Of a DNA stretch of 64,000 nucleotides, positions 1 to 64,000 are shown piece by piece (position 1 is the first letter of the stretch; each line of letters begins with the position of its first letter). The notes under the pieces were generated by a model. It ran no database searches. It was not told the DNA's origin and saw only the letters and a list, made by a program, of their open reading frames with translations. The DNA is from Alphaproteobacteria bacterium (GTDB lineage Bacteria; Pseudomonadota; Alphaproteobacteria; Rhodobacterales; Rhodobacteraceae), in contig JAUHVK010000020.1 in NCBI GenBank assembly GCA_030425145.1, positions 1 through 64,000 of the forward strand, given 5' to 3'. A program made the position numbers and the translations under genes.

Positions 1-1028
1 TTCTGAGAACTACCATTGCGGCAAGCGCGCTGGCGCTTACAGCCGGGGCCGCCGCCGCCGAAGGCAAATTGGTGATTTACCACTGGTTTGAATACATGCC
101 GCAAGAATTGCTGGACAAGTTCAGCGAAGAATACGGCGTCGAGGTGGTCATGGACACCTATGACAGCAACGAAGCGCTGCTCGCATCGCTCAAGGCCGGG
201 GCCATCGGAACCTATGACGTGGCCGTGCCGGGCGACTACATGGTGCAGATCATGGCGGGCGAAGGTCTGCTCGATACGATTGCTGACGGTGAATTGTCCA
301 ACAAGGGAAACATTGCGCCGGAATGGGCCGATCCGTCCTTCGATCCGGGCCGTATGCATTCGATCCCGTATCAGTGGGGGTCGACATCCTTTGCGGTGAA
401 CCGCGACGTCTTTACGGGCGACATCGGCACCACGGACATCCTGTTCAATCCCCCGGCTGAGCTGTCGGGCAAGATCAACATGCTCGACAGTCAGGGTGAA
501 GTGCTCGCCATGGCGGCGCTGCACATGGGCATCCCGCAATGTTCCACCGACCGCGATCAGCTCAAGGCGCTGAACGACATGCTGCAAGAAGCCAAGACGC
601 ACTGGGCCTCCTTCAACTCGGACACCGCTAAAGAGGTGCTGGTGTCGGGCGATGCCGCGGTCGGCCAGATCTACGATGGCTTCGCCGCCAAGGGCCGCGA
701 AGAGGGCGCCAATATCGAATACGCCTTCCCGTCGCAGGGCTACATCGTCTGGATGGACAACGTCGTCTTGCTCAAGGACGCACCGAACCGCGACAACGCG
801 ATCAAGTTCATGGACTTCCTGCTGGAGCCCGAGAACATCGCCGCCGTTACCAACTACGCGCGCTACAATGCCGGGCTGACGGGGGTGGGTGAATTCCTCG
901 ACCCGACGCTGGCGACGCAACCGGAAAGCAACCCGCCGGCAAGTGCGGGCGCAGGGGTCTTCATCGAGGTCTGCGATCAAGCCACGCAAGAGGTCTATGA
1001 TCAGATCTGGACCAACCTGAAAAAGTAA
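1..1028 (+). CDS. Polyamine-type ABC transporter substrate-binding protein (5' truncated)
   Basis: Periplasmic solute-binding protein of the PotD/PotF (spermidine/putrescine) family. The reading frame is open from the window edge (first full codon at base 3), so the gene begins upstream. The first visible residues, an Ala-rich stretch ending in AAAAEGK, are the rest of a signal peptide. The mature part opens with LVIYHWFEYMPQELLDKFSEE, the usual start of this family, and continues with YDVAVPGDYMV and, near the end, DNVVLLKDAPNRDNAIKFMD. About 335 codons are visible. Its importer partners are not seen downstream, so they presumably lie to the left. Substrate beyond polyamine-like is not determined. 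Confidence 0.85.
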   Translation, partial: LRTTIAASALALTAGAAAAEGKLVIYHWFEYMPQELLDKFSEEYGVEVVMDTYDSNEALLASLKAGAIGTYDVAVPGDYMVQIMAGEGLLDTIADGELSNKGNIAPEWADPSFDPGRMHSIPYQWGSTSFAVNRDVFTGDIGTTDILFNPPAELSGKINMLDSQGEVLAMAALHMGIPQCSTDRDQLKALNDMLQEAKTHWASFNSDTAKEVLVSGDAAVGQIYDGFAAKGREEGANIEYAFPSQGYIVWMDNVVLLKDAPNRDNAIKFMDFLLEPENIAAVTNYARYNAGLTGVGEFLDPTLATQPESNPPASAGAGVFIEVCDQATQEVYDQIWTNLKK

Positions 1029-1036
1029 CGACATGG

Positions 1037-1067
1037 CCCCCGACTCAGAACCACGCGTCGGGGGTTT
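1037..1067 (+). terminator. Rho-independent-like terminator after the binding-protein gene
   Basis: An 8-bp perfect inverted repeat (CCCCCGAC ... GTCGGGGG) with a 12-base loop, followed by TTTC. It starts 8 bases after the stop codon of the upstream gene. The T-run is short. Confidence 0.65.
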
Positions 1068-1160
1068 CAACGGGATCGGTGTATGCAAATCCAAGTGAAT
1101 ATCGACCGATCCGTGTTCTTGCGGTAAAGGCCATCTAGAGACTGTCTGGAAAGGCCCACC

Positions 1161-1688
1161 ATGCACCCGCAAACCGTCCCCGACGCCCTGTTTCACACCC
1201 GCGTGCGCAATGATGCGCTGGGCGGACCCAACCCGTTCGAATGGAAGCAAGTGACCACCGACGACGTGTTTGCAGGCAAGCGCATCGTCCTGTTCGGCGT
1301 TCCGGGTGCCTTCACTCCCGCCTGTTCGGAAAGCCATCTGCCGGGCTTTGAGGCGCAGTATGACAACTTTCGCGCGCTGGGCATCGACGAGGTGATCTGC
1401 CTGTCGGTCAACGATGCGTTTGTGATGCACCAATGGGCGCTGTCGCGCGGTATCGAAAAGGTGCGGATGCTGCCCGACGGGAACGGCGAGTTCACCCGCA
1501 AAATGGGGATGCTGGTAGAACGGACAAGCAACGGAATGGGGCTGCGCAGCTGGCGGTATACGATGTATGTCAACGACCGGGCGATTGAGTCACTGTTCAT
1601 GGAGCCGGGGTTCAAGGACAACCCGCCGGGTGTGCCGCTCGACCTGTCCTCCGCCGAAAACATGCTGCACCATCTGCAGGGCGCGTGA
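1161..1688 (+). CDS. Peroxiredoxin (Prx5-like, AhpC/TSA family)
   Basis: Thiol peroxidase of 175 residues, cytoplasmic, reducing H2O2 and alkyl hydroperoxides. The peroxidatic site is clear: GVPGAFTPACSESHLPGF with Cys55, the Prx5-type P-G-A-F-T-P-x-C-S motif; the usual downstream segment MLPDGNGEFTRKMGM is present too. No second conserved Cys or fused glutaredoxin domain is visible, so it probably uses an external thiol reductant. It stands alone after a terminator, 30 bases ahead of a VOC-family gene, and could share a transcript with it. Confidence 0.92.
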   Translation: MHPQTVPDALFHTRVRNDALGGPNPFEWKQVTTDDVFAGKRIVLFGVPGAFTPACSESHLPGFEAQYDNFRALGIDEVICLSVNDAFVMHQWALSRGIEKVRMLPDGNGEFTRKMGMLVERTSNGMGLRSWRYTMYVNDRAIESLFMEPGFKDNPPGVPLDLSSAENMLHHLQGA

Positions 1689-1721
1689 GCGTTGGCGACT
1701 GGCAAATCAGGACGGGCCGAC

Positions 1722-2117
1722 ATGCCAAACCTACAGGGACTTCACCACGCTGCGATCATCTGTTCGGATTATGAGCGGTCGAAGGCGTTCTACACCGAAA
1801 CGCTGGGCCTGACGGTGCTGGCAGAGAATTACCGTTCCGAACGGCAGTCTTGGAAGCTCGACCTCGCCTTGCCGAATGGCACCCAAATCGAACTGTTCTC
1901 CTTTCCGGGCGCGCCTGTGCGTCCGTCACGCCCCGAGGCGCAGGGCTTGCGCCACTTGGCTTTCGTCGTCGCGGACATCGAAGTTGCAAAGCGCGAACTT
2001 GAAGAGAAGGGTGTCACAGTCGAGGACATCCGCGTGGATCCCTACACGAATCAACGGTTCACATTCTTCCCTGATCCGGACGGTCTGCCGCTCGAGCTTT
2101 ACGAAAGTCGAGCATAA
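1722..2117 (+). CDS. VOC-family protein (glyoxalase/dioxygenase superfamily)
   Basis: A single-domain vicinal-oxygen-chelate protein of 131 residues. It begins GLHHAAIICSDYERSKAFYTE, with the first metal-ligand position (HHAAI), then has GLRHLAFVVADIEVAK and ends FFPDPDGLPLELYE, the standard paired betaalphabetabetabeta modules. The ATG at 1722 is preferred to the TTG at 1692 because the family starts just before LxxLHHxAI. This subgroup (GloA2/SMU1112c-like) is often called lactoylglutathione lyase, but real substrates are mostly unknown. Confidence 0.82.
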   Translation: MPNLQGLHHAAIICSDYERSKAFYTETLGLTVLAENYRSERQSWKLDLALPNGTQIELFSFPGAPVRPSRPEAQGLRHLAFVVADIEVAKRELEEKGVTVEDIRVDPYTNQRFTFFPDPDGLPLELYESRA

Positions 2118-2127
2118 TCAAAACTGA

Positions 2128-2407
2128 TCAGCCCTGCGCGGTGGCCAATCGCCGGGTTTCCATCAGAGTGTCGTCGCAGGTCTTGGGCCAAGTGTTGATG
2201 ATCATGGCGCAGCCTCGGATGCGCCGCATCTGTCAGTGTCTCCGCCAGCGTGCCCAGCATCGCACGGATGTACCGCTCACCGGGCTTTGACACCTCGACC
2301 ACGCGCGGATGGCGGTCGCGCATCACTTAGGTTATCGCGTCGGACAGCGCTTTGCCCGCTGTGTCGTCCAGCGAATGCAAAGGTTCGTCCGGGGTCAGGG
2401 TCGCCAT
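2128..2407 (-). pseudogene. Broken small gene of unknown function
   Basis: A GGAGG ribosome site lies 5 bases before an ATG at 2407. The frame reads MATLTPDEPLHSLDDTAGKA..., meets a TAA after 26 codons, continues in the same frame with VVEVSKPGERYIRAMLGTLAE, then appears to shift into a frame ending INTWPKTCDDTLMETRRL before a stop at 2128. Good ribosome site plus coding-like text across a stop and a shift suggests a decayed gene. I do not recognise the family. Confidence 0.35.
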
Positions 2408-2614
2408 GGGTCCTCCATTGCCCCCACTCCAACCGCAGCAATCGCAATCCTGCTACACGTGCACGCTGTTGCACAGCAGGTCTTAGACGCGCCCAAAATT
2501 TCTGACGATCCCCCTGACAATTTTGAACAAAACCGGTCTTGTACTTTCCGGAAATCACTGCATAGTTTACCAGATATCAGAAATTTTGCAAAGTTGGTGG
2601 AGAATTTGCAAAGC

Positions 2615-3313
2615 ATGGGAGAGGCATTCGGGCTGGCGATTGCACTTGTTGTGTCGGGGGATGCCGATCTGATCGAGATCGTTGCGCTGTCGCTGGGGGT
2701 GAGCCTGAGTGCCACCGTCATGGCCTGCCTGATCGGTCTACCAATTGGTGCCTTTGTCGCCGTTGCGCGGTTCCGTGGGCGCAATGCGGTGCTGATCCTG
2801 ATGAATGCGCTGATGGGCTTGCCGCCGGTTGTCGTTGGCCTCTTGGTCTATCTCCACCTGTCCCGCTCCGGTCCTCTAGGTTTCCTCGGGCTGCTCTATA
2901 CCCCCACTGCGATGATCGTGGCCCAGACCATCTTGATCGCGCCCATCGTTGCGGCCTTGTCGCGGCAGGTGCTGGAAGACCTGCACGCCGAATATGCCGA
3001 CCAGTTCCGGTCGCTGTGCCTGACACGCGTGCAGACAGTGCAGGCGCTGCTCTGGGACGCGCGCTATTCGCTGCTGACGGTCGGGCTGGCCGGGTTTGGC
3101 CGTGCCGTGGCCGAGGTTGGCGCGGTGATTATTGTCGGCGGCAATATCGACCATCTGACGCGTGTGATGACCACCGCCATTGCGCTCGAAACGTCTAAAG
3201 GCGATCTGGTGATGGCGCTGGCGCTTGGGATCATCCTGCTGGTGATCGCGCTTGCAGTGAACGCCGCCGTGCAGTCGGTACGCTTGACCGCCGCGAGACA
3301 GGCCTATGTCTGA
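2615..3313 (+). CDS. tupB: Tungstate ABC transporter permease TupB
   Basis: Inner-membrane subunit of a tungstate importer, 232 residues. The frame is open from 2309, but the ATG at 2615 (MGEAFGLAIALVVSGDADLI) gives the normal TupB length and begins at the conserved N-terminus; a GGAG lies 12 bases upstream. Several hydrophobic segments follow (SLSATVMACLIGLPIGAFVA; VVVGLLVYLHL), and the permease EAA-type loop is near GRAVAEVGAVIIVGG, typical of TupB/CysW-like permeases. It overlaps tupC by 8 bases and leads the tupBCA operon. Tungstate feeds W- or Mo-pterin enzymes. Confidence 0.88.
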   Translation: MGEAFGLAIALVVSGDADLIEIVALSLGVSLSATVMACLIGLPIGAFVAVARFRGRNAVLILMNALMGLPPVVVGLLVYLHLSRSGPLGFLGLLYTPTAMIVAQTILIAPIVAALSRQVLEDLHAEYADQFRSLCLTRVQTVQALLWDARYSLLTVGLAGFGRAVAEVGAVIIVGGNIDHLTRVMTTAIALETSKGDLVMALALGIILLVIALAVNAAVQSVRLTAARQAYV

Positions 3314-4061
3314 CGCCGTGGTCATATCTTCCGCTGCCTTTCCGTCCGCCGCCAAAGCGCCGCCGGTGCTGCCGCTCAAAGTGCGCGATCTCGTCCTGCG
3401 CTTTGGCAACAGCACCGTGCTTGATGGCGTCTCGCTCGATCTTGGGCCGGGCGGCTGCACGATGGTTCTTGGCCCGAACGGGGCCGGTAAAAGCCTGCTG
3501 CTGAAGCTGCTGCACGGGCTGATCGCGCCGAGTTCCGGGCAAGTCACATGGGGCGGGCAACCCGCCGCACAGGTCACTGCACGGCAGGCATTGGTGTTTC
3601 AAAAGCCGATCCTTTTGCGACGTTCGGTGGCGGCGAATATCGACTTCGTACTCAAGGCGCGGGGCAAGAACCGCGCACAGCGCGACGCGCTGCTCGAACA
3701 TGTGGGGCTGGCCCATAAGTCGGACCAGCCCGCACGTCTTTTGTCAGGCGGCGAGGCGCAGCGCCTCGCGCTAGCCCGCGCGTTGGCGACCGACCCCGAG
3801 GTGCTGTTTCTGGATGAACCCACGGCCAGCCTCGATCCCGCGTCCGTTCAGGCGATCGAAGCCATCGTGCGCGATGCCCGCGACCGTGGGGTACGGATCA
3901 TCTTTGTCAGCCACGACATCGGGCAGGCCCGCCGGATGGCGGATGACGTGGTGTTCCTGCATCGCGGCCGCGTGGCCGAACACAGCACTGCATCAGATTT
4001 CTTCCCTGAACCCCGGTCTTCCGCGGCGCGGGATTACCTCAACGGCAGAATTGTCGTCTGA
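3306..4061 (+). CDS. tupC: Tungstate ABC transporter ATPase TupC
   Basis: Cytoplasmic ATP-binding subunit of 251 residues. Walker A is GPNGAGKS (residues about 56-63), the ABC signature is LLSGGEAQRLALARAL, Walker B is VLFLDEPTASLD and the H-loop is IFVSHDIG. It overlaps the end of tupB and is followed 24 bases later by tupA, so the three form one operon. The N-terminal 25 residues before the ABC fold are Ala/Pro-rich and probably unstructured. Confidence 0.9.
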   Translation: MSDAVVISSAAFPSAAKAPPVLPLKVRDLVLRFGNSTVLDGVSLDLGPGGCTMVLGPNGAGKSLLLKLLHGLIAPSSGQVTWGGQPAAQVTARQALVFQKPILLRRSVAANIDFVLKARGKNRAQRDALLEHVGLAHKSDQPARLLSGGEAQRLALARALATDPEVLFLDEPTASLDPASVQAIEAIVRDARDRGVRIIFVSHDIGQARRMADDVVFLHRGRVAEHSTASDFFPEPRSSAARDYLNGRIVV

Positions 4062-4085
4062 ATTAACAGCAAAGGCAGCCAAACT

Positions 4086-4901
4086 ATGATTACAACAAGA
4101 CTGACGGCCAGCATTTTGGCGCTTTTGATCGGAGGCGCTGCAATGGCGCAGGATGCGATCATTGTGCAGTCCACAACCTCGACCGCGAATTCCGGGTTGT
4201 ACGACTACCTGCTGCCGATTTTCCAGGACAAGACCGGTATCACCGTCAACGTGGTTGCCGTGGGTACGGGGCAGGCGATCAAGAATGCCGAGAATTGCGA
4301 TGGCGACGTGTTGCTGGTGCATGCCAAGGCGTCGGAGGAAAAATTCGTAGCCGCTGGTTTCGGGACCGAGCGGACAGACCTCATGTACAACGATTTCGTG
4401 ATCGTCGGCCCGGCTGTCGATCCGGCAGGGGTCAATGGCTCAACCGATGTGCAGGGCGCGCTGGCGCAGATTGCGAGGTCGGGCGCGTTGTTCGCCTCGC
4501 GCGGGGATGACAGCGGAACCCACAAGAAAGAGATGGCGCTCTGGGCCGACAGCGGTGTCGATCCCACGGCGGCGTCAGGCGGCTGGTACCGCGAAACCGG
4601 CTCGGGCATGGGGGCCACCTTGAATGCCGGGATCGGCATGGGCGCTTATGTCATGACCGACCGTGCCACCTGGATCAGCTTTGAGAACAAGCAGGATTAC
4701 ACCGTCGCCGTGCAGGGCGATGAGGATATGTTCAACCAATACGGCGTGATCCCGGTGAACCCGGAAAAATGCCCGAACGTGAACGTGGACGCGGCGCAAA
4801 GATTTGCCGACTGGCTGCTGTCGTCCGCAGGACAAGCGGCCATCGCGGGCTACAAGGTGGCCGACCAGCAGTTGTTCTTCCCGAACGCACCCGGCAACTG
4901 A
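4086..4901 (+). CDS. tupA: Tungstate-binding periplasmic protein TupA
   Basis: Periplasmic oxyanion-binding protein of 271 residues with a signal peptide (ITTRLTASILALLIGGAAMA, cut before QDA). The TupA hallmark is present directly after cleavage: VQSTTSTANSGLYDYLLP, the TTST anion-binding loop, followed by GTGQAIKNAENCDGDVLLVHA and SRGDDSGTHKKE. These distinguish TupA from molybdate ModA. Third gene of tupBCA; the binding protein being last is one of the known tup layouts. Confidence 0.93.
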   Translation: MITTRLTASILALLIGGAAMAQDAIIVQSTTSTANSGLYDYLLPIFQDKTGITVNVVAVGTGQAIKNAENCDGDVLLVHAKASEEKFVAAGFGTERTDLMYNDFVIVGPAVDPAGVNGSTDVQGALAQIARSGALFASRGDDSGTHKKEMALWADSGVDPTAASGGWYRETGSGMGATLNAGIGMGAYVMTDRATWISFENKQDYTVAVQGDEDMFNQYGVIPVNPEKCPNVNVDAAQRFADWLLSSAGQAAIAGYKVADQQLFFPNAPGN

Positions 4902-4931
4902 TGAAATTCAGGAGGGGTGGTCACAGGTTGA

Positions 4932-5321
4932 TCACCCTTCCTGGCTGGCCTCCAGCACGCGGCGCGCAACGCGGAAACACTCAAGCGCCTGCGGGACTCC
5001 GCAATAGATGCCGATCACATGGATGATGGCGCGGATTTCATCCTGACTGACACCATTTTTGAGCGCACCACGGCAGTGCGTTTCCCATTCGGTCATCTTC
5101 CCAAGCGCACCGATCATCGCGAGATTCATCATCGACCGTGTCTTGGGGTCGATCACGTCATCACCCCAACCAAAGCCCCAGCACCATGCCGTCATCGCTT
5201 CCTGAAAGGGGCGGGTGAAGTCGTCGGCAGCGGCGAGGTTCTTTTCCACATACTCGGCGCCCAGCGTCGCCTTGCGTTGTTCCAGACCTTTGAGAAACAG
5301 GTCTTCGTCGAAAGTACTCAT
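4932..5321 (-). CDS. Carboxymuconolactone decarboxylase-family protein (AhpD-like fold)
   Basis: A 129-residue CMD-family protein: MSTFDEDLFLKGLEQRKATLG..., then DPKTRSMMNLAMIGALGKMTEWETHCRGALKNG and IRAIIHVIGIYCGVPQALECFR. It has the gamma-CMD pattern with His-Cys (THCRGA) rather than the CxxC of AhpD. The ATG at 5321 is chosen over 5363 because GAGGA sits 9 bases upstream and family members start there. It lies 56 bases downstream of a LysR gene on the same strand. Likely a small-molecule decarboxylase or relative; substrate not visible. Confidence 0.85.
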   Translation of the reverse strand: MSTFDEDLFLKGLEQRKATLGAEYVEKNLAAADDFTRPFQEAMTAWCWGFGWGDDVIDPKTRSMMNLAMIGALGKMTEWETHCRGALKNGVSQDEIRAIIHVIGIYCGVPQALECFRVARRVLEASQEG

Positions 5322-5377
5322 GGGGGTGTCCTCTGCGTTGGTGGCGATTGCCCGATCCGTCATGTGTCCGATGGCGA

Positions 5378-6313
5378 TCAGCGGGTTGCAAGCACCTGTT
5401 CAATCTCGGTCTGCATTTGCATCACCGCGCCTTGCAGGTCTGCGATGAAGGCGCGGGCGGGCAGGGATTGAGTGGCATAGCCCGGTGTCAGGATCGACAC
5501 GCTGTTGGTGATACGCGGCCGGAACCGCCGGATCGCCAGTCGCGCGCCATCGGGAGCCTGCATCAGATGGCTGTAGGCCGTGATCATGTCGCTGACCATG
5601 ACGCAGACCCCGGCGGTCACGAATTGTATTCCCGGCAGAAAAGTCCGCAACTCCAACCGCTTGTTGAACCGTGCTCCGCTATCGCGAAAGGCGGCCTCTG
5701 TCCGGATCGCGGTGCCGTGCTGGTCGAAAAGTACGGCCATCGGACGCCCGTCCAGATCGGCTGGCGTGATCTCGTCCCGGCTGGCCAACGGGTCGTCGGG
5801 TGACAGAACACAAACGCACTCGAGGGCGTAATCGACCTGTCGGATCGACGCGCGGGGGATGGGGGTTTCCGAAAACCCGATGTCGAACTGCTGAGAGCCG
5901 ATCAGATCCTCGATCACGTCGGAGGACCGCATGATGAAGGACACTTGCAGATCATCCTTACCTTCGAGGAAGCGGGTCAGCAGGCGGGGAAGAAAGACGC
6001 TCGACGCAGCCGGATGGCAGGCGATTTTGAGCTTGCCCGATTGCAGCGCCCCGACCCGCCCCATCGTGCGCTCGGTCCGTTCGACCCGCGCAAGGATTTC
6101 GTCGCATTCCTCAAGAAAGAACCATGCCTCGGGGGTAGGGGTCAGCTTGCCCTGAGACCGCAGGAACAGACGAAGGTCCAATTGGTCCTCAAGCGTCTGG
6201 ATCATTGTCGACACCGCAGGCTGGGTGCGCCCAAGCGTGCGCGCCGCCTCGGTGATGGAGCCTGAGCGCATCACTTCGCGGAAGGTCAGCATCTGGCGAA
6301 AGGTCAATTGCAT
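5378..6313 (-). CDS. LysR-family transcriptional regulator
   Basis: A 311-residue LTTR with a canonical N-terminal winged helix (FRQMLTFREVMRSGSITEAA, then RTQPAVSTMIQTLEDQLDLRLF) and a periplasmic-binding-like effector domain (IACHPAASSVFLPRLLTRFLE...). It is divergent from the dctQMP-type TRAP operon starting 113 bases away, and upstream of a CMD-family gene on its own strand. By LTTR habit it probably controls the TRAP importer and the following dehydrogenase genes in response to their substrate (inference). Confidence 0.9.
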   Translation of the reverse strand: MQLTFRQMLTFREVMRSGSITEAARTLGRTQPAVSTMIQTLEDQLDLRLFLRSQGKLTPTPEAWFFLEECDEILARVERTERTMGRVGALQSGKLKIACHPAASSVFLPRLLTRFLEGKDDLQVSFIMRSSDVIEDLIGSQQFDIGFSETPIPRASIRQVDYALECVCVLSPDDPLASRDEITPADLDGRPMAVLFDQHGTAIRTEAAFRDSGARFNKRLELRTFLPGIQFVTAGVCVMVSDMITAYSHLMQAPDGARLAIRRFRPRITNSVSILTPGYATQSLPARAFIADLQGAVMQMQTEIEQVLATR

Positions 6314-6426
6314 ATGGGGTATAAAGCATATTTATGAAGTCAGAGAAATAATCAAATTGAGTTTATGCGCCTGTTCGATGGACACTCAGGCATCCCTGGC
6401 AACAGAGTCGGGGACCGGGGGACCAT
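6314..6426. promoter_or_regulatory. Divergent promoter region between LysR and the TRAP operon
   Basis: A 113-base, comparatively AT-rich spacer between divergent starts. It contains the imperfect dyad GCATATGGGGTATAAAGCAT immediately upstream of the LysR gene, a plausible LTTR site. No experimental boundary can be set from sequence. Confidence 0.4.
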
Positions 6427-6897
6427 ATGGACCGTTTTGCCAAATACCTGCTGACTGCGTTGATCTGCGTGGTGGCACTGGGTCAGTTCGTTCAGGTCAT
6501 CACGCGCTATGTGCTGCAAGTGCCTGTGATGGGGCTGGAAGAGACCATGCTCTATCCGACGCTCTGGCTCTACATCCTTGGCTCGGTGAACGCCTCGCGT
6601 GAGAACACCCATATCCGGGCCAACGTACTGGAGATCTTCATTCAGACCACACGGGGCCACACGATCCTCGCCATCATCGGCGAGATCATCAGCCTGATCG
6701 TCGGTCTTTGGCTGCTGTCCTGGGCATGGGATTACACGCGGTATGCGTGGCGTGTCTGGCGGGAAAGCCCGACGCTCTACATCCCGACTTTCTATTCCGA
6801 CATCGCGCTGCTGACCGGGCTTGGCCTGATGATGGTCTACACCGCGTGGCACCTCTGGAGCCATATTCGCAGCCTGCGCACGGGAGACCCGGCATGA
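6427..6897 (+). CDS. dctQ: TRAP transporter small permease (DctQ family)
   Basis: Small membrane subunit of a tripartite ATP-independent periplasmic transporter, 156 residues with four hydrophobic segments (start DRFAKYLLTALICVVALGQ; then ETMLYPTLWLYILGSVNASR; IIGEIISLIVGLWLLSWAW; and ALLTGLGLMMVYTAWHLW). The E-E-T-M-L-Y-P-T-L-W region matches the DctQ EExxR/W signature area. It overlaps the large permease by 4 bases (ATGA). Part of a Q-M-P operon with a dedicated dehydrogenase downstream. Confidence 0.9.
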   Translation: MDRFAKYLLTALICVVALGQFVQVITRYVLQVPVMGLEETMLYPTLWLYILGSVNASRENTHIRANVLEIFIQTTRGHTILAIIGEIISLIVGLWLLSWAWDYTRYAWRVWRESPTLYIPTFYSDIALLTGLGLMMVYTAWHLWSHIRSLRTGDPA

Positions 6898-8204
6898 TCG
6901 AGATCGCGCTCATCGCCATCGCCGTTCTGGTGATCACGCTGACACTTGGTGTGCCTTTGCCCTACTGCTTTGGTGCGGCGCTGATGATCATGTACTTCAT
7001 CGGTGACGTGACGATGAAGGGCATGATGCTTTGGGGCTTCCAACAGCTTGGGAACCCGGTGCTGCTGGCCATTCCCCTGTTCGTATTGGCCGGAACGATC
7101 ATGTCCGAAAGTGGTATCGCGGCTTCGCTTCTGCGTTTCGTCAACGCCTTCATCGGCCATGTGCGTGGCGGGCTGGGCGTGGTGGCAGCTGTCTCCTGCG
7201 CGGTGATCGGAGCGATTTCCGGTTCGGGCCTGACCGGCATCGCGGCTATCGGACCTCTGCTGATCCCCGAGATGGAAAAGCGTGGCTATCCCCGTGAATA
7301 CGCCACCGCGCTGATTGCGAACTCGTCGATCCTCGGCCTGCTGATCCCGCCCTCGGTGACGATGATCGTCTATGGCTGGGTCACGGACACGTCGATCCTC
7401 GCCTGTTTCCTGGCGACGCTTGGGCCGGGCCTGCTGATCATGGTGGCATTCTCGGTCATCAACCTCTTCATGGCACGCAAATTCCCGCTGGTGCTGGATG
7501 ACAAACCATCCTTTTCGGAACTGTCGGGCGAGGTGGCGCGCCGTGGCTTTCACGCGTTCCCCGCGCTGCTGATGCCGGTCATCATTCTTGGGGGCATCTA
7601 CGGGGGTGTCATGACACCGACCGAGGCGGCGGCAGTTGCGGTGATCTACGCGGTGCCGGTCGGGTTTCTGATCTACAAGGGACTGAAATGGGAGAACTTC
7701 ATCTTCGCCGGGAAAGAAGCGGCCACCGCGGTCGGCGCGATCATGATGATGATCCTCTTCTCTATGATCCTAAGCCAGATGTTCGTCTATGAAAGCATCC
7801 CGCAGCAACTCGTGCAGGGCATCTTCTCGATCACCGAGAACAAGGTCCTGCTGCTGATCCTCATCAACATCCTGCTTTTCCTTGTCGGCATGGTGGTCAA
7901 CGACGTGACCGCCATCATCCTGATTGCGCCTCTGCTTCTGCCGCTGATGCAGGCGATCGGCGTCAGCCCGGTACAGTTCGCCGCAATCATGGGGGTTAAC
8001 ACCGCGATGGGCGGGGTCACACCACCCTATGCGTCGATCCTCTATCTCGGCGCGCGCATCGGCAAGGTGAAGGTCACCAAAGTGATCCCGCCGGCCATGA
8101 AACTCATCCTGTTCGGCTATGTGCCGGTGGTCTTCCTGACCTCGCTCTGGCCCGACCTGTCGCTCTTTCTGCCGCGCTTCTTCGGCTACGACGTAGCGCC
8201 CTGA
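6894..8204 (+). CDS. dctM: TRAP transporter large permease (DctM family)
   Basis: Transport subunit of 436 residues with about 12 hydrophobic segments. The open frame begins at 6708, but the ATG at 6894 overlaps the dctQ stop (ATGA) and starts MIEIALIAIAVLVITLTLGV as usual for DctM. Family landmarks include LFVLAGTIMSESGIA, GAISGSGLTGIAAIGPLLIP, NSSILGLLIPPSVTMIVYG, TPTEAAAVAVIYA and VNTAMGGVTPPYA. It drives Na+- or H+-coupled uptake using the DctP protein that follows. Confidence 0.93.
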   Translation: MIEIALIAIAVLVITLTLGVPLPYCFGAALMIMYFIGDVTMKGMMLWGFQQLGNPVLLAIPLFVLAGTIMSESGIAASLLRFVNAFIGHVRGGLGVVAAVSCAVIGAISGSGLTGIAAIGPLLIPEMEKRGYPREYATALIANSSILGLLIPPSVTMIVYGWVTDTSILACFLATLGPGLLIMVAFSVINLFMARKFPLVLDDKPSFSELSGEVARRGFHAFPALLMPVIILGGIYGGVMTPTEAAAVAVIYAVPVGFLIYKGLKWENFIFAGKEAATAVGAIMMMILFSMILSQMFVYESIPQQLVQGIFSITENKVLLLILINILLFLVGMVVNDVTAIILIAPLLLPLMQAIGVSPVQFAAIMGVNTAMGGVTPPYASILYLGARIGKVKVTKVIPPAMKLILFGYVPVVFLTSLWPDLSLFLPRFFGYDVAP

Positions 8205-8245
8205 CCACATTGAAACATCATAAGACCAAACTGGAGGACCCTGAC

Positions 8246-9244
8246 ATGAAAAACGTATTCCTTACGACCGCAGCTGCAGCCCTGATGGCGCTGAGCACAC
8301 CTGCCGACGCGCAAGAGCTCAAGATGAGCCACGTCCGCCCGCAGGACGCCACCATCGACGTGGAGCTACGCGCGTTCTCGGCTGCCGTGAGCGATGCCAC
8401 CGGCGGCGATGTGACAATCAACCTGTTCCCCGCCTCGGCGCTTGGCGATTACACGACCGTGCAGGAGCGCATCAGCGTAGGCGCCATCGACATGGCGACC
8501 CAGCCTGCCGCCACCGCAGCCGATCGTCGGATGCAGATCAGCTCCTTCCCCTATCTGGCCGGAAACTGGGATCAGGCCCGCGCGGTCTATGGCCCCGGCG
8601 GCGTCGTGCGTGAGGTCATGGCCGAGCTATACGCGGCACAGGACATCACCATGCTCGCAGCCTATCCGGTCTATTTTGGCGGCATCGCGCTCAATGTGGA
8701 AAACGCCAACCCGGGTTCGGTTGAACCGAATGGCATCAAGGTGCGCGTGCCCGGCATCAAGAGCTTCCAGCTGACCGGCGAGGCACTGGGCTACATCCCG
8801 TCGCCAATCCCATTCTCTGAAGCCTTCACCGCGGTTCAGACCGGCGTAGTGGACGGTGTGATCGGATCGGGTGCCGAAGGCTACTATGCGTCGTTCCGCG
8901 ACGTGACCAAGACCTACATCCCGGCCAACACCCACTTTGAAGTCTGGTACATGATCATCTCGAACGAAAGCCTCGCCGGGCTGTCGGACGAAGATCAAGC
9001 GGCGCTGCAAGAGCAGGCGGCGGCGTTCGAAGCCACCCGTTGGGAAGTCGCCGAAGCCGATCAGGGCCGCAACGAACAGCGTTTGGTCGACGAGCTTGGT
9101 GCGACAGTGGCCTCGCTCACGGCCGACGATCTGGCAGCGATGGCCGCCAAGGTCCGCGCGGATGTGTGGCCGGCAGTGCTTGAGGATGTGGGCGCCGATT
9201 GGGGCCAGTCGATCCTTGACAGGGTTGCAGCCGCAAACAAATGA
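8246..9244 (+). CDS. dctP: TRAP transporter substrate-binding protein (DctP family)
   Basis: Periplasmic binding protein of 332 residues. The ATG at 8246 follows a GGAGG by 8 bases and opens a signal peptide (KNVFLTTAAAALMALSTPADA, cut before QEL). The mature domain has LKMSHVRPQDATIDVELRAF, then GDVTINLFPASALGDYTTVQ and the conserved PYLAGNWDQARA and KVRVPGIKSFQLT with the ligand-carboxylate Arg region. Its substrate is probably a carboxylate oxidised by the three dehydrogenase subunits encoded downstream. Confidence 0.92.
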   Translation: MKNVFLTTAAAALMALSTPADAQELKMSHVRPQDATIDVELRAFSAAVSDATGGDVTINLFPASALGDYTTVQERISVGAIDMATQPAATAADRRMQISSFPYLAGNWDQARAVYGPGGVVREVMAELYAAQDITMLAAYPVYFGGIALNVENANPGSVEPNGIKVRVPGIKSFQLTGEALGYIPSPIPFSEAFTAVQTGVVDGVIGSGAEGYYASFRDVTKTYIPANTHFEVWYMIISNESLAGLSDEDQAALQEQAAAFEATRWEVAEADQGRNEQRLVDELGATVASLTADDLAAMAAKVRADVWPAVLEDVGADWGQSILDRVAAANK

Positions 9245-9254
9245 CCAGAGGCGT

Positions 9255-9280
9255 GTCGGGGTGGGTGATCCTGCCCCGAC
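9255..9280 (+). other. Intergenic hairpin between dctP and the dehydrogenase genes
   Basis: A 7-bp perfect stem GTCGGGG/CCCCGAC with a 12-base loop and no T-run. It may act as a processing or mRNA-stabilising element separating an abundant binding-protein message from the downstream enzyme genes, rather than as a full terminator. Confidence 0.45.
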
Positions 9281-9304
9281 GCCATAACTCGCGCAGGCGG
9301 ATTC

Positions 9305-10405
9305 ATGGACACAGATTATGCCATTATCGGAGGCGGCGTTGTCGGCCTCTCGGTCGCTTGGGGCTTGCTCCGGCGGGGCCGGACGGTGACGGTGCTGGAC
9401 GGCGATGACGGGTCGTTCCGGGCCAGCCGTGGCAATTTCGGCCTGGTCTGGGTGCAATCCAAGGGCATGAAACAGCCGCGCTACGCCCGCTGGTCGCAGC
9501 AATCCGCAGCGATCTGGGCGGACTTCGCCAACGAACTGGGCGATGCCACCGGTCAGAACGTGCCGCTGGAGCAAAAGGGCGGTTATGACCTGCATTTCTC
9601 GGAAGAAACCCTGCGGGCCACAGTAGAGCAATACGAGGCGCTTAAGGCCAAGCTGGACGGCGATTACCCGTTTGATGTTCTGGGCCACAATGCTCTGCGC
9701 AAGGAAGAGCCGCATATCGGGCCAAAGGTCGTTGGCGCGATCCTGCATCATCAGGACGGCCATGCCAATCCACTCAAACTCTTGCAGGCGTTGGCGGCAG
9801 ACGTGCGGCGCATGGGGGCGCGCGTTCTTGTCGGCAAGACCGTTACTGACGTATCCAAACCCGACGCCTTCCGCATCGACTGTGCCGACGGCACCACTCT
9901 TGGCGCAGACCGAGTGATCCTGTCGGCCGGGCTGGGGGCCGCGCAGCTTGGCCCGAAGATGGGGTTCAAGGCCCCGATCCGTCCGCAGCGCGGTCAGGTG
10001 CTGATCACCGAAAAGCTGCCAAAACTCATCAATCGACCGTCGCTCATTGCCCGCCAGGTGGACGAAGGGGGCATCCAGATTGGCGCTACAAATGAAGAGG
10101 TCGGTTTGGACGATCGCGTGACTCAACCCGGCCTGTCTGGTCTCGCCGCCGAGGCCATCGCGGCCTATCCGGCGCTGGCCAAGGCTCAGCTGGTCCGGTC
10201 CTGGGGCGCGCTGCGTGTGCTGTCGCCGGACGGTTTGCCGATCTATCAGCAAAGCACCGAGATGCCGGGCGCATTCCTTGTCACCTGTCACAGCGGCATC
10301 ACGCTCGCCGCCGCCCATGCGCGGTTTCTTCCCGATTGGCTGGAAGGCACCGTTGACGCCCCTGATCTGGAGGTCTTCAGTGAAGCCCGCTTCGCCGTTT
10401 CTTGA
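9305..10405 (+). CDS. FAD-dependent amino/imino acid dehydrogenase subunit (DAO fold, HcnC/OoxB-like)
   Basis: A 366-residue D-amino-acid-oxidase-fold flavoprotein. The dinucleotide site is at the start (DYAIIGGGVVGLSVAWGLLR), and a substrate-domain segment includes RPQRGQVLITEKLP with later GALRVLSPDGLPIYQ and THE FAD-closing CHSGITLAAAHARFLPDWL. It is followed by overlapping genes for a small [2Fe-2S] protein and an HcnB/OoxA-like flavoprotein. That trio is the architecture of opine/octopine oxidases, hydrogen cyanide synthase and D-hydroxyproline dehydrogenase. Which substrate applies cannot be told; the adjacent TRAP importer suggests an imported carboxylate amine. Confidence 0.85.
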   Translation: MDTDYAIIGGGVVGLSVAWGLLRRGRTVTVLDGDDGSFRASRGNFGLVWVQSKGMKQPRYARWSQQSAAIWADFANELGDATGQNVPLEQKGGYDLHFSEETLRATVEQYEALKAKLDGDYPFDVLGHNALRKEEPHIGPKVVGAILHHQDGHANPLKLLQALAADVRRMGARVLVGKTVTDVSKPDAFRIDCADGTTLGADRVILSAGLGAAQLGPKMGFKAPIRPQRGQVLITEKLPKLINRPSLIARQVDEGGIQIGATNEEVGLDDRVTQPGLSGLAAEAIAAYPALAKAQLVRSWGALRVLSPDGLPIYQQSTEMPGAFLVTCHSGITLAAAHARFLPDWLEGTVDAPDLEVFSEARFAVS

Positions 10406-10682
10406 GTTACACGATTGCCCGCGTGTGACCGTGCTGCTGGACGGCCAACCGTTGGACCTGCCGGAAGGCGCAAACCTGGCTGCGGCGCTGCTGGCTGCTG
10501 GTGTGGAGGTGTTTCGCAAGACACCCGTGTCCGGCGCGCCGCGCGGTCCGTTCTGCATGATGGGCGCCTGTTTCGACTGCCTTGTCGAAATCGACGGTGT
10601 GGTGCGCCAGGCCTGCATGGTCGAGGTCACCGCAGGATTGGAAGTGCGCAAACCGGATGGGGTCGGCGATGCAACGGTTTGA
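10380..10682 (+). CDS. Small [2Fe-2S] subunit of the dehydrogenase (HcnA-like)
   Basis: A 100-residue ferredoxin-like protein. A GTG start at 10380, with GGAGG 7 bases upstream, overlaps the end of the previous gene by 26 bases. The sequence reads RVTVLLDGQPLDLPEGANLAA, then the cluster motif GPFCMMGACFDCLVEIDG (C-x4-C-x2-C) and a fourth Cys in VRQACMVEV. This is the N-terminal-domain type found in HcnA/SoxA and the gamma subunit of D-hydroxyproline dehydrogenase. It presumably shuttles electrons within the heterotrimer. Confidence 0.85.
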   Translation: MKPASPFLELHDCPRVTVLLDGQPLDLPEGANLAAALLAAGVEVFRKTPVSGAPRGPFCMMGACFDCLVEIDGVVRQACMVEVTAGLEVRKPDGVGDATV

Positions 10683-12075
10683 TCTGGCGATCATCGGCGC
10701 GGGCCCCGCCGGCATGGCCGCCGCACAGGAGGCCGCGACCCATGGGCTGCGCGTGGTGCTTTTGGATGAACAGGCGCGGGCCGGTGGACAGATCTACCGC
10801 GACGTGGACCGTGTTGCCGACCTGCGCGGTGACATTTTGGGGCCGGATTACACCGACGGTCGCCGCCTGACTGCGGGCATCGGCCGGGACGGCATCACCC
10901 ATGTCACGGAGGCGGTGGTCTGGGCCATTGAAGAAGACTTCGTGATCTCCTTCACCAAGGACGGAAAAGGCGCGCAGGTCGCGGCCGACAGAGTGCTGTT
11001 GGCAACAGGCGCGCTGGAGCGGCCAATGCCGCTGCCGGGCTGGACACTTCCCGGTGTGATGACGGCAGGGGCGGGGCAAATCCTGCTCAAGCAGTCGGGC
11101 GTGCTCGCCCGCCATGCGGTCCTCGTGGGATCGGGGCCGCTGCTCTACCTGATCGCGGCGCAGATGGTGCGGGCCGGAACTCCGCCTCTGGCCCTTGTTG
11201 AAACCCAGACCAAGGCGGATCTGGCGCGGGCAGGGCGGCACATCACCGGCGCGCTGCGCGGTTGGTCCTACATGCTCAAAGGCGTGAAGATGCTGGCCGA
11301 GATCACCCGCGCCCGCGTCCCGCGCTACACGGGTGCCACGCAGATCACCATCGAAGGGGAGGGCAAGGCCGAAGCCATCCGCTTCACCAGCGGTGGCAAG
11401 GCGCGGCGTATCGCGTGTGACACGGTGTTTCTGCATCACGGCGTTGTACCCAACACACAGGCCGGGCGATCTCTTGGGGTGACCCATCGGTGGAGCACGG
11501 AGCAAAGCTGCTTTGTGCCGGTTCTGGACGCGTCGGGAGGGACAAACGTGCCCGGCATTTTCATCGCGGGAGATGGCGGCGGTATCGCGGGTGCAAAGGC
11601 GGCTGAGATTGCCGGGCGCATCGCGGCGCTGCGTGTCGCAGAGGAGGCGGGTCATCTGACGCAAAACGCCCGTGACCAGCGCGCGACACCACTGCTCGCC
11701 GCCTTGGCCCATGAACGCGCGGCGCGCCCCTTCCTCGATACGGCTTACCCGCCCTGCGCCGAAGCTTTGGGCCCCGCCGACGCAACCGTGATCTGCCGCT
11801 GCGAAGAGGTCACTGCCGGGGCCATCCGTTCCTATGCGGGTCTGGGATGCCTTGGCCCAAATCAGGCCAAAGCTTTTGGTCGCACGGGTATGGGTCCTTG
11901 CCAAGGGCGCTATTGCGGACTGACAGTTACCGCGCTGCTGGCCGAGACCAACGGACGCACGCCGGACGAAACCGGCTATTTCCGCATCCGCCCACCGCTG
12001 AAGCCGGTCACACTTGGTGAACTCGCCGCGATGGCAGACCCTGACGCAAAGGTTTCCGACGGTTCGGACCATTGA
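10669..12075 (+). CDS. NAD(P)/FAD-binding dehydrogenase subunit with C-terminal BFD-like [2Fe-2S] domain (HcnB/OoxA-like)
   Basis: A 468-residue flavoprotein. The ATG at 10669 overlaps the previous stop region by 14 bases and starts QRFDLAIIGAGPAGMAAAQE. A second dinucleotide site is HAVLVGSGPLLYLIAAQ, and the middle contains LATGALERPMPLPGWTLPGV, typical of this family. The C-terminus has a BFD-like cluster domain: VICRCEEVTAGAIR, then GMGPCQGRYCG, giving the C-x-C ... C-x4-C pattern. Third subunit of the complex with the two genes above; electrons probably go to the quinone pool. Confidence 0.88.
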   Translation: MQRFDLAIIGAGPAGMAAAQEAATHGLRVVLLDEQARAGGQIYRDVDRVADLRGDILGPDYTDGRRLTAGIGRDGITHVTEAVVWAIEEDFVISFTKDGKGAQVAADRVLLATGALERPMPLPGWTLPGVMTAGAGQILLKQSGVLARHAVLVGSGPLLYLIAAQMVRAGTPPLALVETQTKADLARAGRHITGALRGWSYMLKGVKMLAEITRARVPRYTGATQITIEGEGKAEAIRFTSGGKARRIACDTVFLHHGVVPNTQAGRSLGVTHRWSTEQSCFVPVLDASGGTNVPGIFIAGDGGGIAGAKAAEIAGRIAALRVAEEAGHLTQNARDQRATPLLAALAHERAARPFLDTAYPPCAEALGPADATVICRCEEVTAGAIRSYAGLGCLGPNQAKAFGRTGMGPCQGRYCGLTVTALLAETNGRTPDETGYFRIRPPLKPVTLGELAAMADPDAKVSDGSDH

Positions 12076-12452
12076 AGGGCCTCGGCCTGTTCCTTCGACA
12101 GACAGGACGTCGAAACTGATCCCCAGCACGCGTGGGTCCATTCGCCTTGCGGACGGACCCAAGTGAACCTGCGGACGTCCATTGAGCCTCCGAACCTGAA
12201 CAAGACCACCGTTATGTTTACGAAACGGTGGTCAGAGAATGGCAAACAACCGTCCGAATTCGAGCCGTCAAATTCGACCGCGCTCAACACCTTAGCGAGC
12301 AGTTTTGAACTATGTGAGCTTGTCCTGTATTTGGGGGGGAGGACACGATCGGCGATTCCGCGCAGAGATAGGGTATGCAGCGGATTGCGAGGAATAAAAC
12401 TCTACAGATCATCTGCCGAGCAGGCGGTGTGGTTCAATCTTGGGGATTTTCC
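12076..12452. other. Intergenic region with a strong inverted repeat
   Basis: No convincing gene in 377 bases. It holds a perfect 10-bp inverted repeat GACCACCGTT/AACGGTGGTC with a 10-base loop at 12204-12233, not followed by a T-run, so it is more like an operator or processing hairpin. The last part contains the likely promoter and leader of the downstream epimerase gene. An ATG at 12375 is in frame with that gene but lacks a good ribosome site. Confidence 0.5.
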
Positions 12453-13424
12453 ATGGTGAGGCTTGTTGACAGCCGAAAACGCATATTGGTGACAGGCGGA
12501 GCCGGTTTCATTGGGTCGCACCTTGTTGATGAGCTACTCAGCCAAGGGCATGAGGTGATCTGTGCGGACAACCTGTTCACCGGCGCAAAGTCCAATATCG
12601 AACACCTGCACAGTAATCCGAACTTTGAATTTCTTCGCCATGACGTAACTTTCCCTCTCTATGTCGAGGTTGACGAGATATTCAATCTGGCCTGCCCGGC
12701 GTCACCGGTTCACTACCAACATGACCCGGTTCAAACGACAAAAACGTCGGTTCAGGGCGCGATTAACATGCTCGGCCTCGCAAAACGTCTCAAGTGCAAA
12801 ATCTTGCAAGCGTCTACCAGCGAGGTCTACGGCGATCCTCTTCTGCATCCACAGCCCGAAAGCTATTGGGGCAACGTCAATCCGATCGGCGCGCGGTCCT
12901 GTTATGACGAAGGAAAACGGTGTGCCGAAACGCTGTTTTTCGACTACCGACGCCAGCACGGACTGAAGATAAAGGTTGCGCGGATTTTCAATACTTATGG
13001 ACCTCGTATGCACCACGCTGATGGGCGTGTTGTGTCGAATTTCATCGTACAAGCGCTGCAAGGAGCGCCAATAACGCTATACGGCAAAGGCCAACAGACT
13101 CGATCCTTTTGCTACGTCCAAGATATGGTCGAGGGGCTGATCAAGCTCATGGAAACAGATGATGCGATTACCGGACCAGTCAATCTTGGTAATCCGGACG
13201 AGTCTTCCATCCGTAGTTTGGCGGAGCGCATCATCGGTCTTACGGGATCAGAGTCTGAAATCGTCCATAAACCGTTGCCTGAGGACGATCCAAAGCAACG
13301 TTGTCCAGACATTAGTCTTGCCAAAGAAGAATTGGATTGGGCGCCAAGCGTACAAATAGATGAAGGTTTGAATCGCACCATCGATTATTTCCGGAAGCGC
13401 TTGACCAACTTGGTGGTTCAATGA
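12453..13424 (+). CDS. UDP-glucuronate decarboxylase (UDP-xylose synthase, SDR family)
   Basis: A 323-residue extended SDR enzyme making UDP-xylose from UDP-glucuronate. It has [20 protein letters not shown] (NAD site), [20 protein letters not shown], the very characteristic UXS block, STSEVYGDP, and the catalytic Tyr-Lys in [11 protein letters not shown], followed by [20 protein letters not shown]. The start at 12453 is preferred; an in-frame ATG at 12375 would add 26 unconserved residues. It stands alone, without other polysaccharide genes, and its base composition and codon use look less GC-rich than its neighbours, suggesting transfer. Confidence 0.92.
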
Positions 13425-13646
13425 GCGCCTAAGTAAAGAAATGTCTTGTCTCGACAAGGTGTCTGCGCCGCCGAACAGCCATCTACGCGAGCCACATGAC
13501 CGAGACGTCTTTTCGCTTGGGTTTGATGATGCTGCCCGTGACGTGAAAACATAAGAGTTCTGTCACAGCATGTGTTGAAAGCCTGCCCGAATTCGGCGGA
13601 AACGACGACAAATAAGACAGGATCGAAGCCATTAGATAGGCGATAA

Positions 13647-13790
13647 ATGGCGAATAATGATAAAGAATTTCATCCTCTAGACGCCGCGCGCCTGTCCGTC
13701 GCGCCTATGATGGATGGTGGCGATTGTGACGCGATTCCAACTGGTTGCATGGTATCGTGTGCAGTTCATGTTGACGTTCTGATCGCGTGA
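13647..13790 (+). pseudogene. dusA: Displaced original 5' end of dusA (copy 1)
   Basis: An ATG at 13647 opens MANNDKEFHPLDAARLSVAP followed by MMD, the conserved start of DusA, then runs into unrelated sequence and stops at 13790 after 47 codons. The first 69 bases are dusA-like; the rest is module 1 left end. Unlike the two other remnants, its upstream 200 bases do not match the shared right-end sequence. I infer this is the ancestral chromosomal start of dusA, cut off by the first insertion. The promoter that once drove dusA probably lies in 13425-13646. Confidence 0.8.
13683..13715 (+). repeat. dusA attachment core, copy 1 (left chromosomal junction)
   Basis: 33 bases differing from the intact dusA segment at 45023-45055 at one position (GCGCCT versus GCGCCC). 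Similarity to the real gene stops right after ATGATGGAT, where dusA continues TGGACC and this copy continues GGTGGC. The abrupt end marks the recombination point. Confidence 0.85.
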
Positions 13791-13965
13791 TTTCGAACTG
13801 CGTCGGATGCATTTCGGTGCGCCGGCCGATATTGGTTTCCTCAAGGGCTTATGGTGTCCACTGGGGATGAGGAATTGATAGTGGCTAGTTCGCAGCGGCT
13901 GCATGTCTCGCTGAAAGCAGCAGTTCGAAGTGGGCGCTAGTTAAGTCCGCTTTACCGGACAAATT
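13716..13965 (+). repeat. Module left-end repeat, copy L1
   Basis: About 240 bases that align with 23309-23555, sharing blocks such as CGTCGGATGCATTTCGGTGC (CGTCGGACGCATTTCGGTGC in L2), TGGCTAGTTCGCAG, GCTGCATGTC and TGAAAGCAGCAGTTCGAA. A shorter, more diverged version begins at 39637. The rest of the stretch up to the agmatinase remnant at 14154 shows no gene I can support. Confidence 0.8.
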
Positions 13966-14153
13966 TTGAATTTGCTGTGGCTGCACCAATGTCCTTTCTC
14001 TGATCGATCCATATGAACGTGCAGATGGGCCGTAGCCTTGTCGTCGCTCAACAATGCTACGTGGAAGACCGCAGTTGCCCTGCTGAAGCAATCCAGGAAT
14101 GGGCGCGAAGAGTGGGCGTCAAGCCGATCCGGAGGTATTTGGGATCGCGATGA

Positions 14154-14531
14154 GAGAACGAATATGCCCCCCCCGCCTTGAACATTTGGCACATCGACGC
14201 CCATCCCGACCTGTAGGAAAAGATGCTCGACAACCCGTCAAGCCATGCGTCGCCCTTTGCCCATTTGATGGAAAGCGGCGACGTCGCTCGTTTGGACCAG
14301 ACCGGAATCCGAACATTGCACGGCCACCAGTGCGAGCAAGCCCGGCAGTTCGGGGTCGAAATCCATGAGACGCGCGACCTGAGTGGCGTCGTAGAGAACG
14401 CGTACGACGGGCCTGTCTACCTATCATTCGATCTTGATGCGTTAGACCCGGCCTTTGCCCCGAACGCGGGATCCTCCCTCCCGGAGCAAGGCATTTTTCG
14501 CGGCCCCATACTGATAGCGTCACGCTATTGA
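14154..14531 (+). pseudogene. Agmatinase/arginase (ureohydrolase) remnant
   Basis: In one frame the sequence reads LNIWHIDAHPDL, then a TAG where the family has Tyr, then EKMLDNPSSHASPFAHLME, RTLHGHQCEQARQFGVEIHE and GPVYLSFDLDALDPAFAP before diverging and stopping at 14531. DAHPD and SFDLDALDP hold the manganese ligands of ureohydrolases. The N-terminal half and the C-terminus are gone and there is a nonsense codon, so the gene is dead. Agmatine is a polyamine precursor, and a PotABCD-like importer follows, which hints at the module's former pathway. Confidence 0.82.
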
Positions 14532-14611
14532 ATCAGAGTCATCTAATATTGGATCGCTTTCAATCTGGTGCCTAGGCTGGACTGGATAAGATATCAGTTT
14601 TGGAGACCGAA

Positions 14612-15640
14612 ATGACCACGAAAAAGGCAACACTCTTTGGCGCCGCCCTTGCGGTCGCCTCCATTCCTACTGGCGGTGCATACGCGGCTGACTTGACGAT
14701 CTCTCTTTGGGGCGGTGGCTATGCAGAGGATTTCACCAAGCATCTGATCGAACCTTTCGAAGCGGACAACAATGTCGAGATCGTCGTGGATGGTGGCCGC
14801 TCGTCGGAACGGTTGAGCAAACTGATCGCCACCAAGGGGCGCGGCACCGACGTGGTCTTCCTGTCGGATTTTCAGATGTACGAGGCCTATCAGCGCGGGC
14901 TGATCGCGAATTTGAACCCGGAGAACGCCCCGAACCTCGCCAACCTGCGTGATTTTGCCAAAGATCCGATGGGGGGCGGTTCCTGCCCGGCCTTTGTCGT
15001 GCTTGGCGCGGGCCTTGCCTATAACACCGACGAGTTCGGCGACGGGGCAGAGTTTTCCTGGGCCGATCTGTTGCGCACTGACCTGAAGGGCAAGGCGGGC
15101 TATCCGGACATCGGCATTTCCTACGCCACCATGCTGGCGGTGAAGATGGCCGAACTCAATGGCGGCGGCATCGACAACATCGCGCCGGGGCTCGACGCCG
15201 TCAAATCGGCAAAGGACAGCATCCAATTCTATCAAAATGCGCAGATTCTGGAGAGCGTGGTGCGCGGCGACGTGTCCATGGCGCCTGAACTGAACATCTT
15301 TGTGCGCAAGGAAGACGGTATCCCGATGGATTTCGCATGGCCCGAAGAAGGCGGCATCGGCATCCTCAATCTCATGTGCGTCGTTGAAGGCTCGCCCAAC
15401 GCTGAATTGGCCGAAAAGTTCATCAACTACATGATGTCGGACGAAGTTCAGACAAAGCTTCTGGTCGAACAGGGCGAAACGCCGGTATCGGCCAATGTAG
15501 ATTTCTCGGTCGTAGAACCGTCCTCGAATTCGCTCTCGATCGATGATCTCGAAAAGCTCAATTTCTGGGACATCAAAACCATCGCCGCAAACAAGGCGGA
15601 TTGGGTGCAGCTTTGGCAGGAAACCGTCATCGCGAACTGA
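14612..15640 (+). CDS. ABC transporter substrate-binding protein, PotD-like
   Basis: Periplasmic binding protein of 342 residues, with a GGAG at 14605 ahead of the ATG at 14612. Signal peptide KKATLFGAALAVASIPTGGAYA, cut before ADL. The mature part starts LTISLWGGGYAEDFTKHLIE, with GRGTDVVFLSDFQMYEA and NLMCVVEGSPNAELAEKFIN later, as in the iron/polyamine-type family (SBP_bac_8). First gene of a five-gene set with one ATPase, two permeases and an adenosine-deaminase-family enzyme. The enzyme suggests a nucleobase or nucleoside-like ligand rather than a plain polyamine (inference). Confidence 0.9.
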   Translation: MTTKKATLFGAALAVASIPTGGAYAADLTISLWGGGYAEDFTKHLIEPFEADNNVEIVVDGGRSSERLSKLIATKGRGTDVVFLSDFQMYEAYQRGLIANLNPENAPNLANLRDFAKDPMGGGSCPAFVVLGAGLAYNTDEFGDGAEFSWADLLRTDLKGKAGYPDIGISYATMLAVKMAELNGGGIDNIAPGLDAVKSAKDSIQFYQNAQILESVVRGDVSMAPELNIFVRKEDGIPMDFAWPEEGGIGILNLMCVVEGSPNAELAEKFINYMMSDEVQTKLLVEQGETPVSANVDFSVVEPSSNSLSIDDLEKLNFWDIKTIAANKADWVQLWQETVIAN

Positions 15641-15652
15641 GTCTCTCCCTGA

Positions 15653-15685
15653 GCGGGGCGTTTCAAAAAGATTGAGACGCCCCGC
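15653..15685 (+). other. Hairpin after the binding-protein gene
   Basis: GCGGGGCGTTTC and GAGACGCCCCGC form a 12-bp stem with one G-T pair and a 9-base loop, 12 bases after the stop codon and before the ATPase gene. There is no T-run. Such hairpins commonly stabilise the binding-protein part of an importer mRNA or reduce read-through. Confidence 0.55.
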
Positions 15686-15705
15686 AACACCAATCGGAGT
15701 TGCCC

Positions 15706-16737
15706 ATGTCCTCGGTTGAAGTCAGAAATCTTGTCAAGAAATACGGTGACTTCACCGCTGTGCGGGACGCGAGTTTTCGGGCGGAAACCGGCAGCCTCAT
15801 AAGCATTCTAGGTCCCAGTGGATGCGGTAAGACAACGACATTGCGTGCTATTGCCGGCTTCGAGACCGCGACATCTGGCGATATCCTGCTGGACGACAAG
15901 CCGGTCAACGACATCCCGCCCTGGCGACGCAACATCGGGATCGTCTTTCAATCCTACGCCCTGTTTCCCTTCATGACCGTGGCCGACAATGTCGGTTACG
16001 GACTGAAGATGCGCAAGATGGACAGGGATCAGATCGCCCGCAAGACGGATGACGCCCTGAACCGCGTCGGATTGCCGGACAGCCATCTGAAATATCCCCG
16101 CCAGCTCAGTGGCGGCCAACGGCAGCGCGTGGCCCTGGCCCGTGCGCTTGTCATCGAACCCGCTGTGATGCTTCTTGACGAACCCCTGTCGGCGCTTGAC
16201 GCCAAGCTGCGCGATGAAATGCGGTTCGAGTTGAAACGGATTCAGCGCCAATCCGGTGTGACCACCTTGCTGGTCACTCACGATCAGGAAGAGGCGTTTA
16301 CCCTGTCGGACCAGATCGTCGTGATGAACAACGCGGTCGTCAAACAGGTGGGAAGCCCGCGCGAGATCTGGGACAATCCCAACTGCGCGTTCGTGGCCGA
16401 TTTCATAGGGATCGAGAACATCCTGCCGGCCGAGCGCACAACGAACGGGGTCCGCATCGCGGGGCATGATTTTGCCGCCTTGTCCGATGCAGCGCCGGGA
16501 AGCGATATCATGGCGGCGTTTCGCAGCAGCGACCTGGAACTGGCGGGCGACGAAGCCGGGCAATTCGCGGGACAGGTCGTCGGCGAGGCCTATACGGGCA
16601 ACTACAATGTCTACCAGGTGCAGACCGGCTTGTCGGAGGCGCCCATCATTCTCAAGACCGGGAAAAGCCAACGGCTCAGCGGGACCATCAACCTGAAGCT
16701 TGCGCCAGATCGCATCAAGATCCTGGAGCGGGACTGA
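15706..16737 (+). CDS. ABC transporter ATPase, PotA-like
   Basis: A 343-residue ATPase with Walker A GPSGCGKTTT, signature QLSGGQRQRVALARALV, Walker B VMLLDEPLSALD and H-loop LLVTHDQEEAF. A C-terminal TOBE_2-like domain (about 270-343, VGEAYTGNYNVYQVQTGLSE) is typical of PotA/FbpC. The ATG at 15706 has GGAG 7 bases upstream. It energises uptake through the two permeases immediately downstream (gap of 3 bases). Confidence 0.92.
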   Translation: MSSVEVRNLVKKYGDFTAVRDASFRAETGSLISILGPSGCGKTTTLRAIAGFETATSGDILLDDKPVNDIPPWRRNIGIVFQSYALFPFMTVADNVGYGLKMRKMDRDQIARKTDDALNRVGLPDSHLKYPRQLSGGQRQRVALARALVIEPAVMLLDEPLSALDAKLRDEMRFELKRIQRQSGVTTLLVTHDQEEAFTLSDQIVVMNNAVVKQVGSPREIWDNPNCAFVADFIGIENILPAERTTNGVRIAGHDFAALSDAAPGSDIMAAFRSSDLELAGDEAGQFAGQVVGEAYTGNYNVYQVQTGLSEAPIILKTGKSQRLSGTINLKLAPDRIKILERD

Positions 16738-16740
16738 GCC

Positions 16741-17580
16741 ATGCTGAGCGCCACCCAAAGAAACTGGGCCCTGTCGCTCCCGGCGTTCGTCATCGTCGGG
16801 CTTCTGGCGGTCGTCCCCGCCGTTATGATGCTGGCCTCGGCTTTTACCTCGCCAGATATCGAAGGTTTCACGCTGGCGAACTTCGAAAAGCTCTGGAACA
16901 GCAAACTGGCGTTTCAGGCGTTCTGGCGCACCATCCGCGTGGCGATCATCGTGACCCTGATCACGATCGTCCTGGGGTATCCCCTGGCCATCGGTTTTCT
17001 GCGGGCCGGCCCACGGATGCAGTCCATCTTGCTGCCAATGCTGGTGTTCCCGCTGATGGTTTCGGTCGTCGTGCGCGCCTATGGCTGGATCGTGGTTCTC
17101 AGCCCGTCGGGCATCTTCAACCAAGTCCTACTGGGCCTCGGGATCGTCGCCAGCCCGGTCGATCTGCTTTATTCTGAAACCGCCGTCATCCTTGGCGAAA
17201 GCCAGTTGCTGCTGCCCTACATGGTGCTGTCCCTTATGGCGAGCCTGCAGAAGGCGGAGAGCAACCTGGAAGAAGCTTCGATGAGCCTCGGCGCGAACCC
17301 GGTCACGACCTTTTTCCGTATCGTCATCCCGATCAGCGTGCCTGGGCTTTTGACCGGAACCTTGCTGGTCTTCGCGTTGGCATTGACCGCGTTTGCGACC
17401 CCGCTGCTGCTGGGCGGTGGCCGGGCGCCGCTGCTGACAACGCTGATCTACAGCTTTGCCTTTACCACCTTCGACTGGTCGGCAGCGGCTGCGGTGGGAC
17501 TTGTCCTCGTCATTCTGGCCCTGGCGTTTGTCTGGTTGCAGCGCTGGGTCGGGCAAAAGGTGATGAAATCCTATGAGTAG
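16741..17580 (+). CDS. ABC transporter permease, PotB-like
   Basis: A 279-residue inner-membrane permease with six predicted hydrophobic segments (for example LSLPAFVIVGLLAVVPAVMM and the last VGLVLVILALAFVWL). The EAA loop reads LEEASMSLGANPVTTFFRIV, docking to the ATPase. It overlaps the next permease by 8 bases, indicating translational coupling. Confidence 0.9.
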   Translation: MLSATQRNWALSLPAFVIVGLLAVVPAVMMLASAFTSPDIEGFTLANFEKLWNSKLAFQAFWRTIRVAIIVTLITIVLGYPLAIGFLRAGPRMQSILLPMLVFPLMVSVVVRAYGWIVVLSPSGIFNQVLLGLGIVASPVDLLYSETAVILGESQLLLPYMVLSLMASLQKAESNLEEASMSLGANPVTTFFRIVIPISVPGLLTGTLLVFALALTAFATPLLLGGGRAPLLTTLIYSFAFTTFDWSAAAAVGLVLVILALAFVWLQRWVGQKVMKSYE

Positions 17581-18388
17581 TTCTCGCGCGGAAAATGCCC
17601 TTCTGGTGGCGGGCAAGACCCTCTCCGTTGCGATGATGGTGGCCGGCTTTCTCTTTTTGTTGGGGCCGATCGTCATCGTGGTGATTTCCTCCTTCACCTC
17701 GGCATCCTACCTGACATTCCCGCCACCGGAGTTTTCCCTCCGCTGGTATTACGAGGTCTTCTCGCTGTCGTGGTTTTCGCGCTCCATCGTCACGAGCTTT
17801 GTGATCGCGATCATCGCCACCGCGATTTCAGCTGTGCTCGGCATACTCGTGGCGCGAGCGCTTGCCCGCGGCACATTCCGCGCCAAAGCGATTGTCGAAT
17901 TCGTCGTGCTCACACCGTTGCTGCTGCCGATCGTCGTCCTGGGCTTCGGCCTGTTCAACCTGCTGGTGACCCTGGCGCTGGAAGGCCACAACTTCGTCAA
18001 TCTGATCGGCGGCCACATCATGATCACCGTGCCGTTTGTCGTGCGCTCCGTCTGGTCGGCGATGGCAGGGACGGACATTACGCTTGAGGAGGCAAGCCTC
18101 GGTCTTGGGGCCACGCCCTTCGAGACCTTCCGCAATGTGGTCTTGCCGATGGCCCGCCCTGGGATCATTTCGGGCGGCATCCTCGCTTTCACGATGTCGT
18201 TCAACGACGTCTCGCTGTCGATCTTTCTGACTGGCCCAAGGGCCTCAACGCTGCCGGTCGAGATGATGGCCCATATCGAATATTCGGCTGACCCGACACC
18301 GGCGGCGATCTCGACCATCATGTTGGCGATTACCCTCATCATTTTCGCCGTCACCAGCCGCACGGTCGGTCTCAAGATTTTTGCCTAA
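17573..18388 (+). CDS. ABC transporter permease, PotC-like
   Basis: A 271-residue second permease with six hydrophobic segments (VAMMVAGFLFLLGPIVIVVI near the start). The EAA loop is ITLEEASLGLGATPFETFRN, followed by GGILAFTMSFNDVSLSIFLT, a block characteristic of PotC. It starts inside the end of the upstream permease gene and is followed 15 bases later by the deaminase gene. Confidence 0.9.
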   Translation: MSSSRAENALLVAGKTLSVAMMVAGFLFLLGPIVIVVISSFTSASYLTFPPPEFSLRWYYEVFSLSWFSRSIVTSFVIAIIATAISAVLGILVARALARGTFRAKAIVEFVVLTPLLLPIVVLGFGLFNLLVTLALEGHNFVNLIGGHIMITVPFVVRSVWSAMAGTDITLEEASLGLGATPFETFRNVVLPMARPGIISGGILAFTMSFNDVSLSIFLTGPRASTLPVEMMAHIEYSADPTPAAISTIMLAITLIIFAVTSRTVGLKIFA

Positions 18389-18403
18389 AGGGAGGAGCGC
18401 GCA

Positions 18404-19486
18404 ATGAAACAGAGCCATACACATGGACCAATCCCGGATGGGTTCTTCGCCGATATCCCCAAAGTGGATATCCACTGCCACCTTTACGGCACCATTCGCG
18501 AGGCAACCTTGCAGGACTTCGTCCGCGAAACCTCTGCGCCACTGACCGAGGAAGACGTGGCGGGCTACTATGTCCGTGGAGAAAAGCCGCGCGGTGTCTT
18601 GCACGCGTTCAGGTTCATGGAAAAGCACATCTTTGGCACGGAAGACCGCCTCTACCGCGTGACGCGCGAATGCCTTGAAGACCTGAGCGCCGAGAACGTG
18701 CGCTATGCGGAATTGTTCTGGAACACCACCGGAACACTGTTGCATGCTCCGAACCTGTCATTCGACGCGGCGCAGGGTGCAGTCATTCAGGCGATGGACG
18801 ACGCAGAGCGTGACTTCGGCATTGTGTCCCGGATCATCCATTCGATCGACCGTGAAGCGAGCCCCGAAGACGCGGTCGTGATGATGGAACGCGCGTTGGC
18901 CACGCCGCATCCCAAGGTGATCGGCCTCGGCATCGATTATATGGAAAATGAACGTTTCCCACCGGAAGGCTTCTGGAAAGCCTATCGGATGGCGCAGGAA
19001 GCAGGCTGGAAGTTGACGGCCCATGCGGGAGAGAACGGCAGCCATTGGCGCAATATCGAAACCTGTCTCGACCTTCTGAAGGTCGACCGGATCGACCATG
19101 GCTATACGGTTCTGGACAATCCGGACCTGCTGCAACGCTGCATCGACGAGGGAATCGTCTTTACGGTTGTGCCGACGAACACCCATTACCTGAACGTGCT
19201 GTCACCCGATGAATGGGCCGAAAAACACCCGATCCGCGCGATGGGCCGGACCGGCTTGAAAATCCATCCCAACACCGATGACCCCACCTTCCACAATACC
19301 TCGCCGAACACGGTCTGGAAAACGATGCATGCGGCCTTTGATTATGGTCTCGATGACCTGCGCACCTTCATGCTGAATGGACTGGACGGTGCCTGGATCG
19401 ATGACGCGACCCGCCGCGACATGACCCAAGCGTTCTGCGAGTCCTTCGATGAGGCTGTACGGAACCATCGTCTTCATCCCGTGTGA
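18404..19486 (+). CDS. Adenosine deaminase-family amidohydrolase
   Basis: A 360-residue metal-dependent deaminase. Zinc-binding and catalytic motifs are in place: DIHCHLYGT (His24, His26), LTAHAGEN with the catalytic Glu, RIDHGYTVLDN, and HPNTDDP for the last Asp ligand. It is directly downstream of the PotABCD-like importer on the same strand with GGAGG before its start, so it most likely acts on the imported compound, perhaps an adenine-type purine. The first motif is HCH rather than the usual HLH, and NTDDP replaces STDDP, so it is off the main adenosine deaminase branch; substrate uncertain. Confidence 0.85.
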   Translation: MKQSHTHGPIPDGFFADIPKVDIHCHLYGTIREATLQDFVRETSAPLTEEDVAGYYVRGEKPRGVLHAFRFMEKHIFGTEDRLYRVTRECLEDLSAENVRYAELFWNTTGTLLHAPNLSFDAAQGAVIQAMDDAERDFGIVSRIIHSIDREASPEDAVVMMERALATPHPKVIGLGIDYMENERFPPEGFWKAYRMAQEAGWKLTAHAGENGSHWRNIETCLDLLKVDRIDHGYTVLDNPDLLQRCIDEGIVFTVVPTNTHYLNVLSPDEWAEKHPIRAMGRTGLKIHPNTDDPTFHNTSPNTVWKTMHAAFDYGLDDLRTFMLNGLDGAWIDDATRRDMTQAFCESFDEAVRNHRLHPV

Positions 19487-19617
19487 ACGGACTGCAAAAT
19501 CTTGTCGTCGATCTTCTGAGGGTGACCTGACCTAACTCGGGGGCTTGGATTGCGGGTCATAACAACGTCAATGCATCGGCATTGCAAATCGATCCCGAGA
19601 TCAATCAAGATGCCGAA

Positions 19618-20583
19618 ATGGAGCATCTCATCGACAAACTTGCCGTCAAGGACCATGATCCGCGCATCAGTCGTCGACACCTTTCCTATTTCTATGCTGC
19701 CGCGAAGGTGGAGAATTTCACGAAGGCCGCAAAGCTGTGCGGTGTCGCCCAGCCGTCGCTGAGCCGTGGCATATCCTTGCTGGAAGAAGCGATGGACGCA
19801 AAGCTCTTTGACCGGGTTGGGCGTTCGGTGAAACTGACGTCAAAAGGCAGAGAAATCTTTCCGATTGTCGAGCTGTTGCTGAACCAGTTTGACGACATTT
19901 CAAGAGGCCTCACCAACGGCCTGCATAACCCGTTTACGGAGTTGAAGATTTCGGCAGTAACAAGCCTGACATCCAATTTCCTGCCGAGGTTGTTGAACCG
20001 GTTCGAGCATGAAAACCCAGGAATACAAGTTACGATCTATGACGGGCTCGACACGGACGTTTATAATGAGGTCGAGGTCGGCGACACGGATATTGGGGTC
20101 GTTACCGAAATCAAAAGGCCAGAAACTTTTCGGATCAATGAATTGCTCCAGGATCAATTGGCTCTCATTGTTGCAGAAGAGCACGCGTTTGCCGACCGGG
20201 CGTCGATTGAATTGAGAGAACTCGAACACGTGCGAATGACCTCATTCGCAAAAGCAACGGAGACGCATGCCGAGATTGCATCGGCTTTTCATAGCGTTGG
20301 TCTGGATTACCACCCGGCTGCCACTACCCGATATCGAAGTACCTTAATGGGGCTGGTCCTGCACCGCGGCCTGGCGACCTTGCTTCCCAGAATTGTCGCA
20401 GAAGAACACCAAGACTCCCGCCTGCGAATTATACCATTGGTCAATCCGGTAATGCGCCGGACTTATTATACGGTGATGCGAAAGAGTGGAAACTTTAAAC
20501 CAGGTGTATTGCAACTTGAGGCATTCTTGCGTCGATCGGCCATGAATGCTGTGATCAAAATGGATGATCCTGGTCCTGAATAG
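19618..20583 (+). CDS. LysR-family transcriptional regulator
   Basis: A 321-residue LTTR. The helix-turn-helix is RRHLSYFYAAAKVENFTKAA with AQPSLSRGISLLEEAMDAKL, followed by an effector domain (LKISAVTSLTSNFLPRLLNR). A TTG at 19582 could extend it by 12 residues, but the ATG at 19618 is as plausible; no strong ribosome site marks either. It lies after the importer-deaminase genes and probably regulates them. Codon use appears less GC-rich than in the importer genes. Confidence 0.88.
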   Translation: MEHLIDKLAVKDHDPRISRRHLSYFYAAAKVENFTKAAKLCGVAQPSLSRGISLLEEAMDAKLFDRVGRSVKLTSKGREIFPIVELLLNQFDDISRGLTNGLHNPFTELKISAVTSLTSNFLPRLLNRFEHENPGIQVTIYDGLDTDVYNEVEVGDTDIGVVTEIKRPETFRINELLQDQLALIVAEEHAFADRASIELRELEHVRMTSFAKATETHAEIASAFHSVGLDYHPAATTRYRSTLMGLVLHRGLATLLPRIVAEEHQDSRLRIIPLVNPVMRRTYYTVMRKSGNFKPGVLQLEAFLRRSAMNAVIKMDDPGPE

Positions 20584-20883
20584 GCGTTGCGGGAGCAAGC
20601 GCGAAATTTCACAAAAGTGGTCAATTCGTCATCTGTCCAGATCTCAGTTCTGCATGAGGTTTCGGTGAAACAGACTTGATCTGCCACGGCACTATCAATC
20701 TTTTCGCGCCAAAGCCCTTCGAATTGATGCGCCGTTTGACACAGGGGAGAACAATCGACAGCCGAAAGGAACTGTCAGATGGCGCGGGTTTCGGTTGAAG
20801 CGGCTACGCTGCACAAAACAGGTGATGGCCAGGTTGCCTATTCCCCGAACAGGCTTTCACTACAGTTTTTCCGATCCGTTCTT
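20584..20883. other. Spacer without a gene between two convergent genes
   Basis: 300 bases between the LysR gene and the 3' end of the deaminase pseudogene on the other strand. Only short unsupported frames; no clear terminator hairpin found. Confidence 0.5.
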
Positions 20884-21904
20884 TCAAGCGGTATGCGTCT
20901 TCAAGTGGGTCTCAAGTTCCCGCAGATGTCGTCTACGCTGATCATCGCTGATCCAGGCGCCATCAAAGGCGTTCCTCATGAACTGCGTCATCTCTTCAGC
21001 ACTAAAGGCGCCATGCTTCTGCACCTGCTGCATGGTGTGGGTCAGATACCGGCTTGCGAACTCCTCGGGATCGTCGGTGTTAAGGCACACCCGCAACCCC
21101 AGATCCAGCATCTTGCGCAAGGCCGCAAGCCGCCGGGGCTCTGGATCGGACGGACGCCATGTCGGGCACATGGTCAATGTGATCTTGCGGTCGCGCACAA
21201 CTTCAATCAGCGCCGGGTCATCCAGCACATGCAACCCATGATCAATACGTTCCAAGCCCAGCTTGTGCACACATTGGTTTGCATGCTCGACCGCGTTCTT
21301 CTGATCGCAATCGCAATGCGCCGTCAAGCGATAACCTTCCTTGCGTGCGCGGTGGTAAAAGTCCTGGAACTTGATCGGAGTGTTGCCTTCCTCATATGAA
21401 TCCAACCCGACCCCAATTATATCGCCTCGGTGCGTTTCCGCCAGGTCCAGCATCTCCATCGCGCTTTCCAACGAGCGCTCGCGGTTCATGTACATGATCA
21501 AACCGGTCGAGACCTCCGACGCGCGACACGCGGTCTTCAGTGCATCCATCAGCTCATCGAAACCGACACCACGATCAATATTCAATATGCTGTTGCGGGT
21601 CAAAAAACATCTCAACGTGACGGATGTTTTCAACCAAACACCTGTTCAGGAACTCCCGCGTAATGTCGAATACATCCTGTCCGGTCCGCAAAACACTGGA
21701 GCACATGTAGTGGTAATCGAGAAAATTCTTGAGCGCCGGCGTACCATAGTCCTGAGCCGCAAGAAGTTGCGCTTCTGTGGCATACGGAATGTCGACACCA
21801 TTACGGTACGCCAATTCCAGAACCTTGGCCGCTGACACAGTCCCTTCAATGTGAATGTGCAACTCGGCCTTGGGCATCGAGGCAATGAATTCGGACATGT
21901 TCAT
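20884..21904 (-). pseudogene. Adenine deaminase-like gene split by a frameshift
   Basis: The first frame (21904-21575) starts MSEFIASMPKAELHIHIEGT, the zinc motif of the family, and ends HVEMFFDPQQHIEY. The second frame continues at once with NIDRGVGFDELMDALKTACR through GLDSYEEGN, RIDHGLHVLDDP and CLNTDDPEEF to the C-terminus at 20884. The adenine deaminases of this family read FFDPQTHTxRG here, so one indel near 21595 splits an otherwise complete gene of about 340 codons. The usual HAGE is replaced by AHCDCDQ, losing the catalytic Glu at its normal place. A sequencing error cannot be excluded. Confidence 0.83.
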
Positions 21905-22100
21905 TGGCGATCACCCATCTTTCTACACCATTTGATGAATTTTCACCATTTGGTTCAGATATGAAATAGTCAACGAGAACCTATCGTGCATACTGGAACA
22001 CAGGAGCCGACAGCGAGATCAACCCGAGGCAGTTTACCCGTTTCCGATCCGGCGCCCGCGAACAGGTCCGGGGGTGGCTCGGTGAAAAGGAACAAGTTCG

Positions 22101-22787
22101 ATGAACGGCAAGCGCGGAAAGACAGATCGATCCACAGTTCCAGGGACGCAATCGACGACAGTTCCGAAAAAAGCTTCACAGCCGCAGCGGATCAATCGCG
22201 TACGGGCGAAAAGGATGCACAGCATCATGGATGCCGCCGAGATCGAATTTGCCGGCAACGGCCTGAGTGGCACTTCGGTTCAGTCCATTGCCGACCGTGC
22301 CGGGCTACAGAAGCGGCAGGTGCTCTATTTCTTCAACAGCAAGGAGAGCCTTTACAAAGACGTTATCGACCGCATTTTCCGAGAGTGGCTCAGCCCCAGT
22401 GACAAGGAGGGTTCGCCGAAGGCTGTCATTTCTGACTACATCGACCATATTTTTCTACAGGCCGAAACCAAACCCCACCAAAGCAAGCTGCTCATTTCAG
22501 AAATGCTATCGGGAGGTAGGTTTGGAATCGAAACGATGAAAAGGCGAGGATCCCGATCGATCGTTGCAAAATCCGTTGCGCTTCTTCAAAACTATATGGA
22601 CCAAGGTGTCATGCAGCGCACGGATCCGCTTGCCTTCCTCTTTCAGATCTGGAGCGCCCAGCACTTCTATGTCGCTTTCAGTCCGGAAGTGGCTTTTCTC
22701 CTCGAAAAAGATCAAATGGACCACGAGGACTGGACCCGATTTCGGGATCAGACAAAGGCGTTTGCCTTGTCGTTCTTTGAGGGCTGA
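22101..22787 (+). CDS. TetR-family regulator (RutR/YcdC-like)
   Basis: A 228-residue regulator. After about 35 basic, flexible residues comes the DNA-binding domain: RMHSIMDAAEIEFAGNGLSG, then TSVQSIADRAGLQKRQVLYFF and NSKESLYKDV. The C-terminal part resembles the YcdC/RutR ligand domain (AFLFQIWSAQHFYVAFSPEV). RutR responds to uracil and controls pyrimidine and purine genes in E. coli, which fits the nucleobase theme of this module, but the ligand here is not known. It is divergent from the deaminase pseudogene. Confidence 0.85.
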   Translation: MNGKRGKTDRSTVPGTQSTTVPKKASQPQRINRVRAKRMHSIMDAAEIEFAGNGLSGTSVQSIADRAGLQKRQVLYFFNSKESLYKDVIDRIFREWLSPSDKEGSPKAVISDYIDHIFLQAETKPHQSKLLISEMLSGGRFGIETMKRRGSRSIVAKSVALLQNYMDQGVMQRTDPLAFLFQIWSAQHFYVAFSPEVAFLLEKDQMDHEDWTRFRDQTKAFALSFFEG

Positions 22788-23009
22788 CAGCCAACAACGG
22801 ACGCTGGTTGAACTCGAATTTTGGGTTGGCATGGCGCTTTAGTCGCCGGGTTCGCCGAACTAACGGCTACAAGGGCTCGTTTGCCTCGAACCGATCTGAG
22901 CTCTCGAAGGACGTTTCGTTCAAGGCAGCATTTGATTCCAAACTTAGATCTTGCGCAACCGATCCAATGACTGACGTTTATGCAGGCTGCAGCATCCAGT
23001 TCGCCGGGC

Positions 23010-23275
23010 TCTTCCCCGTCATTCGCTGCGCGAATCAAGAACGTCCGCTCTCTCGACCGTCGGCGATGAGGATCATCCAGGTTTGGACCACGACCGGAAA
23101 GGTTTTCAGACGTGGAATAGGAACCTGACCTGCCCAATGGCCGCCGAATTCCTGTCTTTGTACGTGGCAGGGTGGCGGCACGTCTATCGTGTGCGTATGG
23201 TGTGCACGACGGGTCCGTTCTAAGTGCTGGCGGCCCCTAGGAGATCGAAAAATGCACCTGAACGCGGCCAACAAG
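23010..23275 (+). repeat. Module right-end repeat with dusA-like promoter region, copy R1
   Basis: Aligns with 39335-39603 and, less fully, with 44790-45022 upstream of intact dusA. Shared blocks include GCGAATCAAGAACGTCCGCT, GACCGTCGGCGA, TTTTCAGACGTGGAAT, GCCGCCGAAT, TGTCTTTGTACG and GGCAGGGTGGCGGCACGTC. The stretch 22788-23009 before it has no gene I can support. Confidence 0.8.
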
Positions 23276-23320
23276 GCTGCGCGGTTGTCTACTGCGCCGA
23301 TGATGGATGGTAGAGATTAG
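23252..23320 (+). pseudogene. dusA: dusA 5' remnant (copy 2, module 1/2 junction)
   Basis: An ATG at 23252 opens MHLNAANKAARLSTAPMMDG and stops after 22 codons. It corresponds to the first 19 codons of dusA, with the same spacing as in the intact gene (AARLSVAPMMD at residues 9-19). This is the dusA start that module 1 supplied before module 2 was inserted. Confidence 0.8.
23276..23308 (+). repeat. dusA attachment core, copy 2
   Basis: 33 bases matching the dusA core with several substitutions but the same frame and the same end at ATGATGGAT, followed by GGTAGA as in other module left ends. It joins modules 1 and 2. Confidence 0.8.
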
Positions 23321-23560
23321 CCCAATATTTCAATTAGTTGCAGCGTGTCGTGCGCAGCACATGTTCATGTTTCGATCGCGAGATTTCGCACTGCGTCGGA
23401 CGCATTTCGGTGCGCCGACAGATTTGGTTGCCTCGGGGGCTCATGGTGTGCACTGGGGACGAGAAATTGATGATGGCTAGTTCGCAGGAGCTGCATGTCC
23501 CTCTGAAAGCAGCCGTTCGAAATGGGCGCTGGTCAGGCGCGCTTGGCGGGACTTTCCGGA
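23309..23560 (+). repeat. Module left-end repeat, copy L2
   Basis: Aligns with 13716-13965 along about 240 bases. From 23561 to 23861 I see no gene, only short unsupported frames. Confidence 0.8.
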
Positions 23561-23861
23561 CTTGTGAATTCGCAGCTAATGCTGACGCAGAAAGCCTTTG
23601 CTCCGGCGGTGACGAAAATTTGGCGGCGCAGCAGATTTCCTCAGACCAGGCATTCCGTCGTGGAGTAACGAAGCAGGTCCGAACCGCTCATTCAGAGCAT
23701 TTATTTCAAGTATGAGAAATCTGCATTCGTTGCCCTTGCCGGTACGACGTGTGAACAGCTTCGGTGCCTCCGGGAATCGCGCGTTTTGTGCATCAACGGA
23801 TGAAGGATCATTCACATAGGTGATGCTTCATGACCCGGCGCCTGGAAAGCATGTTTAGCGC

Positions 23862-24021
23862 CTAAACGAATGTAGCAAACGCCATGGCGACGTAGATGCA
23901 GCCCTTGGTTACATGGCGCCCAAAGCCGTCGGCGATAAGAACCATGCCGATCACCAGCAGGAAGGTCGACGCCAGCATGATCACCGTGGGGCTGTCGTGG
24001 ACGAAAGGCGTCAGCGCGAAA
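23862..24021 (-). pseudogene. terC-family membrane protein remnant (C-terminal fragment)
   Basis: The reverse strand reads LTPFVHDSPTVIMLASTFLL, then VIGMVLIADGFGRHVTKG and IYVAMAFATFV before a stop at 23862. This is the conserved last helix region of TerC-family (tellurite resistance/metal homeostasis) membrane proteins. Only about 53 residues remain and the gene's 5' part is absent, so it is a fragment stranded at the module's left end. Confidence 0.72.
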
Positions 24022-24133
24022 ATTGAGACTGTAGGTTACGGCGCGTGATCACTCGGTATGGCCTCGATCTGGTGTCTTTCGCAGGCTTTGGCATCGCCGG
24101 CAGAGCCGGTCTGAAGACAATTGGGAGGAAGAC

Positions 24134-25411
24134 ATGACCATAAGAAAAATCGCCGCGGCCTCTGCGGTGGTGGCCGCTGCGGCCATGAGCGGGCAGGTAG
24201 CCATCGCCGCCGATGACCCGATCAAGATCGGCTTGCTGGTGACACAGGAAGGCACGTTTGCCAAGGCCGGTTCCGATGGCATCCGTGGCTTTGAACTGGC
24301 GCTGCGCCAGGCGGACTCAATGGCTGGCGGGCGCGACATCGAATGGGTTCTGGGCCCGACCGACGGCAAGCCGGACACCGCGCTGCGTGCCGCGCGCAAA
24401 CTGGTCGAGAGCGACGGGGTTGATCTGATCATCGGCCCCCTGTCGGGATCGGAAGGGATCGCGATGCGCGACTATGCAAAGACCGTGCCGGATATCACCA
24501 TCATCAACGGTGTGTCCTCGGCGATGGAAACCACATTTGTCGATCCCGCTCCCAATTTCTTCCGCTTCAACATCCAGGGCGCGCAGGCGGGGTACGGGCT
24601 CGGCAGCTACGTGGTCAATGAAAAGGGCTGGACCCGGGTTGCCACGGTGGCGGCGGACTATTCCTTCGGCTACACCAACTTCCTGGGCTTCGCGGCCGAT
24701 TTCTGCCAGGCTGGCGGCGAGATTGCCGAACGCTTCTGGGTGCCGCTCGGCAGTTCGGATTTCGGTGCGGTGATCGCTGCCATGCCGGACGATATCGACG
24801 CGATCTATCTCGGCGTCGGCGGAACTGACGCGATCAACTTCCTGAACCAGTATGAACAGGCCGGGGCGGAAACCAACCTGATCGGGTCGTCGATTATCGC
24901 CGACCAGAGCGTTCTGACCGCCAAGGGCAGCGCCAAGGAGGCGCTGATCGGTACACCGGCCGCGGGCTGGCAGGCTGCCGACAACGACCTGCCCGAATGG
25001 CAGGCGTTTGTCGCAGCCTATCAGGCCGGCTGGCCCGAGGACGAGCGGTTCCCGTCTCCATCGCTCTATGCGTCGCTCTACTACAACGCGACCGTCGCGA
25101 CGCTCACGGCGCTGAACGAGGTCGGGGGCGATTTGGCCGAGGGGCAGCAGGCCTTCCGGGACGCTCTTGCCGCGGTCGAGATGGACTCGCCGCTGGGTCA
25201 CATCAAGCTGGATGAAAACCGTCAGGCGATCGGATCGGTGTATATCTCTGAGGTCGTCGAGAATGCCGATGGCACCGGCCTGACCACCAGGATGGTGTCG
25301 CGCACCGACAACGTGAATGCCACGTTTGGCCTGTCGACCGAAGAGTTCATGGTCAAGGTCGGCCTGCCGTCCCGCGATACACCCGATTGCGACGCACTGC
25401 GCGGGAACTGA
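24134..25411 (+). CDS. LIV-type ABC transporter substrate-binding protein
   Basis: Periplasmic binding protein of 425 residues, type I fold (LivK/Peripla_BP_6). GGGAGG precedes the ATG. Signal peptide TIRKIAAASAVVAAAAMSGQ..., cut before ADDP. The mature part begins IKIGLLVTQEGTFAKAGSDG, with LIIGPLSGSEGIAMRDYAKT and VATVAADYSFGYTNFLGF. It opens the module 2 operon with LivH, LivM, LivG and LivF-type partners from 27.7 kb on. Related systems import aromatic acids, amides and other small organics as well as branched amino acids, so the ligand is open; the co-encoded enzymes suggest a lactone or its acid. Confidence 0.9.
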   Translation: MTIRKIAAASAVVAAAAMSGQVAIAADDPIKIGLLVTQEGTFAKAGSDGIRGFELALRQADSMAGGRDIEWVLGPTDGKPDTALRAARKLVESDGVDLIIGPLSGSEGIAMRDYAKTVPDITIINGVSSAMETTFVDPAPNFFRFNIQGAQAGYGLGSYVVNEKGWTRVATVAADYSFGYTNFLGFAADFCQAGGEIAERFWVPLGSSDFGAVIAAMPDDIDAIYLGVGGTDAINFLNQYEQAGAETNLIGSSIIADQSVLTAKGSAKEALIGTPAAGWQAADNDLPEWQAFVAAYQAGWPEDERFPSPSLYASLYYNATVATLTALNEVGGDLAEGQQAFRDALAAVEMDSPLGHIKLDENRQAIGSVYISEVVENADGTGLTTRMVSRTDNVNATFGLSTEEFMVKVGLPSRDTPDCDALRGN

Positions 25412-25430
25412 GCGCAATCCGAAACTCCAA

Positions 25431-25456
25431 GCACGGGCGGCAGTATCCGCCCGTGC
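25431..25456 (+). other. Strong hairpin after the binding-protein gene
   Basis: A perfect 10-bp stem GCACGGGCGG/CCGCCCGTGC with a 6-base loop, 20 bases after the stop codon and without a T-run. Position and form match the hairpin after the module 1 binding protein. Confidence 0.6.
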
Positions 25457-25484
25457 GCAACACTTTGCAGAGGCTCAGCCCGGA

Positions 25485-26615
25485 ATGAAGATGGCTCCGT
25501 TTCGACCGAGAATACATATCCTGGCCGCGGGTCTTGACGAAGTTTTGCAGGCCGAACTGGATTTCCTGCGGGTGTACCGACCGCTGATTGTCACCGATGA
25601 AAGCGCTGCACTGGCCAGTCTGATCGACGAATGCCTGGAAGGCGTTTCCGCCGCGAGCGCCGAAACCGCAAAGGAAAAATTGGCCGTTTACCGTCTGAAC
25701 GAAACGGCCGGCATGGGCGACGCCCGGGCGATTTCGCGGCGCCTGTTCACGGAAGGTAGGGACGGGCTTGTCGTGTTTGGGGGGCGGAACTCGATCGACA
25801 CCTGCAAATATGCCGCGCGAGAATTTGCCCGGGTACGTCCGGGTTCGCGGCACCGTCAAGCGGATGAACGCATGGTGCCCGTGATCGTCGTGCCGGATAG
25901 CCCGGCGGACGGCGCGGGATTGCGGGCTGCTGTCCGGATGGTTGATGCCGACGGGCATCATCAGAGCTTCCAGGATGACTCCTTCCTACCCTCGGTGCTG
26001 ATCTGCGACACGCGTGCCTACGCCGCGTTGGATGTCACAAGCGCCATTTGCGCCGAGTTCGACGTTGTCGTGCATTGCATCGAAACGCTGGCCCGGTCTC
26101 GGTTAAGCCCGCCGGCGAAGGGCATGGCCATCGACGGTTTGCGCCGCGCCTGGCGCATTCTCAAGCGCCGGGCATCAGGCGTGCAAACTTTCGCTTCAGG
26201 CGAGACCGTGTTTTCGGCGGCGGTGAACGCCGCCCTGGCCGAGGATGGCGGGCTGGGCGCGATCCATGCGCTGGCCCTCGCCATTGAGGAGGACCGGCGC
26301 GATGCACGGCCTCACGGCTATTATCACGCGGCCGTTTTCAAACCGGTCATGAGTTTCAACGCGCCCGCAATGATCCGGGTGATCCCCGAGATCGAGGAAG
26401 CGATGGAGTGTTCGGGGGGCGTGCCTGGCATCGTGGGCATGGTTTCGGATGTCGCCGGCAGGCTGGGCTTGCCGGTGGAGCTGGAGGCGCTTGGGCTGGA
26501 CCCGGCGGCACGCGCGCGGATCGCCTGTGCCGTGTCCGGAGATGTGGCGAACACGACCAATCCGCGTCGTGTGCGCAAGGCCGACTACAAGGTCATACTG
26601 TGTGCGAGCAAATGA
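25485..26615 (+). CDS. Iron-containing alcohol dehydrogenase-family protein
   Basis: A 376-residue group III alcohol dehydrogenase homologue. The metal-ligand set is present: Asp193 and His197 in FDVVVHCIE, His261 in AIHALA and His277 in RPHGYYHAAVF. The nucleotide loop is FGGRNSIDTCKYA instead of GGGSxID, and the second catalytic-region His (HxxxH) is replaced, so it is a divergent member. Start at the ATG at 25485; another ATG lies 6 bases on. With the lactonase and aldehyde dehydrogenase at the end of the operon it resembles BlcB, which oxidises 4-hydroxybutyrate, so it probably oxidises an omega-hydroxy acid (inference). Confidence 0.8.
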   Translation: MKMAPFRPRIHILAAGLDEVLQAELDFLRVYRPLIVTDESAALASLIDECLEGVSAASAETAKEKLAVYRLNETAGMGDARAISRRLFTEGRDGLVVFGGRNSIDTCKYAAREFARVRPGSRHRQADERMVPVIVVPDSPADGAGLRAAVRMVDADGHHQSFQDDSFLPSVLICDTRAYAALDVTSAICAEFDVVVHCIETLARSRLSPPAKGMAIDGLRRAWRILKRRASGVQTFASGETVFSAAVNAALAEDGGLGAIHALALAIEEDRRDARPHGYYHAAVFKPVMSFNAPAMIRVIPEIEEAMECSGGVPGIVGMVSDVAGRLGLPVELEALGLDPAARARIACAVSGDVANTTNPRRVRKADYKVILCASK

Positions 26616-26701
26616 AAAGACTTTGGCAATCGCGTATTTCGGGTAAATTGGCGCGGTTACGGGATCGACAAGGGGACGTCGTGTAGCAGGGAGGAGAAGA
26701 C

Positions 26702-27538
26702 ATGAGCAAGGCTTTGGCAGCATTCCGGGGGGACTACGGCCGGGTGTTTCTATTTAAGCTCGATCGGGAACTCGTCGTTCATGCGCATCGCGAGGGGCAT
26801 CTGCTGTTCCATATTGACGGCGCCCCCGCCGAGATGATCGTCGAGGACAAGGCGGTCGATCTGAAATGCGGCAACGGTGTTGCCGTCAATCCGTGGCAAC
26901 CGCATTTCTTCCGCCCCTGTATCCCGGGCGAGGAAACTATGCTCCTTGTGCTTTACATCGATCAGAAATGGTTTTTGCAGGCCAGCGGCCCCTTGTCGCC
27001 GTCTCTGCGCTACGGTCGCGCCGAGATCGAGGTGGACGACTTCCTGCGCACCGCGAAGCACAACATGGTGCGCGGCATGATGGATCCCAACACCGAAACC
27101 GCCGTGTTGGAAGATATCTTCCGGCAGCTTGCCTGCGGCAGTTACGAGCAGAGCTGGCAATGGACGCCCGAGGCCGAGGCTGTGCTGGACGGGCAATCCA
27201 GGATGATCGATTTCCGAATCCGCAGGTCGATCCGCCTGCTGGCCGAGATGCCGTTCGAAGAGGCCTCGCTGGATGACGTGGCCCGCAACGTGGGCCTGTC
27301 GCGCGCGCATTTCTACCGCATGTTCCGCGACCAGATCGGCGTGACCCCCAATGTTTACCTGAACGCCCTGCGGATGGAGAAAGCCATCGACCGGTTGCTT
27401 TTGACATCGGACACGGTGGCCGAGATCGGCTATGATCTGGGCTTTTCCAGTCAGGCCAGCTTTACCCGCTTTTTCACCTCGAACGGGGTGCTGCCGCCCA
27501 GCGAATACCGGCGCGCGGTGGTCTGCGAGGTCGCCTGA
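26702..27538 (+). CDS. AraC-family transcriptional regulator
   Basis: A 278-residue regulator. The N-terminal part is a cupin-like ligand domain (HAHREGHLLFHIDGAPAEMI, CGNGVAVNPWQPHFFRP). The C-terminal double helix-turn-helix is ASLDDVARNVGLSRAHFYRM with TVAEIGYDLGFSSQASFTRFF. It sits within the operon between the alcohol dehydrogenase and LivH genes on the same strand, preceded by GGGAGGAG. It is the likely activator of the operon, in a self-inclusive arrangement. Confidence 0.9.
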   Translation: MSKALAAFRGDYGRVFLFKLDRELVVHAHREGHLLFHIDGAPAEMIVEDKAVDLKCGNGVAVNPWQPHFFRPCIPGEETMLLVLYIDQKWFLQASGPLSPSLRYGRAEIEVDDFLRTAKHNMVRGMMDPNTETAVLEDIFRQLACGSYEQSWQWTPEAEAVLDGQSRMIDFRIRRSIRLLAEMPFEEASLDDVARNVGLSRAHFYRMFRDQIGVTPNVYLNALRMEKAIDRLLLTSDTVAEIGYDLGFSSQASFTRFFTSNGVLPPSEYRRAVVCEVA

Positions 27539-27664
27539 GGCGTATTTTGCGACCCCGCGCGCAGTCGTGAGACTGCCGGGTATGCCCTCAAGCTGGCGCG
27601 TTTCCTATCCTTCCTGACAAGAAAGTCATTGGCGCATCCATGAACGCGTCACGGGGAGGACACC

Positions 27665-28678
27665 ATGAGCGAGTTTGCCCGGAAACACCCGGTCTGGACG
27701 GGGCTGATCGTACTGGCCGTGCTTTTCGCGATCTGGGCGATCTTCGCGCCGTGGCCAGCCGGGTTCGAGGATATTTTCGGACGTAAGAAGGTATTCCTGA
27801 ACGCGCTGTTCAGCGGCATTACGCTGGGCGCGCTGTATTTTCTGGTCGCCTCGGGGTTCACGCTGATCTTCGGGCTGATGCGAAACGTCAACCTCGCGCA
27901 TGGGTCGCTTTACCTGCTGGGGGGCTATCTCGGTTACGAATTCGCCGAGTGGACCGGGTTGTGGCTGTTGTCCTTCTTGGTCGTCTTCGTCGTGATGGGC
28001 TGCGTCGGCATCGCCATGCAATACTTGGTGTTCCGTCGGCTTGAGGGGCAGGATCTGCGGCAGACGCTGGTGACCATCGGTATTTCGGTCGTCGCAGCCG
28101 ACATCATGCTCTGGATCTGGGGCGGGCAATCCTATCAGGTTTTGTCGCCCGACTGGCTGAGCGGGCCAATGCAGCTGCCGCTGGTCACCGGCTACAACCG
28201 CGAAGGCGCGCTAGTCTATCTCAAATACCCCAAGGTGCGGTTGGCGATCCTGCTGGCAGCCATCGCCATTGGCATCGGCATCTGGCTGGCGCTGAACCGC
28301 ACCCGCGTCGGCATGGTGATCCGCGCGGGCGTCGATGACCGCGACATTCTTGGCGCGATGGGCGTGCCGATCGGGCCCGTTTTCTTGGGGGTGTTCGCCT
28401 TCGGTGCGGGGCTCGCCGGGATGGCGGGGATCGTTGGCGGCACCTTCCAGTCGATAGCACCCGGAGAAGACACGCGCTTCCTTATGGCCTCGCTTGTCGT
28501 GGTGATCGTGGGCGGCATGGGCTCGGTCCAGGGGGCGGCCATCGGTGCGCTGCTGATCGGCCTGGCAGAGCAGTTGGGCTCGGTCTACATGCCAACCTAT
28601 GCGGTGGTCCTCACCTTCCTGATCATGGCGGCCGTGCTGGCCTTCCGCCCGCAGGGTCTGATGGGGCGGAGGGGCTGA
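27665..28678 (+). CDS. LIV-type ABC transporter permease (LivH-like)
   Basis: A 337-residue permease. Unlike plain LivH it begins with a cytoplasmic stretch and an extra hydrophobic segment (TGLIVLAVLFAIWAIFAPWP). The core has LFSGITLGALYFLVASGFTL, IFGLMRNVNLAHGSLYLLGG (LivH signature), and VVIVGGMGSVQGAAIGALLIG near the end. Gap to LivM is 3 bases. Confidence 0.92.
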   Translation: MSEFARKHPVWTGLIVLAVLFAIWAIFAPWPAGFEDIFGRKKVFLNALFSGITLGALYFLVASGFTLIFGLMRNVNLAHGSLYLLGGYLGYEFAEWTGLWLLSFLVVFVVMGCVGIAMQYLVFRRLEGQDLRQTLVTIGISVVAADIMLWIWGGQSYQVLSPDWLSGPMQLPLVTGYNREGALVYLKYPKVRLAILLAAIAIGIGIWLALNRTRVGMVIRAGVDDRDILGAMGVPIGPVFLGVFAFGAGLAGMAGIVGGTFQSIAPGEDTRFLMASLVVVIVGGMGSVQGAAIGALLIGLAEQLGSVYMPTYAVVLTFLIMAAVLAFRPQGLMGRRG

Positions 28679-28681
28679 GCC

Positions 28682-29764
28682 ATGCAGTCCAATCTGCCCG
28701 ATACCCCCCTTGCGAACCCGACGGCCCCGCGCTGGTGGCTGTGGATTGTGGATCGTATAGCCGCCATTCCCGGCCGCGCCTGGGCGGTGATGCTGATCCT
28801 TCTGGTGATGCCGCTGGTGGCCAACGACTTCTTCCTGTTCCAGATCTTCGGCTGGAGCTTCATCCTGGGGATCGTCGCGCTGTCGCTGATGTTCCTGGCA
28901 GGATATGGCGGCATGGTCAGCCTGATCCAGATGTCGGTGGCCGGGCTTGCGGGCTATATGGTGGCGCTGTTCGGCGAAAGCGGTACGGCGATCAGTCTGG
29001 GCCTGCCCTGGTGGTTCGTGATCCCGCTCGCCATTGCCATCGCCACCCTGTTCGGGTCGCTTGTGGGGCTGCTGGCGGTCAGGACCGAGGGGATCTATAC
29101 CATCATGATCACCCTGGCGATGGCCTCGGCCTTCTATTATTTCACCCGCCAGAACTATACGATCTTCAACGGCTATACCGGCTTCAACCTGGTGCTGCCT
29201 CCGGCGCTGTTCGGTGTCGATTGGCGCCAACCGGTGGCATTCTATTACTTGACGCTGGTGGTCGCGGGGCTATGCCATCTGCTGGTCACGTATGTCTCCA
29301 GGGCGCCGTTCGGACTGGCCCTGCAAGGCGTGCGCGACAACCCGCGCCGCATGGCGGCGCTCGGTTTCAATGTCACCGCGCACCGTGTCGCGGCCTATGC
29401 GTTTGCCTCGGTGCTGGCGTCGATCGGAGGCATTCTGCTGGTATGGCAGAATGCCCAGATCGCGCCCGGCACGGCGGGTATCCATGCGACCTTCGATATC
29501 CTGATCATCGCCGTGATCGGCGGGTTGAGCCGGCCCAGCGGGCCGTTTCTCGGGGCCTTCCTGTTCGTGCTGCTTGCGACCTTCGCACCGGATGTGTTGC
29601 GCGCCATCGGCGCCTCGGGTGAACGCTACAAGATGCTGATCGGCGCTATCTTCCTGATCGTGGTCTTCGTCTCGCCCGACGGCCTCCTGGGGCTTTGGGA
29701 ACGGTGGAAGGCGCGCATGGTGCGCGACGACATGATGCGCGGCGGGGGAGGTGTGGACCGATGA
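28682..29764 (+). CDS. LIV-type ABC transporter permease (LivM-like)
   Basis: A 360-residue permease with FLAGYGGMVSLIQMSVAGLA, the LivM signature, and GFNVTAHRVAAYAFASVLAS and AVIGGLSRPSGPFLGAFLFV downstream. About eight to ten hydrophobic segments. It overlaps the LivG-type gene by 4 bases (ATGA). Confidence 0.92.
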   Translation: MQSNLPDTPLANPTAPRWWLWIVDRIAAIPGRAWAVMLILLVMPLVANDFFLFQIFGWSFILGIVALSLMFLAGYGGMVSLIQMSVAGLAGYMVALFGESGTAISLGLPWWFVIPLAIAIATLFGSLVGLLAVRTEGIYTIMITLAMASAFYYFTRQNYTIFNGYTGFNLVLPPALFGVDWRQPVAFYYLTLVVAGLCHLLVTYVSRAPFGLALQGVRDNPRRMAALGFNVTAHRVAAYAFASVLASIGGILLVWQNAQIAPGTAGIHATFDILIIAVIGGLSRPSGPFLGAFLFVLLATFAPDVLRAIGASGERYKMLIGAIFLIVVFVSPDGLLGLWERWKARMVRDDMMRGGGGVDR

Positions 29765-30558
29765 GCGAGACCCTATCGGACCAAACCGCCGGTGCGACCA
29801 GCGGCACCGCCTCGGCCAACGCACTGGAACTGACGGGCGTGTCCAAGCTCTTTGGAGCACTGGCAGCGCTGAGCGAGATCGACCTAGCGATTAAGCCCGG
29901 TGAACGCCGCGCCGTGCTGGGCTCGAACGGGGCGGGCAAGACGACGCTGTTCAACTGCATCACCGGGGATTTCCTGCCCAGTAGCGGCCGGATCCGCATG
30001 TTCGGTGAGGATGTGACCCGCTTTCCGGCGCAGGAGCGAATTCGCCGGGGATTGCGGCGGACCTACCAGATTTCGCTGCTTTTCAACGGGTTGACGGTGC
30101 GCGACAATGTCTACCTGGCCTGCCGGGGCGTGTCGCGGGGGCGGTATTCATTTCTGCGGCCAAGAGCCGATGACAGCCTGATGCACGCCTCCGAGGAACT
30201 GATCGCGGCGGTTCACCTGACCGACCTGATCGACACCCCGGTCGCGGTTCTGGCCTATGGCCAGCAGCGCCAGTTGGAGATCGCCCTGGCGCTGGCGGGT
30301 GCGCCGCGGTTGATTCTGTTCGATGAACCGGCAGCGGGCCTGTCGCCGACCGAGAGGCGCGAACTAGTCGAAATCCTGACCGGCCTGCCGGGGCATATCG
30401 GCTATGTCATCATCGAGCATGACATGGACGTGGCGCTGCGCGTCGCCGAGCGGGTCACAATGATGCATAACGGGCGCATCTTCAAGGAAGGGCTGCCCGA
30501 GGAGATCGAGAACGATCCCGAAGTGCAGGCGCTTTACCTCGGAGATGGCCATGAGTGA
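29761..30558 (+). CDS. LIV-type ABC transporter ATPase (LivG-like)
   Basis: A 265-residue ATPase starting at the ATG overlapping the LivM stop. Walker A GSNGAGKTTL, signature LAYGQQRQLEIALALA (LivG type, with Tyr-Gly-Gln in place of Ser-Gly-Gly), Walker B LILFDEPAAGLSP and H-loop VIIEHDMDVAL. First of the two ATPases of the importer. Confidence 0.93.
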   Translation: MSETLSDQTAGATSGTASANALELTGVSKLFGALAALSEIDLAIKPGERRAVLGSNGAGKTTLFNCITGDFLPSSGRIRMFGEDVTRFPAQERIRRGLRRTYQISLLFNGLTVRDNVYLACRGVSRGRYSFLRPRADDSLMHASEELIAAVHLTDLIDTPVAVLAYGQQRQLEIALALAGAPRLILFDEPAAGLSPTERRELVEILTGLPGHIGYVIIEHDMDVALRVAERVTMMHNGRIFKEGLPEEIENDPEVQALYLGDGHE

Positions 30559-32614
30559 AGGACGCAGGACTACGGCGCCCGCTCTCGAGATCAAGGGGCT
30601 GAACGTCTATTACGGGGCCAGCCACGCCTTGCAGGGTGTCGATCTGGGCCTGCATGGTGGCGTGCTCTCGGTTGTCGGGCGCAATGGCATGGGCAAGACG
30701 ACGCTCTGCAAGGCGATCATGGGTCTGGAGCACGCCAGTTCGGGCACGATCAGTTTCGGCGGGCAGCTTCTGAACGGCAAGACCCCGGCCGAGATTGCGC
30801 GCCTGGGGGTCGGATACGTGCCGCAGGGGCGGCGGTTGTGGCGGTCGCTGACGGTGGACGAGCATCTGCGCCTGGTGGCGCAAAGCGGCGGCGCCTGGAC
30901 GGTCGAGCGGATCTACGACAGCTTCCCGCGCCTGGCCGAGCGCAAATCGAACGGCGGGGCGCAGCTGAGTGGCGGCGAGCAGCAGATGCTGGCGATCGGC
31001 CGGGCCTTGCTGCTCAACCCGAGGCTTCTGGTGATGGACGAACCGACCGAGGGCCTGGCCCCGGTCATCGTTGCGCATGTCGAGGACATGCTGCTGAAAC
31101 TGGCCGCCGAGGGCGATATCGACGTGCTGGTGATCGAGCAGAACATCGGCGTCGCCACCAGCGTGGCCGAGACCGTGGCGGTCATGGTCAATGGCCGCGT
31201 CAGCCGGATCGTGCCCTCGCTTGAACTGGCCACTGATCGCGACCTTCAACAGCGGCTTCTTGGCGTGGGGCAACATGCCCATGACGAGGAGCCCGACACG
31301 GGCGCGCCTGAACCCGACATGCAAGACGGCACGTTGGGCTTGCACTATCAGGCCGCGCAGCATGCGTTGCCGCAGGTCACGCGCTGGTCCGGCATCGACG
31401 CGGCCGCGAGGCCAGCCTGGTCCGGTGATACCATCACCGAGCAGGGCAGCGCGGGGATCGTCGTTTTGGGGGCGATGGACCGATCGGGCGACGAGATGCA
31501 GATGGCCTGCGCCGCCCTGCGCGGGGCCGGGCACAAAGTCACGAGTGTGGATATTTCGACGCGGCCCGGTCTGGTCTCGTCAGCGGATGTACCTGCGCAT
31601 CGGCTGGCCGCGTGGCACCCGAGGGGGGCGGCAGGGATCCATGACGGACGCGGGCGCGATCCACGCCTCGGCGTGGCCGAGGCGCTGGCGCGGTTCCTCA
31701 GCGCCGCGTCTGGGCTGAAAGCCATCATCGGAGTCCTGAACCTGGGCGAGGCGCTGACCATGGCGCCCGCGCTTCGCGACGCGGCGGGGGATGTGCCGGT
31801 CATGCTGGTCGGCGAGGCCTCGGCGCGCGATATCGGTGGCGATGGCTTGGGTCGTCATGCGCTGGTCCTGACTGCGGATGGCGCGGAGGCGCGGTATCGC
31901 GCGATCCGCTCTGCCTGTGCGGCGCTCACCGAATTGCTGGTACCCGCACCGGTGACAAAAGACGTTGCGGGGAAGGGCGGGCCAGTCGCGCTGGTTTCGG
32001 GCCTGGGGGGTGACGCGCTCTGCTCGGCGGTAATGGCCGGGCTGGAGCAGGTGGTGCGTTGCCACCCTTACGCGCCGACCCCGGGTGGGATGGCGACCCT
32101 GGAGACCGCCTTGCGCGCGGGTGAGGCCCGGGCCGTGATCGACCTCGATCAGTCTGATTTCGCGGACCGGCTTTTTGGTGGAATCATCGAAACCCCGCCT
32201 GATCGCGTTGCCCCGCTCTGCGCCGCCAAACGCCCATTCATTTCCGTGCTGAATGGCGGGGACAGGATTTTTGCCCGCCAGGCCGAGACAAGCATGATGA
32301 CGTCGCGCCCGCTGGACCGGGCCGAAGCCGCGTCAGTGGGGCAGGGCTATGCCGCCGCGCTGAACGACGCGCCGGGCGAGATCACGGTCATCGTACCGTC
32401 CGAGCTGCCCGATACCCCGGGGGCTTGGTTCGCGGACGCTTTCACAGCCGCGTTCCATCAGTCCGGTCAGCGCCGTCTGATCCGCTCGGCGGGCCGCACG
32501 GAAAGCCGGGACACGATCCAGCACATCCTGCGTGCGCTCGACGGGACAGGGGCAAACGCGTCCGCCACGCGCCGCGTGGCTGCGGGCACAGCCTACGGGG
32601 CACCCGCGTCATGA
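30551..32614 (+). CDS. LivF-type ABC ATPase fused to a UPF0261/Tm-1-like domain
   Basis: A 687-residue protein. Residues 1 to about 235 are a complete LivF-type ATPase: Walker A GRNGMGKTT, signature LSGGEQQMLAIGRAL, Walker B LLVMDEPTEGL, and VIEQNIGVA. From about 300 to 650 there is a second region starting IVVLGAMDRSGDEMQMACAA, then HKVTSVDISTRPGLVSSADV and LGVAEALARFLSAASGLKAI, which matches the N-terminal half of UPF0261/Tm-1-like ATP-binding proteins; the Gly-rich loop GGSGGT of that family is degenerate (GVLNLGEAL). LivF is normally about 235 residues. The ATG at 30551 is chosen because GGAG lies 6 bases upstream. The fusion is in one continuous frame. Confidence 0.85.
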   Translation: MSEGRRTTAPALEIKGLNVYYGASHALQGVDLGLHGGVLSVVGRNGMGKTTLCKAIMGLEHASSGTISFGGQLLNGKTPAEIARLGVGYVPQGRRLWRSLTVDEHLRLVAQSGGAWTVERIYDSFPRLAERKSNGGAQLSGGEQQMLAIGRALLLNPRLLVMDEPTEGLAPVIVAHVEDMLLKLAAEGDIDVLVIEQNIGVATSVAETVAVMVNGRVSRIVPSLELATDRDLQQRLLGVGQHAHDEEPDTGAPEPDMQDGTLGLHYQAAQHALPQVTRWSGIDAAARPAWSGDTITEQGSAGIVVLGAMDRSGDEMQMACAALRGAGHKVTSVDISTRPGLVSSADVPAHRLAAWHPRGAAGIHDGRGRDPRLGVAEALARFLSAASGLKAIIGVLNLGEALTMAPALRDAAGDVPVMLVGEASARDIGGDGLGRHALVLTADGAEARYRAIRSACAALTELLVPAPVTKDVAGKGGPVALVSGLGGDALCSAVMAGLEQVVRCHPYAPTPGGMATLETALRAGEARAVIDLDQSDFADRLFGGIIETPPDRVAPLCAAKRPFISVLNGGDRIFARQAETSMMTSRPLDRAEAASVGQGYAAALNDAPGEITVIVPSELPDTPGAWFADAFTAAFHQSGQRRLIRSAGRTESRDTIQHILRALDGTGANASATRRVAAGTAYGAPAS

Positions 32615-32686
32615 CCAAGGGATACACAACACAAGAAGACCATGCCGAGGCCGCAGCACACGCTGCGCCTGAAGGGAGGACATGAA

Positions 32687-35548
32687 ATGGAAGCCGGACA
32701 AATCATTGCACAGCTAATCCTTTGGCTGATCGTCGCGGTCATCGTGATCGCCATCATCTACTGGGTCATGCATTGGCTCTATCGCCGGTCCACCAAGGAA
32801 ACCGCCTTTGTGCGTACCGGTTTCCTGGGCGAAAAGGTGGTGGTCGATGGCGGGGCTTTCGTCTGGCCGATCATCCATGACATCACGCCGGTGAACATGA
32901 ACACGCTGGCGCTGCGCATCAGCCGCACCCGCGAGGATGCGATGATTTCGCATGATCATGTCCGGGTCGATGTAGAAGCGGATTTCTTCGTGCGTGTCGC
33001 CCCTGATCGCGAGTCGGTCTCGGTGGCCGCAAGCCGGCTGGGCCGGAGAACCCTGAATCGGGACGAGGTACAGGGGCTTCTTGAAGGTAAGTTCGAAAGC
33101 GCCCTGCGCTCGGTTGTGGCCGAGCTTGATCTGGCCACGTTGCAGGAACAACGCCATACGGTCGTTCAGCGCATCAAGGAAACCGTGCAGGAGGACCTGA
33201 GGTTCAACGGGCTGGAGCTGGAAACAGTCGCGATCCTGGATATCGATCAGGCGTCACTGGAATTCTTCAACCCTTCCAACCGGTTCGATGCCGAGGGCAT
33301 GACCGCGCTGATCCGCGACATCGAGGAAAAGCGCAGGTTGCGCAACGATATCGAGCAGAGCGCGATGATCCAGATCCGCAACCGCAACCTGGAGGCGGAA
33401 CGCGAAGCGCTGAACATCGACCGCGAAAGCGAACATGCCCGTCTTGAACAGGAACGCGAGATCGAGCTGCGCCGCGCCCAGCAGCAGGCCGAGATCGCCC
33501 GAGAACGCGCCGAGCGTGAAACCGAGGCCGAGAACGCCCGCATCGCCGCGCGACAGGCCACCGAAACGGCCCGTATCGCCACCGAACGCGCCATCCGCAG
33601 CCAAGAAATCGACCGCAATCGCCAGATCGACGCGGCCGAGATCGAAGCCCGCGAAGCGACCGAACAAGCCCGGCTGGCCCAGGACCGCAGCCTGACAGCG
33701 GCCCGGATCACGCACGAGCAGGAGATCAAGGCGCTTGAGATTGCGCGCACCGAGGCGCTGGAAGCCGCCGAGATCGCCTCGCAAGAGGCGACCGAACGCC
33801 AGCGCATCGCCCAGCAGGCCAAGATCAACGAGATGCGCATCAGCGAGGATCAGCGCGTTCGTGCTCTGGAGATCGAGCGCAAGCGCCTTGTCGAAGAGGC
33901 CGAGATCGCCGCCAACCAGGCCGTCGAGGCGGAACGCATCGCGCAGCGCAAGGCGATCGACGCGGCCCGGATCGAAGCCGAAAGCGAAACCCGCAGCAAC
34001 GAGATCGCGCGCAACCGCGCGGTGGACGAGGCGCGCATCGCCGCAGACGAGGCGCTGGAGGCGGCCCGCATCGCGCAGCGCAAGGCTGTCGAGGCCAAGC
34101 GGATCGCGGTCGAGGAAGAACTGAAAACCCGCGAGATCGAGCGCGAACAGGCCAACGAACATGCCGCGCTGACCATGCGCAAGGCTGTCGAAGCCGAACG
34201 GATCGCGGTCGAAAAGGCCGTGAAGGCCGAACGGATTTCGGCAACGGCCGAAACCGACCAGATGGAAATCGCACGCAACCGGGCAATCGACGAAGCCCGT
34301 GTCGCCGCCGAGGAGGCTGTCGAGGCGGCGCGTATCGCGCAGGCCGCCGAGCTGGCCGCCCGCCGCATTGCCACCGAAGAGGCGACCCGCACCCGCGAAA
34401 TCGCCCGCGACGAGGCGTTGGATGCCGCGGTCATCGCACAGCGCGAGTCGGTCGAACGGAAGCGTATCACCACGGAGCTGGCACTGGAGCAGGAACGTAT
34501 CGCCAGCCAGCAGGAGCGTGAGATCACCAATATCCGCAGCCGCGAGGAGGTCGAGACCGCAGAGATCGCCCGCGAGGTGGAACTGTCGGCCAAGCGCAGC
34601 GCCAAGGCCGAGGCCGACGCCAAATGGCGCCGTGCCGAAGTCTCGGCGCGCGCGGTGGTGGAGACGGCCGAGGTCGAGCGCGAAAAGACGCTGGAGGCGG
34701 CGCGGCTGGAACGGCGCCGGGCGCTCGAACAGCTCGAAGTGTCGCGCCATCAGTCGCTGCGTGAGGCCGAGATTTCCAGCAATGAGGAGATCGAACGTGC
34801 CCGCATCGCCTCGGAACGCGGGCTGGACGAGGCCCGCATCGGCCACGAGACCGAGCGCCGGCAGCTGGAGATCGGCCGCGAGAAGGCTGTCGAAGCCGCG
34901 AATATGGAAAAGGCCATTGTGCTGTTCCAGAAGTCGCTGGAGGAATCTGCTGCCCGCGCCGAAGCCGAACTTGCCAAGGCCCGCGCGGTCGAGGCAAGCG
35001 AACAGGTGCAGACCGCCAAGGACACCGAGGCCGCCCGCCGCAAGAGCAGCATCGACGTGCTCATGGCCGAAAAGGCCGCCCAGGAGGCCAAGCTGGCGGC
35101 CGAGGCCGCAAAGATCCGCAGCGCCGTCGAGGCCGAGGCGCAGCGCCTGATGAACGAGGCCGAGAATGTCCTGACCGATCCCGCTCGGATGTCGCTCTTC
35201 CGGCGCAAGTTGCTGGAGCATGTCGAGGGGATCGTTTCGGCCTCGGTCAAGCCGATGGAGAAGATCAACGAGATCAAGATCATGCAGCTCGATGGCGCCG
35301 GCGGCACAGGCGCGGGCGGGGGCAGGGAAGGCAGCCCCACCGACGAGGTGATCAATTCGGCCCTGCGCTATCGCGTGCAGGCGCCGCTGGTGGACAGCCT
35401 GCTGGCCGACATCGGTATCGACGGGGCGAACATCGCCCGCCAGGGCGGGCTGCTGCGCGAGGCATCGGACCTCAACCGGATCGTGCAGGACGCGCAACGG
35501 GCCAAGAAGTCCGGCAGCGGCGACGGCGAAACGAAGGGCAAGGAGTAA
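32687..35548 (+). CDS. SPFH (flotillin-like) membrane protein with a very long 11-residue-repeat coiled coil
   Basis: A 953-residue protein; GGGAGG lies 8 bases before the ATG at 32687. One transmembrane helix at about 8-30, then an SPFH/band-7 domain to about 200 (RTGFLGEKVVVDGGAFVWPI, LDIDQASLEFFNPSNRFDAE, a flotillin/YqiK hallmark). Residues 240-646 are 37 back-to-back hendecads with no insertion, typically A-R-I-A-x-x-x-A-x-E-A, with Ile/Leu at position 3. A further coiled coil runs to about 840, then a Gly-rich linker and a short C-terminal domain. Flotillins usually have 450-700 residues. It lies in a transporter-catabolic operon, so it may scaffold those membrane proteins (inference). 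Confidence 0.88.
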   Translation: MEAGQIIAQLILWLIVAVIVIAIIYWVMHWLYRRSTKETAFVRTGFLGEKVVVDGGAFVWPIIHDITPVNMNTLALRISRTREDAMISHDHVRVDVEADFFVRVAPDRESVSVAASRLGRRTLNRDEVQGLLEGKFESALRSVVAELDLATLQEQRHTVVQRIKETVQEDLRFNGLELETVAILDIDQASLEFFNPSNRFDAEGMTALIRDIEEKRRLRNDIEQSAMIQIRNRNLEAEREALNIDRESEHARLEQEREIELRRAQQQAEIARERAERETEAENARIAARQATETARIATERAIRSQEIDRNRQIDAAEIEAREATEQARLAQDRSLTAARITHEQEIKALEIARTEALEAAEIASQEATERQRIAQQAKINEMRISEDQRVRALEIERKRLVEEAEIAANQAVEAERIAQRKAIDAARIEAESETRSNEIARNRAVDEARIAADEALEAARIAQRKAVEAKRIAVEEELKTREIEREQANEHAALTMRKAVEAERIAVEKAVKAERISATAETDQMEIARNRAIDEARVAAEEAVEAARIAQAAELAARRIATEEATRTREIARDEALDAAVIAQRESVERKRITTELALEQERIASQQEREITNIRSREEVETAEIAREVELSAKRSAKAEADAKWRRAEVSARAVVETAEVEREKTLEAARLERRRALEQLEVSRHQSLREAEISSNEEIERARIASERGLDEARIGHETERRQLEIGREKAVEAANMEKAIVLFQKSLEESAARAEAELAKARAVEASEQVQTAKDTEAARRKSSIDVLMAEKAAQEAKLAAEAAKIRSAVEAEAQRLMNEAENVLTDPARMSLFRRKLLEHVEGIVSASVKPMEKINEIKIMQLDGAGGTGAGGGREGSPTDEVINSALRYRVQAPLVDSLLADIGIDGANIARQGGLLREASDLNRIVQDAQRAKKSGSGDGETKGKE

Positions 35549-35550
35549 CC

Positions 35551-35988
35551 ATGCCCCGCGTGTTTCACTCTGCGATACTCAAGGCGCCCTCCGACCGGAT
35601 CTGGCAGGTGCTGCGCGACTTCGGCAGACTGCACCGCTGGCTGCCTGGCATCGCCCAATGCGCGGTTGAGGGCGGGGGAGCGGGCGACCGCGTCGGCGCG
35701 GTCCGGCACCTGGTGGCCCGCGATGGCACCGAATTCCGCGAGCAGCTCGTCGCGCTGTCGGATTACGACCTGACGCTGGCCTATTCGATCCTGGAGGCGC
35801 CGTTCGAGATCACGGATCACCTGGCGGAACTCAGGGTCATTCCGGTGACCGAAGGCGGCGGCAGTTTCGTCGGCTGGTCGGCGGAATTCAGCTGCCAGCC
35901 CGACCGGCAGGAGCGCACCGGCCAATTCATGGTGAACGAAGTGTTCCGACCCGGTTTGGCCGCGCTCGAACGGGGGTTGGCGGCATGA
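35551..35988 (+). CDS. SRPBCC-fold (START/polyketide cyclase-like) protein 1
   Basis: A 145-residue single-domain protein: VFHSAILKAPSDRIWQVLRD, FGRLHRWLPGIAQCAVEGGG, then VRHLVARDGTEFREQLVALS and EVFRPGLAALE at the end. This is the SRPBCC ligand-pocket fold. It starts 3 bases after the SPFH gene and overlaps the next SRPBCC gene by 4 bases (ATGA). It may bind a hydrophobic pathway intermediate; no catalytic residues are diagnostic. Confidence 0.87.
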   Translation: MPRVFHSAILKAPSDRIWQVLRDFGRLHRWLPGIAQCAVEGGGAGDRVGAVRHLVARDGTEFREQLVALSDYDLTLAYSILEAPFEITDHLAELRVIPVTEGGGSFVGWSAEFSCQPDRQERTGQFMVNEVFRPGLAALERGLAA

Positions 35989-36443
35989 TCCGGCTATCAC
36001 GATCCATCGCGCTTGCCGCCCCGGCCGATCAGGTCTGGCAGGAGCTGCTGGGATTTGGCGACCTGGCACTATGGCATCCCGCCGTCGACACCTGTCGCGC
36101 CGCGGGCGGGCAGCACGTCAGCGTAGGCGCCACCCGACATGTGACCACGCGCGACGGGCTGAGCATGGACGAGGAACTGGCCGCGGCGTCCGTGCGTGAT
36201 CATCGGCTTGAGATCCTCACCCGCACCGCCCCCTTCCCGGTGTCGCTGATGTGGCAGGCCCTGACGGTCTTCGGGGTTAGCACGACAGGCGGCGCGGTCC
36301 TGCGCTGGGAAATGCGCGCTGACGGGCCGCCGGACTGGGCAGGCCGGATGCGCGACTGGTTCGGCGATGGCTATATCCCCGCCGGGCTGAACGGGCTGGC
36401 CGGGCATCTGGCGGCCACGAACAACACACCGATCAACAACTGA
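35985..36443 (+). CDS. SRPBCC-fold protein 2
   Basis: A 152-residue paralogue-like neighbour: IRLSRSIALAAPADQVWQEL, LGFGDLALWHPAVDTCRAAG, then TRHVTTRDGLSMDEELAAAS. It shares the layout of the preceding protein (W-x-E/V-L, L-x-x-W-x-P, RH-V-x-x-DG), so the pair probably arose by duplication. Coupled by ATGA overlap to SRPBCC 1, and 31 bases ahead of the lactonase gene. Confidence 0.85.
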   Translation: MIRLSRSIALAAPADQVWQELLGFGDLALWHPAVDTCRAAGGQHVSVGATRHVTTRDGLSMDEELAAASVRDHRLEILTRTAPFPVSLMWQALTVFGVSTTGGAVLRWEMRADGPPDWAGRMRDWFGDGYIPAGLNGLAGHLAATNNTPINN

Positions 36444-36474
36444 CATACGAACGATCCAACAAGGAGGACACCCA

Positions 36475-37323
36475 ATGGCGTTGGAAATCAAGGTACTTGA
36501 CTACGGCGATATCGAGCTTGAATCGAGCTTCCTGGTGCTCGGTCACGATTGCGGCCGGGTCAAGCGGGTGCCGGTCTACGGCTTCCTGATCCTGGGCGGC
36601 ACGCATCCCGTGCTGGTGGATACCGGCTATCGCGAAAACGCGATCATGGAATCGCTGGGCATGCGCGGCTTGCAGTTTCACGAGAACATGATCGAGAACC
36701 AGCTGGCCAAGCACGGGCTGAAGCCCGGCGATATCCGCTATATCTGCCACACCCACCTGCATATCGACCATGCGGGCAAGGACGACAAGTTCCCGATGAA
36801 CACCACCGTCGTGGTCAACCGGCGCGAGATGGAGTGCTCGGTCTCGGGGTTGATGCATCCGCAATACCCGATGCCCGACATCCAGCACCTGGTCGAACGC
36901 ATTCACACCCCGGGCGCACTGCGTTTCGAGGACCTGGAACTGACCGGCGAGATCGAGCTGATCCCCGGCGTGACCCTAGAGGCCGCGAATGCCCACACCG
37001 AAGGCTCGATGAACGTACATGTGCAAACCGCCGAGGGACGGGCCACGATTTGTGGTGACGTGATCTATGACATCAACACCCAGATCGTCGAACCCTTCCG
37101 CCAAACGCAGGACCACGAGCCGCAGGTGACCGGCAACCATGCCGGATCGAAGCGGGCCGAGAAGGCGGCGATCAAGAAGCTGCTGAACAGTTCGGACTTC
37201 CTGCTTATGGTGCATGACAAGCCCGCCAAGGTGGTCGACAAGCAGATCGCCGGGCGGCTGGACATGCAAGTGCCGGGGCCGATGGTCTCAAGCCTGCCCA
37301 AGCGCAACTGGTTCCCCGTCTGA
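36475..37323 (+). CDS. Metallo-beta-lactamase-fold lactonase (AHL lactonase/BlcC-like)
   Basis: A 282-residue dinuclear zinc hydrolase of the N-acyl-homoserine lactonase family. The metal motif is at residues 94-99 (HLHIDH in ICHTHLHIDHAGKDDKF), with further ligands in ANAHTEGSMNVHVQT and TICGDVIYD. GGAGG precedes the start. Family members open gamma-lactones; BlcC/AttM of Agrobacterium opens gamma-butyrolactone as the first step before an iron alcohol dehydrogenase and an aldehyde dehydrogenase, both of which are in this operon. It could also quench quorum signals. Confidence 0.85.
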   Translation: MALEIKVLDYGDIELESSFLVLGHDCGRVKRVPVYGFLILGGTHPVLVDTGYRENAIMESLGMRGLQFHENMIENQLAKHGLKPGDIRYICHTHLHIDHAGKDDKFPMNTTVVVNRREMECSVSGLMHPQYPMPDIQHLVERIHTPGALRFEDLELTGEIELIPGVTLEAANAHTEGSMNVHVQTAEGRATICGDVIYDINTQIVEPFRQTQDHEPQVTGNHAGSKRAEKAAIKKLLNSSDFLLMVHDKPAKVVDKQIAGRLDMQVPGPMVSSLPKRNWFPV

Positions 37324-37326
37324 GCC

Positions 37327-38865
37327 ATGCAGGACGGCGACGGGATGGTAGGCGGTCATCTGATTGCCGGTGACTGGATCGCAGGCGAGGGCGACGTGTT
37401 CCTGTCGGAACCGGCGACCGGCGGTGCGCGCCGATTCACCTCTGCCACCAAGGTGGAGGTGGAGGCTGCGGCCAATGCGGCCGAAGAGGCGTTCGCGGAA
37501 TATTCGGCGGCTACCGCTCTGCAAAGGTCCCGGTTCCTTGATCGGATCGCTGCCGAAATAACAGCGCAGGCGGATGGCATCATCGGCACCGCCTGCGCCG
37601 AGACCGGCCTTCCCGAGGCCCGGATAAGGGCCGAGCTGGATCGGACCACCGGCCAGCTGCGGCTATTTGCGCAGCATATCCTGCAACGTGGCTGGCTGGA
37701 CGAACGCCACGACCCGGCGCTGCCCACGCGCGTCCCGCCGCGCCCCGATCTGCGGCTGATCCAACGGCCGGTCGGTCCGGTGGCGGTGTTTTCGGCCTCG
37801 AATTTCCCGCTGGCCTTTTCGGTCGCTGGCGGTGACACCGCCAGCGCACTGGCTGCTGGGTGCCCCGTGATCGTCAAGGCCCACCAGGCGCATCCCGCGA
37901 CATCGGAACTCGTGGCCCAGGCCATCGATGCGTCCCGCCGGGCCGAAGGCCTGCCGGGGGGTGTTTTCGCGATGCTGCAAAGTGCGACGCGCGTGACCGG
38001 CAGCGCGCTTGTCACCCACCCTCTGATCACGGCGGTAGGGTTCACCGGATCGACGGCCGGTGGCCGGGCGCTGTTCGATCTTTGCGCCGCGCGCCCGGTG
38101 CCGATCCCGTTTTACGGGGAACTGGGGTCGGTCAATCCGCTGTTCGTCCTGCGCGGGGCAGGGCTGCGGCGCGGCGCCGATATCGCGCGGGGCTGGGCTA
38201 CCTCACTGACACAGGGAGCAGGGCAGTTCTGCACCAAGCCAGGGTTGGCCATCCTGCCCGAGGGCGAGATTGCCGAACGGTTCGTGCAATCCGCCGCCGC
38301 CGCGCTGGCAGACGTCCCGACGCAATGTATGCTAAGCAATGCGATCGCCCAGGGCTTCCGGGCCAGCATCTCGAAACTGGAAGAGAAACCGGGCGTCATT
38401 GAAAAGCATGGTTCGGTTGTTGCGGACGGGCGCGATATGGGGCCGATCCTCCTGCGAACCCGGGCCGAAGACTTCCTGGCCGATCCTGAAATGGCAGAAG
38501 AGGCGTTCGGGCCGGGCGGTCTTGTGATCACTGTCTCCGATCCGCAGGAAGCTTCTGCATTGGCCCGGTCTCTGCCAGGGCAACTGACTGCAACGGTCCA
38601 TGGCGACCCAGAAGATCAACCCGAGGCACGCACGCTGTTCGGCATTCTCGAACGCAAGGCTGGGAGACTGATCTGGAATGGCTTTCCCACGGGTGTCGAG
38701 GTTGCCGATGCTATGGTTCACGGCGGTCCCTACCCGGCCTCGACGAATTTCGGTCATACTTCGGTGGGCACGATGGCGATCCGGCGGTGGTTGCGTCCCG
38801 TCTGTTATCAAGACATGCCATCGACGGTCTTTCCGGTTCGCTCGGCGTGTCCGAGCAGAAGCTGA
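37327..38865 (+). CDS. Aldehyde dehydrogenase (2-oxoglutaric semialdehyde dehydrogenase-like)
   Basis: A 512-residue NAD(P)-dependent aldehyde dehydrogenase. Catalytic Cys302 is in GAGQFCTKPG, the general-base Glu in YGELGSVNP, and the nucleotide region in VGFTGSTAGGRALF. The segments SASNFPLAFSVAGGDTASAL and GGPYPASTNFGHTSVGTMAI and RPVCYQDMPS are typical of the 2,5-dioxovalerate (KGSADH) subgroup. It starts 3 bases after the lactonase gene and closes the operon; it should oxidise the semialdehyde made by the alcohol dehydrogenase to a diacid. The C-terminus FPVRSACPSRS is unusual and may reflect a late frame change near the module end. Confidence 0.9.
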   Translation: MQDGDGMVGGHLIAGDWIAGEGDVFLSEPATGGARRFTSATKVEVEAAANAAEEAFAEYSAATALQRSRFLDRIAAEITAQADGIIGTACAETGLPEARIRAELDRTTGQLRLFAQHILQRGWLDERHDPALPTRVPPRPDLRLIQRPVGPVAVFSASNFPLAFSVAGGDTASALAAGCPVIVKAHQAHPATSELVAQAIDASRRAEGLPGGVFAMLQSATRVTGSALVTHPLITAVGFTGSTAGGRALFDLCAARPVPIPFYGELGSVNPLFVLRGAGLRRGADIARGWATSLTQGAGQFCTKPGLAILPEGEIAERFVQSAAAALADVPTQCMLSNAIAQGFRASISKLEEKPGVIEKHGSVVADGRDMGPILLRTRAEDFLADPEMAEEAFGPGGLVITVSDPQEASALARSLPGQLTATVHGDPEDQPEARTLFGILERKAGRLIWNGFPTGVEVADAMVHGGPYPASTNFGHTSVGTMAIRRWLRPVCYQDMPSTVFPVRSACPSRS

Positions 38866-39334
38866 ACCGCTCTCAGGTTTCCTGCCTTTCGGTAGATCTC
38901 TCCCACTTTGGTCCGGGAGAGCGAATGCGTGCCTTACACGCCCGACTCCAGTCTGACAGCCTCCACGCAGTTTGCTGTCGATGGCGCCGATGAACCGCGC
39001 CAGATCACGCAGATTGCCTGCGAGTTCGAGACGCGCGCGAGGCGCCAAAAGGTCTTTTGGCAGGAGTGGGCGCTGCTGGCTGATGATACGCTCCATGTTG
39101 AAGCTGAACTCTCATGATATGCCCTCCGATCCAACCTCCGCACCCAGGTATCAGCACCGCGCCGACAGCGCTTTTCCACAAGCGCTTGATTGATCGCTCA
39201 TACCTGATGACGTCTCACGACGTCGGGTGCGAAGGACTGCTTCACTGCGCTGCGTTGCCACGCACATTGTGATGCGCGCGCGCCAGAAATTCTCCTGCAT
39301 GCGCTCGCAGCGAGGAATCGCAGTGGCTGAGACA
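38866..39334. other. Gene-free region before the module 2 right end
   Basis: About 470 bases. A reverse-strand frame reading LLPKDLLAPRARLELAGNLR to IGAIDSKL looks faintly coding and could be a fragment of a lost gene, but I cannot name it. Otherwise only short unsupported frames. Confidence 0.45.
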
Positions 39335-39603
39335 GGCTCTTCCCCATCATTCTCTGCGCGAATCAAGAACGTCCGCTCCCTGGACCGTCGGCGACGAGGA
39401 ACATCCAGGTTTGGAACATGACCGGAACGGTTTTCAGACGTGGAATGGGAACCTGACCCGCCCAATAGCCGCCGAATGCCTGTATTTGTACGAGGCAGGG
39501 TGGCGGCACGTCCCTCGTGTGCGTATGATGCGCTCAGCGGGTCCGTCCCGAATGCCGTCGGACCCACGGAGACCACTGAACGCCCCTGAACGCAGCCACC
39601 GAG
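39335..39603 (+). repeat. Module right-end repeat with dusA-like promoter region, copy R2
   Basis: Aligns with 23010-23275, sharing GCGAATCAAGAACGTCCGCT, ACCGTCGGCGA, TTTTCAGACGTGGAAT, GCCGCCGAAT, TTTGTACGAGGCAGGGTGGC and GGCACGTC. Confidence 0.8.
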
Positions 39604-39639
39604 GCGGCGCGACTGTCCGTTGCGCCCATTGATGGGTGA
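39574..39639 (+). pseudogene. dusA: dusA 5' remnant (copy 3, module 2/3 junction), start codon lost
   Basis: Corresponds to the first 19 codons of dusA: LNAATEAARLSVAP is still readable. The ATG position has become ACG and an extra T in CCCATTGATGG breaks the frame at the Met-Met, so this copy is the most decayed. Confidence 0.7.
39604..39636 (+). repeat. dusA attachment core, copy 3
   Basis: Matches the dusA core with a few substitutions and a one-base insertion just before GATGG. It joins modules 2 and 3. Confidence 0.75.
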
Positions 39640-39860
39640 CGGTGATTTCAGCTGTATTTCAATGATTTGAGCGATAGCGTGTGCAGCATATGTTCATGTT
39701 TCGATCGTGTGAATTCGTACTTCGTCGTGTGTAGTTCGGTTTGTGGAGCCGATTCGAACTGGATTGTATTCGTTATTGCCGCATTGAGGCTTTGAGTTGA
39801 TGACGACGTGCCCTCCGACCCTTTGAGCTGTGCAGAAGCAGCCGTTCAATGCAGCCACCG
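39637..39860 (+). repeat. Module left-end repeat, copy L3 (diverged)
   Basis: The first 120 bases align with L2 (for example GTGTGCAGCATATGTTCATG against GTGCGCAGCACATGTTCATG, then TTTCGATCG); later parts keep only patches such as GCAGAAGCAGCCGTTC. From 39861 to 40259 no gene is supported. Confidence 0.65.
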
Positions 39861-40259
39861 TGACTTGCAGTTTGGCGGAACTTCCCGACTTTTGGCCCTG
39901 TTGCGTCAACCGTGAGAACGGCCCGAAGCTGACCTTGGACAAGGTCTAACTCCGCTGCGGTGCGGCCCGTCAGACCGGACTTTCGCTGCAAGTGCAAAGT
40001 CGAACCTGCAGCGAACTCACACTCTGCGAGAGTTCTTCAACACAATCCGGGACAAAGTACCACTTCGCTTCGGCTGCGCGGATTTCGGATGGGAGAGAAC
40101 GCTTGCCGGCAAAAAACAAGCGTTGTTGGAGTGTGCACAAGCGTCGAGGACCTGGCGCAAATGGCGAACCAGCACATGGGGCAAATGCACTCCCTGGAAT
40201 TGGTGATTGGATTTCTATTGGCACTGTAGGTCGAAGGGCAGACAAGGCCCTGGACCGGA

Positions 40260-41591
40260 TCAACTGCGGCGCGGTGCGTTTGGTACAAGCCGCACCCAAT
40301 CTCTTCCCAGAAACGGCCCGATGATCGCCCTAGCCACCCATATCAGACCAATGCCCGAACGAAACTCGAACTCTTCAAAATGAAACTGGCGCGCGCTCAC
40401 GCCGAATGGGCGAAGCTCTTTTTTAAGACTGGTCCGCATGGGTTTCGGGCCACAAAACGATACCCGGGCCGCCGAAAGGTCGTCACCCACAGCATCCTTG
40501 ATCACGTTGGCCGTGAGGCGCTGTCCTTCGCTTGAGACAACCAGATGAAGGTTGAGGTTTGGCACCTTATCCGCCAGTTCAACGACCTCTCCAATGTGCG
40601 GGGCTTGGCCGCGTGATCTGACGCAATAAAAAAGGTCAACTGCAGGTGCATCAGCTGGCAGCGCTTGGGCCCAGCTCAGGAAGGGCGTAATGCCGATGCC
40701 CCCGGCAATCCAGACTTGGCGCTTGCGGGGTGCCATCTTGAAACGGCCGAATGGGCCCTGAACACGGACCGTTTGGCCAAGCTTGAGCAAATGTTCGATA
40801 TCATCGGTAAAGTCGCCCAACGGCTTGATCGTCACACGAAGCTGGCCATTGTCCTCAATGCGCGAGAACGTAAAGGGGTGGGGTTCAGCGTTTTGCGACC
40901 CTGTGAACTGGACGATCCCGAACTGCCCGGGGGTCGGCCTGAGGGGGCGGCCGAGCGGCTCCAGTGTCACAGATGTTGCGCCGCCTGTCTGGTCAATGTC
41001 GGAAATCCGATAATCGTGTTTTGGCTTCAGGCGATCAGGCAGCAACGTCCACACATAGGCCAACAGCCCCGCCAGGCTGAACGCGCCAGTGTACACGCCT
41101 GCGGGGTCTGTCATCGCGAATGGCCTAGCGATCCAAATGAAGTGCAAGGCCCCGAGCGCAAAGAAGACCCCCATGGCTTTGTGGGTCCATTTCCACAAAT
41201 GGTATGGAATAAATGTGGCGACGGACAGAGCGGACAGAAGGAGCAAACCATAAAGGCTGACCTCGCCCAGACCTTCGGCCAACCCGCTCAAAAGGCCGCC
41301 ACCGCTGCCCGGTAGGTCTGCATCGATCGAGCTGTGCAAAAGCATGGCAAGCACCGCGCTGATGCCGGCCCACTTGTGCAGCGCGTAGATCTGGTCAAGG
41401 CCGCCAAACACTGTCTCCATGCCCTTGATCTTGGCCGACAGGATCTGCGTCCAGGCCATCGCAATCAGTGCAGCCATGCCAAGATACTGCGAGAACAGCG
41501 CGGTCGCGTTGCCCCCGTCCGACAAGCCCGCAAGCTGCGCCGCCGGAAAGGCCGCCGTGGCGGTGACAAGAATGAGGCCGATGATGTTCAT
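40260..41591 (-). CDS. Ferric reductase-like flavocytochrome (heme membrane domain plus FAD/NAD(P) domain)
   Basis: A 443-residue membrane oxidoreductase. The N-terminal half has about six hydrophobic segments with paired helix histidines (ALHKWAGISAVLAMLLHSS; WKWTHKAMGVFFALGALHFI), the ferric-reductase-like heme domain. The C-terminal half has the FAD motif EPHPFTFSR and NAD motif WIAGGIGITPFLSW and ends with the Cys-Gly-Pro motif VSFCGPKPM. Start set at 41591 (NIIGLILVTATAAFPAAQ) because the 50 residues before it are not family-like. Clustered with a PepSY protein and a two-component system; electrons may go to metal or oxygen. Confidence 0.87.
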   Translation of the reverse strand: MNIIGLILVTATAAFPAAQLAGLSDGGNATALFSQYLGMAALIAMAWTQILSAKIKGMETVFGGLDQIYALHKWAGISAVLAMLLHSSIDADLPGSGGGLLSGLAEGLGEVSLYGLLLLSALSVATFIPYHLWKWTHKAMGVFFALGALHFIWIARPFAMTDPAGVYTGAFSLAGLLAYVWTLLPDRLKPKHDYRISDIDQTGGATSVTLEPLGRPLRPTPGQFGIVQFTGSQNAEPHPFTFSRIEDNGQLRVTIKPLGDFTDDIEHLLKLGQTVRVQGPFGRFKMAPRKRQVWIAGGIGITPFLSWAQALPADAPAVDLFYCVRSRGQAPHIGEVVELADKVPNLNLHLVVSSEGQRLTANVIKDAVGDDLSAARVSFCGPKPMRTSLKKELRPFGVSARQFHFEEFEFRSGIGLIWVARAIIGPFLGRDWVRLVPNAPRRS

Positions 41592-41782
41592 GCTGTCTAT
41601 CTCGAATCTGTTGATCGTGAACCGCCCGCTCGATTGACGCGTGGTCGGCAAAGTGTGATTTCGGGGCTGTCGGAAGGGCGCGGCGTGTTGGGAGAGTCGA
41701 GGGCAGAAAAGGGGCACATGGCAGCTTTGCCAGTACCCCATGATCTGACCTCCTGGCGTCCAAGCGCGCGTTTCTGGTGCCG

Positions 41783-41989
41783 TCAGTTTTCGGTCGGTTG
41801 GTCGCTGGCGGATTGCTTCTGCGCGATTGCCACAAACGGGGCTGCGACAAGGCCGAGGCCCATCACCACAAAGCCCAGCAAGGCCAGGTAGAACAGGGCA
41901 GTGAGGCCAAGCCCGGCCAGCACACAGGCCACCAGGATGGCAAGGGTGGCAGTTGCGGCGGAGGTGGCTTTGGAAATCAGGGTCTTCAT
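41783..41989 (-). CDS. Small membrane protein
   Basis: A 68-residue protein, KTLISKATSAATATLAILVA then LAGLGLTALFYLALLGFVVM and a short polar tail (QKQSASDQPTEN), with two closely spaced hydrophobic helices. GGAG lies 8 bases before the ATG. It sits between the ferric-reductase-like and kinase genes on the same strand. I do not recognise the family. Confidence 0.65.
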   Translation of the reverse strand: MKTLISKATSAATATLAILVACVLAGLGLTALFYLALLGFVVMGLGLVAAPFVAIAQKQSASDQPTEN

Positions 41990-42067
41990 TGGGGCGGTCT
42001 CCATGTTAATCGTTGTTTCGATGGAGACAACATGGGGGCTGGTGTTTACGCCCGTCTGACCGCTTCT

Positions 42068-43351
42068 TTACAACTCCGTAAAGTTGATGGTGACGCGCAA
42101 ACCATGAGGGTTTTCTTGGGCAAGCTGCAGCCGCGCGTTGTGCCGGTCGGCAACCGCACGCACCAGCGCAAGGCCCAGTCCACTTCCGTCGCTGTGACGC
42201 GCCGCATCGAGGCGCACCATGGGCTTTATGATCTCTTCAAAATGTGACGGATCGACACCTTCGCCATCATCTGACACGCCAATGGATGTGCCATTCGCAA
42301 ACAGCGTGATCTGCGATCCACCATGAACAATTGCGTTCTGAATCAGGTTTGCCATGGCCTGGATCAGCATTTTCCGGTCGGCTTGCAAGGTGGCGGGATT
42401 GGCGACCTCCAAGATGATGGTTTTTGCATTGTCTTCGACAACAGGCCCAAAAATCTCGGCCACTTCGCGTGCCAATTCACCGAGTTTCAAAGCCTCGAAA
42501 CCTTCGTGCCCTTGGCCCGCTTCGATCCGGGCGACACGCATGATGGTATCGAAAATGCCGGACAGGCGGGACGCTTCTTCAAGCGCCGCGCTGCGTTCTT
42601 CGCCATTGGGCAAGGCTTCCAGACGGGCCTGAAGGCGCGCCAGAGGGGTCCGCAAATCGTGGGCCAAGCTGGCGCTTAGATTTCGGGTCTGGACCACCAG
42701 CCGTTCAAGTTCCGATGCGGTCGCGTCAAGCTGAAGAGCAACATCGCCAAGATCATCGGACGATCGAGAAACGCCCGTGCGGGCCTGCAAGTCGCCGGCG
42801 GCCAGATCATCAAGAGTGACCTTGATCCGCTGGAACCGCCTTTGAGCCAAAAGACCGGCCCCCAACCCGATCAAAAGCACGAAGACAAGGACAACCCCGG
42901 CGGTGCTCCAGAGCACACCGCCCAACAGGTCCAGCGCGTCCTCGCTGTCATCCAGTGGCACAGCGATGAGAATTGGCGTGTTTTCACTGTCGCGCGCGAC
43001 CAAGACGCGCCAGTCCTCCGAGCGGCGGAAATCGTCATCCAGAGTGACTGTTCCGCCGCCGCCACGTGCGGCCCGCGCAAAGGCCTGCGGCAGGTTGCCC
43101 AACGCGTCAAGCGGGCGGATTATCAATGAAAATTCGTCGCCGGATGCTTCGTCAACCTCGACCGTGGCAGCAAGGCTCAAAAGCTGGTCATCGACCCTGC
43201 GCAAAAGGGCATCGCGGCCAAAGGCGAGCGCGGCAAAGATGGCCAGAACCATCCCAAGCGCGAATGTCACGGAAAGAAGAAGCGTCAGCCGCAAGGTCGA
43301 GGAGCGAACGAGCCACCGCAATCGATGTGCAACCCTACTGGCCAAAAACAT
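42068..43351 (-). CDS. Sensor histidine kinase
   Basis: A 427-residue membrane kinase: first helix STLRLTLLLSVTFALGMVLA, periplasmic sensor of about 110 residues, second helix (WSTAGVVLVFVLLIGLGAGL), HAMP, H-box SASLAHDLRTPLARLQ, N-box NLIQNAIVHGG, G1 VSDDGEGVD, G2 GSGLGLALVRAVADRH. Start at 43351 overlaps the regulator gene by 17 bases. Partner of the OmpR-type regulator; probably controls the PepSY and ferric-reductase-like genes. Confidence 0.9.
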   Translation of the reverse strand: MFLASRVAHRLRWLVRSSTLRLTLLLSVTFALGMVLAIFAALAFGRDALLRRVDDQLLSLAATVEVDEASGDEFSLIIRPLDALGNLPQAFARAARGGGGTVTLDDDFRRSEDWRVLVARDSENTPILIAVPLDDSEDALDLLGGVLWSTAGVVLVFVLLIGLGAGLLAQRRFQRIKVTLDDLAAGDLQARTGVSRSSDDLGDVALQLDATASELERLVVQTRNLSASLAHDLRTPLARLQARLEALPNGEERSAALEEASRLSGIFDTIMRVARIEAGQGHEGFEALKLGELAREVAEIFGPVVEDNAKTIILEVANPATLQADRKMLIQAMANLIQNAIVHGGSQITLFANGTSIGVSDDGEGVDPSHFEEIIKPMVRLDAARHSDGSGLGLALVRAVADRHNARLQLAQENPHGLRVTINFTEL

Positions 43352-44018
43352 ACCCTTCCCCCCGTCGGGTCCGCAGAAGTTCCTCGGCGAAAGGTTTGTC
43401 AATCTTGGCCCGAAGGCGGCTGATATGGGTCTCGACGACGCTGGTTGTCGGGTCGAAACTCATATCCCAGACCTGTTCCAGCAACATCGTGCGCGTCACC
43501 AGACGTCCCGGCCTACGCATGAAATATTCCAGCAGCTTGAACTCCTTGGCCATGAGTTCGATCGCCTTGCCCTGTCGCTCGCAGCTGCGTGCCAGAAGAT
43601 CGAGGCTTAAATCTCCATACCGCAGAACGGTTGTTTCGCCGCGGTTTTCCTCACCGCCCGTTCGTCGCCGTCCAAGCGCATTGACCCGTGCTGAAAGCTC
43701 TATGAATGCGAAGGGCTTGGTCAGATAATCATCGCCGCCGATCTCGAACCCTTCGACACGATCATCCACCTCCCCAAGGGCGGTCAGAAAAATTGCAGGT
43801 GTGGTGTTTTTTGAGGCGCGCAAGGATTTCAGAACGGAAAGGCCATCAAGGCTGGGCACCATGCGATCGAGGATCAACAGGTCATAGTCTTGGCCCATTG
43901 CGGCAAGCAGTGCATCCTTGCCATCCGGAAAATGGTCAATGACGTGACCTTCCTCGCGCAGGCCCTTGGCGATCCAAGGGCCGAGATCTTTGTCGTCTTC
44001 AAGCAAAAGAATGCGCAT
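43335..44018 (-). CDS. OmpR-family response regulator
   Basis: A 227-residue regulator. Receiver: RILLLEDDKDLG acidic pocket, phospho-acceptor Asp in LLILDRMVPSLDG, Lys in DDYLTKPFAF. C-terminal winged helix: LMAKEFKLLEYFMRRPGRLV and ETHISRLRAKIDKP, ending RGEGYVFGQ. An ATG 9 bases upstream (44027) is equally possible. Cotranscribed with the kinase. The PepSY gene lies upstream on the same strand. Confidence 0.9.
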   Translation of the reverse strand: MRILLLEDDKDLGPWIAKGLREEGHVIDHFPDGKDALLAAMGQDYDLLILDRMVPSLDGLSVLKSLRASKNTTPAIFLTALGEVDDRVEGFEIGGDDYLTKPFAFIELSARVNALGRRRTGGEENRGETTVLRYGDLSLDLLARSCERQGKAIELMAKEFKLLEYFMRRPGRLVTRTMLLEQVWDMSFDPTTSVVETHISRLRAKIDKPFAEELLRTRRGEGYVFGQ

Positions 44019-44089
44019 CGACACCATGTCCGAAAAACCAAAACGGGAGGTGCAATCATAGCTACACCTCCCATCGCGTTTAAAGCGTA

Positions 44090-44419
44090 TTAGCCGTTAT
44101 CGGAATAGTGGTCATCATCATCGTCACTGTCATCCTCAGCTTCGATGTCAAGTACTTCGCCGGTGTCTGCGCTGATCTCGACTTCCATCTCGACGCCATC
44201 AGCGGTCAGGATGTCGATTTCATAGACCAGCATGCCGTCTTCACGCTCAAGCTCTGTTTCCTGCACCTCGCCGGGAACTTGCGCCAAGGCGATTTCCACG
44301 GCCTGCTCAACCTTGAACGCCGGGGCCGGCGCATTGGCTTGGGCCACGGCAACGCTGGCCAGACCGGTTGTTGCCAGAAAGCTTGCAAGGATACCGCTCG
44401 TGATGAGTTTCTTGTTCAT
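44090..44419 (-). CDS. PepSY-domain periplasmic protein
   Basis: A 109-residue exported protein. GGAGA precedes the ATG at 44419; signal peptide NKKLITSGILASFLATTGLA..., cut near VAVAQA. The PepSY domain runs KVEQAVEIALAQVPGEVQET to GEVLDIEAE, followed by an acidic tail DDSDDDDDHYSDNG. PepSY genes commonly accompany such two-component systems and ferric-reductase-like proteins. The acidic tail could bind metal ions. Confidence 0.87.
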   Translation of the reverse strand: MNKKLITSGILASFLATTGLASVAVAQANAPAPAFKVEQAVEIALAQVPGEVQETELEREDGMLVYEIDILTADGVEMEVEISADTGEVLDIEAEDDSDDDDDHYSDNG

Positions 44420-44789
44420 GTCATATCTCCATTTGGTTGGGGAAGAACACTGCGTCCTTCGATGACACCAAGATGGAGGTCGAACTTTGCAGCTGTCTGC
44501 GGTGAACCTTACAAATGTGTAAGGCACTTTTCGTGATGGGAGTTTGGGGTGAAGTAAAACCCAAAAGCGCCTTTGTCGTTCTCGCTGGCCATAGTCTTTT
44601 GACCCGCACACGCCAGACCACATTGACAGGTATGACAAATGTGCAGACTGACCAAAGAGCGCCTTGCCGGTCAGCTGCAAAGTCAATGATGACCCTCAAA
44701 AAGACCAATAAAGCTGCCTTTCATGCACGATGAAGCAACGGTCATTGCGAGTGCGTCACGGACATTCGCCGCATGGAGCACCTACGACT

Positions 44790-45022
44790 GCTCCACCCGG
44801 ACCTCGTCGGCGACGATGGCGATAGAGGTTCGGAAAACGGCCAGAGTGAGGTTCAGAAGCGAGATTGAAGTCGGACCCGCCCAACTACCGCCGAATGCCT
44901 GTCTTTGTACGGGGTAGGGTGGTGCGTCATGTATCGTGTGAGTATGGTGTGTATCACGGTTCCATCCCAATTGCTGGCGGAACCAAGGAGATCGTTGAAT
45001 GCCTTCAAACGCAGCCACCCAG
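44790..45022 (+). repeat. Module right-end repeat serving as the present dusA promoter region, copy R3
   Basis: Aligns with R1 and R2 through GACCCGCCCAACTACCGCCG, AATGCCTGTCTTTGTACGG and GTGAGTATGGTGTG, then CCAAGGAGATCGTTGA with the GGAG ribosome site of dusA. The gene-free stretch 44420-44789 upstream holds only the promoter of the minus-strand PepSY gene. Confidence 0.75.
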
Positions 45023-46006
45023 GCCGCGCGCCTGTCCGTCGCGCCCATGATGGATTGGACCGACCGTCACTGCCGGTTTTTTCACCGGCAGATCAGTCGG
45101 CATGCGCTGCTCTATACGGAAATGGTCACATCGCCGGCCTTGGTGCGGGGGGGGGCGGTGCATTTGTTGGACCACAACCCGGAAGAGCACCCTGTTGCCC
45201 TGCAACTCGGAGGGTCTGATCCGGCTGAATTGGCCGAGGCGGCGCGGATCGGGGCCGAGGTGGGGTACGACGAGATCAATCTCAATGTCGGCTGTCCGTC
45301 GGACCGCGTGCAATCGGGGACCTTCGGCGCGGTCTTGATGAAAACGCCCGGACTGGTGGCCGAGTGTGTCGCCGCGATGAAAGCCGTGGTAGATGTGCCG
45401 GTGACGGTGAAATGCCGGATCGGTGTGGACGATCAGGACCCCGAAACAGTTTTGCCCGACGTCATCGCGCGGGTTCGCGATGCGGGGTGCGACTACCTAA
45501 TCGTTCACGCCCGCAAGGCGTGGTTGCAGGGGTTGTCGCCCAAGGAAAACCGGGACATCCCGCCGCTCGACTATGAACTTGTGCTGCGTATGGCCGAGGC
45601 GTTCCCGGACCTGCCGATGTCGATCAATGGCGGGATCGAAACCCTTGATGCGGCGCAGGAATTGATCGATCGCGGCCTGAACGGCGCGATGATCGGACGG
45701 GCGGCGTATCACCGCCCATGGGACATCCTTGCCAATGTCGACAGCGCCCTTTTCGAGGCCTCAGCCGCAGTGCCGTCTCGCGAAGCGGTGATCGACGCCA
45801 TGCGCCCCTATATCGACGCGCATCTGGAGGCGGGGGGCAAGTTGCATCAGATCACCCGCCACATGCTGGGGCTTTTTGCAGGTCAACCGGGAGCGCGGAC
45901 ATGGCGGCGGATCCTGTCTGAGCGGGCAAACCGGCCCGGCGAGGGGTGCGCATTGTTGGACGAGGCTCTGGACCGTATGCAGCAGCCCGAAACCCTCGCG
46001 GGCTGA
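44999..46006 (+). CDS. dusA: tRNA-dihydrouridine(20/20a) synthase DusA
   Basis: A 335-residue FMN enzyme reducing uridine 20/20a in the tRNA D-loop. It has LSVAPMMDWTDRHCRFFHRQ, LHTEMVTS-type LLYTEMVTSPAL, GYDEINLNVGCPSDRVQSG with the catalytic Cys, VKCRIGVDDQD, DYLIVHARKAWLQGLSPKEN and MSINGGIETL, all DusA hallmarks. Its first 19 codons and promoter belong to the right end of module 3, which has replaced the original start now at 13647. The gene remains intact, and the next gene starts 3 bases downstream. Confidence 0.97.
   Translation: MPSNAATQAARLSVAPMMDWTDRHCRFFHRQISRHALLYTEMVTSPALVRGGAVHLLDHNPEEHPVALQLGGSDPAELAEAARIGAEVGYDEINLNVGCPSDRVQSGTFGAVLMKTPGLVAECVAAMKAVVDVPVTVKCRIGVDDQDPETVLPDVIARVRDAGCDYLIVHARKAWLQGLSPKENRDIPPLDYELVLRMAEAFPDLPMSINGGIETLDAAQELIDRGLNGAMIGRAAYHRPWDILANVDSALFEASAAVPSREAVIDAMRPYIDAHLEAGGKLHQITRHMLGLFAGQPGARTWRRILSERANRPGEGCALLDEALDRMQQPETLAG
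45023..45055 (+). repeat. dusA attachment core, copy 4 (within intact dusA)
   Basis: Codons 9-19 of dusA (AARLSVAPMMD). The left part is shared with all three upstream copies; only this copy continues into the rest of dusA (TGGACC...). Confidence 0.85.
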
Positions 46007-46009
46007 GCG

Positions 46010-46786
46010 ATGCTGCGCGCCTGGCCTGACCGCGGTTATCTGCGGTTCGAGTGGCACCCTGAGACGTTCCGCTGGGCGAAGGCAGCACGAGAGCTTGCGC
46101 GCCCCGTTGCGCGCGACCCCGAGATGCGCGCCACATGGCTGCAATGCGAAGGTACGTGGTTCGTGGGGGTGGATGCACTTCCAAGTGACCGCTTGGGCGC
46201 GGTGTCCCGCGTACCACTGTCGACCTTGATCCGCAATCGGATCGGGCAGCGGGACGATCTGCATCCTGCGCAGCTGTCGATCACCTATCCGGGCTATCCG
46301 CGCCCCCGCAAAGGTGAAAGCGAGGCGGCGTTTCGCTACCGGTTGCATCGGGACGCGGCGCATATGGACGGGCTGATTGCCGAAGGCAGCCCCAAACGCC
46401 GCTTCCTGCGTGAACGGCATGACTGGATTCTTGGCCTGCCGCTGACCGAAACTTCGGCAGGGGCAAGCCCTTTGGTCGTCTGGCCGGGCAGCCATCATAT
46501 CCTCCGGCAAGCCATGCTGGACAGATTGGGAGACCTGCCCGAGGATCGCTGGGCCGATACGGATATCACCGACATCTATCAGGCCGCCCGGAAACGGATT
46601 TTTGAGGAATGCGTGCGAACTCCGCTCTTTACACGTCCGGGCGAGGCGGTTTTACTCAACCCATTCCTGCTGCATGGCGTGGCCCCATGGCAGCCGGGTG
46701 CAACGGCCTCGCAGGATGGCCGTATGGTCGCTTATCTGCGCCCCGAAACACGCGAGTCGGGGCAAAACTGGATGCGGCAAAAATAA
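46010..46786 (+). CDS. Phytanoyl-CoA dioxygenase-like protein (putative Fe(II)/2-oxoglutarate oxygenase)
   Basis: A 258-residue protein. A facial-triad-like set is visible: HMD in RDAAHMDGLIAEG (H-x-D) and a distal His in LLNPFLLHGVAPW, with an Arg-rich segment after (MVAYLRPETRE) in the place of the 2-oxoglutarate Arg. It resembles Roseobacter-group proteins of unknown substrate. Cotranscribed with dusA (3-base gap). Confidence 0.65.
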   Translation: MLRAWPDRGYLRFEWHPETFRWAKAARELARPVARDPEMRATWLQCEGTWFVGVDALPSDRLGAVSRVPLSTLIRNRIGQRDDLHPAQLSITYPGYPRPRKGESEAAFRYRLHRDAAHMDGLIAEGSPKRRFLRERHDWILGLPLTETSAGASPLVVWPGSHHILRQAMLDRLGDLPEDRWADTDITDIYQAARKRIFEECVRTPLFTRPGEAVLLNPFLLHGVAPWQPGATASQDGRMVAYLRPETRESGQNWMRQK

Positions 46787-46949
46787 GGCGTTGCCACATT
46801 CCGAAGGCCGACCCGCGACAATAGCCAAGTGTGAGCAAAACTGTTGCGATTTGCCTGACAGTTTAGCTCAAATTGTCGATTTTGTTATGGGCGAGTGGGT
46901 TGCGCGGCGTACTTTATGGTTAACTCGGTACTCTCGGGAATGACGCAAG

Positions 46950-48017
46950 ATGGAATACGCAGCACTTCTGGCATTGACGCTGATCGGCCTGACCGCAGGA
47001 TTTCTTGTCGAATCTGGTGACGATGACGACGATGATACGGACAGCCCCACAACAGACGGTGGCGATGGCGGGACCGGCGACACGGGTGAAAACTCGGATG
47101 GCGCGGTCACCAGCAATGGTGTGACCTTCGGCACCGAAGGTAGCGACAGTCTCGTTGCTTCAGAAGGTGCTGAAACCGTCGTTGGCGGCGGTGGCGACGA
47201 CCAGATCACCGGCAACGCAAATGACAACATCCTTGATGGACAGATCGGCGACGACAGCGTCTTTGGTGGCGGTGGCGACGATCAGGTCTTCGGCAGCGAA
47301 GGCAATGATTCGGTCGATGGCAACTCGGGCGACGACATCGCAGCAGGCGGCACTGGCGATGACATCATCGCGGGCGGACTCGGCAACGATACACTGTTCG
47401 GAGACGCCGGGAGTGACCTGCTCAACGGTCAGGAAGGTGACGACCAACTGGTCGGCGGCGACGGCGACGACACCCTTTTCGGCGGGCCGGGCGTTGACAC
47501 GCTCTTTGGCGGCGACGGCAATGACAGCATCCTTGACGGTATCGGCGAAGATACTCTCGTTGGGGGTGCCGGGGCCGACACGCTGGACGGTGGCGAAGGC
47601 AATGACAAGCTCTACGGGATTTGGGATGGGAATGATGATGGCGTCGTAGCTGCGCGTGATCTTGATGACCCTGACGTTCTTCTGGGCGGGCTAGGCGCTG
47701 ATGAAATCCAGATGGGGTCCGGTGATACTGCGTTCGGTGAAGAGGGGACGGACCTCTTCATGACGGGCACATGGGTTAACCCCGACAACCCGCCCGAGAT
47801 CATCGACCTTGAAGATAGCGAAGTTGTGCTCGTCGCGGTTCCGGTAGGGACGTCGGAAGCGGACTCGATCACGATCGACGTCGACGGCGTAAGCGGCGAC
47901 AGTATCGTCCAGTTCAATGGTCAGACCGTCGCAACCGTTTCTGCGGGTGCGGGGCCGGTGTCGCTTGACCAGATACTGGTGGTCGAGATCGCATCCTTGA
48001 CGCAACCCACTGTGTAA
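46950..48017 (+). CDS. RTX-type (hemolysin-type Ca2+-binding) repeat protein
   Basis: A 355-residue protein. A short N-terminal hydrophobic segment (EYAALLALTLIGLTAGFLVE) is followed by an acidic linker and then about ten nonapeptide-like repeats GGxGxDxLx (for example GGDGDDTLFGGPGVDTLFGG) through about residue 245. The C-terminal 100 residues lack repeats (VVLVAVPVGTSEADSITIDV). RTX proteins bind calcium and are often exported by type I secretion; no exporter genes are next to it and the N-terminal helix suggests membrane attachment instead. Confidence 0.85.
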   Translation: MEYAALLALTLIGLTAGFLVESGDDDDDDTDSPTTDGGDGGTGDTGENSDGAVTSNGVTFGTEGSDSLVASEGAETVVGGGGDDQITGNANDNILDGQIGDDSVFGGGGDDQVFGSEGNDSVDGNSGDDIAAGGTGDDIIAGGLGNDTLFGDAGSDLLNGQEGDDQLVGGDGDDTLFGGPGVDTLFGGDGNDSILDGIGEDTLVGGAGADTLDGGEGNDKLYGIWDGNDDGVVAARDLDDPDVLLGGLGADEIQMGSGDTAFGEEGTDLFMTGTWVNPDNPPEIIDLEDSEVVLVAVPVGTSEADSITIDVDGVSGDSIVQFNGQTVATVSAGAGPVSLDQILVVEIASLTQPTV

Positions 48018-48035
48018 CTGACTTGATCCGATGAC

Positions 48036-48067
48036 CGCGCCCAAGGTTTTGATTGGGCTTGGGCGCG
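48036..48067 (+). terminator. Hairpin after the RTX gene
   Basis: A perfect 10-bp stem CGCGCCCAAG/CTTGGGCGCG with a 12-base loop, 18 bases after the stop. No T-run, so it is a weak or Rho-assisted terminator at best. Confidence 0.5.
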
Positions 48068-48118
48068 ACAAACTGTTAACCTAACCCGCATAGTAGGCGG
48101 TACCCAAAGGGAAAAGAC

Positions 48119-48583
48119 ATGAGACTTGCCCTGATATTGATTGCGTTGATCGCGTCTCCGGCCTTGGCAATGGATATCCCGCCGGAACCTCCGACTCACG
48201 AAAAACCAACTTTCGAACCGCCGACCACGCCGCCGACGACGCCGCCAACCACTCCGCCGCCGTCGACGCCGGAAGAACCGGACGATCCGCGCGACGAACC
48301 AATTGTGGTGAAGCCGAAACCCGCGCCGGTGTCCTGCCCGAAGGTGAAATGCGTCACCGACGAAAACGGCGTTCGACGGGCGATGTTCACAGCGGATGTT
48401 CAGCCGGACATGTATTACCTCGGCCGCAACTTCTGCGCGACCGCACCTAAGGATGTGGAAGTGACCGCATGTTGCTTGGCCAAGCCGGACGACACCTACC
48501 AGATTCTCTACAATGTTCAGGTCAGCAAGAAGGCCCATTGGAAAGCCACACAGTTCTGCACCTGTGTGCTCGAACTGGACTGA
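48119..48583 (+). CDS. Exported proline/threonine-rich hypothetical protein
   Basis: A 154-residue protein with a signal peptide (RLALILIALIASPALA, cut before MDIPP), a PTTPPTTPPTTPPPSTPEEP linker at about 37-60, and a C-terminal part with eight cysteines (SCPKVKCVTDENG, YLGRNFCATAPKDVEVTACC, TQFCTCVLELD). The cysteines suggest a disulfide-stabilised periplasmic domain. I do not recognise the family. Confidence 0.7.
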   Translation: MRLALILIALIASPALAMDIPPEPPTHEKPTFEPPTTPPTTPPTTPPPSTPEEPDDPRDEPIVVKPKPAPVSCPKVKCVTDENGVRRAMFTADVQPDMYYLGRNFCATAPKDVEVTACCLAKPDDTYQILYNVQVSKKAHWKATQFCTCVLELD

Positions 48584-48606
48584 TCTTCCAGACGGCAATG
48601 ACCAAC

Positions 48607-48637
48607 AAAAAACCGGAGCCAAGTGCTCCGGTTTTTT
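48607..48637. terminator. Bidirectional Rho-independent terminator
   Basis: AAAAAACCGGAGC, a 5-base loop, GCTCCGGTTTTTT: a perfect 7-bp GC stem with A and T runs on either side, placed between convergent genes (exported protein on plus, DUF1289 on minus). Confidence 0.92.
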
Positions 48638-48663
48638 GTGTTTTTAGAGAAGGCGTCAGACGC

Positions 48664-48894
48664 TCAGCGGTTCAGGCGCCCGGCGCGACCACCACGCCGT
48701 TTTGTCAACTGTCCGGCGCGGGAGGGGAGCTCTGCCATGACCTCACGCCGCGCCTCGGGCGTCATTTTCGACCAGGCCCCGATCTCGTCGATGGTGCGCA
48801 GGCATCCGGTGCACAGGCGGCTTTCGGGATGCACGACGCAGATTTTTACGCAGGGGCTTTCGATCTCATCGCGGGCCCAGATGTCGTCTTTCAT
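48664..48894 (-). CDS. DUF1289-domain protein
   Basis: A 76-residue protein with the DUF1289 core SPCVKICVVHPESRLCTGCL, a four-cysteine motif, then RTIDEIGAWSKMTPEARREV and a basic tail. Function unknown; a metal or Fe-S site is likely from the cysteines. It follows ruvX by 14 bases on the same strand. Confidence 0.88.
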   Translation of the reverse strand: MKDDIWARDEIESPCVKICVVHPESRLCTGCLRTIDEIGAWSKMTPEARREVMAELPSRAGQLTKRRGGRAGRLNR

Positions 48895-48908
48895 TGGCGC
48901 GTGTTTCC

Positions 48909-49385
48909 TTATGCCTCGGCCTGGATATGGCGCAGCCGGTCCAGCGCCCCTTGCAGGATATACGACGCGGCGACGTGGTCGATCACCTCTGCGCGACGTT
49001 TTCGGGTCGTATCCGCCTCAAGCAGTGCCCTTTCTGCCGCAACCGTGGACAGTCGTTCGTCCCAGAAAGCGATCGGGTGGTCCCAAAGCGCTGCAAAATT
49101 CCGTGCAAAGGCCCGCGTGGACTGACAGCGCGGCCCCTCGGAGCCGTCCATGTTGCGCGGCAGGCCCAGCACCAACCCCGCAATGTCACGCTTGGCCAGA
49201 ATCGCCAGCAGCGCCTCGGCATCCGTTCCGAACTTCTTGCGTTTGATGGTCTCCAGCGGCGTTGCCACGCTGCGCAGCCCATCCGACACCGCCACGCCAA
49301 TGGTCTTGGTGCCAAGGTCCAGCCCCGCAATGGCACGCATCGGTGGCAGCTCTGCTGCGAAGTCCGAGAACTCGTCAAAGATCAC
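48909..49385 (-). CDS. ruvX: RuvX/YqgF Holliday-junction resolvase-like protein
   Basis: A 158-residue RNase H-fold protein involved in pre-16S rRNA processing and possibly recombination. Key blocks: [52 protein letters not shown] and [11 protein letters not shown] with acidic active-site residues. The GTG at 49385 is used; an ATG 15 codons downstream (PPMRAIAG) is an alternative. Operon with DUF1289. Confidence 0.92.
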
Positions 49386-49444
49386 AAGCTATGCCATCCT
49401 GTATTGAGGGCGCCGTGGGCCCGGCCATTTCGAGGGGTTCTAGA

Positions 49445-49658
49445 GTGTCCGAAGACGGGAAGAAACCGAAACTTCTATCAGGGGGGCAATCCGCAGATCG
49501 CCAAAGGCATCGGCAATGCCCCGGTGACCCCGCCGCCACCAGTCGCCTCAAAAACACGCGCGGGTCCGCTATGCGCATATCGGCGAAGGTGACAGTTTCG
49601 AAGATCAGTTCGGCCTTTGGATCGACTTGGCCATCAAGCTGCCGGGAGAACGGATTTA
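49445..49658 (+). pseudogene. DUF1801-like gene remnant
   Basis: A GTG start opens MSEDGKKPKLLSGG; a frame shift is needed to continue with NPQIAKG and another to reach HIGEGDSFEDQFGLWIDLAI then KLPGERI and a stop. The start and end resemble DUF1801 proteins, while the middle of about 90 residues is missing. Its TAA shares bases with the ccmI stop on the other strand. Confidence 0.5.
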
Positions 49659-50885
49659 AAGCGTCAGACCCGCCGCCCGCGCACCCTCTCGCACGATCTC
49701 GAGCGCGTCGGGGTTGTCGGCAAACACTTCCTGCGCCTCGTTCCAGATCGCGATGGCCTGCGCTTCGTCACCAAGAACACCAAGTGACGAGATCAGCCGC
49801 GACCATTCCTCGGGTGTACCGCCTTCATTGGCAAGCCGGTCCGACAGCCGTGCCACCATGCCCCGGATCATATCCTGCCGGTCCTCGGCGCTCATCTCGC
49901 CCGCCGCTTCGACATCGTCGGCGCTCGGTCCCGGCATCGCGGCAATCTGCGGCACCTGATAATCCGACACCCCGGCACGGAATGCGATCTCTTCGATCTG
50001 CGAGAGGATCGGCGGCAGCCAAGGCGCATCCGCCGGGCTTTGCCGCACCAGCCGGTCCCAAAGCCGGAACGCGATGTCCGGGCGGCCTGTCTGCGCCATC
50101 ATCAGGCCCATGTAATAAAGCGACACGCCATTGTCGGGCTCACGCGTCAGCGCCGCCTCGAGAACCCTTTCCGCCTCGGGCGAGACATAGCCGCCGGCAG
50201 CAAGCACCATCATGTCGGCCAGATCGGCGTAATCCTTGCCGGTCGCGGCATCACCCTTGATCGACAGAACCTGCTGCTGGGCGGCGTAGGCGGCGGGGTA
50301 ATTGCCCATTGCCGCCTCGGACCGCGCCAAAAGCACATGACCCTGCAAATCCCCCGGTCGCTCTGCCACCGCACCGCGCAGGCGCTCTACAAGGGCGGCG
50401 TATTCGGGTTGAATTTCGGTCGCACCCGTGGCCGGAAGCTGCGCCTCCGCGTCCTGTTGCGACGGGCGGTTCGCGCGCGCCAGTTCCGCCATCTCCATCC
50501 GCGAGGCAAGGCCCAGATCGCCATAACCGGGCGCACCAATCTGGGAATAAAGCCAATAGCTCCCGCCAACCAGCAACGCAGCAATCAGAACCGCCACACC
50601 GACCCCAAGGGTCTTAGGTTGCGAACCGGCGCTGCCCGTGGCTTGCGACTTTGCGTCTGCTGCAAGAATGCGCCGCGAGATTTCGGTGCGCAGACGTTCG
50701 GCATCCTCGTCCGAGATCACGCCGCGCGCCAGATCGCGATCCACCTCGGTCAATTGGTCACGATAGACCTGTAGATCAAAGGCCTCCGCCGGACCCGTAT
50801 TGCGCTGACCGCGCAGAAGGGCCATGGCCAGAAGCCCTGCCATTGCGGTGGCCAGAACTACGATCGCGATCCAGAAAAGCGTCAT
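49656..50885 (-). CDS. ccmI: c-type cytochrome biogenesis protein CcmI
   Basis: A 409-residue inner-membrane protein. N-terminal TM (TLFWIAIVVLATAMAGLLAM), a cytoplasmic helical part (YRDQLTEVDRDLARGVISDE), second TM (LGVGVAVLIAALLVGGSYWL), and a periplasmic TPR region (ALVERLRGAVAERPGDLQGH, NGVSLYYMGLMMAQTGRPDI). CcmI chaperones apocytochrome c to the heme lyase. The ATG at 50885 is used; the upstream in-frame extension lacks conservation. The other ccm genes are not in this window. Confidence 0.9.
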   Translation of the reverse strand: MTLFWIAIVVLATAMAGLLAMALLRGQRNTGPAEAFDLQVYRDQLTEVDRDLARGVISDEDAERLRTEISRRILAADAKSQATGSAGSQPKTLGVGVAVLIAALLVGGSYWLYSQIGAPGYGDLGLASRMEMAELARANRPSQQDAEAQLPATGATEIQPEYAALVERLRGAVAERPGDLQGHVLLARSEAAMGNYPAAYAAQQQVLSIKGDAATGKDYADLADMMVLAAGGYVSPEAERVLEAALTREPDNGVSLYYMGLMMAQTGRPDIAFRLWDRLVRQSPADAPWLPPILSQIEEIAFRAGVSDYQVPQIAAMPGPSADDVEAAGEMSAEDRQDMIRGMVARLSDRLANEGGTPEEWSRLISSLGVLGDEAQAIAIWNEAQEVFADNPDALEIVREGARAAGLTL

Positions 50886-51069
50886 CTTTTGCAAGTTCCA
50901 CAAACTGTTTCGGGGACATCTATAGTCGCGGGCCGCTTGAAAAAAGGGCAAATCCCCGTGACAAAGCGCCATGTCGCAAAAACACAGTAAAAGGGCGCTG
51001 TGAGTATCCGCATCTCTCTCTGTTCGGTCCACATATCCCTCAAACCATCCCAAGCCCGAGTCGCGCCCT

Positions 51070-52314
51070 ATGAAACGCTATTCCGCCTTTGCTGTTGCCC
51101 GTGAAGCCCTCCGCTACCACACCGGCTGGGAACGGGCCTGGCGCAAGCCCGAGCCAAAGAAGAAATACGATGTGATCATCGTCGGGGCAGGGGGCCACGG
51201 CCTCGCCACCGCCTATTACCTTGGCAAGAATTTCGGCATCACCAATGTCGCGGTGATCGAAAAGGGTTGGCTCGGCGGCGGCAACACCGGCCGCAACACC
51301 ACGATCATCCGCTCCAACTACCTGCAGGATCCGTCTGCCGCGATCTACGAAAAGGCGCGGTCGCTTTATGAGACGCTGTCGCAGGAACTGAACTACAACA
51401 TCATGTTCAGCCCGCGCGGCGTGATGATGCTGGCCCAGACCGAGCACGAAATCCGCGGCTATAAACGCACGGCACATGCCAACTCCCTGCAAGGTGTCGA
51501 GACCCAGTTCATCAGCCCGCAGCGGGTCAAGGAACTGTGCCCGATCATCGAACTCAAAGGCCCGCGCTACCCGGTCCTCGGCGCGCTCTGGCAGCCGCGC
51601 GGCGGCACCGCGCGCCACGATGCTGTGGCATGGGGCTATGCACGCGCCTGTTCCGACATGGGCATGGACATCATCCAGCAATGCGAAGTCACCGCGATCC
51701 GGCAGGAAGGCGGCAAGGTCAAAGGCGTGACCACCACCAAGGGTGAGATCGACTGCGACAAGCTTGGTATCGTCGTCGCTGGTCACTCTGGCGTGCTGGC
51801 CGAGATGGCGGGCTTCCGTCTGCCCATCGAATCCGTGGCGCTTCAGGCGCTGGTGTCAGAGCCGATCAAGCCCTGCATGGACGTGGTCGTCATGGCCAAC
51901 ACCGTGCACGGCTACATGTCGCAATCCGACAAGGGCGAGATGGTCATCGGCGGCGGTGCCGACGGCTACAACAACTACACCCAGCGCGGGTCCTTCCACC
52001 ATGTCGAAGAAACCGTCCGCGCCCTGATCGAAACCTTCCCGATGATCTCCCGCCTCAAGATGCTGCGCTGGTGGGGCGGGATCGTCGACATGACCGGCGA
52101 CCGCTCGCCCATCCTGTCGAAAACGCCGCTCGACGGCTGCTTCATCAATTGCGGCTGGGGTACAGGCGGCTTCAAGGCCATCCCCGGCTCCGGCTGGGGC
52201 ATGGCCGAGCTGATCGCCAAAGGCTACTCGCCGCTGACCGCCGAATTCGGCCTCAACCGCTTCCGCGAGGGCCGGTTCATTGATGAATCCGTCGCCGCTG
52301 GCGTTGCGCACTAG
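51070..52314 (+). CDS. soxB: Sarcosine oxidase subunit beta
   Basis: A 414-residue FAD/FMN subunit of heterotetrameric sarcosine oxidase, which demethylates sarcosine to glycine while charging tetrahydrofolate. It has YDVIIVGAGGHGLATAYYLG (FAD site), the flavin-attachment region GGGNTGRNTTIIRSNYL, and INCGWGTGGFKAIPGSGWGM near the end. First gene of soxBDAG; the 184-base spacer upstream is divergent from ccmI. Confidence 0.95.
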   Translation: MKRYSAFAVAREALRYHTGWERAWRKPEPKKKYDVIIVGAGGHGLATAYYLGKNFGITNVAVIEKGWLGGGNTGRNTTIIRSNYLQDPSAAIYEKARSLYETLSQELNYNIMFSPRGVMMLAQTEHEIRGYKRTAHANSLQGVETQFISPQRVKELCPIIELKGPRYPVLGALWQPRGGTARHDAVAWGYARACSDMGMDIIQQCEVTAIRQEGGKVKGVTTTKGEIDCDKLGIVVAGHSGVLAEMAGFRLPIESVALQALVSEPIKPCMDVVVMANTVHGYMSQSDKGEMVIGGGADGYNNYTQRGSFHHVEETVRALIETFPMISRLKMLRWWGGIVDMTGDRSPILSKTPLDGCFINCGWGTGGFKAIPGSGWGMAELIAKGYSPLTAEFGLNRFREGRFIDESVAAGVAH

Positions 52315-52325
52315 GGAGTAAAGAT

Positions 52326-52655
52326 ATGCTGTTGATTACCTGCCCCTATTGCGGCGTGGCCGCTGAAGAAACCGAACTGCATGGCGGTGGCGAAGCGCAT
52401 CTGAAACGCTTTGGGCCCGGCTCCAACGATGACGATTTCACCAGCTACCTGTTCCACCGCGAAAACCCCAAGGGCGTGCATTTCGAACGCTGGCGGCATG
52501 TGAACGGCTGCGGCAAGTGGTTCCACGCGGCGCGCTGCACCAACACGCTTGAGGTGTTCGGCACCTACAAGGCGCAGACGACCGAGCCGCCGAAAGACAT
52601 CCTCGACACGATCCGCGCGAAACGCCCCGGATTCACATGGAGGGACCTCGCATGA
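52326..52655 (+). CDS. soxD: Sarcosine oxidase subunit delta
   Basis: A 109-residue zinc-binding subunit: LITCPYCGVAAEETELHGGG, with C-P-x-C-G, and HVNGCGKWFHAARCT later supplying Cys and His ligands. It starts 11 bases after soxB and its stop overlaps a small coupled reading frame. Confidence 0.95.
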   Translation: MLLITCPYCGVAAEETELHGGGEAHLKRFGPGSNDDDFTSYLFHRENPKGVHFERWRHVNGCGKWFHAARCTNTLEVFGTYKAQTTEPPKDILDTIRAKRPGFTWRDLA

Positions 52656-52720
52656 CCCTTCATCCTGCTAAGAAAACTTCCGTCGGAGGCTTTGACGCTT
52701 CCGCCAGCGCCAAGGTCTGA
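52652..52720 (+). CDS. Putative 22-residue coupled ORF between soxD and soxA
   Basis: ATG overlaps the soxD stop (ATGA), AGGG lies 8 bases upstream, and the frame codes TLHPAKKTSVGGFDASASAK then V and a TGA 3 bases before the soxA ATG. The tight spacing on both sides suggests it is translated to hand ribosomes from soxD to soxA. Whether the peptide does anything is unknown. Confidence 0.4.
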   Translation: MTLHPAKKTSVGGFDASASAKV

Positions 52721-52723
52721 CAT

Positions 52724-55700
52724 ATGAGCACCCGCGTTCAAACCCAGGGCCGCCTGATCAACCGCGACAGGCCAGTGTCCTTCAAGTTCAACGGTGCCCT
52801 GATGAAGGGTTACCAGGGCGACACGCTTGCCTCGGCGCTTCTGGCCAATGACCAGATGCTGATGGGGCGCAGCTTCAAATACCACCGCCCGCGCGGCGTT
52901 GTGGCCTCCGGTTCCGAAGAACCCAACGCTCTGGTGAACCTTGGCGAGGGCAACCGGTTCGAGCCGAACCAGCGCGCCACAACAACCGAGATTTTCCACG
53001 GCCTGACCGCCACCAGCCAGAACCACTGGCCGTCGTTGGAATACGATGTGGGTGTGGTGAACAACCTGCTGTCGCGCTTCCTGAGCGCGGGCTTCTACTA
53101 CAAGATGTTCATACATCCGCGCCCCTTCTGGAAACACATCTACGAGCCGTTCATCCGCCATTCCGCCGGTCTGGGCAAAGCCCCGGATGCCGAGGCGCGG
53201 GACGTGGATCGCTACGAGCATTTCTACGCCTTTACCGATGTACTGGTCATCGGCGGCGGGGTTGCTGGCCTGCAATCTGCGCTGACCGCCGCCCGCGCAG
53301 GTGCGAAAGTGCTGCTGCTGGAGCAGACAGCGCATCTGGGTGGCCGCGCGCCGGTTGATGGAGGCACCATCGACGGGATGTCACCCGAGGCTTGGGTCGA
53401 AAAGGCCCGCGCCGACCTGGCGGCAATGCCCAACGCACAGATCCGCACCCGGACCATGGGGGCAGGGGTTTACGATCACGGCTACGTGCTGGGCTACGAA
53501 CGCCTGACCGACCACGCGCCCGAAGTCGCTGGCCCGCGCCACCGCCTGTGGCGCATTCGTGCAGCACAGATCATCACCGCAACCGGCGCCATCGAACGTC
53601 CGCTGTCCTTTGCCGGCAACGACATCCCCGGCGTGATGCTGGCCTCTGCCGTGCGCGACTACCTCGTGAACTACGGCGTCAGCCCCGGCGACCGGACGGT
53701 TGTTGTGACCAACAATGACGACGCCTACCGCACCGCGATTGCGCTGGTGCAGGCGGGTCTCAAGGTGCCTGCGATCCTCGATGCCCGCCCGCAAGGCGGC
53801 GGCGCTCTGATGGACGAGGCCAAGGCGCTTGGCATCCGGGTCGAAACCGGTGCCGCTGCGGTCAAGGTCAAAGGCGCGAAACGGGTGCATTCGGTGTGCC
53901 GTGGCGTGCAGGCGGGCGAAGGCGAAGTGCTGGAAGAGATCTTCTGCGATGCCGTCGCCATGTCCGGCGGTTGGTCCCCGGTGGTGCATCTCTGGTCCCA
54001 TTGCGGTGGCAAGCTGAATTGGGATGCCGATCAGGCAGCGTTCCGCCCCGATCACACCCGCGCCCCGACCAGCCATGACGGGCAGGCTTTTGTCATCCCG
54101 TCCGGTGCCGCCGATGGCGCGTTCCACCTGAGTGACGTGCTGCAGAACGCAGTCACCGCCGGCCAGACCGCCGCAACCCGCGTTGGTGCCAAAGCGGGCG
54201 ATGCCGCTGCTCCTGCCGCAACGGCCCCGGATGAAGCGCCGCTTGTTCCGGTCTGGATGATGCCGCAGGGCGCGCAGAAGAAACTGCGCATGAAGGCGTG
54301 GCTCGACTATCAGAACGACGTGAAAGTCTCCGACGTGCAACTGGCCGCGCAAGAGGGATTTGAATCCGTCGAACACACCAAGCGGTACACCACGCTGGGC
54401 ATGGCAACCGATCAGGGTAAGTTAAGCAATATCAACGGCCTCGCGACCCTTGCTCATGCGTTGGATGCGGAGATTCCGCAGGTCGGGACCACGACGTTCC
54501 GCCCGCCCTATACCCCCATTTCGATGGGTGCGATTGCGGGTGAGGCCCGTGGCGAGATTTTCCAGCCGATCCGCAAAACCCCGATGCATGCCTGGCACGA
54601 AGCCAACGGCGCCCATTGGGAACCGGTCGGCCATTGGCGCCGCCCCTATGCCTTCCCGCGTAAAGGCGAAAGCGTGCATGACGCGGTGAACCGCGAAGTG
54701 CAGGCGACCCGCAAGAGCCTTGGCCTGCTTGACGCTTCGACCCTCGGCAAGATCATCGTCAAAGGGCCGGACGCGGGCAAGTTTCTCGACATGCTCTACA
54801 CCAACATGATGAGCACGCTGAAACCGGGCAAATGCCGCTACGGTCTGATGTGCACCGAAAACGGCTTCCTGACCGATGACGGCGTGGTCGCACGGATCGA
54901 CGAGGACACGTTCCTCTGCCACACCACCACCGGCGGTGCGGACCGTATCCATGCCCACATGGAAGAGTGGCTGCAAACCGAATGGTGGGACTGGAAGGTC
55001 TGGACCGTCAACGCCACCGAGCAGTTTGCACAGGTCGCCGTAGTTGGCCCGAATGCTCGTAAGCTCTTGGAAAAGCTGGGTGGCATGGATGTCAGCAAGG
55101 AGGCGCTGGCGTTCATGGAGTGGAAAGACGGCACCCTTGGCGGTTTCCCGGTGCGGGCCTACCGCATCTCGTTCTCGGGTGAACTCAGCTACGAAATCGC
55201 CGTGCCCGCCAATCTGGGTCGCGCGTTCTGGGACAAGTTGGTCGAGGCTGGCAAGGAGTGGGACATCACCCCCTATGGCACCGAGGCGCTGCACATCATG
55301 CGGGCTGAAAAGGGCTTCATCATGATCGGTGACGAAACCGACGGCACGGTGATCCCGCAGGATCTGGGTCTCGACTGGGCGATCTCGAAGAAGAAAGAGG
55401 ATTACATCGGCAAACGCGCTCAGGCACGGTCGCACATGACCGATCCCAAGCGCTGGAAGCTGGTGGGGCTGGAAACGCTCGACGGGTCGGTGCTCAAAGA
55501 CGGCGCCTATGCGATTGCCGAGGGCACCAACGAGAACGGCCAGACCAACACGCAGGGCCGTGTGACGTCGACCTATCACAGCCCGACGCTGAACAAGGGC
55601 ATCGCCATGGGTCTGGTGCTCAACGGCCCCGACCGCATGGGCGAGGTCATCAGCTTTACCAACGGGGACAGTCCGGCCGCGAAAGCCCGGATCGTGAACC

Positions 55701-55741
55701 CGGTGTTCTTTGATCCCGAGGGGGAGAAGCAGAATGTCTGA
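52724..55741 (+). CDS. soxA: Sarcosine oxidase subunit alpha
   Basis: A 1005-residue subunit. N-terminal [2Fe-2S]-like fold without cysteines (PVSFKFNGALMKGYQGDTLA), an NAD-binding FAD-type domain (TDVLVIGGGVAGLQSALTAA), then a C-terminal GcvT-like folate domain (KSLGLLDASTLGKIIVKGPD; SFSGELSYEIAVPANLGRAF; HIMRAEKGFIMIGDETDGTV). Full length for the family. It overlaps soxG by 8 bases. Confidence 0.96.
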   Translation: MSTRVQTQGRLINRDRPVSFKFNGALMKGYQGDTLASALLANDQMLMGRSFKYHRPRGVVASGSEEPNALVNLGEGNRFEPNQRATTTEIFHGLTATSQNHWPSLEYDVGVVNNLLSRFLSAGFYYKMFIHPRPFWKHIYEPFIRHSAGLGKAPDAEARDVDRYEHFYAFTDVLVIGGGVAGLQSALTAARAGAKVLLLEQTAHLGGRAPVDGGTIDGMSPEAWVEKARADLAAMPNAQIRTRTMGAGVYDHGYVLGYERLTDHAPEVAGPRHRLWRIRAAQIITATGAIERPLSFAGNDIPGVMLASAVRDYLVNYGVSPGDRTVVVTNNDDAYRTAIALVQAGLKVPAILDARPQGGGALMDEAKALGIRVETGAAAVKVKGAKRVHSVCRGVQAGEGEVLEEIFCDAVAMSGGWSPVVHLWSHCGGKLNWDADQAAFRPDHTRAPTSHDGQAFVIPSGAADGAFHLSDVLQNAVTAGQTAATRVGAKAGDAAAPAATAPDEAPLVPVWMMPQGAQKKLRMKAWLDYQNDVKVSDVQLAAQEGFESVEHTKRYTTLGMATDQGKLSNINGLATLAHALDAEIPQVGTTTFRPPYTPISMGAIAGEARGEIFQPIRKTPMHAWHEANGAHWEPVGHWRRPYAFPRKGESVHDAVNREVQATRKSLGLLDASTLGKIIVKGPDAGKFLDMLYTNMMSTLKPGKCRYGLMCTENGFLTDDGVVARIDEDTFLCHTTTGGADRIHAHMEEWLQTEWWDWKVWTVNATEQFAQVAVVGPNARKLLEKLGGMDVSKEALAFMEWKDGTLGGFPVRAYRISFSGELSYEIAVPANLGRAFWDKLVEAGKEWDITPYGTEALHIMRAEKGFIMIGDETDGTVIPQDLGLDWAISKKKEDYIGKRAQARSHMTDPKRWKLVGLETLDGSVLKDGAYAIAEGTNENGQTNTQGRVTSTYHSPTLNKGIAMGLVLNGPDRMGEVISFTNGDSPAAKARIVNPVFFDPEGEKQNV

Positions 55742-56306
55742 TGTGGCTTTGGCGCTGGGTGGCGCATCTTTCGACGGTCTGGTGAAGATTGAGGAACTGG
55801 CCGGGCAGGGCATGGTGACCCTGCGTGGCGACCTGACGGACAAGGCCATCGTCAAAGCGGTCAAGGACGTGTTTGGCGTGGCCTTGCCGGATATCCGCGA
55901 AACTGCGTTTTCGGGCAGCACTGGCGCGCTCTGGATGTCGCCGGATGAGGCGCTCTTGCTCTGCTCCTATGACGAAGCGCAGGCGAAGGCGGATGAACTG
56001 GCGGGCAAGCTGGCCGACGCCCATGCGCTGGTGGTCAATGTGTCGGACGCCCGCGCTGTGTTCCAGCTTAAGGGCAGTCTGCTGCGCGAAGTGATCGCCA
56101 AGCTGGCTCCGGTGGATATGAGCCCGGATGCCTTCAAGCCCGGCATGGTTCGCCGGACCCGTATGGCACAGGTGGCTGCCGCGTTCTGGATGGATGATGC
56201 CAGCACCGCGCGGGTGGTCTGTTTCCGGTCGGTTGGAGAATATGTCTTCAATTTGCTTTCGACCGCGGCCGATACCAACGCGAGTGTAGGGCATTATTCT
56301 TCCTAG
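55734..56306 (+). CDS. soxG: Sarcosine oxidase subunit gamma
   Basis: A 190-residue folate-binding-fold subunit: LPDIRETAFSGSTGALWMSP, DEALLLCSYDEAQAKADELA, then RRTRMAQVAAAFWMDDASTA. The ATG at 55734 overlaps soxA. Last gene of soxBDAG. Confidence 0.93.
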   Translation: MSDVALALGGASFDGLVKIEELAGQGMVTLRGDLTDKAIVKAVKDVFGVALPDIRETAFSGSTGALWMSPDEALLLCSYDEAQAKADELAGKLADAHALVVNVSDARAVFQLKGSLLREVIAKLAPVDMSPDAFKPGMVRRTRMAQVAAAFWMDDASTARVVCFRSVGEYVFNLLSTAADTNASVGHYSS

Positions 56307-56371
56307 GGTAGACTTGCTCCAAGGTCTTTCGTCTGAGTATAACCGTCTGATAAATAGTGACGGAGATGCTC

Positions 56372-56779
56372 GTGAAACGCCTAGTCGCAACACTTGGCGC
56401 GATCTGCGCGCTGGCCACACCGGCTGTCGCGCAAACAGTCTACAACTGTTCGTTGAAAGAGGCCGGCACGTCCAATTGGATACCACCGGTGTTGTTCATT
56501 GGGCATGATCCAGCGGCCAATCGGGTTGTGGTCTCCGACCCGATTATCCTCCATTACAACGACCGGCAGCCTGTGGAGGGAAAGGTCGACACGGAAAACG
56601 CCAAGCGCGTCACATTCGTCTGGGAACTCAAAACACGCGACTCGCGTGGTCAGTCTGCGACGATGGTCTACCGGGCGACTTGGGTTAAGGCCAACAAGCG
56701 AATGAACATCACCGCAATGGCTCTAGGGTATGAAAGCGGTATTCAAGGCCACGGGACGTGCGAGGTCACAACGCGCTGA
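56372..56779 (+). CDS. Exported hypothetical protein
   Basis: A protein of about 135 residues with a signal peptide (KRLVATLGAICALATPAVA, cut before QTV). GTG at 56372 has GGAG 6 bases upstream; an ATG 6 bases earlier and a GTG at 56357 are alternatives. The mature part (VYNCSLKEAGTSNWIPPVLF, RVTFVWELKTRDSRGQSATM) is beta-rich with two cysteines. Family not recognised. Confidence 0.68.
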   Translation: MKRLVATLGAICALATPAVAQTVYNCSLKEAGTSNWIPPVLFIGHDPAANRVVVSDPIILHYNDRQPVEGKVDTENAKRVTFVWELKTRDSRGQSATMVYRATWVKANKRMNITAMALGYESGIQGHGTCEVTTR

Positions 56780-56947
56780 CTGCAACAGGTGGAAATGGGG
56801 CGCGCGACTTTACTTGCCCACTTTTCAGTGAACCAATGGCGGCTCTGATGCGTTTATCAAAAGAAGGCTGAGCTGAGGCTTGACCTTGAGCGACCAGCGC
56901 ATCAGGTATGCCTGAGTATTTTGACGCACCAACGAGGGGACACCACC

Positions 56948-57556
56948 ATGGCTTTCGAACTTCCTGATCTGCCCTACGCCCACGACGCGCTGGCCAGCAA
57001 AGGCATGTCCAAAGAGACACTCGAGTACCACCACGACTTGCACCACAAGGCCTATGTCGACAACGGCAACAAGCTGATCGCCGGCACCGAATGGGACGGC
57101 AAGTCGATGGAAGAGATCATCAAGGGCACCTATGATCCCAAAGCCGTCGCTCAGAACGGGATCTTCAACAACATCAGCCAGCTGTGGAACCACAACCAGT
57201 TCTGGGAAATGATGGGTCCGGGCGATAACAAGATGCCGGGCGAGCTTGAAGCGCGTATCGCCGACGCGTTCGGGTCTGTCGACAAATTCAAAGAAGCCTT
57301 CTCTGCCGCAGGTGCAGGTCAGTTCGGTTCCGGCTGGGCATGGCTTGTTGTGGACACCGACGGCACGCTGAAGGTCACCAAGACCGAAAACGGCGTGAAC
57401 CCGGTCTGCTTTGACCAGACGGCTCTGCTGGGTTGCGACGTGTGGGAGCACTCCTACTACATCGATTTCCGCAACAAGCGTCCCGCGTATCTGGCCAACT
57501 TCCTCGACAATCTCGTCAATTGGGAAAACGTGGCCGAGCGCCTGTCTAACGCCTGA
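56948..57556 (+). CDS. sodB: Iron superoxide dismutase
   Basis: A 202-residue Fe-type superoxide dismutase. Metal ligands: His28 in LEYHHDLHHKAYVDNG, His in SQLWNHNQFWEMM, and Asp/His in LLGCDVWEHSYYIDF. GAGFSG-type segment AAGAGQFGSGWAWLV favours iron. GAGGGG lies upstream of the ATG at 56948, and a terminator follows. Confidence 0.96.
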   Translation: MAFELPDLPYAHDALASKGMSKETLEYHHDLHHKAYVDNGNKLIAGTEWDGKSMEEIIKGTYDPKAVAQNGIFNNISQLWNHNQFWEMMGPGDNKMPGELEARIADAFGSVDKFKEAFSAAGAGQFGSGWAWLVVDTDGTLKVTKTENGVNPVCFDQTALLGCDVWEHSYYIDFRNKRPAYLANFLDNLVNWENVAERLSNA

Positions 57557-57580
57557 TCGGTTTGACACTGACATCGAAAA

Positions 57581-57607
57581 GCCCTGTCACTGCGACAGGG
57601 CTTTTTT
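57581..57607 (+). terminator. Rho-independent terminator after sodB
   Basis: GCCCTGTC, a 5-base loop, GACAGGGC, then six T. It begins 25 bases after the stop and just ahead of the next gene's start. Confidence 0.93.
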
Positions 57608-57626
57608 CACTCCGGGCACCCTAGTC

Positions 57627-58274
57627 ATGCTGCGCATCTACACCTCAGATCATTCGCTGTACTGCGCCAAGCTGTGCATTCTGTTGCGGCACAAACAAAT
57701 CCCGTTCGAAGAAGCGCCGCCGCCCGGTGGTGGCGGGTCGGCGGAGTACCTGTCGATTGTACCGTCGGGCAACATCCCGGCGCTGGTCGATGGCGATCTG
57801 GTGCTGACCGACAGCGAAGCCATCGCCGAATATCTCGAAGAGAAATACCCGGATCGGCCGATGCTGCCCGACACGCTGGTCGGGCGGGCTCTGTCGCGCG
57901 AACGGTCGCGTTTTTCCGACACCCGATTGGAGCCAGCCCTGCGCCTGACCTTTCCGCATGTCGCGCCCGCGACCCGCGACGCAACGGCGATCGCCGACGC
58001 ACATTCCATGATCACCAAGCGCCTTGTCGCGCTGGGGGTGATGCTGGACCGGTCACAATTGCCCCGCGACCAGCTTTGGATGGGGGATTGCGGGACAATC
58101 GTCACTTTGGAATGGATCGCACTTTTCGAAGGCCCGGTCATTCCGGCGCTGGACTGGCCCGAAGCGGTTTCGACCTATCGCGAGCAGATGCTGGCCCATA
58201 AAGCCGTCGCGGACGAGATGACGGCCTACCGCCCCGAGATGCTGCACTACATGCGGGAGAAAGGCGCGCTTTGA
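57627..58274 (+). CDS. Glutathione S-transferase-family protein
   Basis: A 215-residue GST. N-terminal thioredoxin-like domain: RIYTSDHSLYCAKLCILLRH, then IVPSGNIPALVDGDLVLTDS with the cis-Pro and EAIAEYLEEKYP for gamma-Glu binding. The C-terminal helical domain is less conserved (TIVTLEWIALFEGPVIPALD). The ATG lies directly after the sodB terminator. Confidence 0.85.
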   Translation: MLRIYTSDHSLYCAKLCILLRHKQIPFEEAPPPGGGGSAEYLSIVPSGNIPALVDGDLVLTDSEAIAEYLEEKYPDRPMLPDTLVGRALSRERSRFSDTRLEPALRLTFPHVAPATRDATAIADAHSMITKRLVALGVMLDRSQLPRDQLWMGDCGTIVTLEWIALFEGPVIPALDWPEAVSTYREQMLAHKAVADEMTAYRPEMLHYMREKGAL

Positions 58275-58350
58275 TCCGGAGCCGCAAAGCGGTCCGCGTA
58301 CTCTTGCGCATCCCGGCGTCGCCCGATACCGCTGGTGGCGGAGGCCCATC

Positions 58351-59301
58351 ATGACAGACACTCGCAAAGGCGTTCTCGCACTTGTCGCCGCCTGCTGTAT
58401 CTGGGGGCTGTCCGGCTTGCTGTACAAGGCTTTGAGCGGCGTTCCCTCGCACGAGGTGCTGGCGCATCGGACGGTCTGGTCGCTGGTGTTCTTCGGCATC
58501 GTGATCGGTCTTCAGGGCCGGTTGCACGTTCTTTGGGGCGCTGTGTGCACCCCCGCCTCGGTGAAGGTGATCGCTGCCGCGGCGCTCTGCATCTCCGTCA
58601 ACTGGTTCCTGTTCATCTGGTCGATCCATGCCGGACGCGCAACCGAAGCGTCGATGGGGTACTACATCTTCCCGCTTGTCGCGGTGCTGATCGGCCGCGT
58701 GGTTTTGGGCGAACGGCTCAGCCGCACGCAATGGGTAGCGATCATGCTGGCTGCAACAGGAGTGATGGCGCTTACCATCGGGCTGCACATCGTTCCGTGG
58801 ATCTCGCTGGTGCTGGCCAGCACGTTTGGCCTTTACGGGCTGATCAAGAAACGGCTTGATCTGGGACCGGTCATTTCGGTCTCGGCTGAAGTGCTGCTTC
58901 TCTGTCCGATCGGGTTGGGATGGCTGGTGTACCTGCATATGGGGAAGGGTGGGGCGTTCGGGCAGGATCTGACGCAATCGCTTCTGCTCGTGGCATCGGG
59001 ACCTGTCACCGCCATGCCGCTGATCCTGTTCTCCTATGGCGCGCGGCGGCTCACCATGTCGACCGTGGGGATCGTGCAATACATCAACCCGACGCTGCAA
59101 TTCCTTGTTGCCGTGCTGATCTTCAGCGAACCGTTCGGCGCGGTCCACCTGATCGCCTTTGCCCTGATCTGGACGGCGCTCGCCGTCTATTCCAGCAGCG
59201 CCTACACTCAGGACAGAGCGCGGCGCAGGGCGGTGATGGTGTCCGAGGCCGAAGTGGTGGTCTCGACGAAACCAAGCAGCGACGCATCGGCAAAACCCTG
59301 A
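58351..59301 (+). CDS. rarD: RarD-type EamA transporter
   Basis: A 316-residue membrane protein with about ten hydrophobic segments: RKGVLALVAACCIWGLSGLL, HEVLAHRTVWSLVFFGIVIG (RarD signature), FLFIWSIHAGRATEASMGYY, LTMSTVGIVQYINPTLQFLV. RarD-like proteins are drug/metabolite transporters of unclear substrate. Its last 94 bases overlap a convergent gene. Confidence 0.9.
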   Translation: MTDTRKGVLALVAACCIWGLSGLLYKALSGVPSHEVLAHRTVWSLVFFGIVIGLQGRLHVLWGAVCTPASVKVIAAAALCISVNWFLFIWSIHAGRATEASMGYYIFPLVAVLIGRVVLGERLSRTQWVAIMLAATGVMALTIGLHIVPWISLVLASTFGLYGLIKKRLDLGPVISVSAEVLLLCPIGLGWLVYLHMGKGGAFGQDLTQSLLLVASGPVTAMPLILFSYGARRLTMSTVGIVQYINPTLQFLVAVLIFSEPFGAVHLIAFALIWTALAVYSSSAYTQDRARRRAVMVSEAEVVVSTKPSSDASAKP

Positions 59302-59759
59302 TCGACCACATGGTCGAGCAGGGACGTAAGCGGCGCCCAGTAGTCATCCACGCTCAGCAGGATGATCGGCTTACCGTGCAGGCCAAGCTGCCGCCAGGTG
59401 AGGACTTCGAAGAACTCGTCGAGTGATCCAGCGCCGCCCGGCAGAACGACGATGGCATCGGCGTTCATCACCATGACCTTTTTACGCTCATGCATGGTTT
59501 CGGTGATGATGAAACGTGTGAGGTCGGTCTTGCCCACCTCCAGATCCATGAGGTGCGTGGGGATCACGCCGAACGTATCGCCGCCTGCATCCTGAGCACC
59601 GCGCGCCACCGTGCCCATCAGCCCGACATCCCCCGCGCCGTAGACCAGCCGCCAGCCTTCACCCGCGATGGCACGTCCAAGCGCGTCTGCGGCCTCGGTA
59701 TAGTTGGGATTTTTGCCGGGACGTGAGCCGCAATAGACACAGATGGATTTCGAGATCAT
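59208..59759 (-). CDS. LOG-family protein (nucleotide 5'-monophosphate phosphoribohydrolase-like)
   Basis: A 183-residue Rossmann-fold protein: SICVYCGSRPGKNPNYTEAA, LVYGAGDVGLMGTVARGA and the LOG motif VVLPGGAGSLDEFFEVL (PGGxGTxxE) with the Arg of MHERKKVM. LOG enzymes release cytokinin bases or cleave nucleoside monophosphates. It ends inside the convergent rarD gene. Confidence 0.9.
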   Translation of the reverse strand: MISKSICVYCGSRPGKNPNYTEAADALGRAIAGEGWRLVYGAGDVGLMGTVARGAQDAGGDTFGVIPTHLMDLEVGKTDLTRFIITETMHERKKVMVMNADAIVVLPGGAGSLDEFFEVLTWRQLGLHGKPIILLSVDDYWAPLTSLLDHVVDQGFADASLLGFVETTTSASDTITALRRALS

Positions 59760-59873
59760 GGGTGCACGTCCTTGACACTAGGCGGAAAGTTGCCTGTTGA
59801 TACCTGTGTTGCTAGATACGCTCAACTGCGGGAATGGCTTGGTGCCATCCTTGTGTCTGAGACTTGGGGAAAA

Positions 59874-61553
59874 ATGAGCAAAACTGCTATGACAAAAGGT
59901 TCGTCCGGGGTGGTCCTGGGGGGACTGGCAGCGGTGGCTGCCGTCGTGTTGGCGATCTATGCCAGCCGAACCGTTTTTCCTGTGGAATCAACAGACACGC
60001 CCGAGGCGCAGGTCGCGCCAGAGCCTGCGCCAGTGGTCGCGGACAGTGCGGCGGTGGATACAGACGCGCCGGTGACGGCTGACGCTGAGCCTAGGACAGT
60101 TGTTGTCGCTGAACCCGCGCCGGAGGCTGCGGCCCCAGAGCCGGAAGTCGTCGCTGACGGCGCAGACAATGCGGCAGAGAATGACTCCGTTGCGGATGTG
60201 GTCGAAACACCTGCGGTGGTCGCACCTGCCTTTGACGTTGTCCGCGTGGCACCAGACGGGCAAACGCTGGTCGCAGGGCGCGCGCCCGGCGCGCGGGAAG
60301 TGGTGATCCTTGTCGATGGCACAGAGGCTGGGCGCACGACAGTGGATGGTGCGGGCAAGTTCGTGGCCTTTCTTGATCTACCCGAAAGTGCCGCGCCGCG
60401 CGTGGTCAGCCTTCTGTCCGAAGGAGAGGCCGGATCGACCGAAAGCAACGATCAGGTGATCCTCGCACCCGTCGTGCGGACGGCAGAAGCACCCGCTGTC
60501 GAACCGACACCTGAACCCGCCGCACCAGAAACTGACACGCAGGTTGAAACGGCAGCATTGCCGGACCCCACTGCAACGCCGGAGCCAGAAGTGGCTGCTG
60601 TCGCTGATGAGACAGGCAGCGCGGAAGAGGTGGCAGTCGCCCCCGAAACCGTTGAAACGCCAGTTGAGACCGCTGAAGCGCCGGAACAGACTGCAACCCC
60701 AGAGCCGGAAGCGGCGGGTGTTGCCGATGAACCGAGCAGCACGGAAATGGCCGAAGCTACCCCAGGGGTCGCGGGGCTGCCGGTTGAGAGCGCTGAAGAG
60801 CCAGAACCCCTTGCCACGACCGAGGCAGAGGCCACAGACTCGTCGATCGAAACCACTCAAGCACCGGATGAAGCGCAGTCAGCCGCTCCCGTCGAAGAGA
60901 CCGTTGCGGCAACGCCCGTCGAAGAGGTGACGGCAGCGCCCGAACCGGTGGCGTCTGCACTTATCGAAGACACCGCAGTCACTCCGGAGGTCGAGACGGC
61001 CGCTGCGCCAAGTGCACCCGCTGTGATCCTGTCTACCGAAGAGGGCGTGAATGTCCTTCAGACCGGCGGCGCCCAGCCAGAGGCTCTGGATCAGATCGCG
61101 CTGGACGCGATCACCTACGAAGATGCCGGGTCCGTCGCTTTGACCGGGCGCGGCTCGGCGCAGGAATTTGTACGTGTCTATCTCGACAACCAGCCGGTTC
61201 TGACCACCGAGATCGGCACCGACGGCCAATGGCGCGCCGAATTGCCGGATGTGGATACCGGTACCTACACGCTGCGGGTGGATGCGGTGGACGCTTCGGG
61301 CGATGTGACCTCGCGCGTCGAGAGTCCGTTCCGTCGTGAAGACCCTATGGCCCTTGCCGAAGCGGCAGGCCGCGCAGATGGACCCTCTGTCATCAAGGTC
61401 GTCACCGTCCAGCCGGGCAACACGCTCTGGGCCATCGCGCGCGACCGCTATGGCGAAGGTCCGGCTTATGTCAAAGTGTTCGAGGCGAACCGAGACCGCA
61501 TCCGCGACCCCGACCTGATCTATCCCGGACAGGTGTTTTCCATCCCCGATTGA
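59874..61553 (+). CDS. LysM-domain envelope protein with Ig-like domains and long acidic linker
   Basis: A 559-residue protein. N-terminal TM helix (GVVLGGLAAVAAVVLAIYAS) likely anchors it in the inner membrane facing the periplasm. An Ig-like module lies at about 115-180 (VVRVAPDGQTLVAGRAPGAR), followed by roughly 190 residues of Ala/Glu/Pro/Thr/Val-rich low-complexity sequence, a second Ig-like module at about 400-490 (EFVRVYLDNQPVLTTEIGTD) and a C-terminal LysM (VQPGNTLWAIARDRYGEGPA, NRDRIRDPDLIYPGQVF) that binds peptidoglycan. Start at 59874 with GGGGA upstream. Confidence 0.88.
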   Translation: MSKTAMTKGSSGVVLGGLAAVAAVVLAIYASRTVFPVESTDTPEAQVAPEPAPVVADSAAVDTDAPVTADAEPRTVVVAEPAPEAAAPEPEVVADGADNAAENDSVADVVETPAVVAPAFDVVRVAPDGQTLVAGRAPGAREVVILVDGTEAGRTTVDGAGKFVAFLDLPESAAPRVVSLLSEGEAGSTESNDQVILAPVVRTAEAPAVEPTPEPAAPETDTQVETAALPDPTATPEPEVAAVADETGSAEEVAVAPETVETPVETAEAPEQTATPEPEAAGVADEPSSTEMAEATPGVAGLPVESAEEPEPLATTEAEATDSSIETTQAPDEAQSAAPVEETVAATPVEEVTAAPEPVASALIEDTAVTPEVETAAAPSAPAVILSTEEGVNVLQTGGAQPEALDQIALDAITYEDAGSVALTGRGSAQEFVRVYLDNQPVLTTEIGTDGQWRAELPDVDTGTYTLRVDAVDASGDVTSRVESPFRREDPMALAEAAGRADGPSVIKVVTVQPGNTLWAIARDRYGEGPAYVKVFEANRDRIRDPDLIYPGQVFSIPD

Positions 61554-61710
61554 TCCGACTGTCACGCAGCTGTGATTTTTCTGCGCTAGCCCTGCGACAC
61601 ACACAGCATATTGCGGGGCTTGCCGGATGCATTCCGCGATATATAGTGTTCTCTATAGACCGGGGCGGGGGCTCCCGTCCTGAGGCTGGTACAGGCAGAC
61701 AGGGCAGGAG

Positions 61711-62307
61711 ATGAGTCCCCCCATGGATGGTACTTTCAGAACGGCTTTTGTGCGTGAACCGGGTGCGTTGAAGCATCACCCGGCCTTGGTGCTGAATGCG
61801 GATTACAGGCCATTGTCCTATTATCCGCTGTCGCTCTGGCCGTGGCAGGATGCGGTCAAGGCGGCGTTTCTCGACAGGGTCGATATCATCGCCGAATATG
61901 ACGAGGTGGTCCGAAGCCCCTCGATGACGCTGCGAATACCGAGCGTCGTGGTGCTCAAGGATTACGTAAAACCGCAAAAGCGCGTGGCCTTCACGCGCTT
62001 TAATCTATTCTTGAGGGATGAATTCCGCTGCCAGTACTGCGGCGCGAAGGGGGAACTGACCTTCGACCATGTGGTTCCGCGCGCGTCAGGGGGAATCACG
62101 TCCTGGGAAAATGTCGTGGCTGCCTGTGCACCCTGCAACCTGCGCAAAGGCTCGAAAAGCCTGCGGCAAGCGGGGCTGGCCCTGCGCAAACCACCCCGTC
62201 AGCCCGGGGCGCAGGAGCTATTGAACATGGGACGCAAATTCCCGCCCAACCACCTGCACGACAGCTGGATGGACTTCCTTTATTGGGACGCCGAACTGGA
62301 GGCGTAA
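61711..62307 (+). CDS. HNH endonuclease
   Basis: A 198-residue protein. Conserved N-terminal part HHPALVLNADYRPLSYYPLS and the HNH/zinc core: FRCQYCGAKGELTFDHVVPR, GGITSWENVVAACAPCNLRK. AGGG lies 6 bases before the ATG at 61711; an ATG at 61723 is possible. This stand-alone form is common in alphaproteobacterial chromosomes; its substrate is not known. Confidence 0.9.
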   Translation: MSPPMDGTFRTAFVREPGALKHHPALVLNADYRPLSYYPLSLWPWQDAVKAAFLDRVDIIAEYDEVVRSPSMTLRIPSVVVLKDYVKPQKRVAFTRFNLFLRDEFRCQYCGAKGELTFDHVVPRASGGITSWENVVAACAPCNLRKGSKSLRQAGLALRKPPRQPGAQELLNMGRKFPPNHLHDSWMDFLYWDAELEA

Positions 62308-62548
62308 GCCCTTCGTAACAGAGGGCGCAACCAAGACCTGGATTGGTAAGGCGCACACGCACCGGAATCCTCGCAATTTTTGGCGCTTTGGAATGACGGC
62401 AATGCGGACAAAGTGATCTTTCGCGGCAACTGCGCCAAGGCCTGCTTTTGGCAAATTGATCTCAGATTTTATTGTACACTAAACGCAGGTTCGCGAGATC
62501 AGGTCATACCGGAGGCTTGAGGCAAGCAGTATTGCAGCGGCGGACGTC

Positions 62549-63076
62549 TCAAATGTCTTTGGCAAAATAGTGCAGATGCGGCCGCAACATCGGTTGATCT
62601 TTATACGTTGTCGTTTCTATCGGTGCATCCAACTCTACAAATCCAAGCTTAGGATACAGGTCTCTCATTTCCACATTCGGCGTGAGCGTATCCGCGATCA
62701 GTCGTTTGAGCCCCATTTCCCGGGCAACATTCTCCCGCGCTTCGATCAACGCGCGTCCAGTGCCCGTTCCTCTGGCCTTTTCAGTGACAAAAACCCTTTT
62801 GAGTTCCCCGGTATCTGGCCCAAGACGCTTCATCATACCACAGCCGACGATCTCGCCCTCTGGAGAGCGGGCAATGACCAAGCATCCCCTTGGAGGCAAG
62901 TAGTTGTGCGAGTTTTCCCAAAATTCAGCGAGTGCACTTTGCGGTGCCGCAAGATCGATGTCGAACCCTATGGCCCGCATGCGCTGTACAATTAGTTCAT
63001 AATATTGCGATAGAATGCCGTTCAGTTCGTCCTTGGCTGGCAGTTTTTCGCAAGTCTCAATCCTGATATCTTGCAT
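62549..63076 (-). CDS. GNAT-family N-acetyltransferase
   Basis: A 175-residue acetyltransferase. It has GCLVIARSPEGEIVGCGMMK, then GELKRVFVTEKARGTGTGRA with the acetyl-CoA loop R-G-T-G-T-G-R-A, and ADTLTPNVEMRDLYPKLGFV. Acceptor unknown. It lies alone between the HNH gene and the candidate RNA. Confidence 0.87.
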   Translation of the reverse strand: MQDIRIETCEKLPAKDELNGILSQYYELIVQRMRAIGFDIDLAAPQSALAEFWENSHNYLPPRGCLVIARSPEGEIVGCGMMKRLGPDTGELKRVFVTEKARGTGTGRALIEARENVAREMGLKRLIADTLTPNVEMRDLYPKLGFVELDAPIETTTYKDQPMLRPHLHYFAKDI

Positions 63077-63374
63077 GCCCTTTTTAAGGTCTCCAAAGGA
63101 ATGTCATTGAACGCACGATAGGCTAAGAAGGCGGGCATGTCAGCTTCCCTCTATCTTTCGGCACCTGCCGAACTATCATGCCCTTGCGATCATATCAGTC
63201 GTTCAATTAGCGCGCAGCATTAGTCATAAATGGCTCTGTGAAGACATCGCGCCTTCGCCATGGGCTGCACGAGGTGCTCGGGGTGCACAGGCGCAACCGC
63301 GTTTGCCTTTGGCTGGGCACGCGTTCATGCGATACATCGTGTGTTCCTTGGGTCGGGTCCCGATGCTGTTTTCG

Positions 63375-63520
63375 AAAAAAGAGGTGACGTCACCTGAGTT
63401 GGGTGGACATCCTCTCCCCCGTGCAGAGCCTCTCACGAGGCTCCGAACCTGTACCCCGAAGGGCCTGTTGAGACGCGTCTCTCAAGGTCTGAACGCACAT
63501 AGAGCGTCCGCAGAGAGAGG
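63375..63520 (-). ncRNA. Candidate structured RNA with its own terminator
   Basis: The minus strand over these 146 bases can form a closing stem (CCTCTCTCT with GGGGGAGAGG), and inside it hairpins GGACGC/GCGTTC, TTGAGA/TCTCAA and GAGCCTC-GTGA-GAGGCTC plus CCC-TTCG-GGG. It is followed by AGGTGACGTCACCT and TTTTTT, a Rho-independent terminator at 63375-63395. Upstream are a possible TTGGCG and TACCCT promoter pair 16 bases apart. No ORF fits. It might be a 6S-like or another small RNA; I could not assign it to a known family by eye. Confidence 0.5.
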
Positions 63521-63632
63521 GTAGTCGCCTGGGGTGTTCCGCCAAAAGACGGAACGGTTACCGGATCCGATGCGCAGGACACTCGGCGCGCTTGGTTAAC
63601 AAACACGAAACGGATCGTGCGCTTGCCGGTGC

Positions 63633-64000
63633 TTACCGCGACAGTTGTGCGGCTTCGCGGGCCAGCTCTTCGATGGCTTTCCAGTCGCCTTTGGACACGA
63701 GGTCTTTCGGCGCAACCCAGCTGCCGCCGCAGCACAGCACGTTGGACAGACCAAGGTAATCCGGCGCGTTCTTCAGTGACACGCCGCCCGTCGGGCAGAA
63801 CCGCACCTGGGGGATGGGTGCGCCGATGGCCTTGAGCGCAGGCGCGCCGCCATTGGCCTCGGCGGGAAAGAACTTCTGCACGGTGTAGCCGCGCTCCAGC
63901 AGTGCCATCGCCTCGGAAGCGGTCGCTGCCCCCGGCAGGAGCGGCAGGTCCGCCGCCTCGCAGGCGTCGAGCAACCGGTCGGTGGCGCCGGGTGACACGC
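63633..64000 (-). CDS. eda: 2-dehydro-3-deoxy-phosphogluconate aldolase (partial, runs off the window)
   Basis: C-terminal 122 residues of the Entner-Doudoroff aldolase: LPLLPGAATASEAMALLERG, VQKFFPAEANGGAPALKAIG with the Schiff-base Lys in VQKFFPAE, then VRFCPTGGVSLKNAPDYL and CCGGSWVAPKDLV. The start lies beyond base 64000. It splits KDPG into pyruvate and glyceraldehyde-3-phosphate. Confidence 0.95.
   Translation of the reverse strand, partial: VSPGATDRLLDACEAADLPLLPGAATASEAMALLERGYTVQKFFPAEANGGAPALKAIGAPIPQVRFCPTGGVSLKNAPDYLGLSNVLCCGGSWVAPKDLVSKGDWKAIEELAREAAQLSR

What the first reader, a model, noticed from the sequence alone, without database searches (positions are those of the whole stretch)
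13647..45055. Three integrase-less modules stacked in tandem at the 5' end of dusA
Seen: a 33-bp dusA core occurs four times (13683, 23276, 39604, 45023); similarity to real dusA stops at the same base after ATGATGGAT in the first three. Sequences just right of copies 1-3 are related (13716, 23309, 39637), and sequences just left of copies 2-4 are related (to 23275, 39603, 45022). So the order is chromosome, module 1, module 2, module 3, dusA. Known: dusA is a target of a tyrosine-integrase family carried by islands and prophages. Inferred: these are cis-mobilisable or decayed elements that accumulate by site-specific recombination using an integrase encoded elsewhere, delivering catabolic operons. 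Such an accretion array of metabolic cargo without recombinase is unusual.
Basis: partly seen in the sequence, partly recalled or inferred. Interest (0 to 1): 0.87.

Follow-up and report, generated by a model that had tools for sequence, protein, structure and literature searches.

The report
Integrase-less gene modules stacked at dusA
Three blocks of genes without any insertion enzyme of their own sit in a row at one chromosomal landing site (the start of dusA) in an alphaproteobacterium, and blocks with the same ends occur in related genera, so they look like passive passengers moved by the insertion enzyme of larger conjugative elements.

Summary
Confirmed. Four dusA cores (13683, 23276, 39604, 45023) delimit three modules of 9.6, 16.3 and 5.4 kb; the right flanks of cores 1-3 are homologous, as are the left flanks of cores 2-4. 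Each module runs from a right arm (R) to a left arm (Lf) and has no detectable tyrosine integrase. Corrections: core 3 is degenerate, and left of core 1 lies a relic of another dusA element with a broken integrase start. Arms occur in 37 of 394 family genomes, this one included; 15 complete modules were found in 10 genomes. One 2.5-kb module is shared end to end (84% DNA) by two genera whose DusA is 66% identical. An R arm also ends a 72.7-kb dusA conjugative element, and module arms share the repeat motif of its L069-type integrase. Reading: non-autonomous, CIME-like modules moved by that integrase, which was not found in this genome. Movement itself is inferred, not shown. New variant of a known kind.

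The parts
13468..13668 (-). Relic of an older integrase-type dusA element: arm plus about the first 24 codons of an L078-type dusA integrase, without its start codon and with stops further on
   Evidence: 69.6% over 204 bp to L078:9776-9977 (E 1e-24); minus-strand frame GSIIKPKRKDVSVMWLA*MAVRR against L078 GTIIKRKRKDGTSSWLAQIAVRR; a related arm is joined directly to dusA in same-genus genome G402
13647..13715 (+). Orphaned earlier dusA 5' end (MANNDKEFHPLDAARLSVAPMMD), ending in core 1
   Evidence: translation; core 32/33 to dusA
13683..13715 (+). Core 1 (att-type repeat)
13716..13975 (+). R arm of module 1
   Evidence: 185 of 226 identical to the R arm of module 2; R profile E 7e-22
13716..23275 (+). 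Module 1 (9.6 kb): ABC transporter (solute-binding protein, ATPase, two permeases), adenosine-deaminase family enzyme, LysR and TetR regulators; no integrase found
23007..23275 (+). Lf arm of module 1, with start codon and 5' codons of a dusA-like frame (MHLNAANKAARLSTAPMMD, running into core 2)
   Evidence: Lf profile E 4e-47
23276..23308 (+). Core 2
   Evidence: 25/33 to dusA
23309..39603 (+). Module 2 (16.3 kb): branched-chain-type ABC transporter, iron alcohol dehydrogenase, AraC regulator, flotillin, two polyketide-cyclase-family proteins, metallo-beta-lactamase fold protein, aldehyde dehydrogenase; no integrase found
   Evidence: R arm 23309-23560, Lf arm 39335-39603
39604..39636 (+). 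Core 3, degenerate (24/33; one inserted base)
39637..45022 (+). Module 3 (5.4 kb): ferric-reductase-like oxidoreductase, histidine kinase, response regulator, PepSY protein on the minus strand; no integrase found
   Evidence: R arm from 39637 and Lf arm 44754-45022
45023..45055 (+). Core 4, inside dusA
44999..46006 (+). dusA, whose first 19 codons and upstream region are of the module (Lf) type
   Evidence: PF01207 E 2e-82; Lf arm reaches into it

Best explanation
The three modules are non-autonomous integrative elements. Each consists of a right arm (R), cargo, and a left arm (Lf) that carries a replacement upstream region, start codon and first ~19 codons for dusA. They lack an integrase but keep what look like the arm sites of the L069-type dusA integrase of conjugative elements (ICEs). 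When such an ICE is in the cell, its integrase recombines the 33-bp core, so a module circle is inserted in front of dusA (or in any core of an existing array) and becomes a tandem member. Each arrival gives dusA a new start and leaves the previous start as a fossil at the outer boundary. SHOWN: the anatomy, its recurrence across genera, no detectable integrase in the modules, end-to-end sharing of one module between two genera with limits at the cores, R arms at the far ends of integrase-bearing elements, and the shared arm motif. INFERRED: that the L069-type integrase catalyses the reaction, that modules move as circles in trans rather than only in cis when joined to an ICE, and that the new Lf drives dusA.
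For: Arms match in 37 of 394 family genomes, own included; in a 337-genome class search the only match outside the family was 34 bp at E 0.001. 15 complete modules (1.6-23.6 kb; one ends at a truncated Lf) in 10 genomes; a search of their frames of 40 aa or more with HMMs made from the own-genome and dusA integrases finds none, while two control integrases, close to the training set, ring. A 2.5-kb module of G371 (second from dusA) and of Nioella nitratireducens (the only one in the 10 kb read there) align at 84.5% over 2535 bp and stop at the cores, whereas their DusA is 66.2% aa / 74.6% nt identical; G154 shares both its ends (90% over 709 bp, 89% over 518 bp) with a different middle. ICE: in G177 dusA, an L069-type integrase (96%), a relaxase, TrbE and, 72.7 kb on, an R arm 80% identical to that of module 2; in G066 and G302 an R arm likewise follows a decayed integrase of this type, with no other arm between in the stretches scanned. 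Arm motif: tandem TGTGC-N3-7-TGTGC beside the integrase start in 20 of 24 L069-type elements and 0 of 7 other dusA integrases; in 18 of 51 Lf arms (0.18 expected), always 83-85 bases from the core; YGTGTGC in 25 of 38 R arms (2.7 expected). Module-ICE tandems: G173 and G407. Module-free state: joined window flanks align without a gap across the junction to G402 dusA, over 71 bp to its left and 293 bp to its right.
Against: No excision or circle has been observed. No intact dusA-type integrase was found in this genome nor in 6 of the other 9 genomes with complete modules, so present-day mobility is doubtful. In the stretches read, no Lf end lay beside an integrase, so Lf is not explained by simple deletion from the ICEs seen. 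The motif pattern was chosen after looking at the arms, the sequences compared are related to each other, and shuffles do not allow for that; 33 of 51 Lf arms and 13 of 38 R arms lack it. Lf conservation may partly reflect dusA promoter function. End-to-end sharing was seen in one pair only; a search with that module in 394 genomes found no third full copy, but found pieces of it without arms, for example 1.15 kb at 87% in G145. Module sharing could also arise by homologous recombination between arms. The cargo of module 2 also exists in G186 (14.8 kb, 78%) without arms in the 40 kb read, so operon spread does not need the module.
Confidence: 0.78

Rival explanations
1. Ordinary CIMEs by local decay: three different ICEs or islands integrated one after another at dusA and each lost its integrase and transfer genes in place; nothing travels without its own integrase.
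For: Decayed integrases lie at other array boundaries (window 13468-13668; L175 and L159; L156). R arms of modules resemble ICE ends. CIMEs in tandem with ICEs or IMEs, with metabolic cargo, are known in streptococci (PMC7563491, passages).
Against: The Lf end is shared by modules of many genera but was not found beside an integrase in the stretches read, and it differs from the integrase-side end of the dusA ICEs seen except for the motif. One whole integrase-less module occurs in two genera in the same form, so at least that one spread after losing, or without ever having, an integrase.
Confidence: 0.35
2. Homologous recombination between R/Lf arms of resident arrays, not site-specific recombination, exchanges cargo between genomes.
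For: Modules share ends but swap middles (G154 against G371; G371 modules A and D share 3.4 kb next to R).
Against: Founding insertion still needs site-specific recombination: junctions stop at the core, the joined flanks match a dusA without modules, and the shared module sits alone (in the stretch read) in one genome and inside an array in the other.
Confidence: 0.25
3. Segmental duplication of the dusA 5' region followed by unrelated insertions, no mobile element.
For: All boundaries carry a dusA 5' end.
Against: Right flanks of cores 1-3 are homologous to each other and to far ends of integrase-bearing elements in other genera but not to dusA.
Confidence: 0.02

Closest known systems
CIMEs (cis-mobilizable elements) accreted in tandem with ICEs/IMEs, mainly streptococci (PMC5704250, PMC7563491; passages read)
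   Same: att-flanked elements without integrase or transfer genes, stacked at one gene end, often with metabolic cargo; found next to ICEs.
   Different: Here arrays of three or more such elements with no intact ICE found beside them (window, G371), at a protein gene 5' end; conserved 100-300 bp arms; an Lf end not seen on any ICE read here; one module with the same plan in two genera.
dusA-associated islands and integrases (Farrugia 2015, PMC4482086; abstract, results parts 1-2 of 3 and passages read)
   Same: Insertion in the dusA 5' end, direct-repeat core, element supplies a new dusA 5' end, integrase gene beside dusA in the ICEs found here.
   Different: Those islands were collected by their integrase, the only gene common to all; no integrase was found in the modules here.
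dusA-specific SGI1-like IMEs of Vibrio (PMC8409611; abstract and passages read)
   Same: dusA target, new promoter supplied by the element, mobilised by a conjugative helper, one tandem case reported.
   Different: They encode their own integrase and RdfN; no integrase was found in the modules, and the RdfN family PF11112 was found in 1 of 14 genomes searched, outside its module (8 of the 10 module genomes were among the 14).
Integron gene cassettes (comparison recalled from general knowledge)
   Same: Works like: mobile units without recombinase accumulating in an array at one site.
   Different: Operon-sized, two different arms, a dusA-type tyrosine integrase as the candidate enzyme; attC and IntI were not searched for.

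Membership tests
CIME | Flanked by attL and attR of one integrase specificity | tested here: met
   Cores and R/Lf arms at all three modules; that one integrase recognises them is inferred
CIME | No integrase, relaxase or transfer genes | tested here: met
   Window modules: Pfam shows none. All 15 modules: no tyrosine integrase, no relative of the G177 relaxase or TrbE. Other relaxase families and serine recombinases were not separately sought in the 12 modules outside the window
CIME | Derived from an ICE or IME by deletion | tested here: inconclusive
   R arm matches the far end of integrase-bearing elements; Lf end matches no ICE end read here except for the motif
CIME | Transfers by accretion with an ICE | not testable with these tools
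   Tandems with ICE genes exist in G173 and G407; transfer itself cannot be tested
dusA-associated island (DAI-GEI) | Insertion at the conserved dusA 5' site with repeat core and new 5' end | tested here: met
dusA-associated island (DAI-GEI) | Encodes a dusA-associated integrase | tested here: not met
   only a broken relic outside core 1
IME | Own integrase and relaxase or oriT | tested here: not met
   No integrase; no relaxase in the Pfam results of the window modules; oriT not tested
Integron cassette array | attC sites and IntI | not tested
   No search for attC or IntI was run

The most novel reading that the evidence does not exclude
R/Lf modules are a self-standing lineage of integrase-less mobile units in Rhodobacteraceae, not debris of ICEs. 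They evolved their own Lf end, which carries the integrase arm sites together with a fresh dusA start, travel singly between genera as circles using the integrase of a passing dusA ICE in trans, and pile up into a chromosomal array, an operon-scale analogue of a cassette array.
Probability: 0.35. Interest if true: 0.85.

Novelty: new variant of a known kind. Interest (0 to 1): 0.67.

Why it matters
Island surveys often start from an integrase gene, so elements without one are missed; here conserved arms let them be found directly. If they move in trans, part of the operon exchange in a large bacterial family could be carried by passengers that look like ordinary chromosome. The arms in 37 of 394 family genomes and an ICE with an intact integrase frame in a same-genus genome, G407, make this directly testable.

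Tried and rejected
Rejected: (a) an integrase elsewhere in the genome as present helper: 19 tyrosine-recombinase domain matches, none of dusA type (17 of the 19 were compared as proteins). (b) Phage origin of the arms: no match among 50,697 phage records. (c) A module-borne RdfN/PrtN factor: PF11112 only in G278 of 14 genomes searched, and there outside the module. (d) Simple duplication of dusA: contradicted by the R arms. (e) Shared window cargo at dusA in relatives: in the fetched same-genus stretches only distant paralogue matches to window cargo were seen. Module 2 cargo matches in 194 of 394 genomes and is collinear over 14.8 kb in G186, where no arm lies in the 40 kb read. (f) Plasmid searches with module 1 and 3 cargo: the listed rows are transporter and regulator matches covering at most 12% of the query (10 of 1,519 and 10 of 87 records listed). 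(g) The Pfam scan of 84 module ORFs (A1; two ORFs split between fetched pieces, those under 130 aa and the window's were left out) shows only its 25 commonest of 119 families, so it is not used to exclude rare genes. (h) The co-occurrence of arms and L069-type integrase (9 genomes in both; 37 and 32 of 394; P 0.001) is partly trivial because ICEs carry R arms themselves; the integrase set was my own cut at about 60% identity, fragments included, from the table.

Not resolved: G407 holds ICE genes on two contigs (C1 and C5), and a truncated Lf lies between the C1 ICE genes and the R arm beyond them, so the order of its array is open. In G173 the R arm of the ICE is weak (E 0.002) and the integrase frame has a stop. 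Four of 17 same-genus genomes gave no match and were not examined.
Full report
WHAT IS THERE. The window (contig C36 of genome G000, 4.9 Mb in 111 contigs) belongs to a Rhodobacteraceae-type alphaproteobacterium; the closest DusA with a name is 79% identical, from a Marivita sp. MAG. Four copies of a 33-bp dusA 5' core lie at 13683, 23276, 39604 and 45023, with 32, 25, 24 and 33 of 33 bases equal to dusA; no other 33-mer in the window reaches 23. The right flanks of cores 1-3 are homologous to each other, as are the left flanks of cores 2-4 (z 14 to 114), while the right flank of dusA and the left flank of core 1 belong to neither set. In this genome the arms were found only here. Core 3 is decayed (extra base, lost start codon).

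THE MODULES. Module 1 (13716-23275) has an ABC transporter, an adenosine-deaminase family enzyme and two regulators. Module 2 (23309-39603) has a branched-chain-type ABC transporter, dehydrogenases, flotillin and accessory enzymes. Module 3 (39637-45022) has a two-component system, a ferric-reductase-like protein and a PepSY protein. G+C is 0.56, 0.64 and 0.57 against 0.60-0.61 outside. Each boundary keeps a short dusA-like start: MANNDKEFHPLDAARLSVAPMMD at core 1, MHLNAANKAARLSTAPMMD at core 2, a frame without ATG at core 3, and the start of the open dusA, MPSNAATQAARLSVAPMMD, at core 4. Thus each module brought its own dusA start, as reported for other dusA islands (PMC4482086, results parts 1-2; PMC8409611, abstract and passages).

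A FOURTH, OLDER ELEMENT. Window 13468-13668, left of core 1, matches (69.6%, E 1e-24) the arm and about the first 24 codons of a dusA integrase in Roseovarius sp. L078; the frame lacks its start codon and runs into stops. In same-genus genome G402 a related arm is joined directly to dusA, and the window's joined outer flanks align to G402 without a gap across the junction, over 71 bp to its left and 293 bp to its right. This is the module-free state.

RELATIVES. The core-2 junction (both arms) matches 37 of 394 family genomes, own included, at E <= 0.001. In a 337-genome class search, which again held some family members, the only match outside the family was 34 bp at E 0.001. No phage record matched; two plasmid records did, with the R arm only. 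Of the 80 dusA loci, eight carry most of the Lf profile at dusA (L090, L101, L104, L107, L112, L114, L124, L132), and others carry a dusA-type integrase there; some of the 80 hold little sequence upstream. In the own genus (17 genomes) ten, the window's included, have Lf at dusA; G407 has an integrase-bearing ICE there, G402 an L078-type arm, G403 neither; four gave no match and were not examined. G371 has four modules in a row over 42 kb, the last with a truncated Lf, and no window cargo beyond a 40% ABC-ATPase paralogue.

COMPLETE MODULES. Scanning 60 stretches with R and Lf profiles gave 15 modules bounded by R and Lf in 10 genomes, window included, of 1,561 to 23,579 bp (one ends at a truncated Lf). 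No tyrosine integrase was found among their frames of 40 aa or more, with both positive controls found (the controls are close to the HMM training set). Cargo of the others varies: transporters, dehydrogenases, efflux, chaperonin, mechanosensitive channel, AlkB-like protein, antitoxin-like protein (a plasmid relative of the last region is annotated RelE/ParE toxin with DUF1778 protein).

A MODULE SHARED BETWEEN GENERA. Module B of G371 (2,513 bp) and the only module in the 10 kb read of Nioella nitratireducens (L101, 2,506 bp) align at 84.4% over 2,514 bp from core to core; including 21 bp of core it is 84.5% over 2,535 bp, and similarity ends at the core on both sides. Their DusA proteins are 66.2% identical (74.6% in DNA). 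G154 shares 709 bp at the R end (90%) and 518 bp at the Lf end (89%) with G371 but has a different middle. No dusA-type integrase was found in G371, Nioella (G409) or G154. Among 394 family genomes no further full copy was found, but pieces of this module occur without arms, for example 1.15 kb at 87% in G145.

THE LIKELY HELPER. In G177 a 72.7-kb element lies between dusA and an R arm: an L069-type integrase (96%) beside dusA, a relaxase (RlxS-like, below that model's cut-off), TrbE (above cut-off), restriction genes and cargo. G066 and G302 show an R arm beyond a decayed integrase of this type. G173 has ICE genes behind dusA and the Lf of a module directly beyond them, but its integrase frame has a stop and its R arm is weak. 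Same-genus G407 has an intact integrase frame (94%) with TrbE and relaxase, and on another contig a module Lf abutting an R arm that leads into a second set of ICE genes. Of the 19 genomes, G407 alone had an L069-type integrase. Different dusA integrases carry different repeats next to their start codon. The L069 type has tandem GTGTGC repeats (20 of 24 with the strict pattern), the others do not (0 of 7); the pattern recurs in 18 of 51 Lf arms at a constant 83-85 bases from the core, and its unit in 25 of 38 R arms. The pattern was chosen after seeing the arms, and related sequences are not independent. I read it as the integrase arm-binding code; binding was not tested. The Lf copy overlaps the region upstream of dusA, so promoter constraint may add to the conservation.

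MECHANISM AND LIMITS. Best reading: an L069-type integrase supplied by a dusA ICE recombines the core, inserting modules in front of dusA or in an array; composite module-ICE units may also excise and conjugate, as known for CIME-ICE tandems (PMC5704250, passages). Not shown: excision, circles, transfer, integrase binding. In seven of the ten genomes with complete modules no intact dusA-type integrase was found (G000, G371, G154, G394, G396, G256, G409); G385 has one, G278 has one of another type and G389 only a broken fragment. Without a helper the modules would be at rest.

NOVELTY. CIMEs with metabolic cargo are known, mostly from streptococci (PMC7563491, passages); dusA islands are known but were defined by their integrase (PMC4482086). 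Seven searches of the paper library showed, among the titles listed, no report of integrase-less dusA arrays in Rhodobacteraceae; only open-licence papers are held, and most of those searches listed a part of their hits. I file this as a new variant: CIME-like by structure, with an end (Lf) not explained by deletion from the ICEs read here and with evidence, from one pair of genomes, that such a module spread as a unit.

Noticed in passing
window 36475-37323 and L335:13577-14422: The metallo-beta-lactamase fold protein of module 2 is 99.6% identical in amino acids to that of G186 although third codon positions are 80% identical and the other module 2 proteins are 53-93% identical: unusually strong constraint.
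   Followed up: partly
L335:1115-15921 (G186 C7): The module 2 cargo (14.8 kb, 78%) occurs there without R or Lf arms in the 40 kb read, beside what reads like a transposase fragment (read by eye).
   Followed up: partly
L295:15001-15188 and L296:10001-10080: R arms with only the end of the core lie on two plasmids (Phaeobacter sp. G2; Marinovum algicola pMaD6), in both cases within 0.6 kb after relaxase and VirD4-type genes; possible secondary-site insertions.
   Followed up: partly
window about 14180-14520: Remnant that reads like the middle of an agmatinase/ureohydrolase (read by eye from the sequence, not searched), just inside module 1.
   Followed up: no
L141 and L142 (G371 modules A and D): Two modules of one array share 3.4 kb at the same offset from R (mechanosensitive channel and permease-like genes, 76.7%) and differ elsewhere.
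   Followed up: partly
L322 (G278 C1:2962576-2962800): A PrtN-domain protein (RdfN-like) lies between an L078-type integrase beside dusA and a 1.6-kb module, the only one among 14 genomes searched.
   Followed up: no
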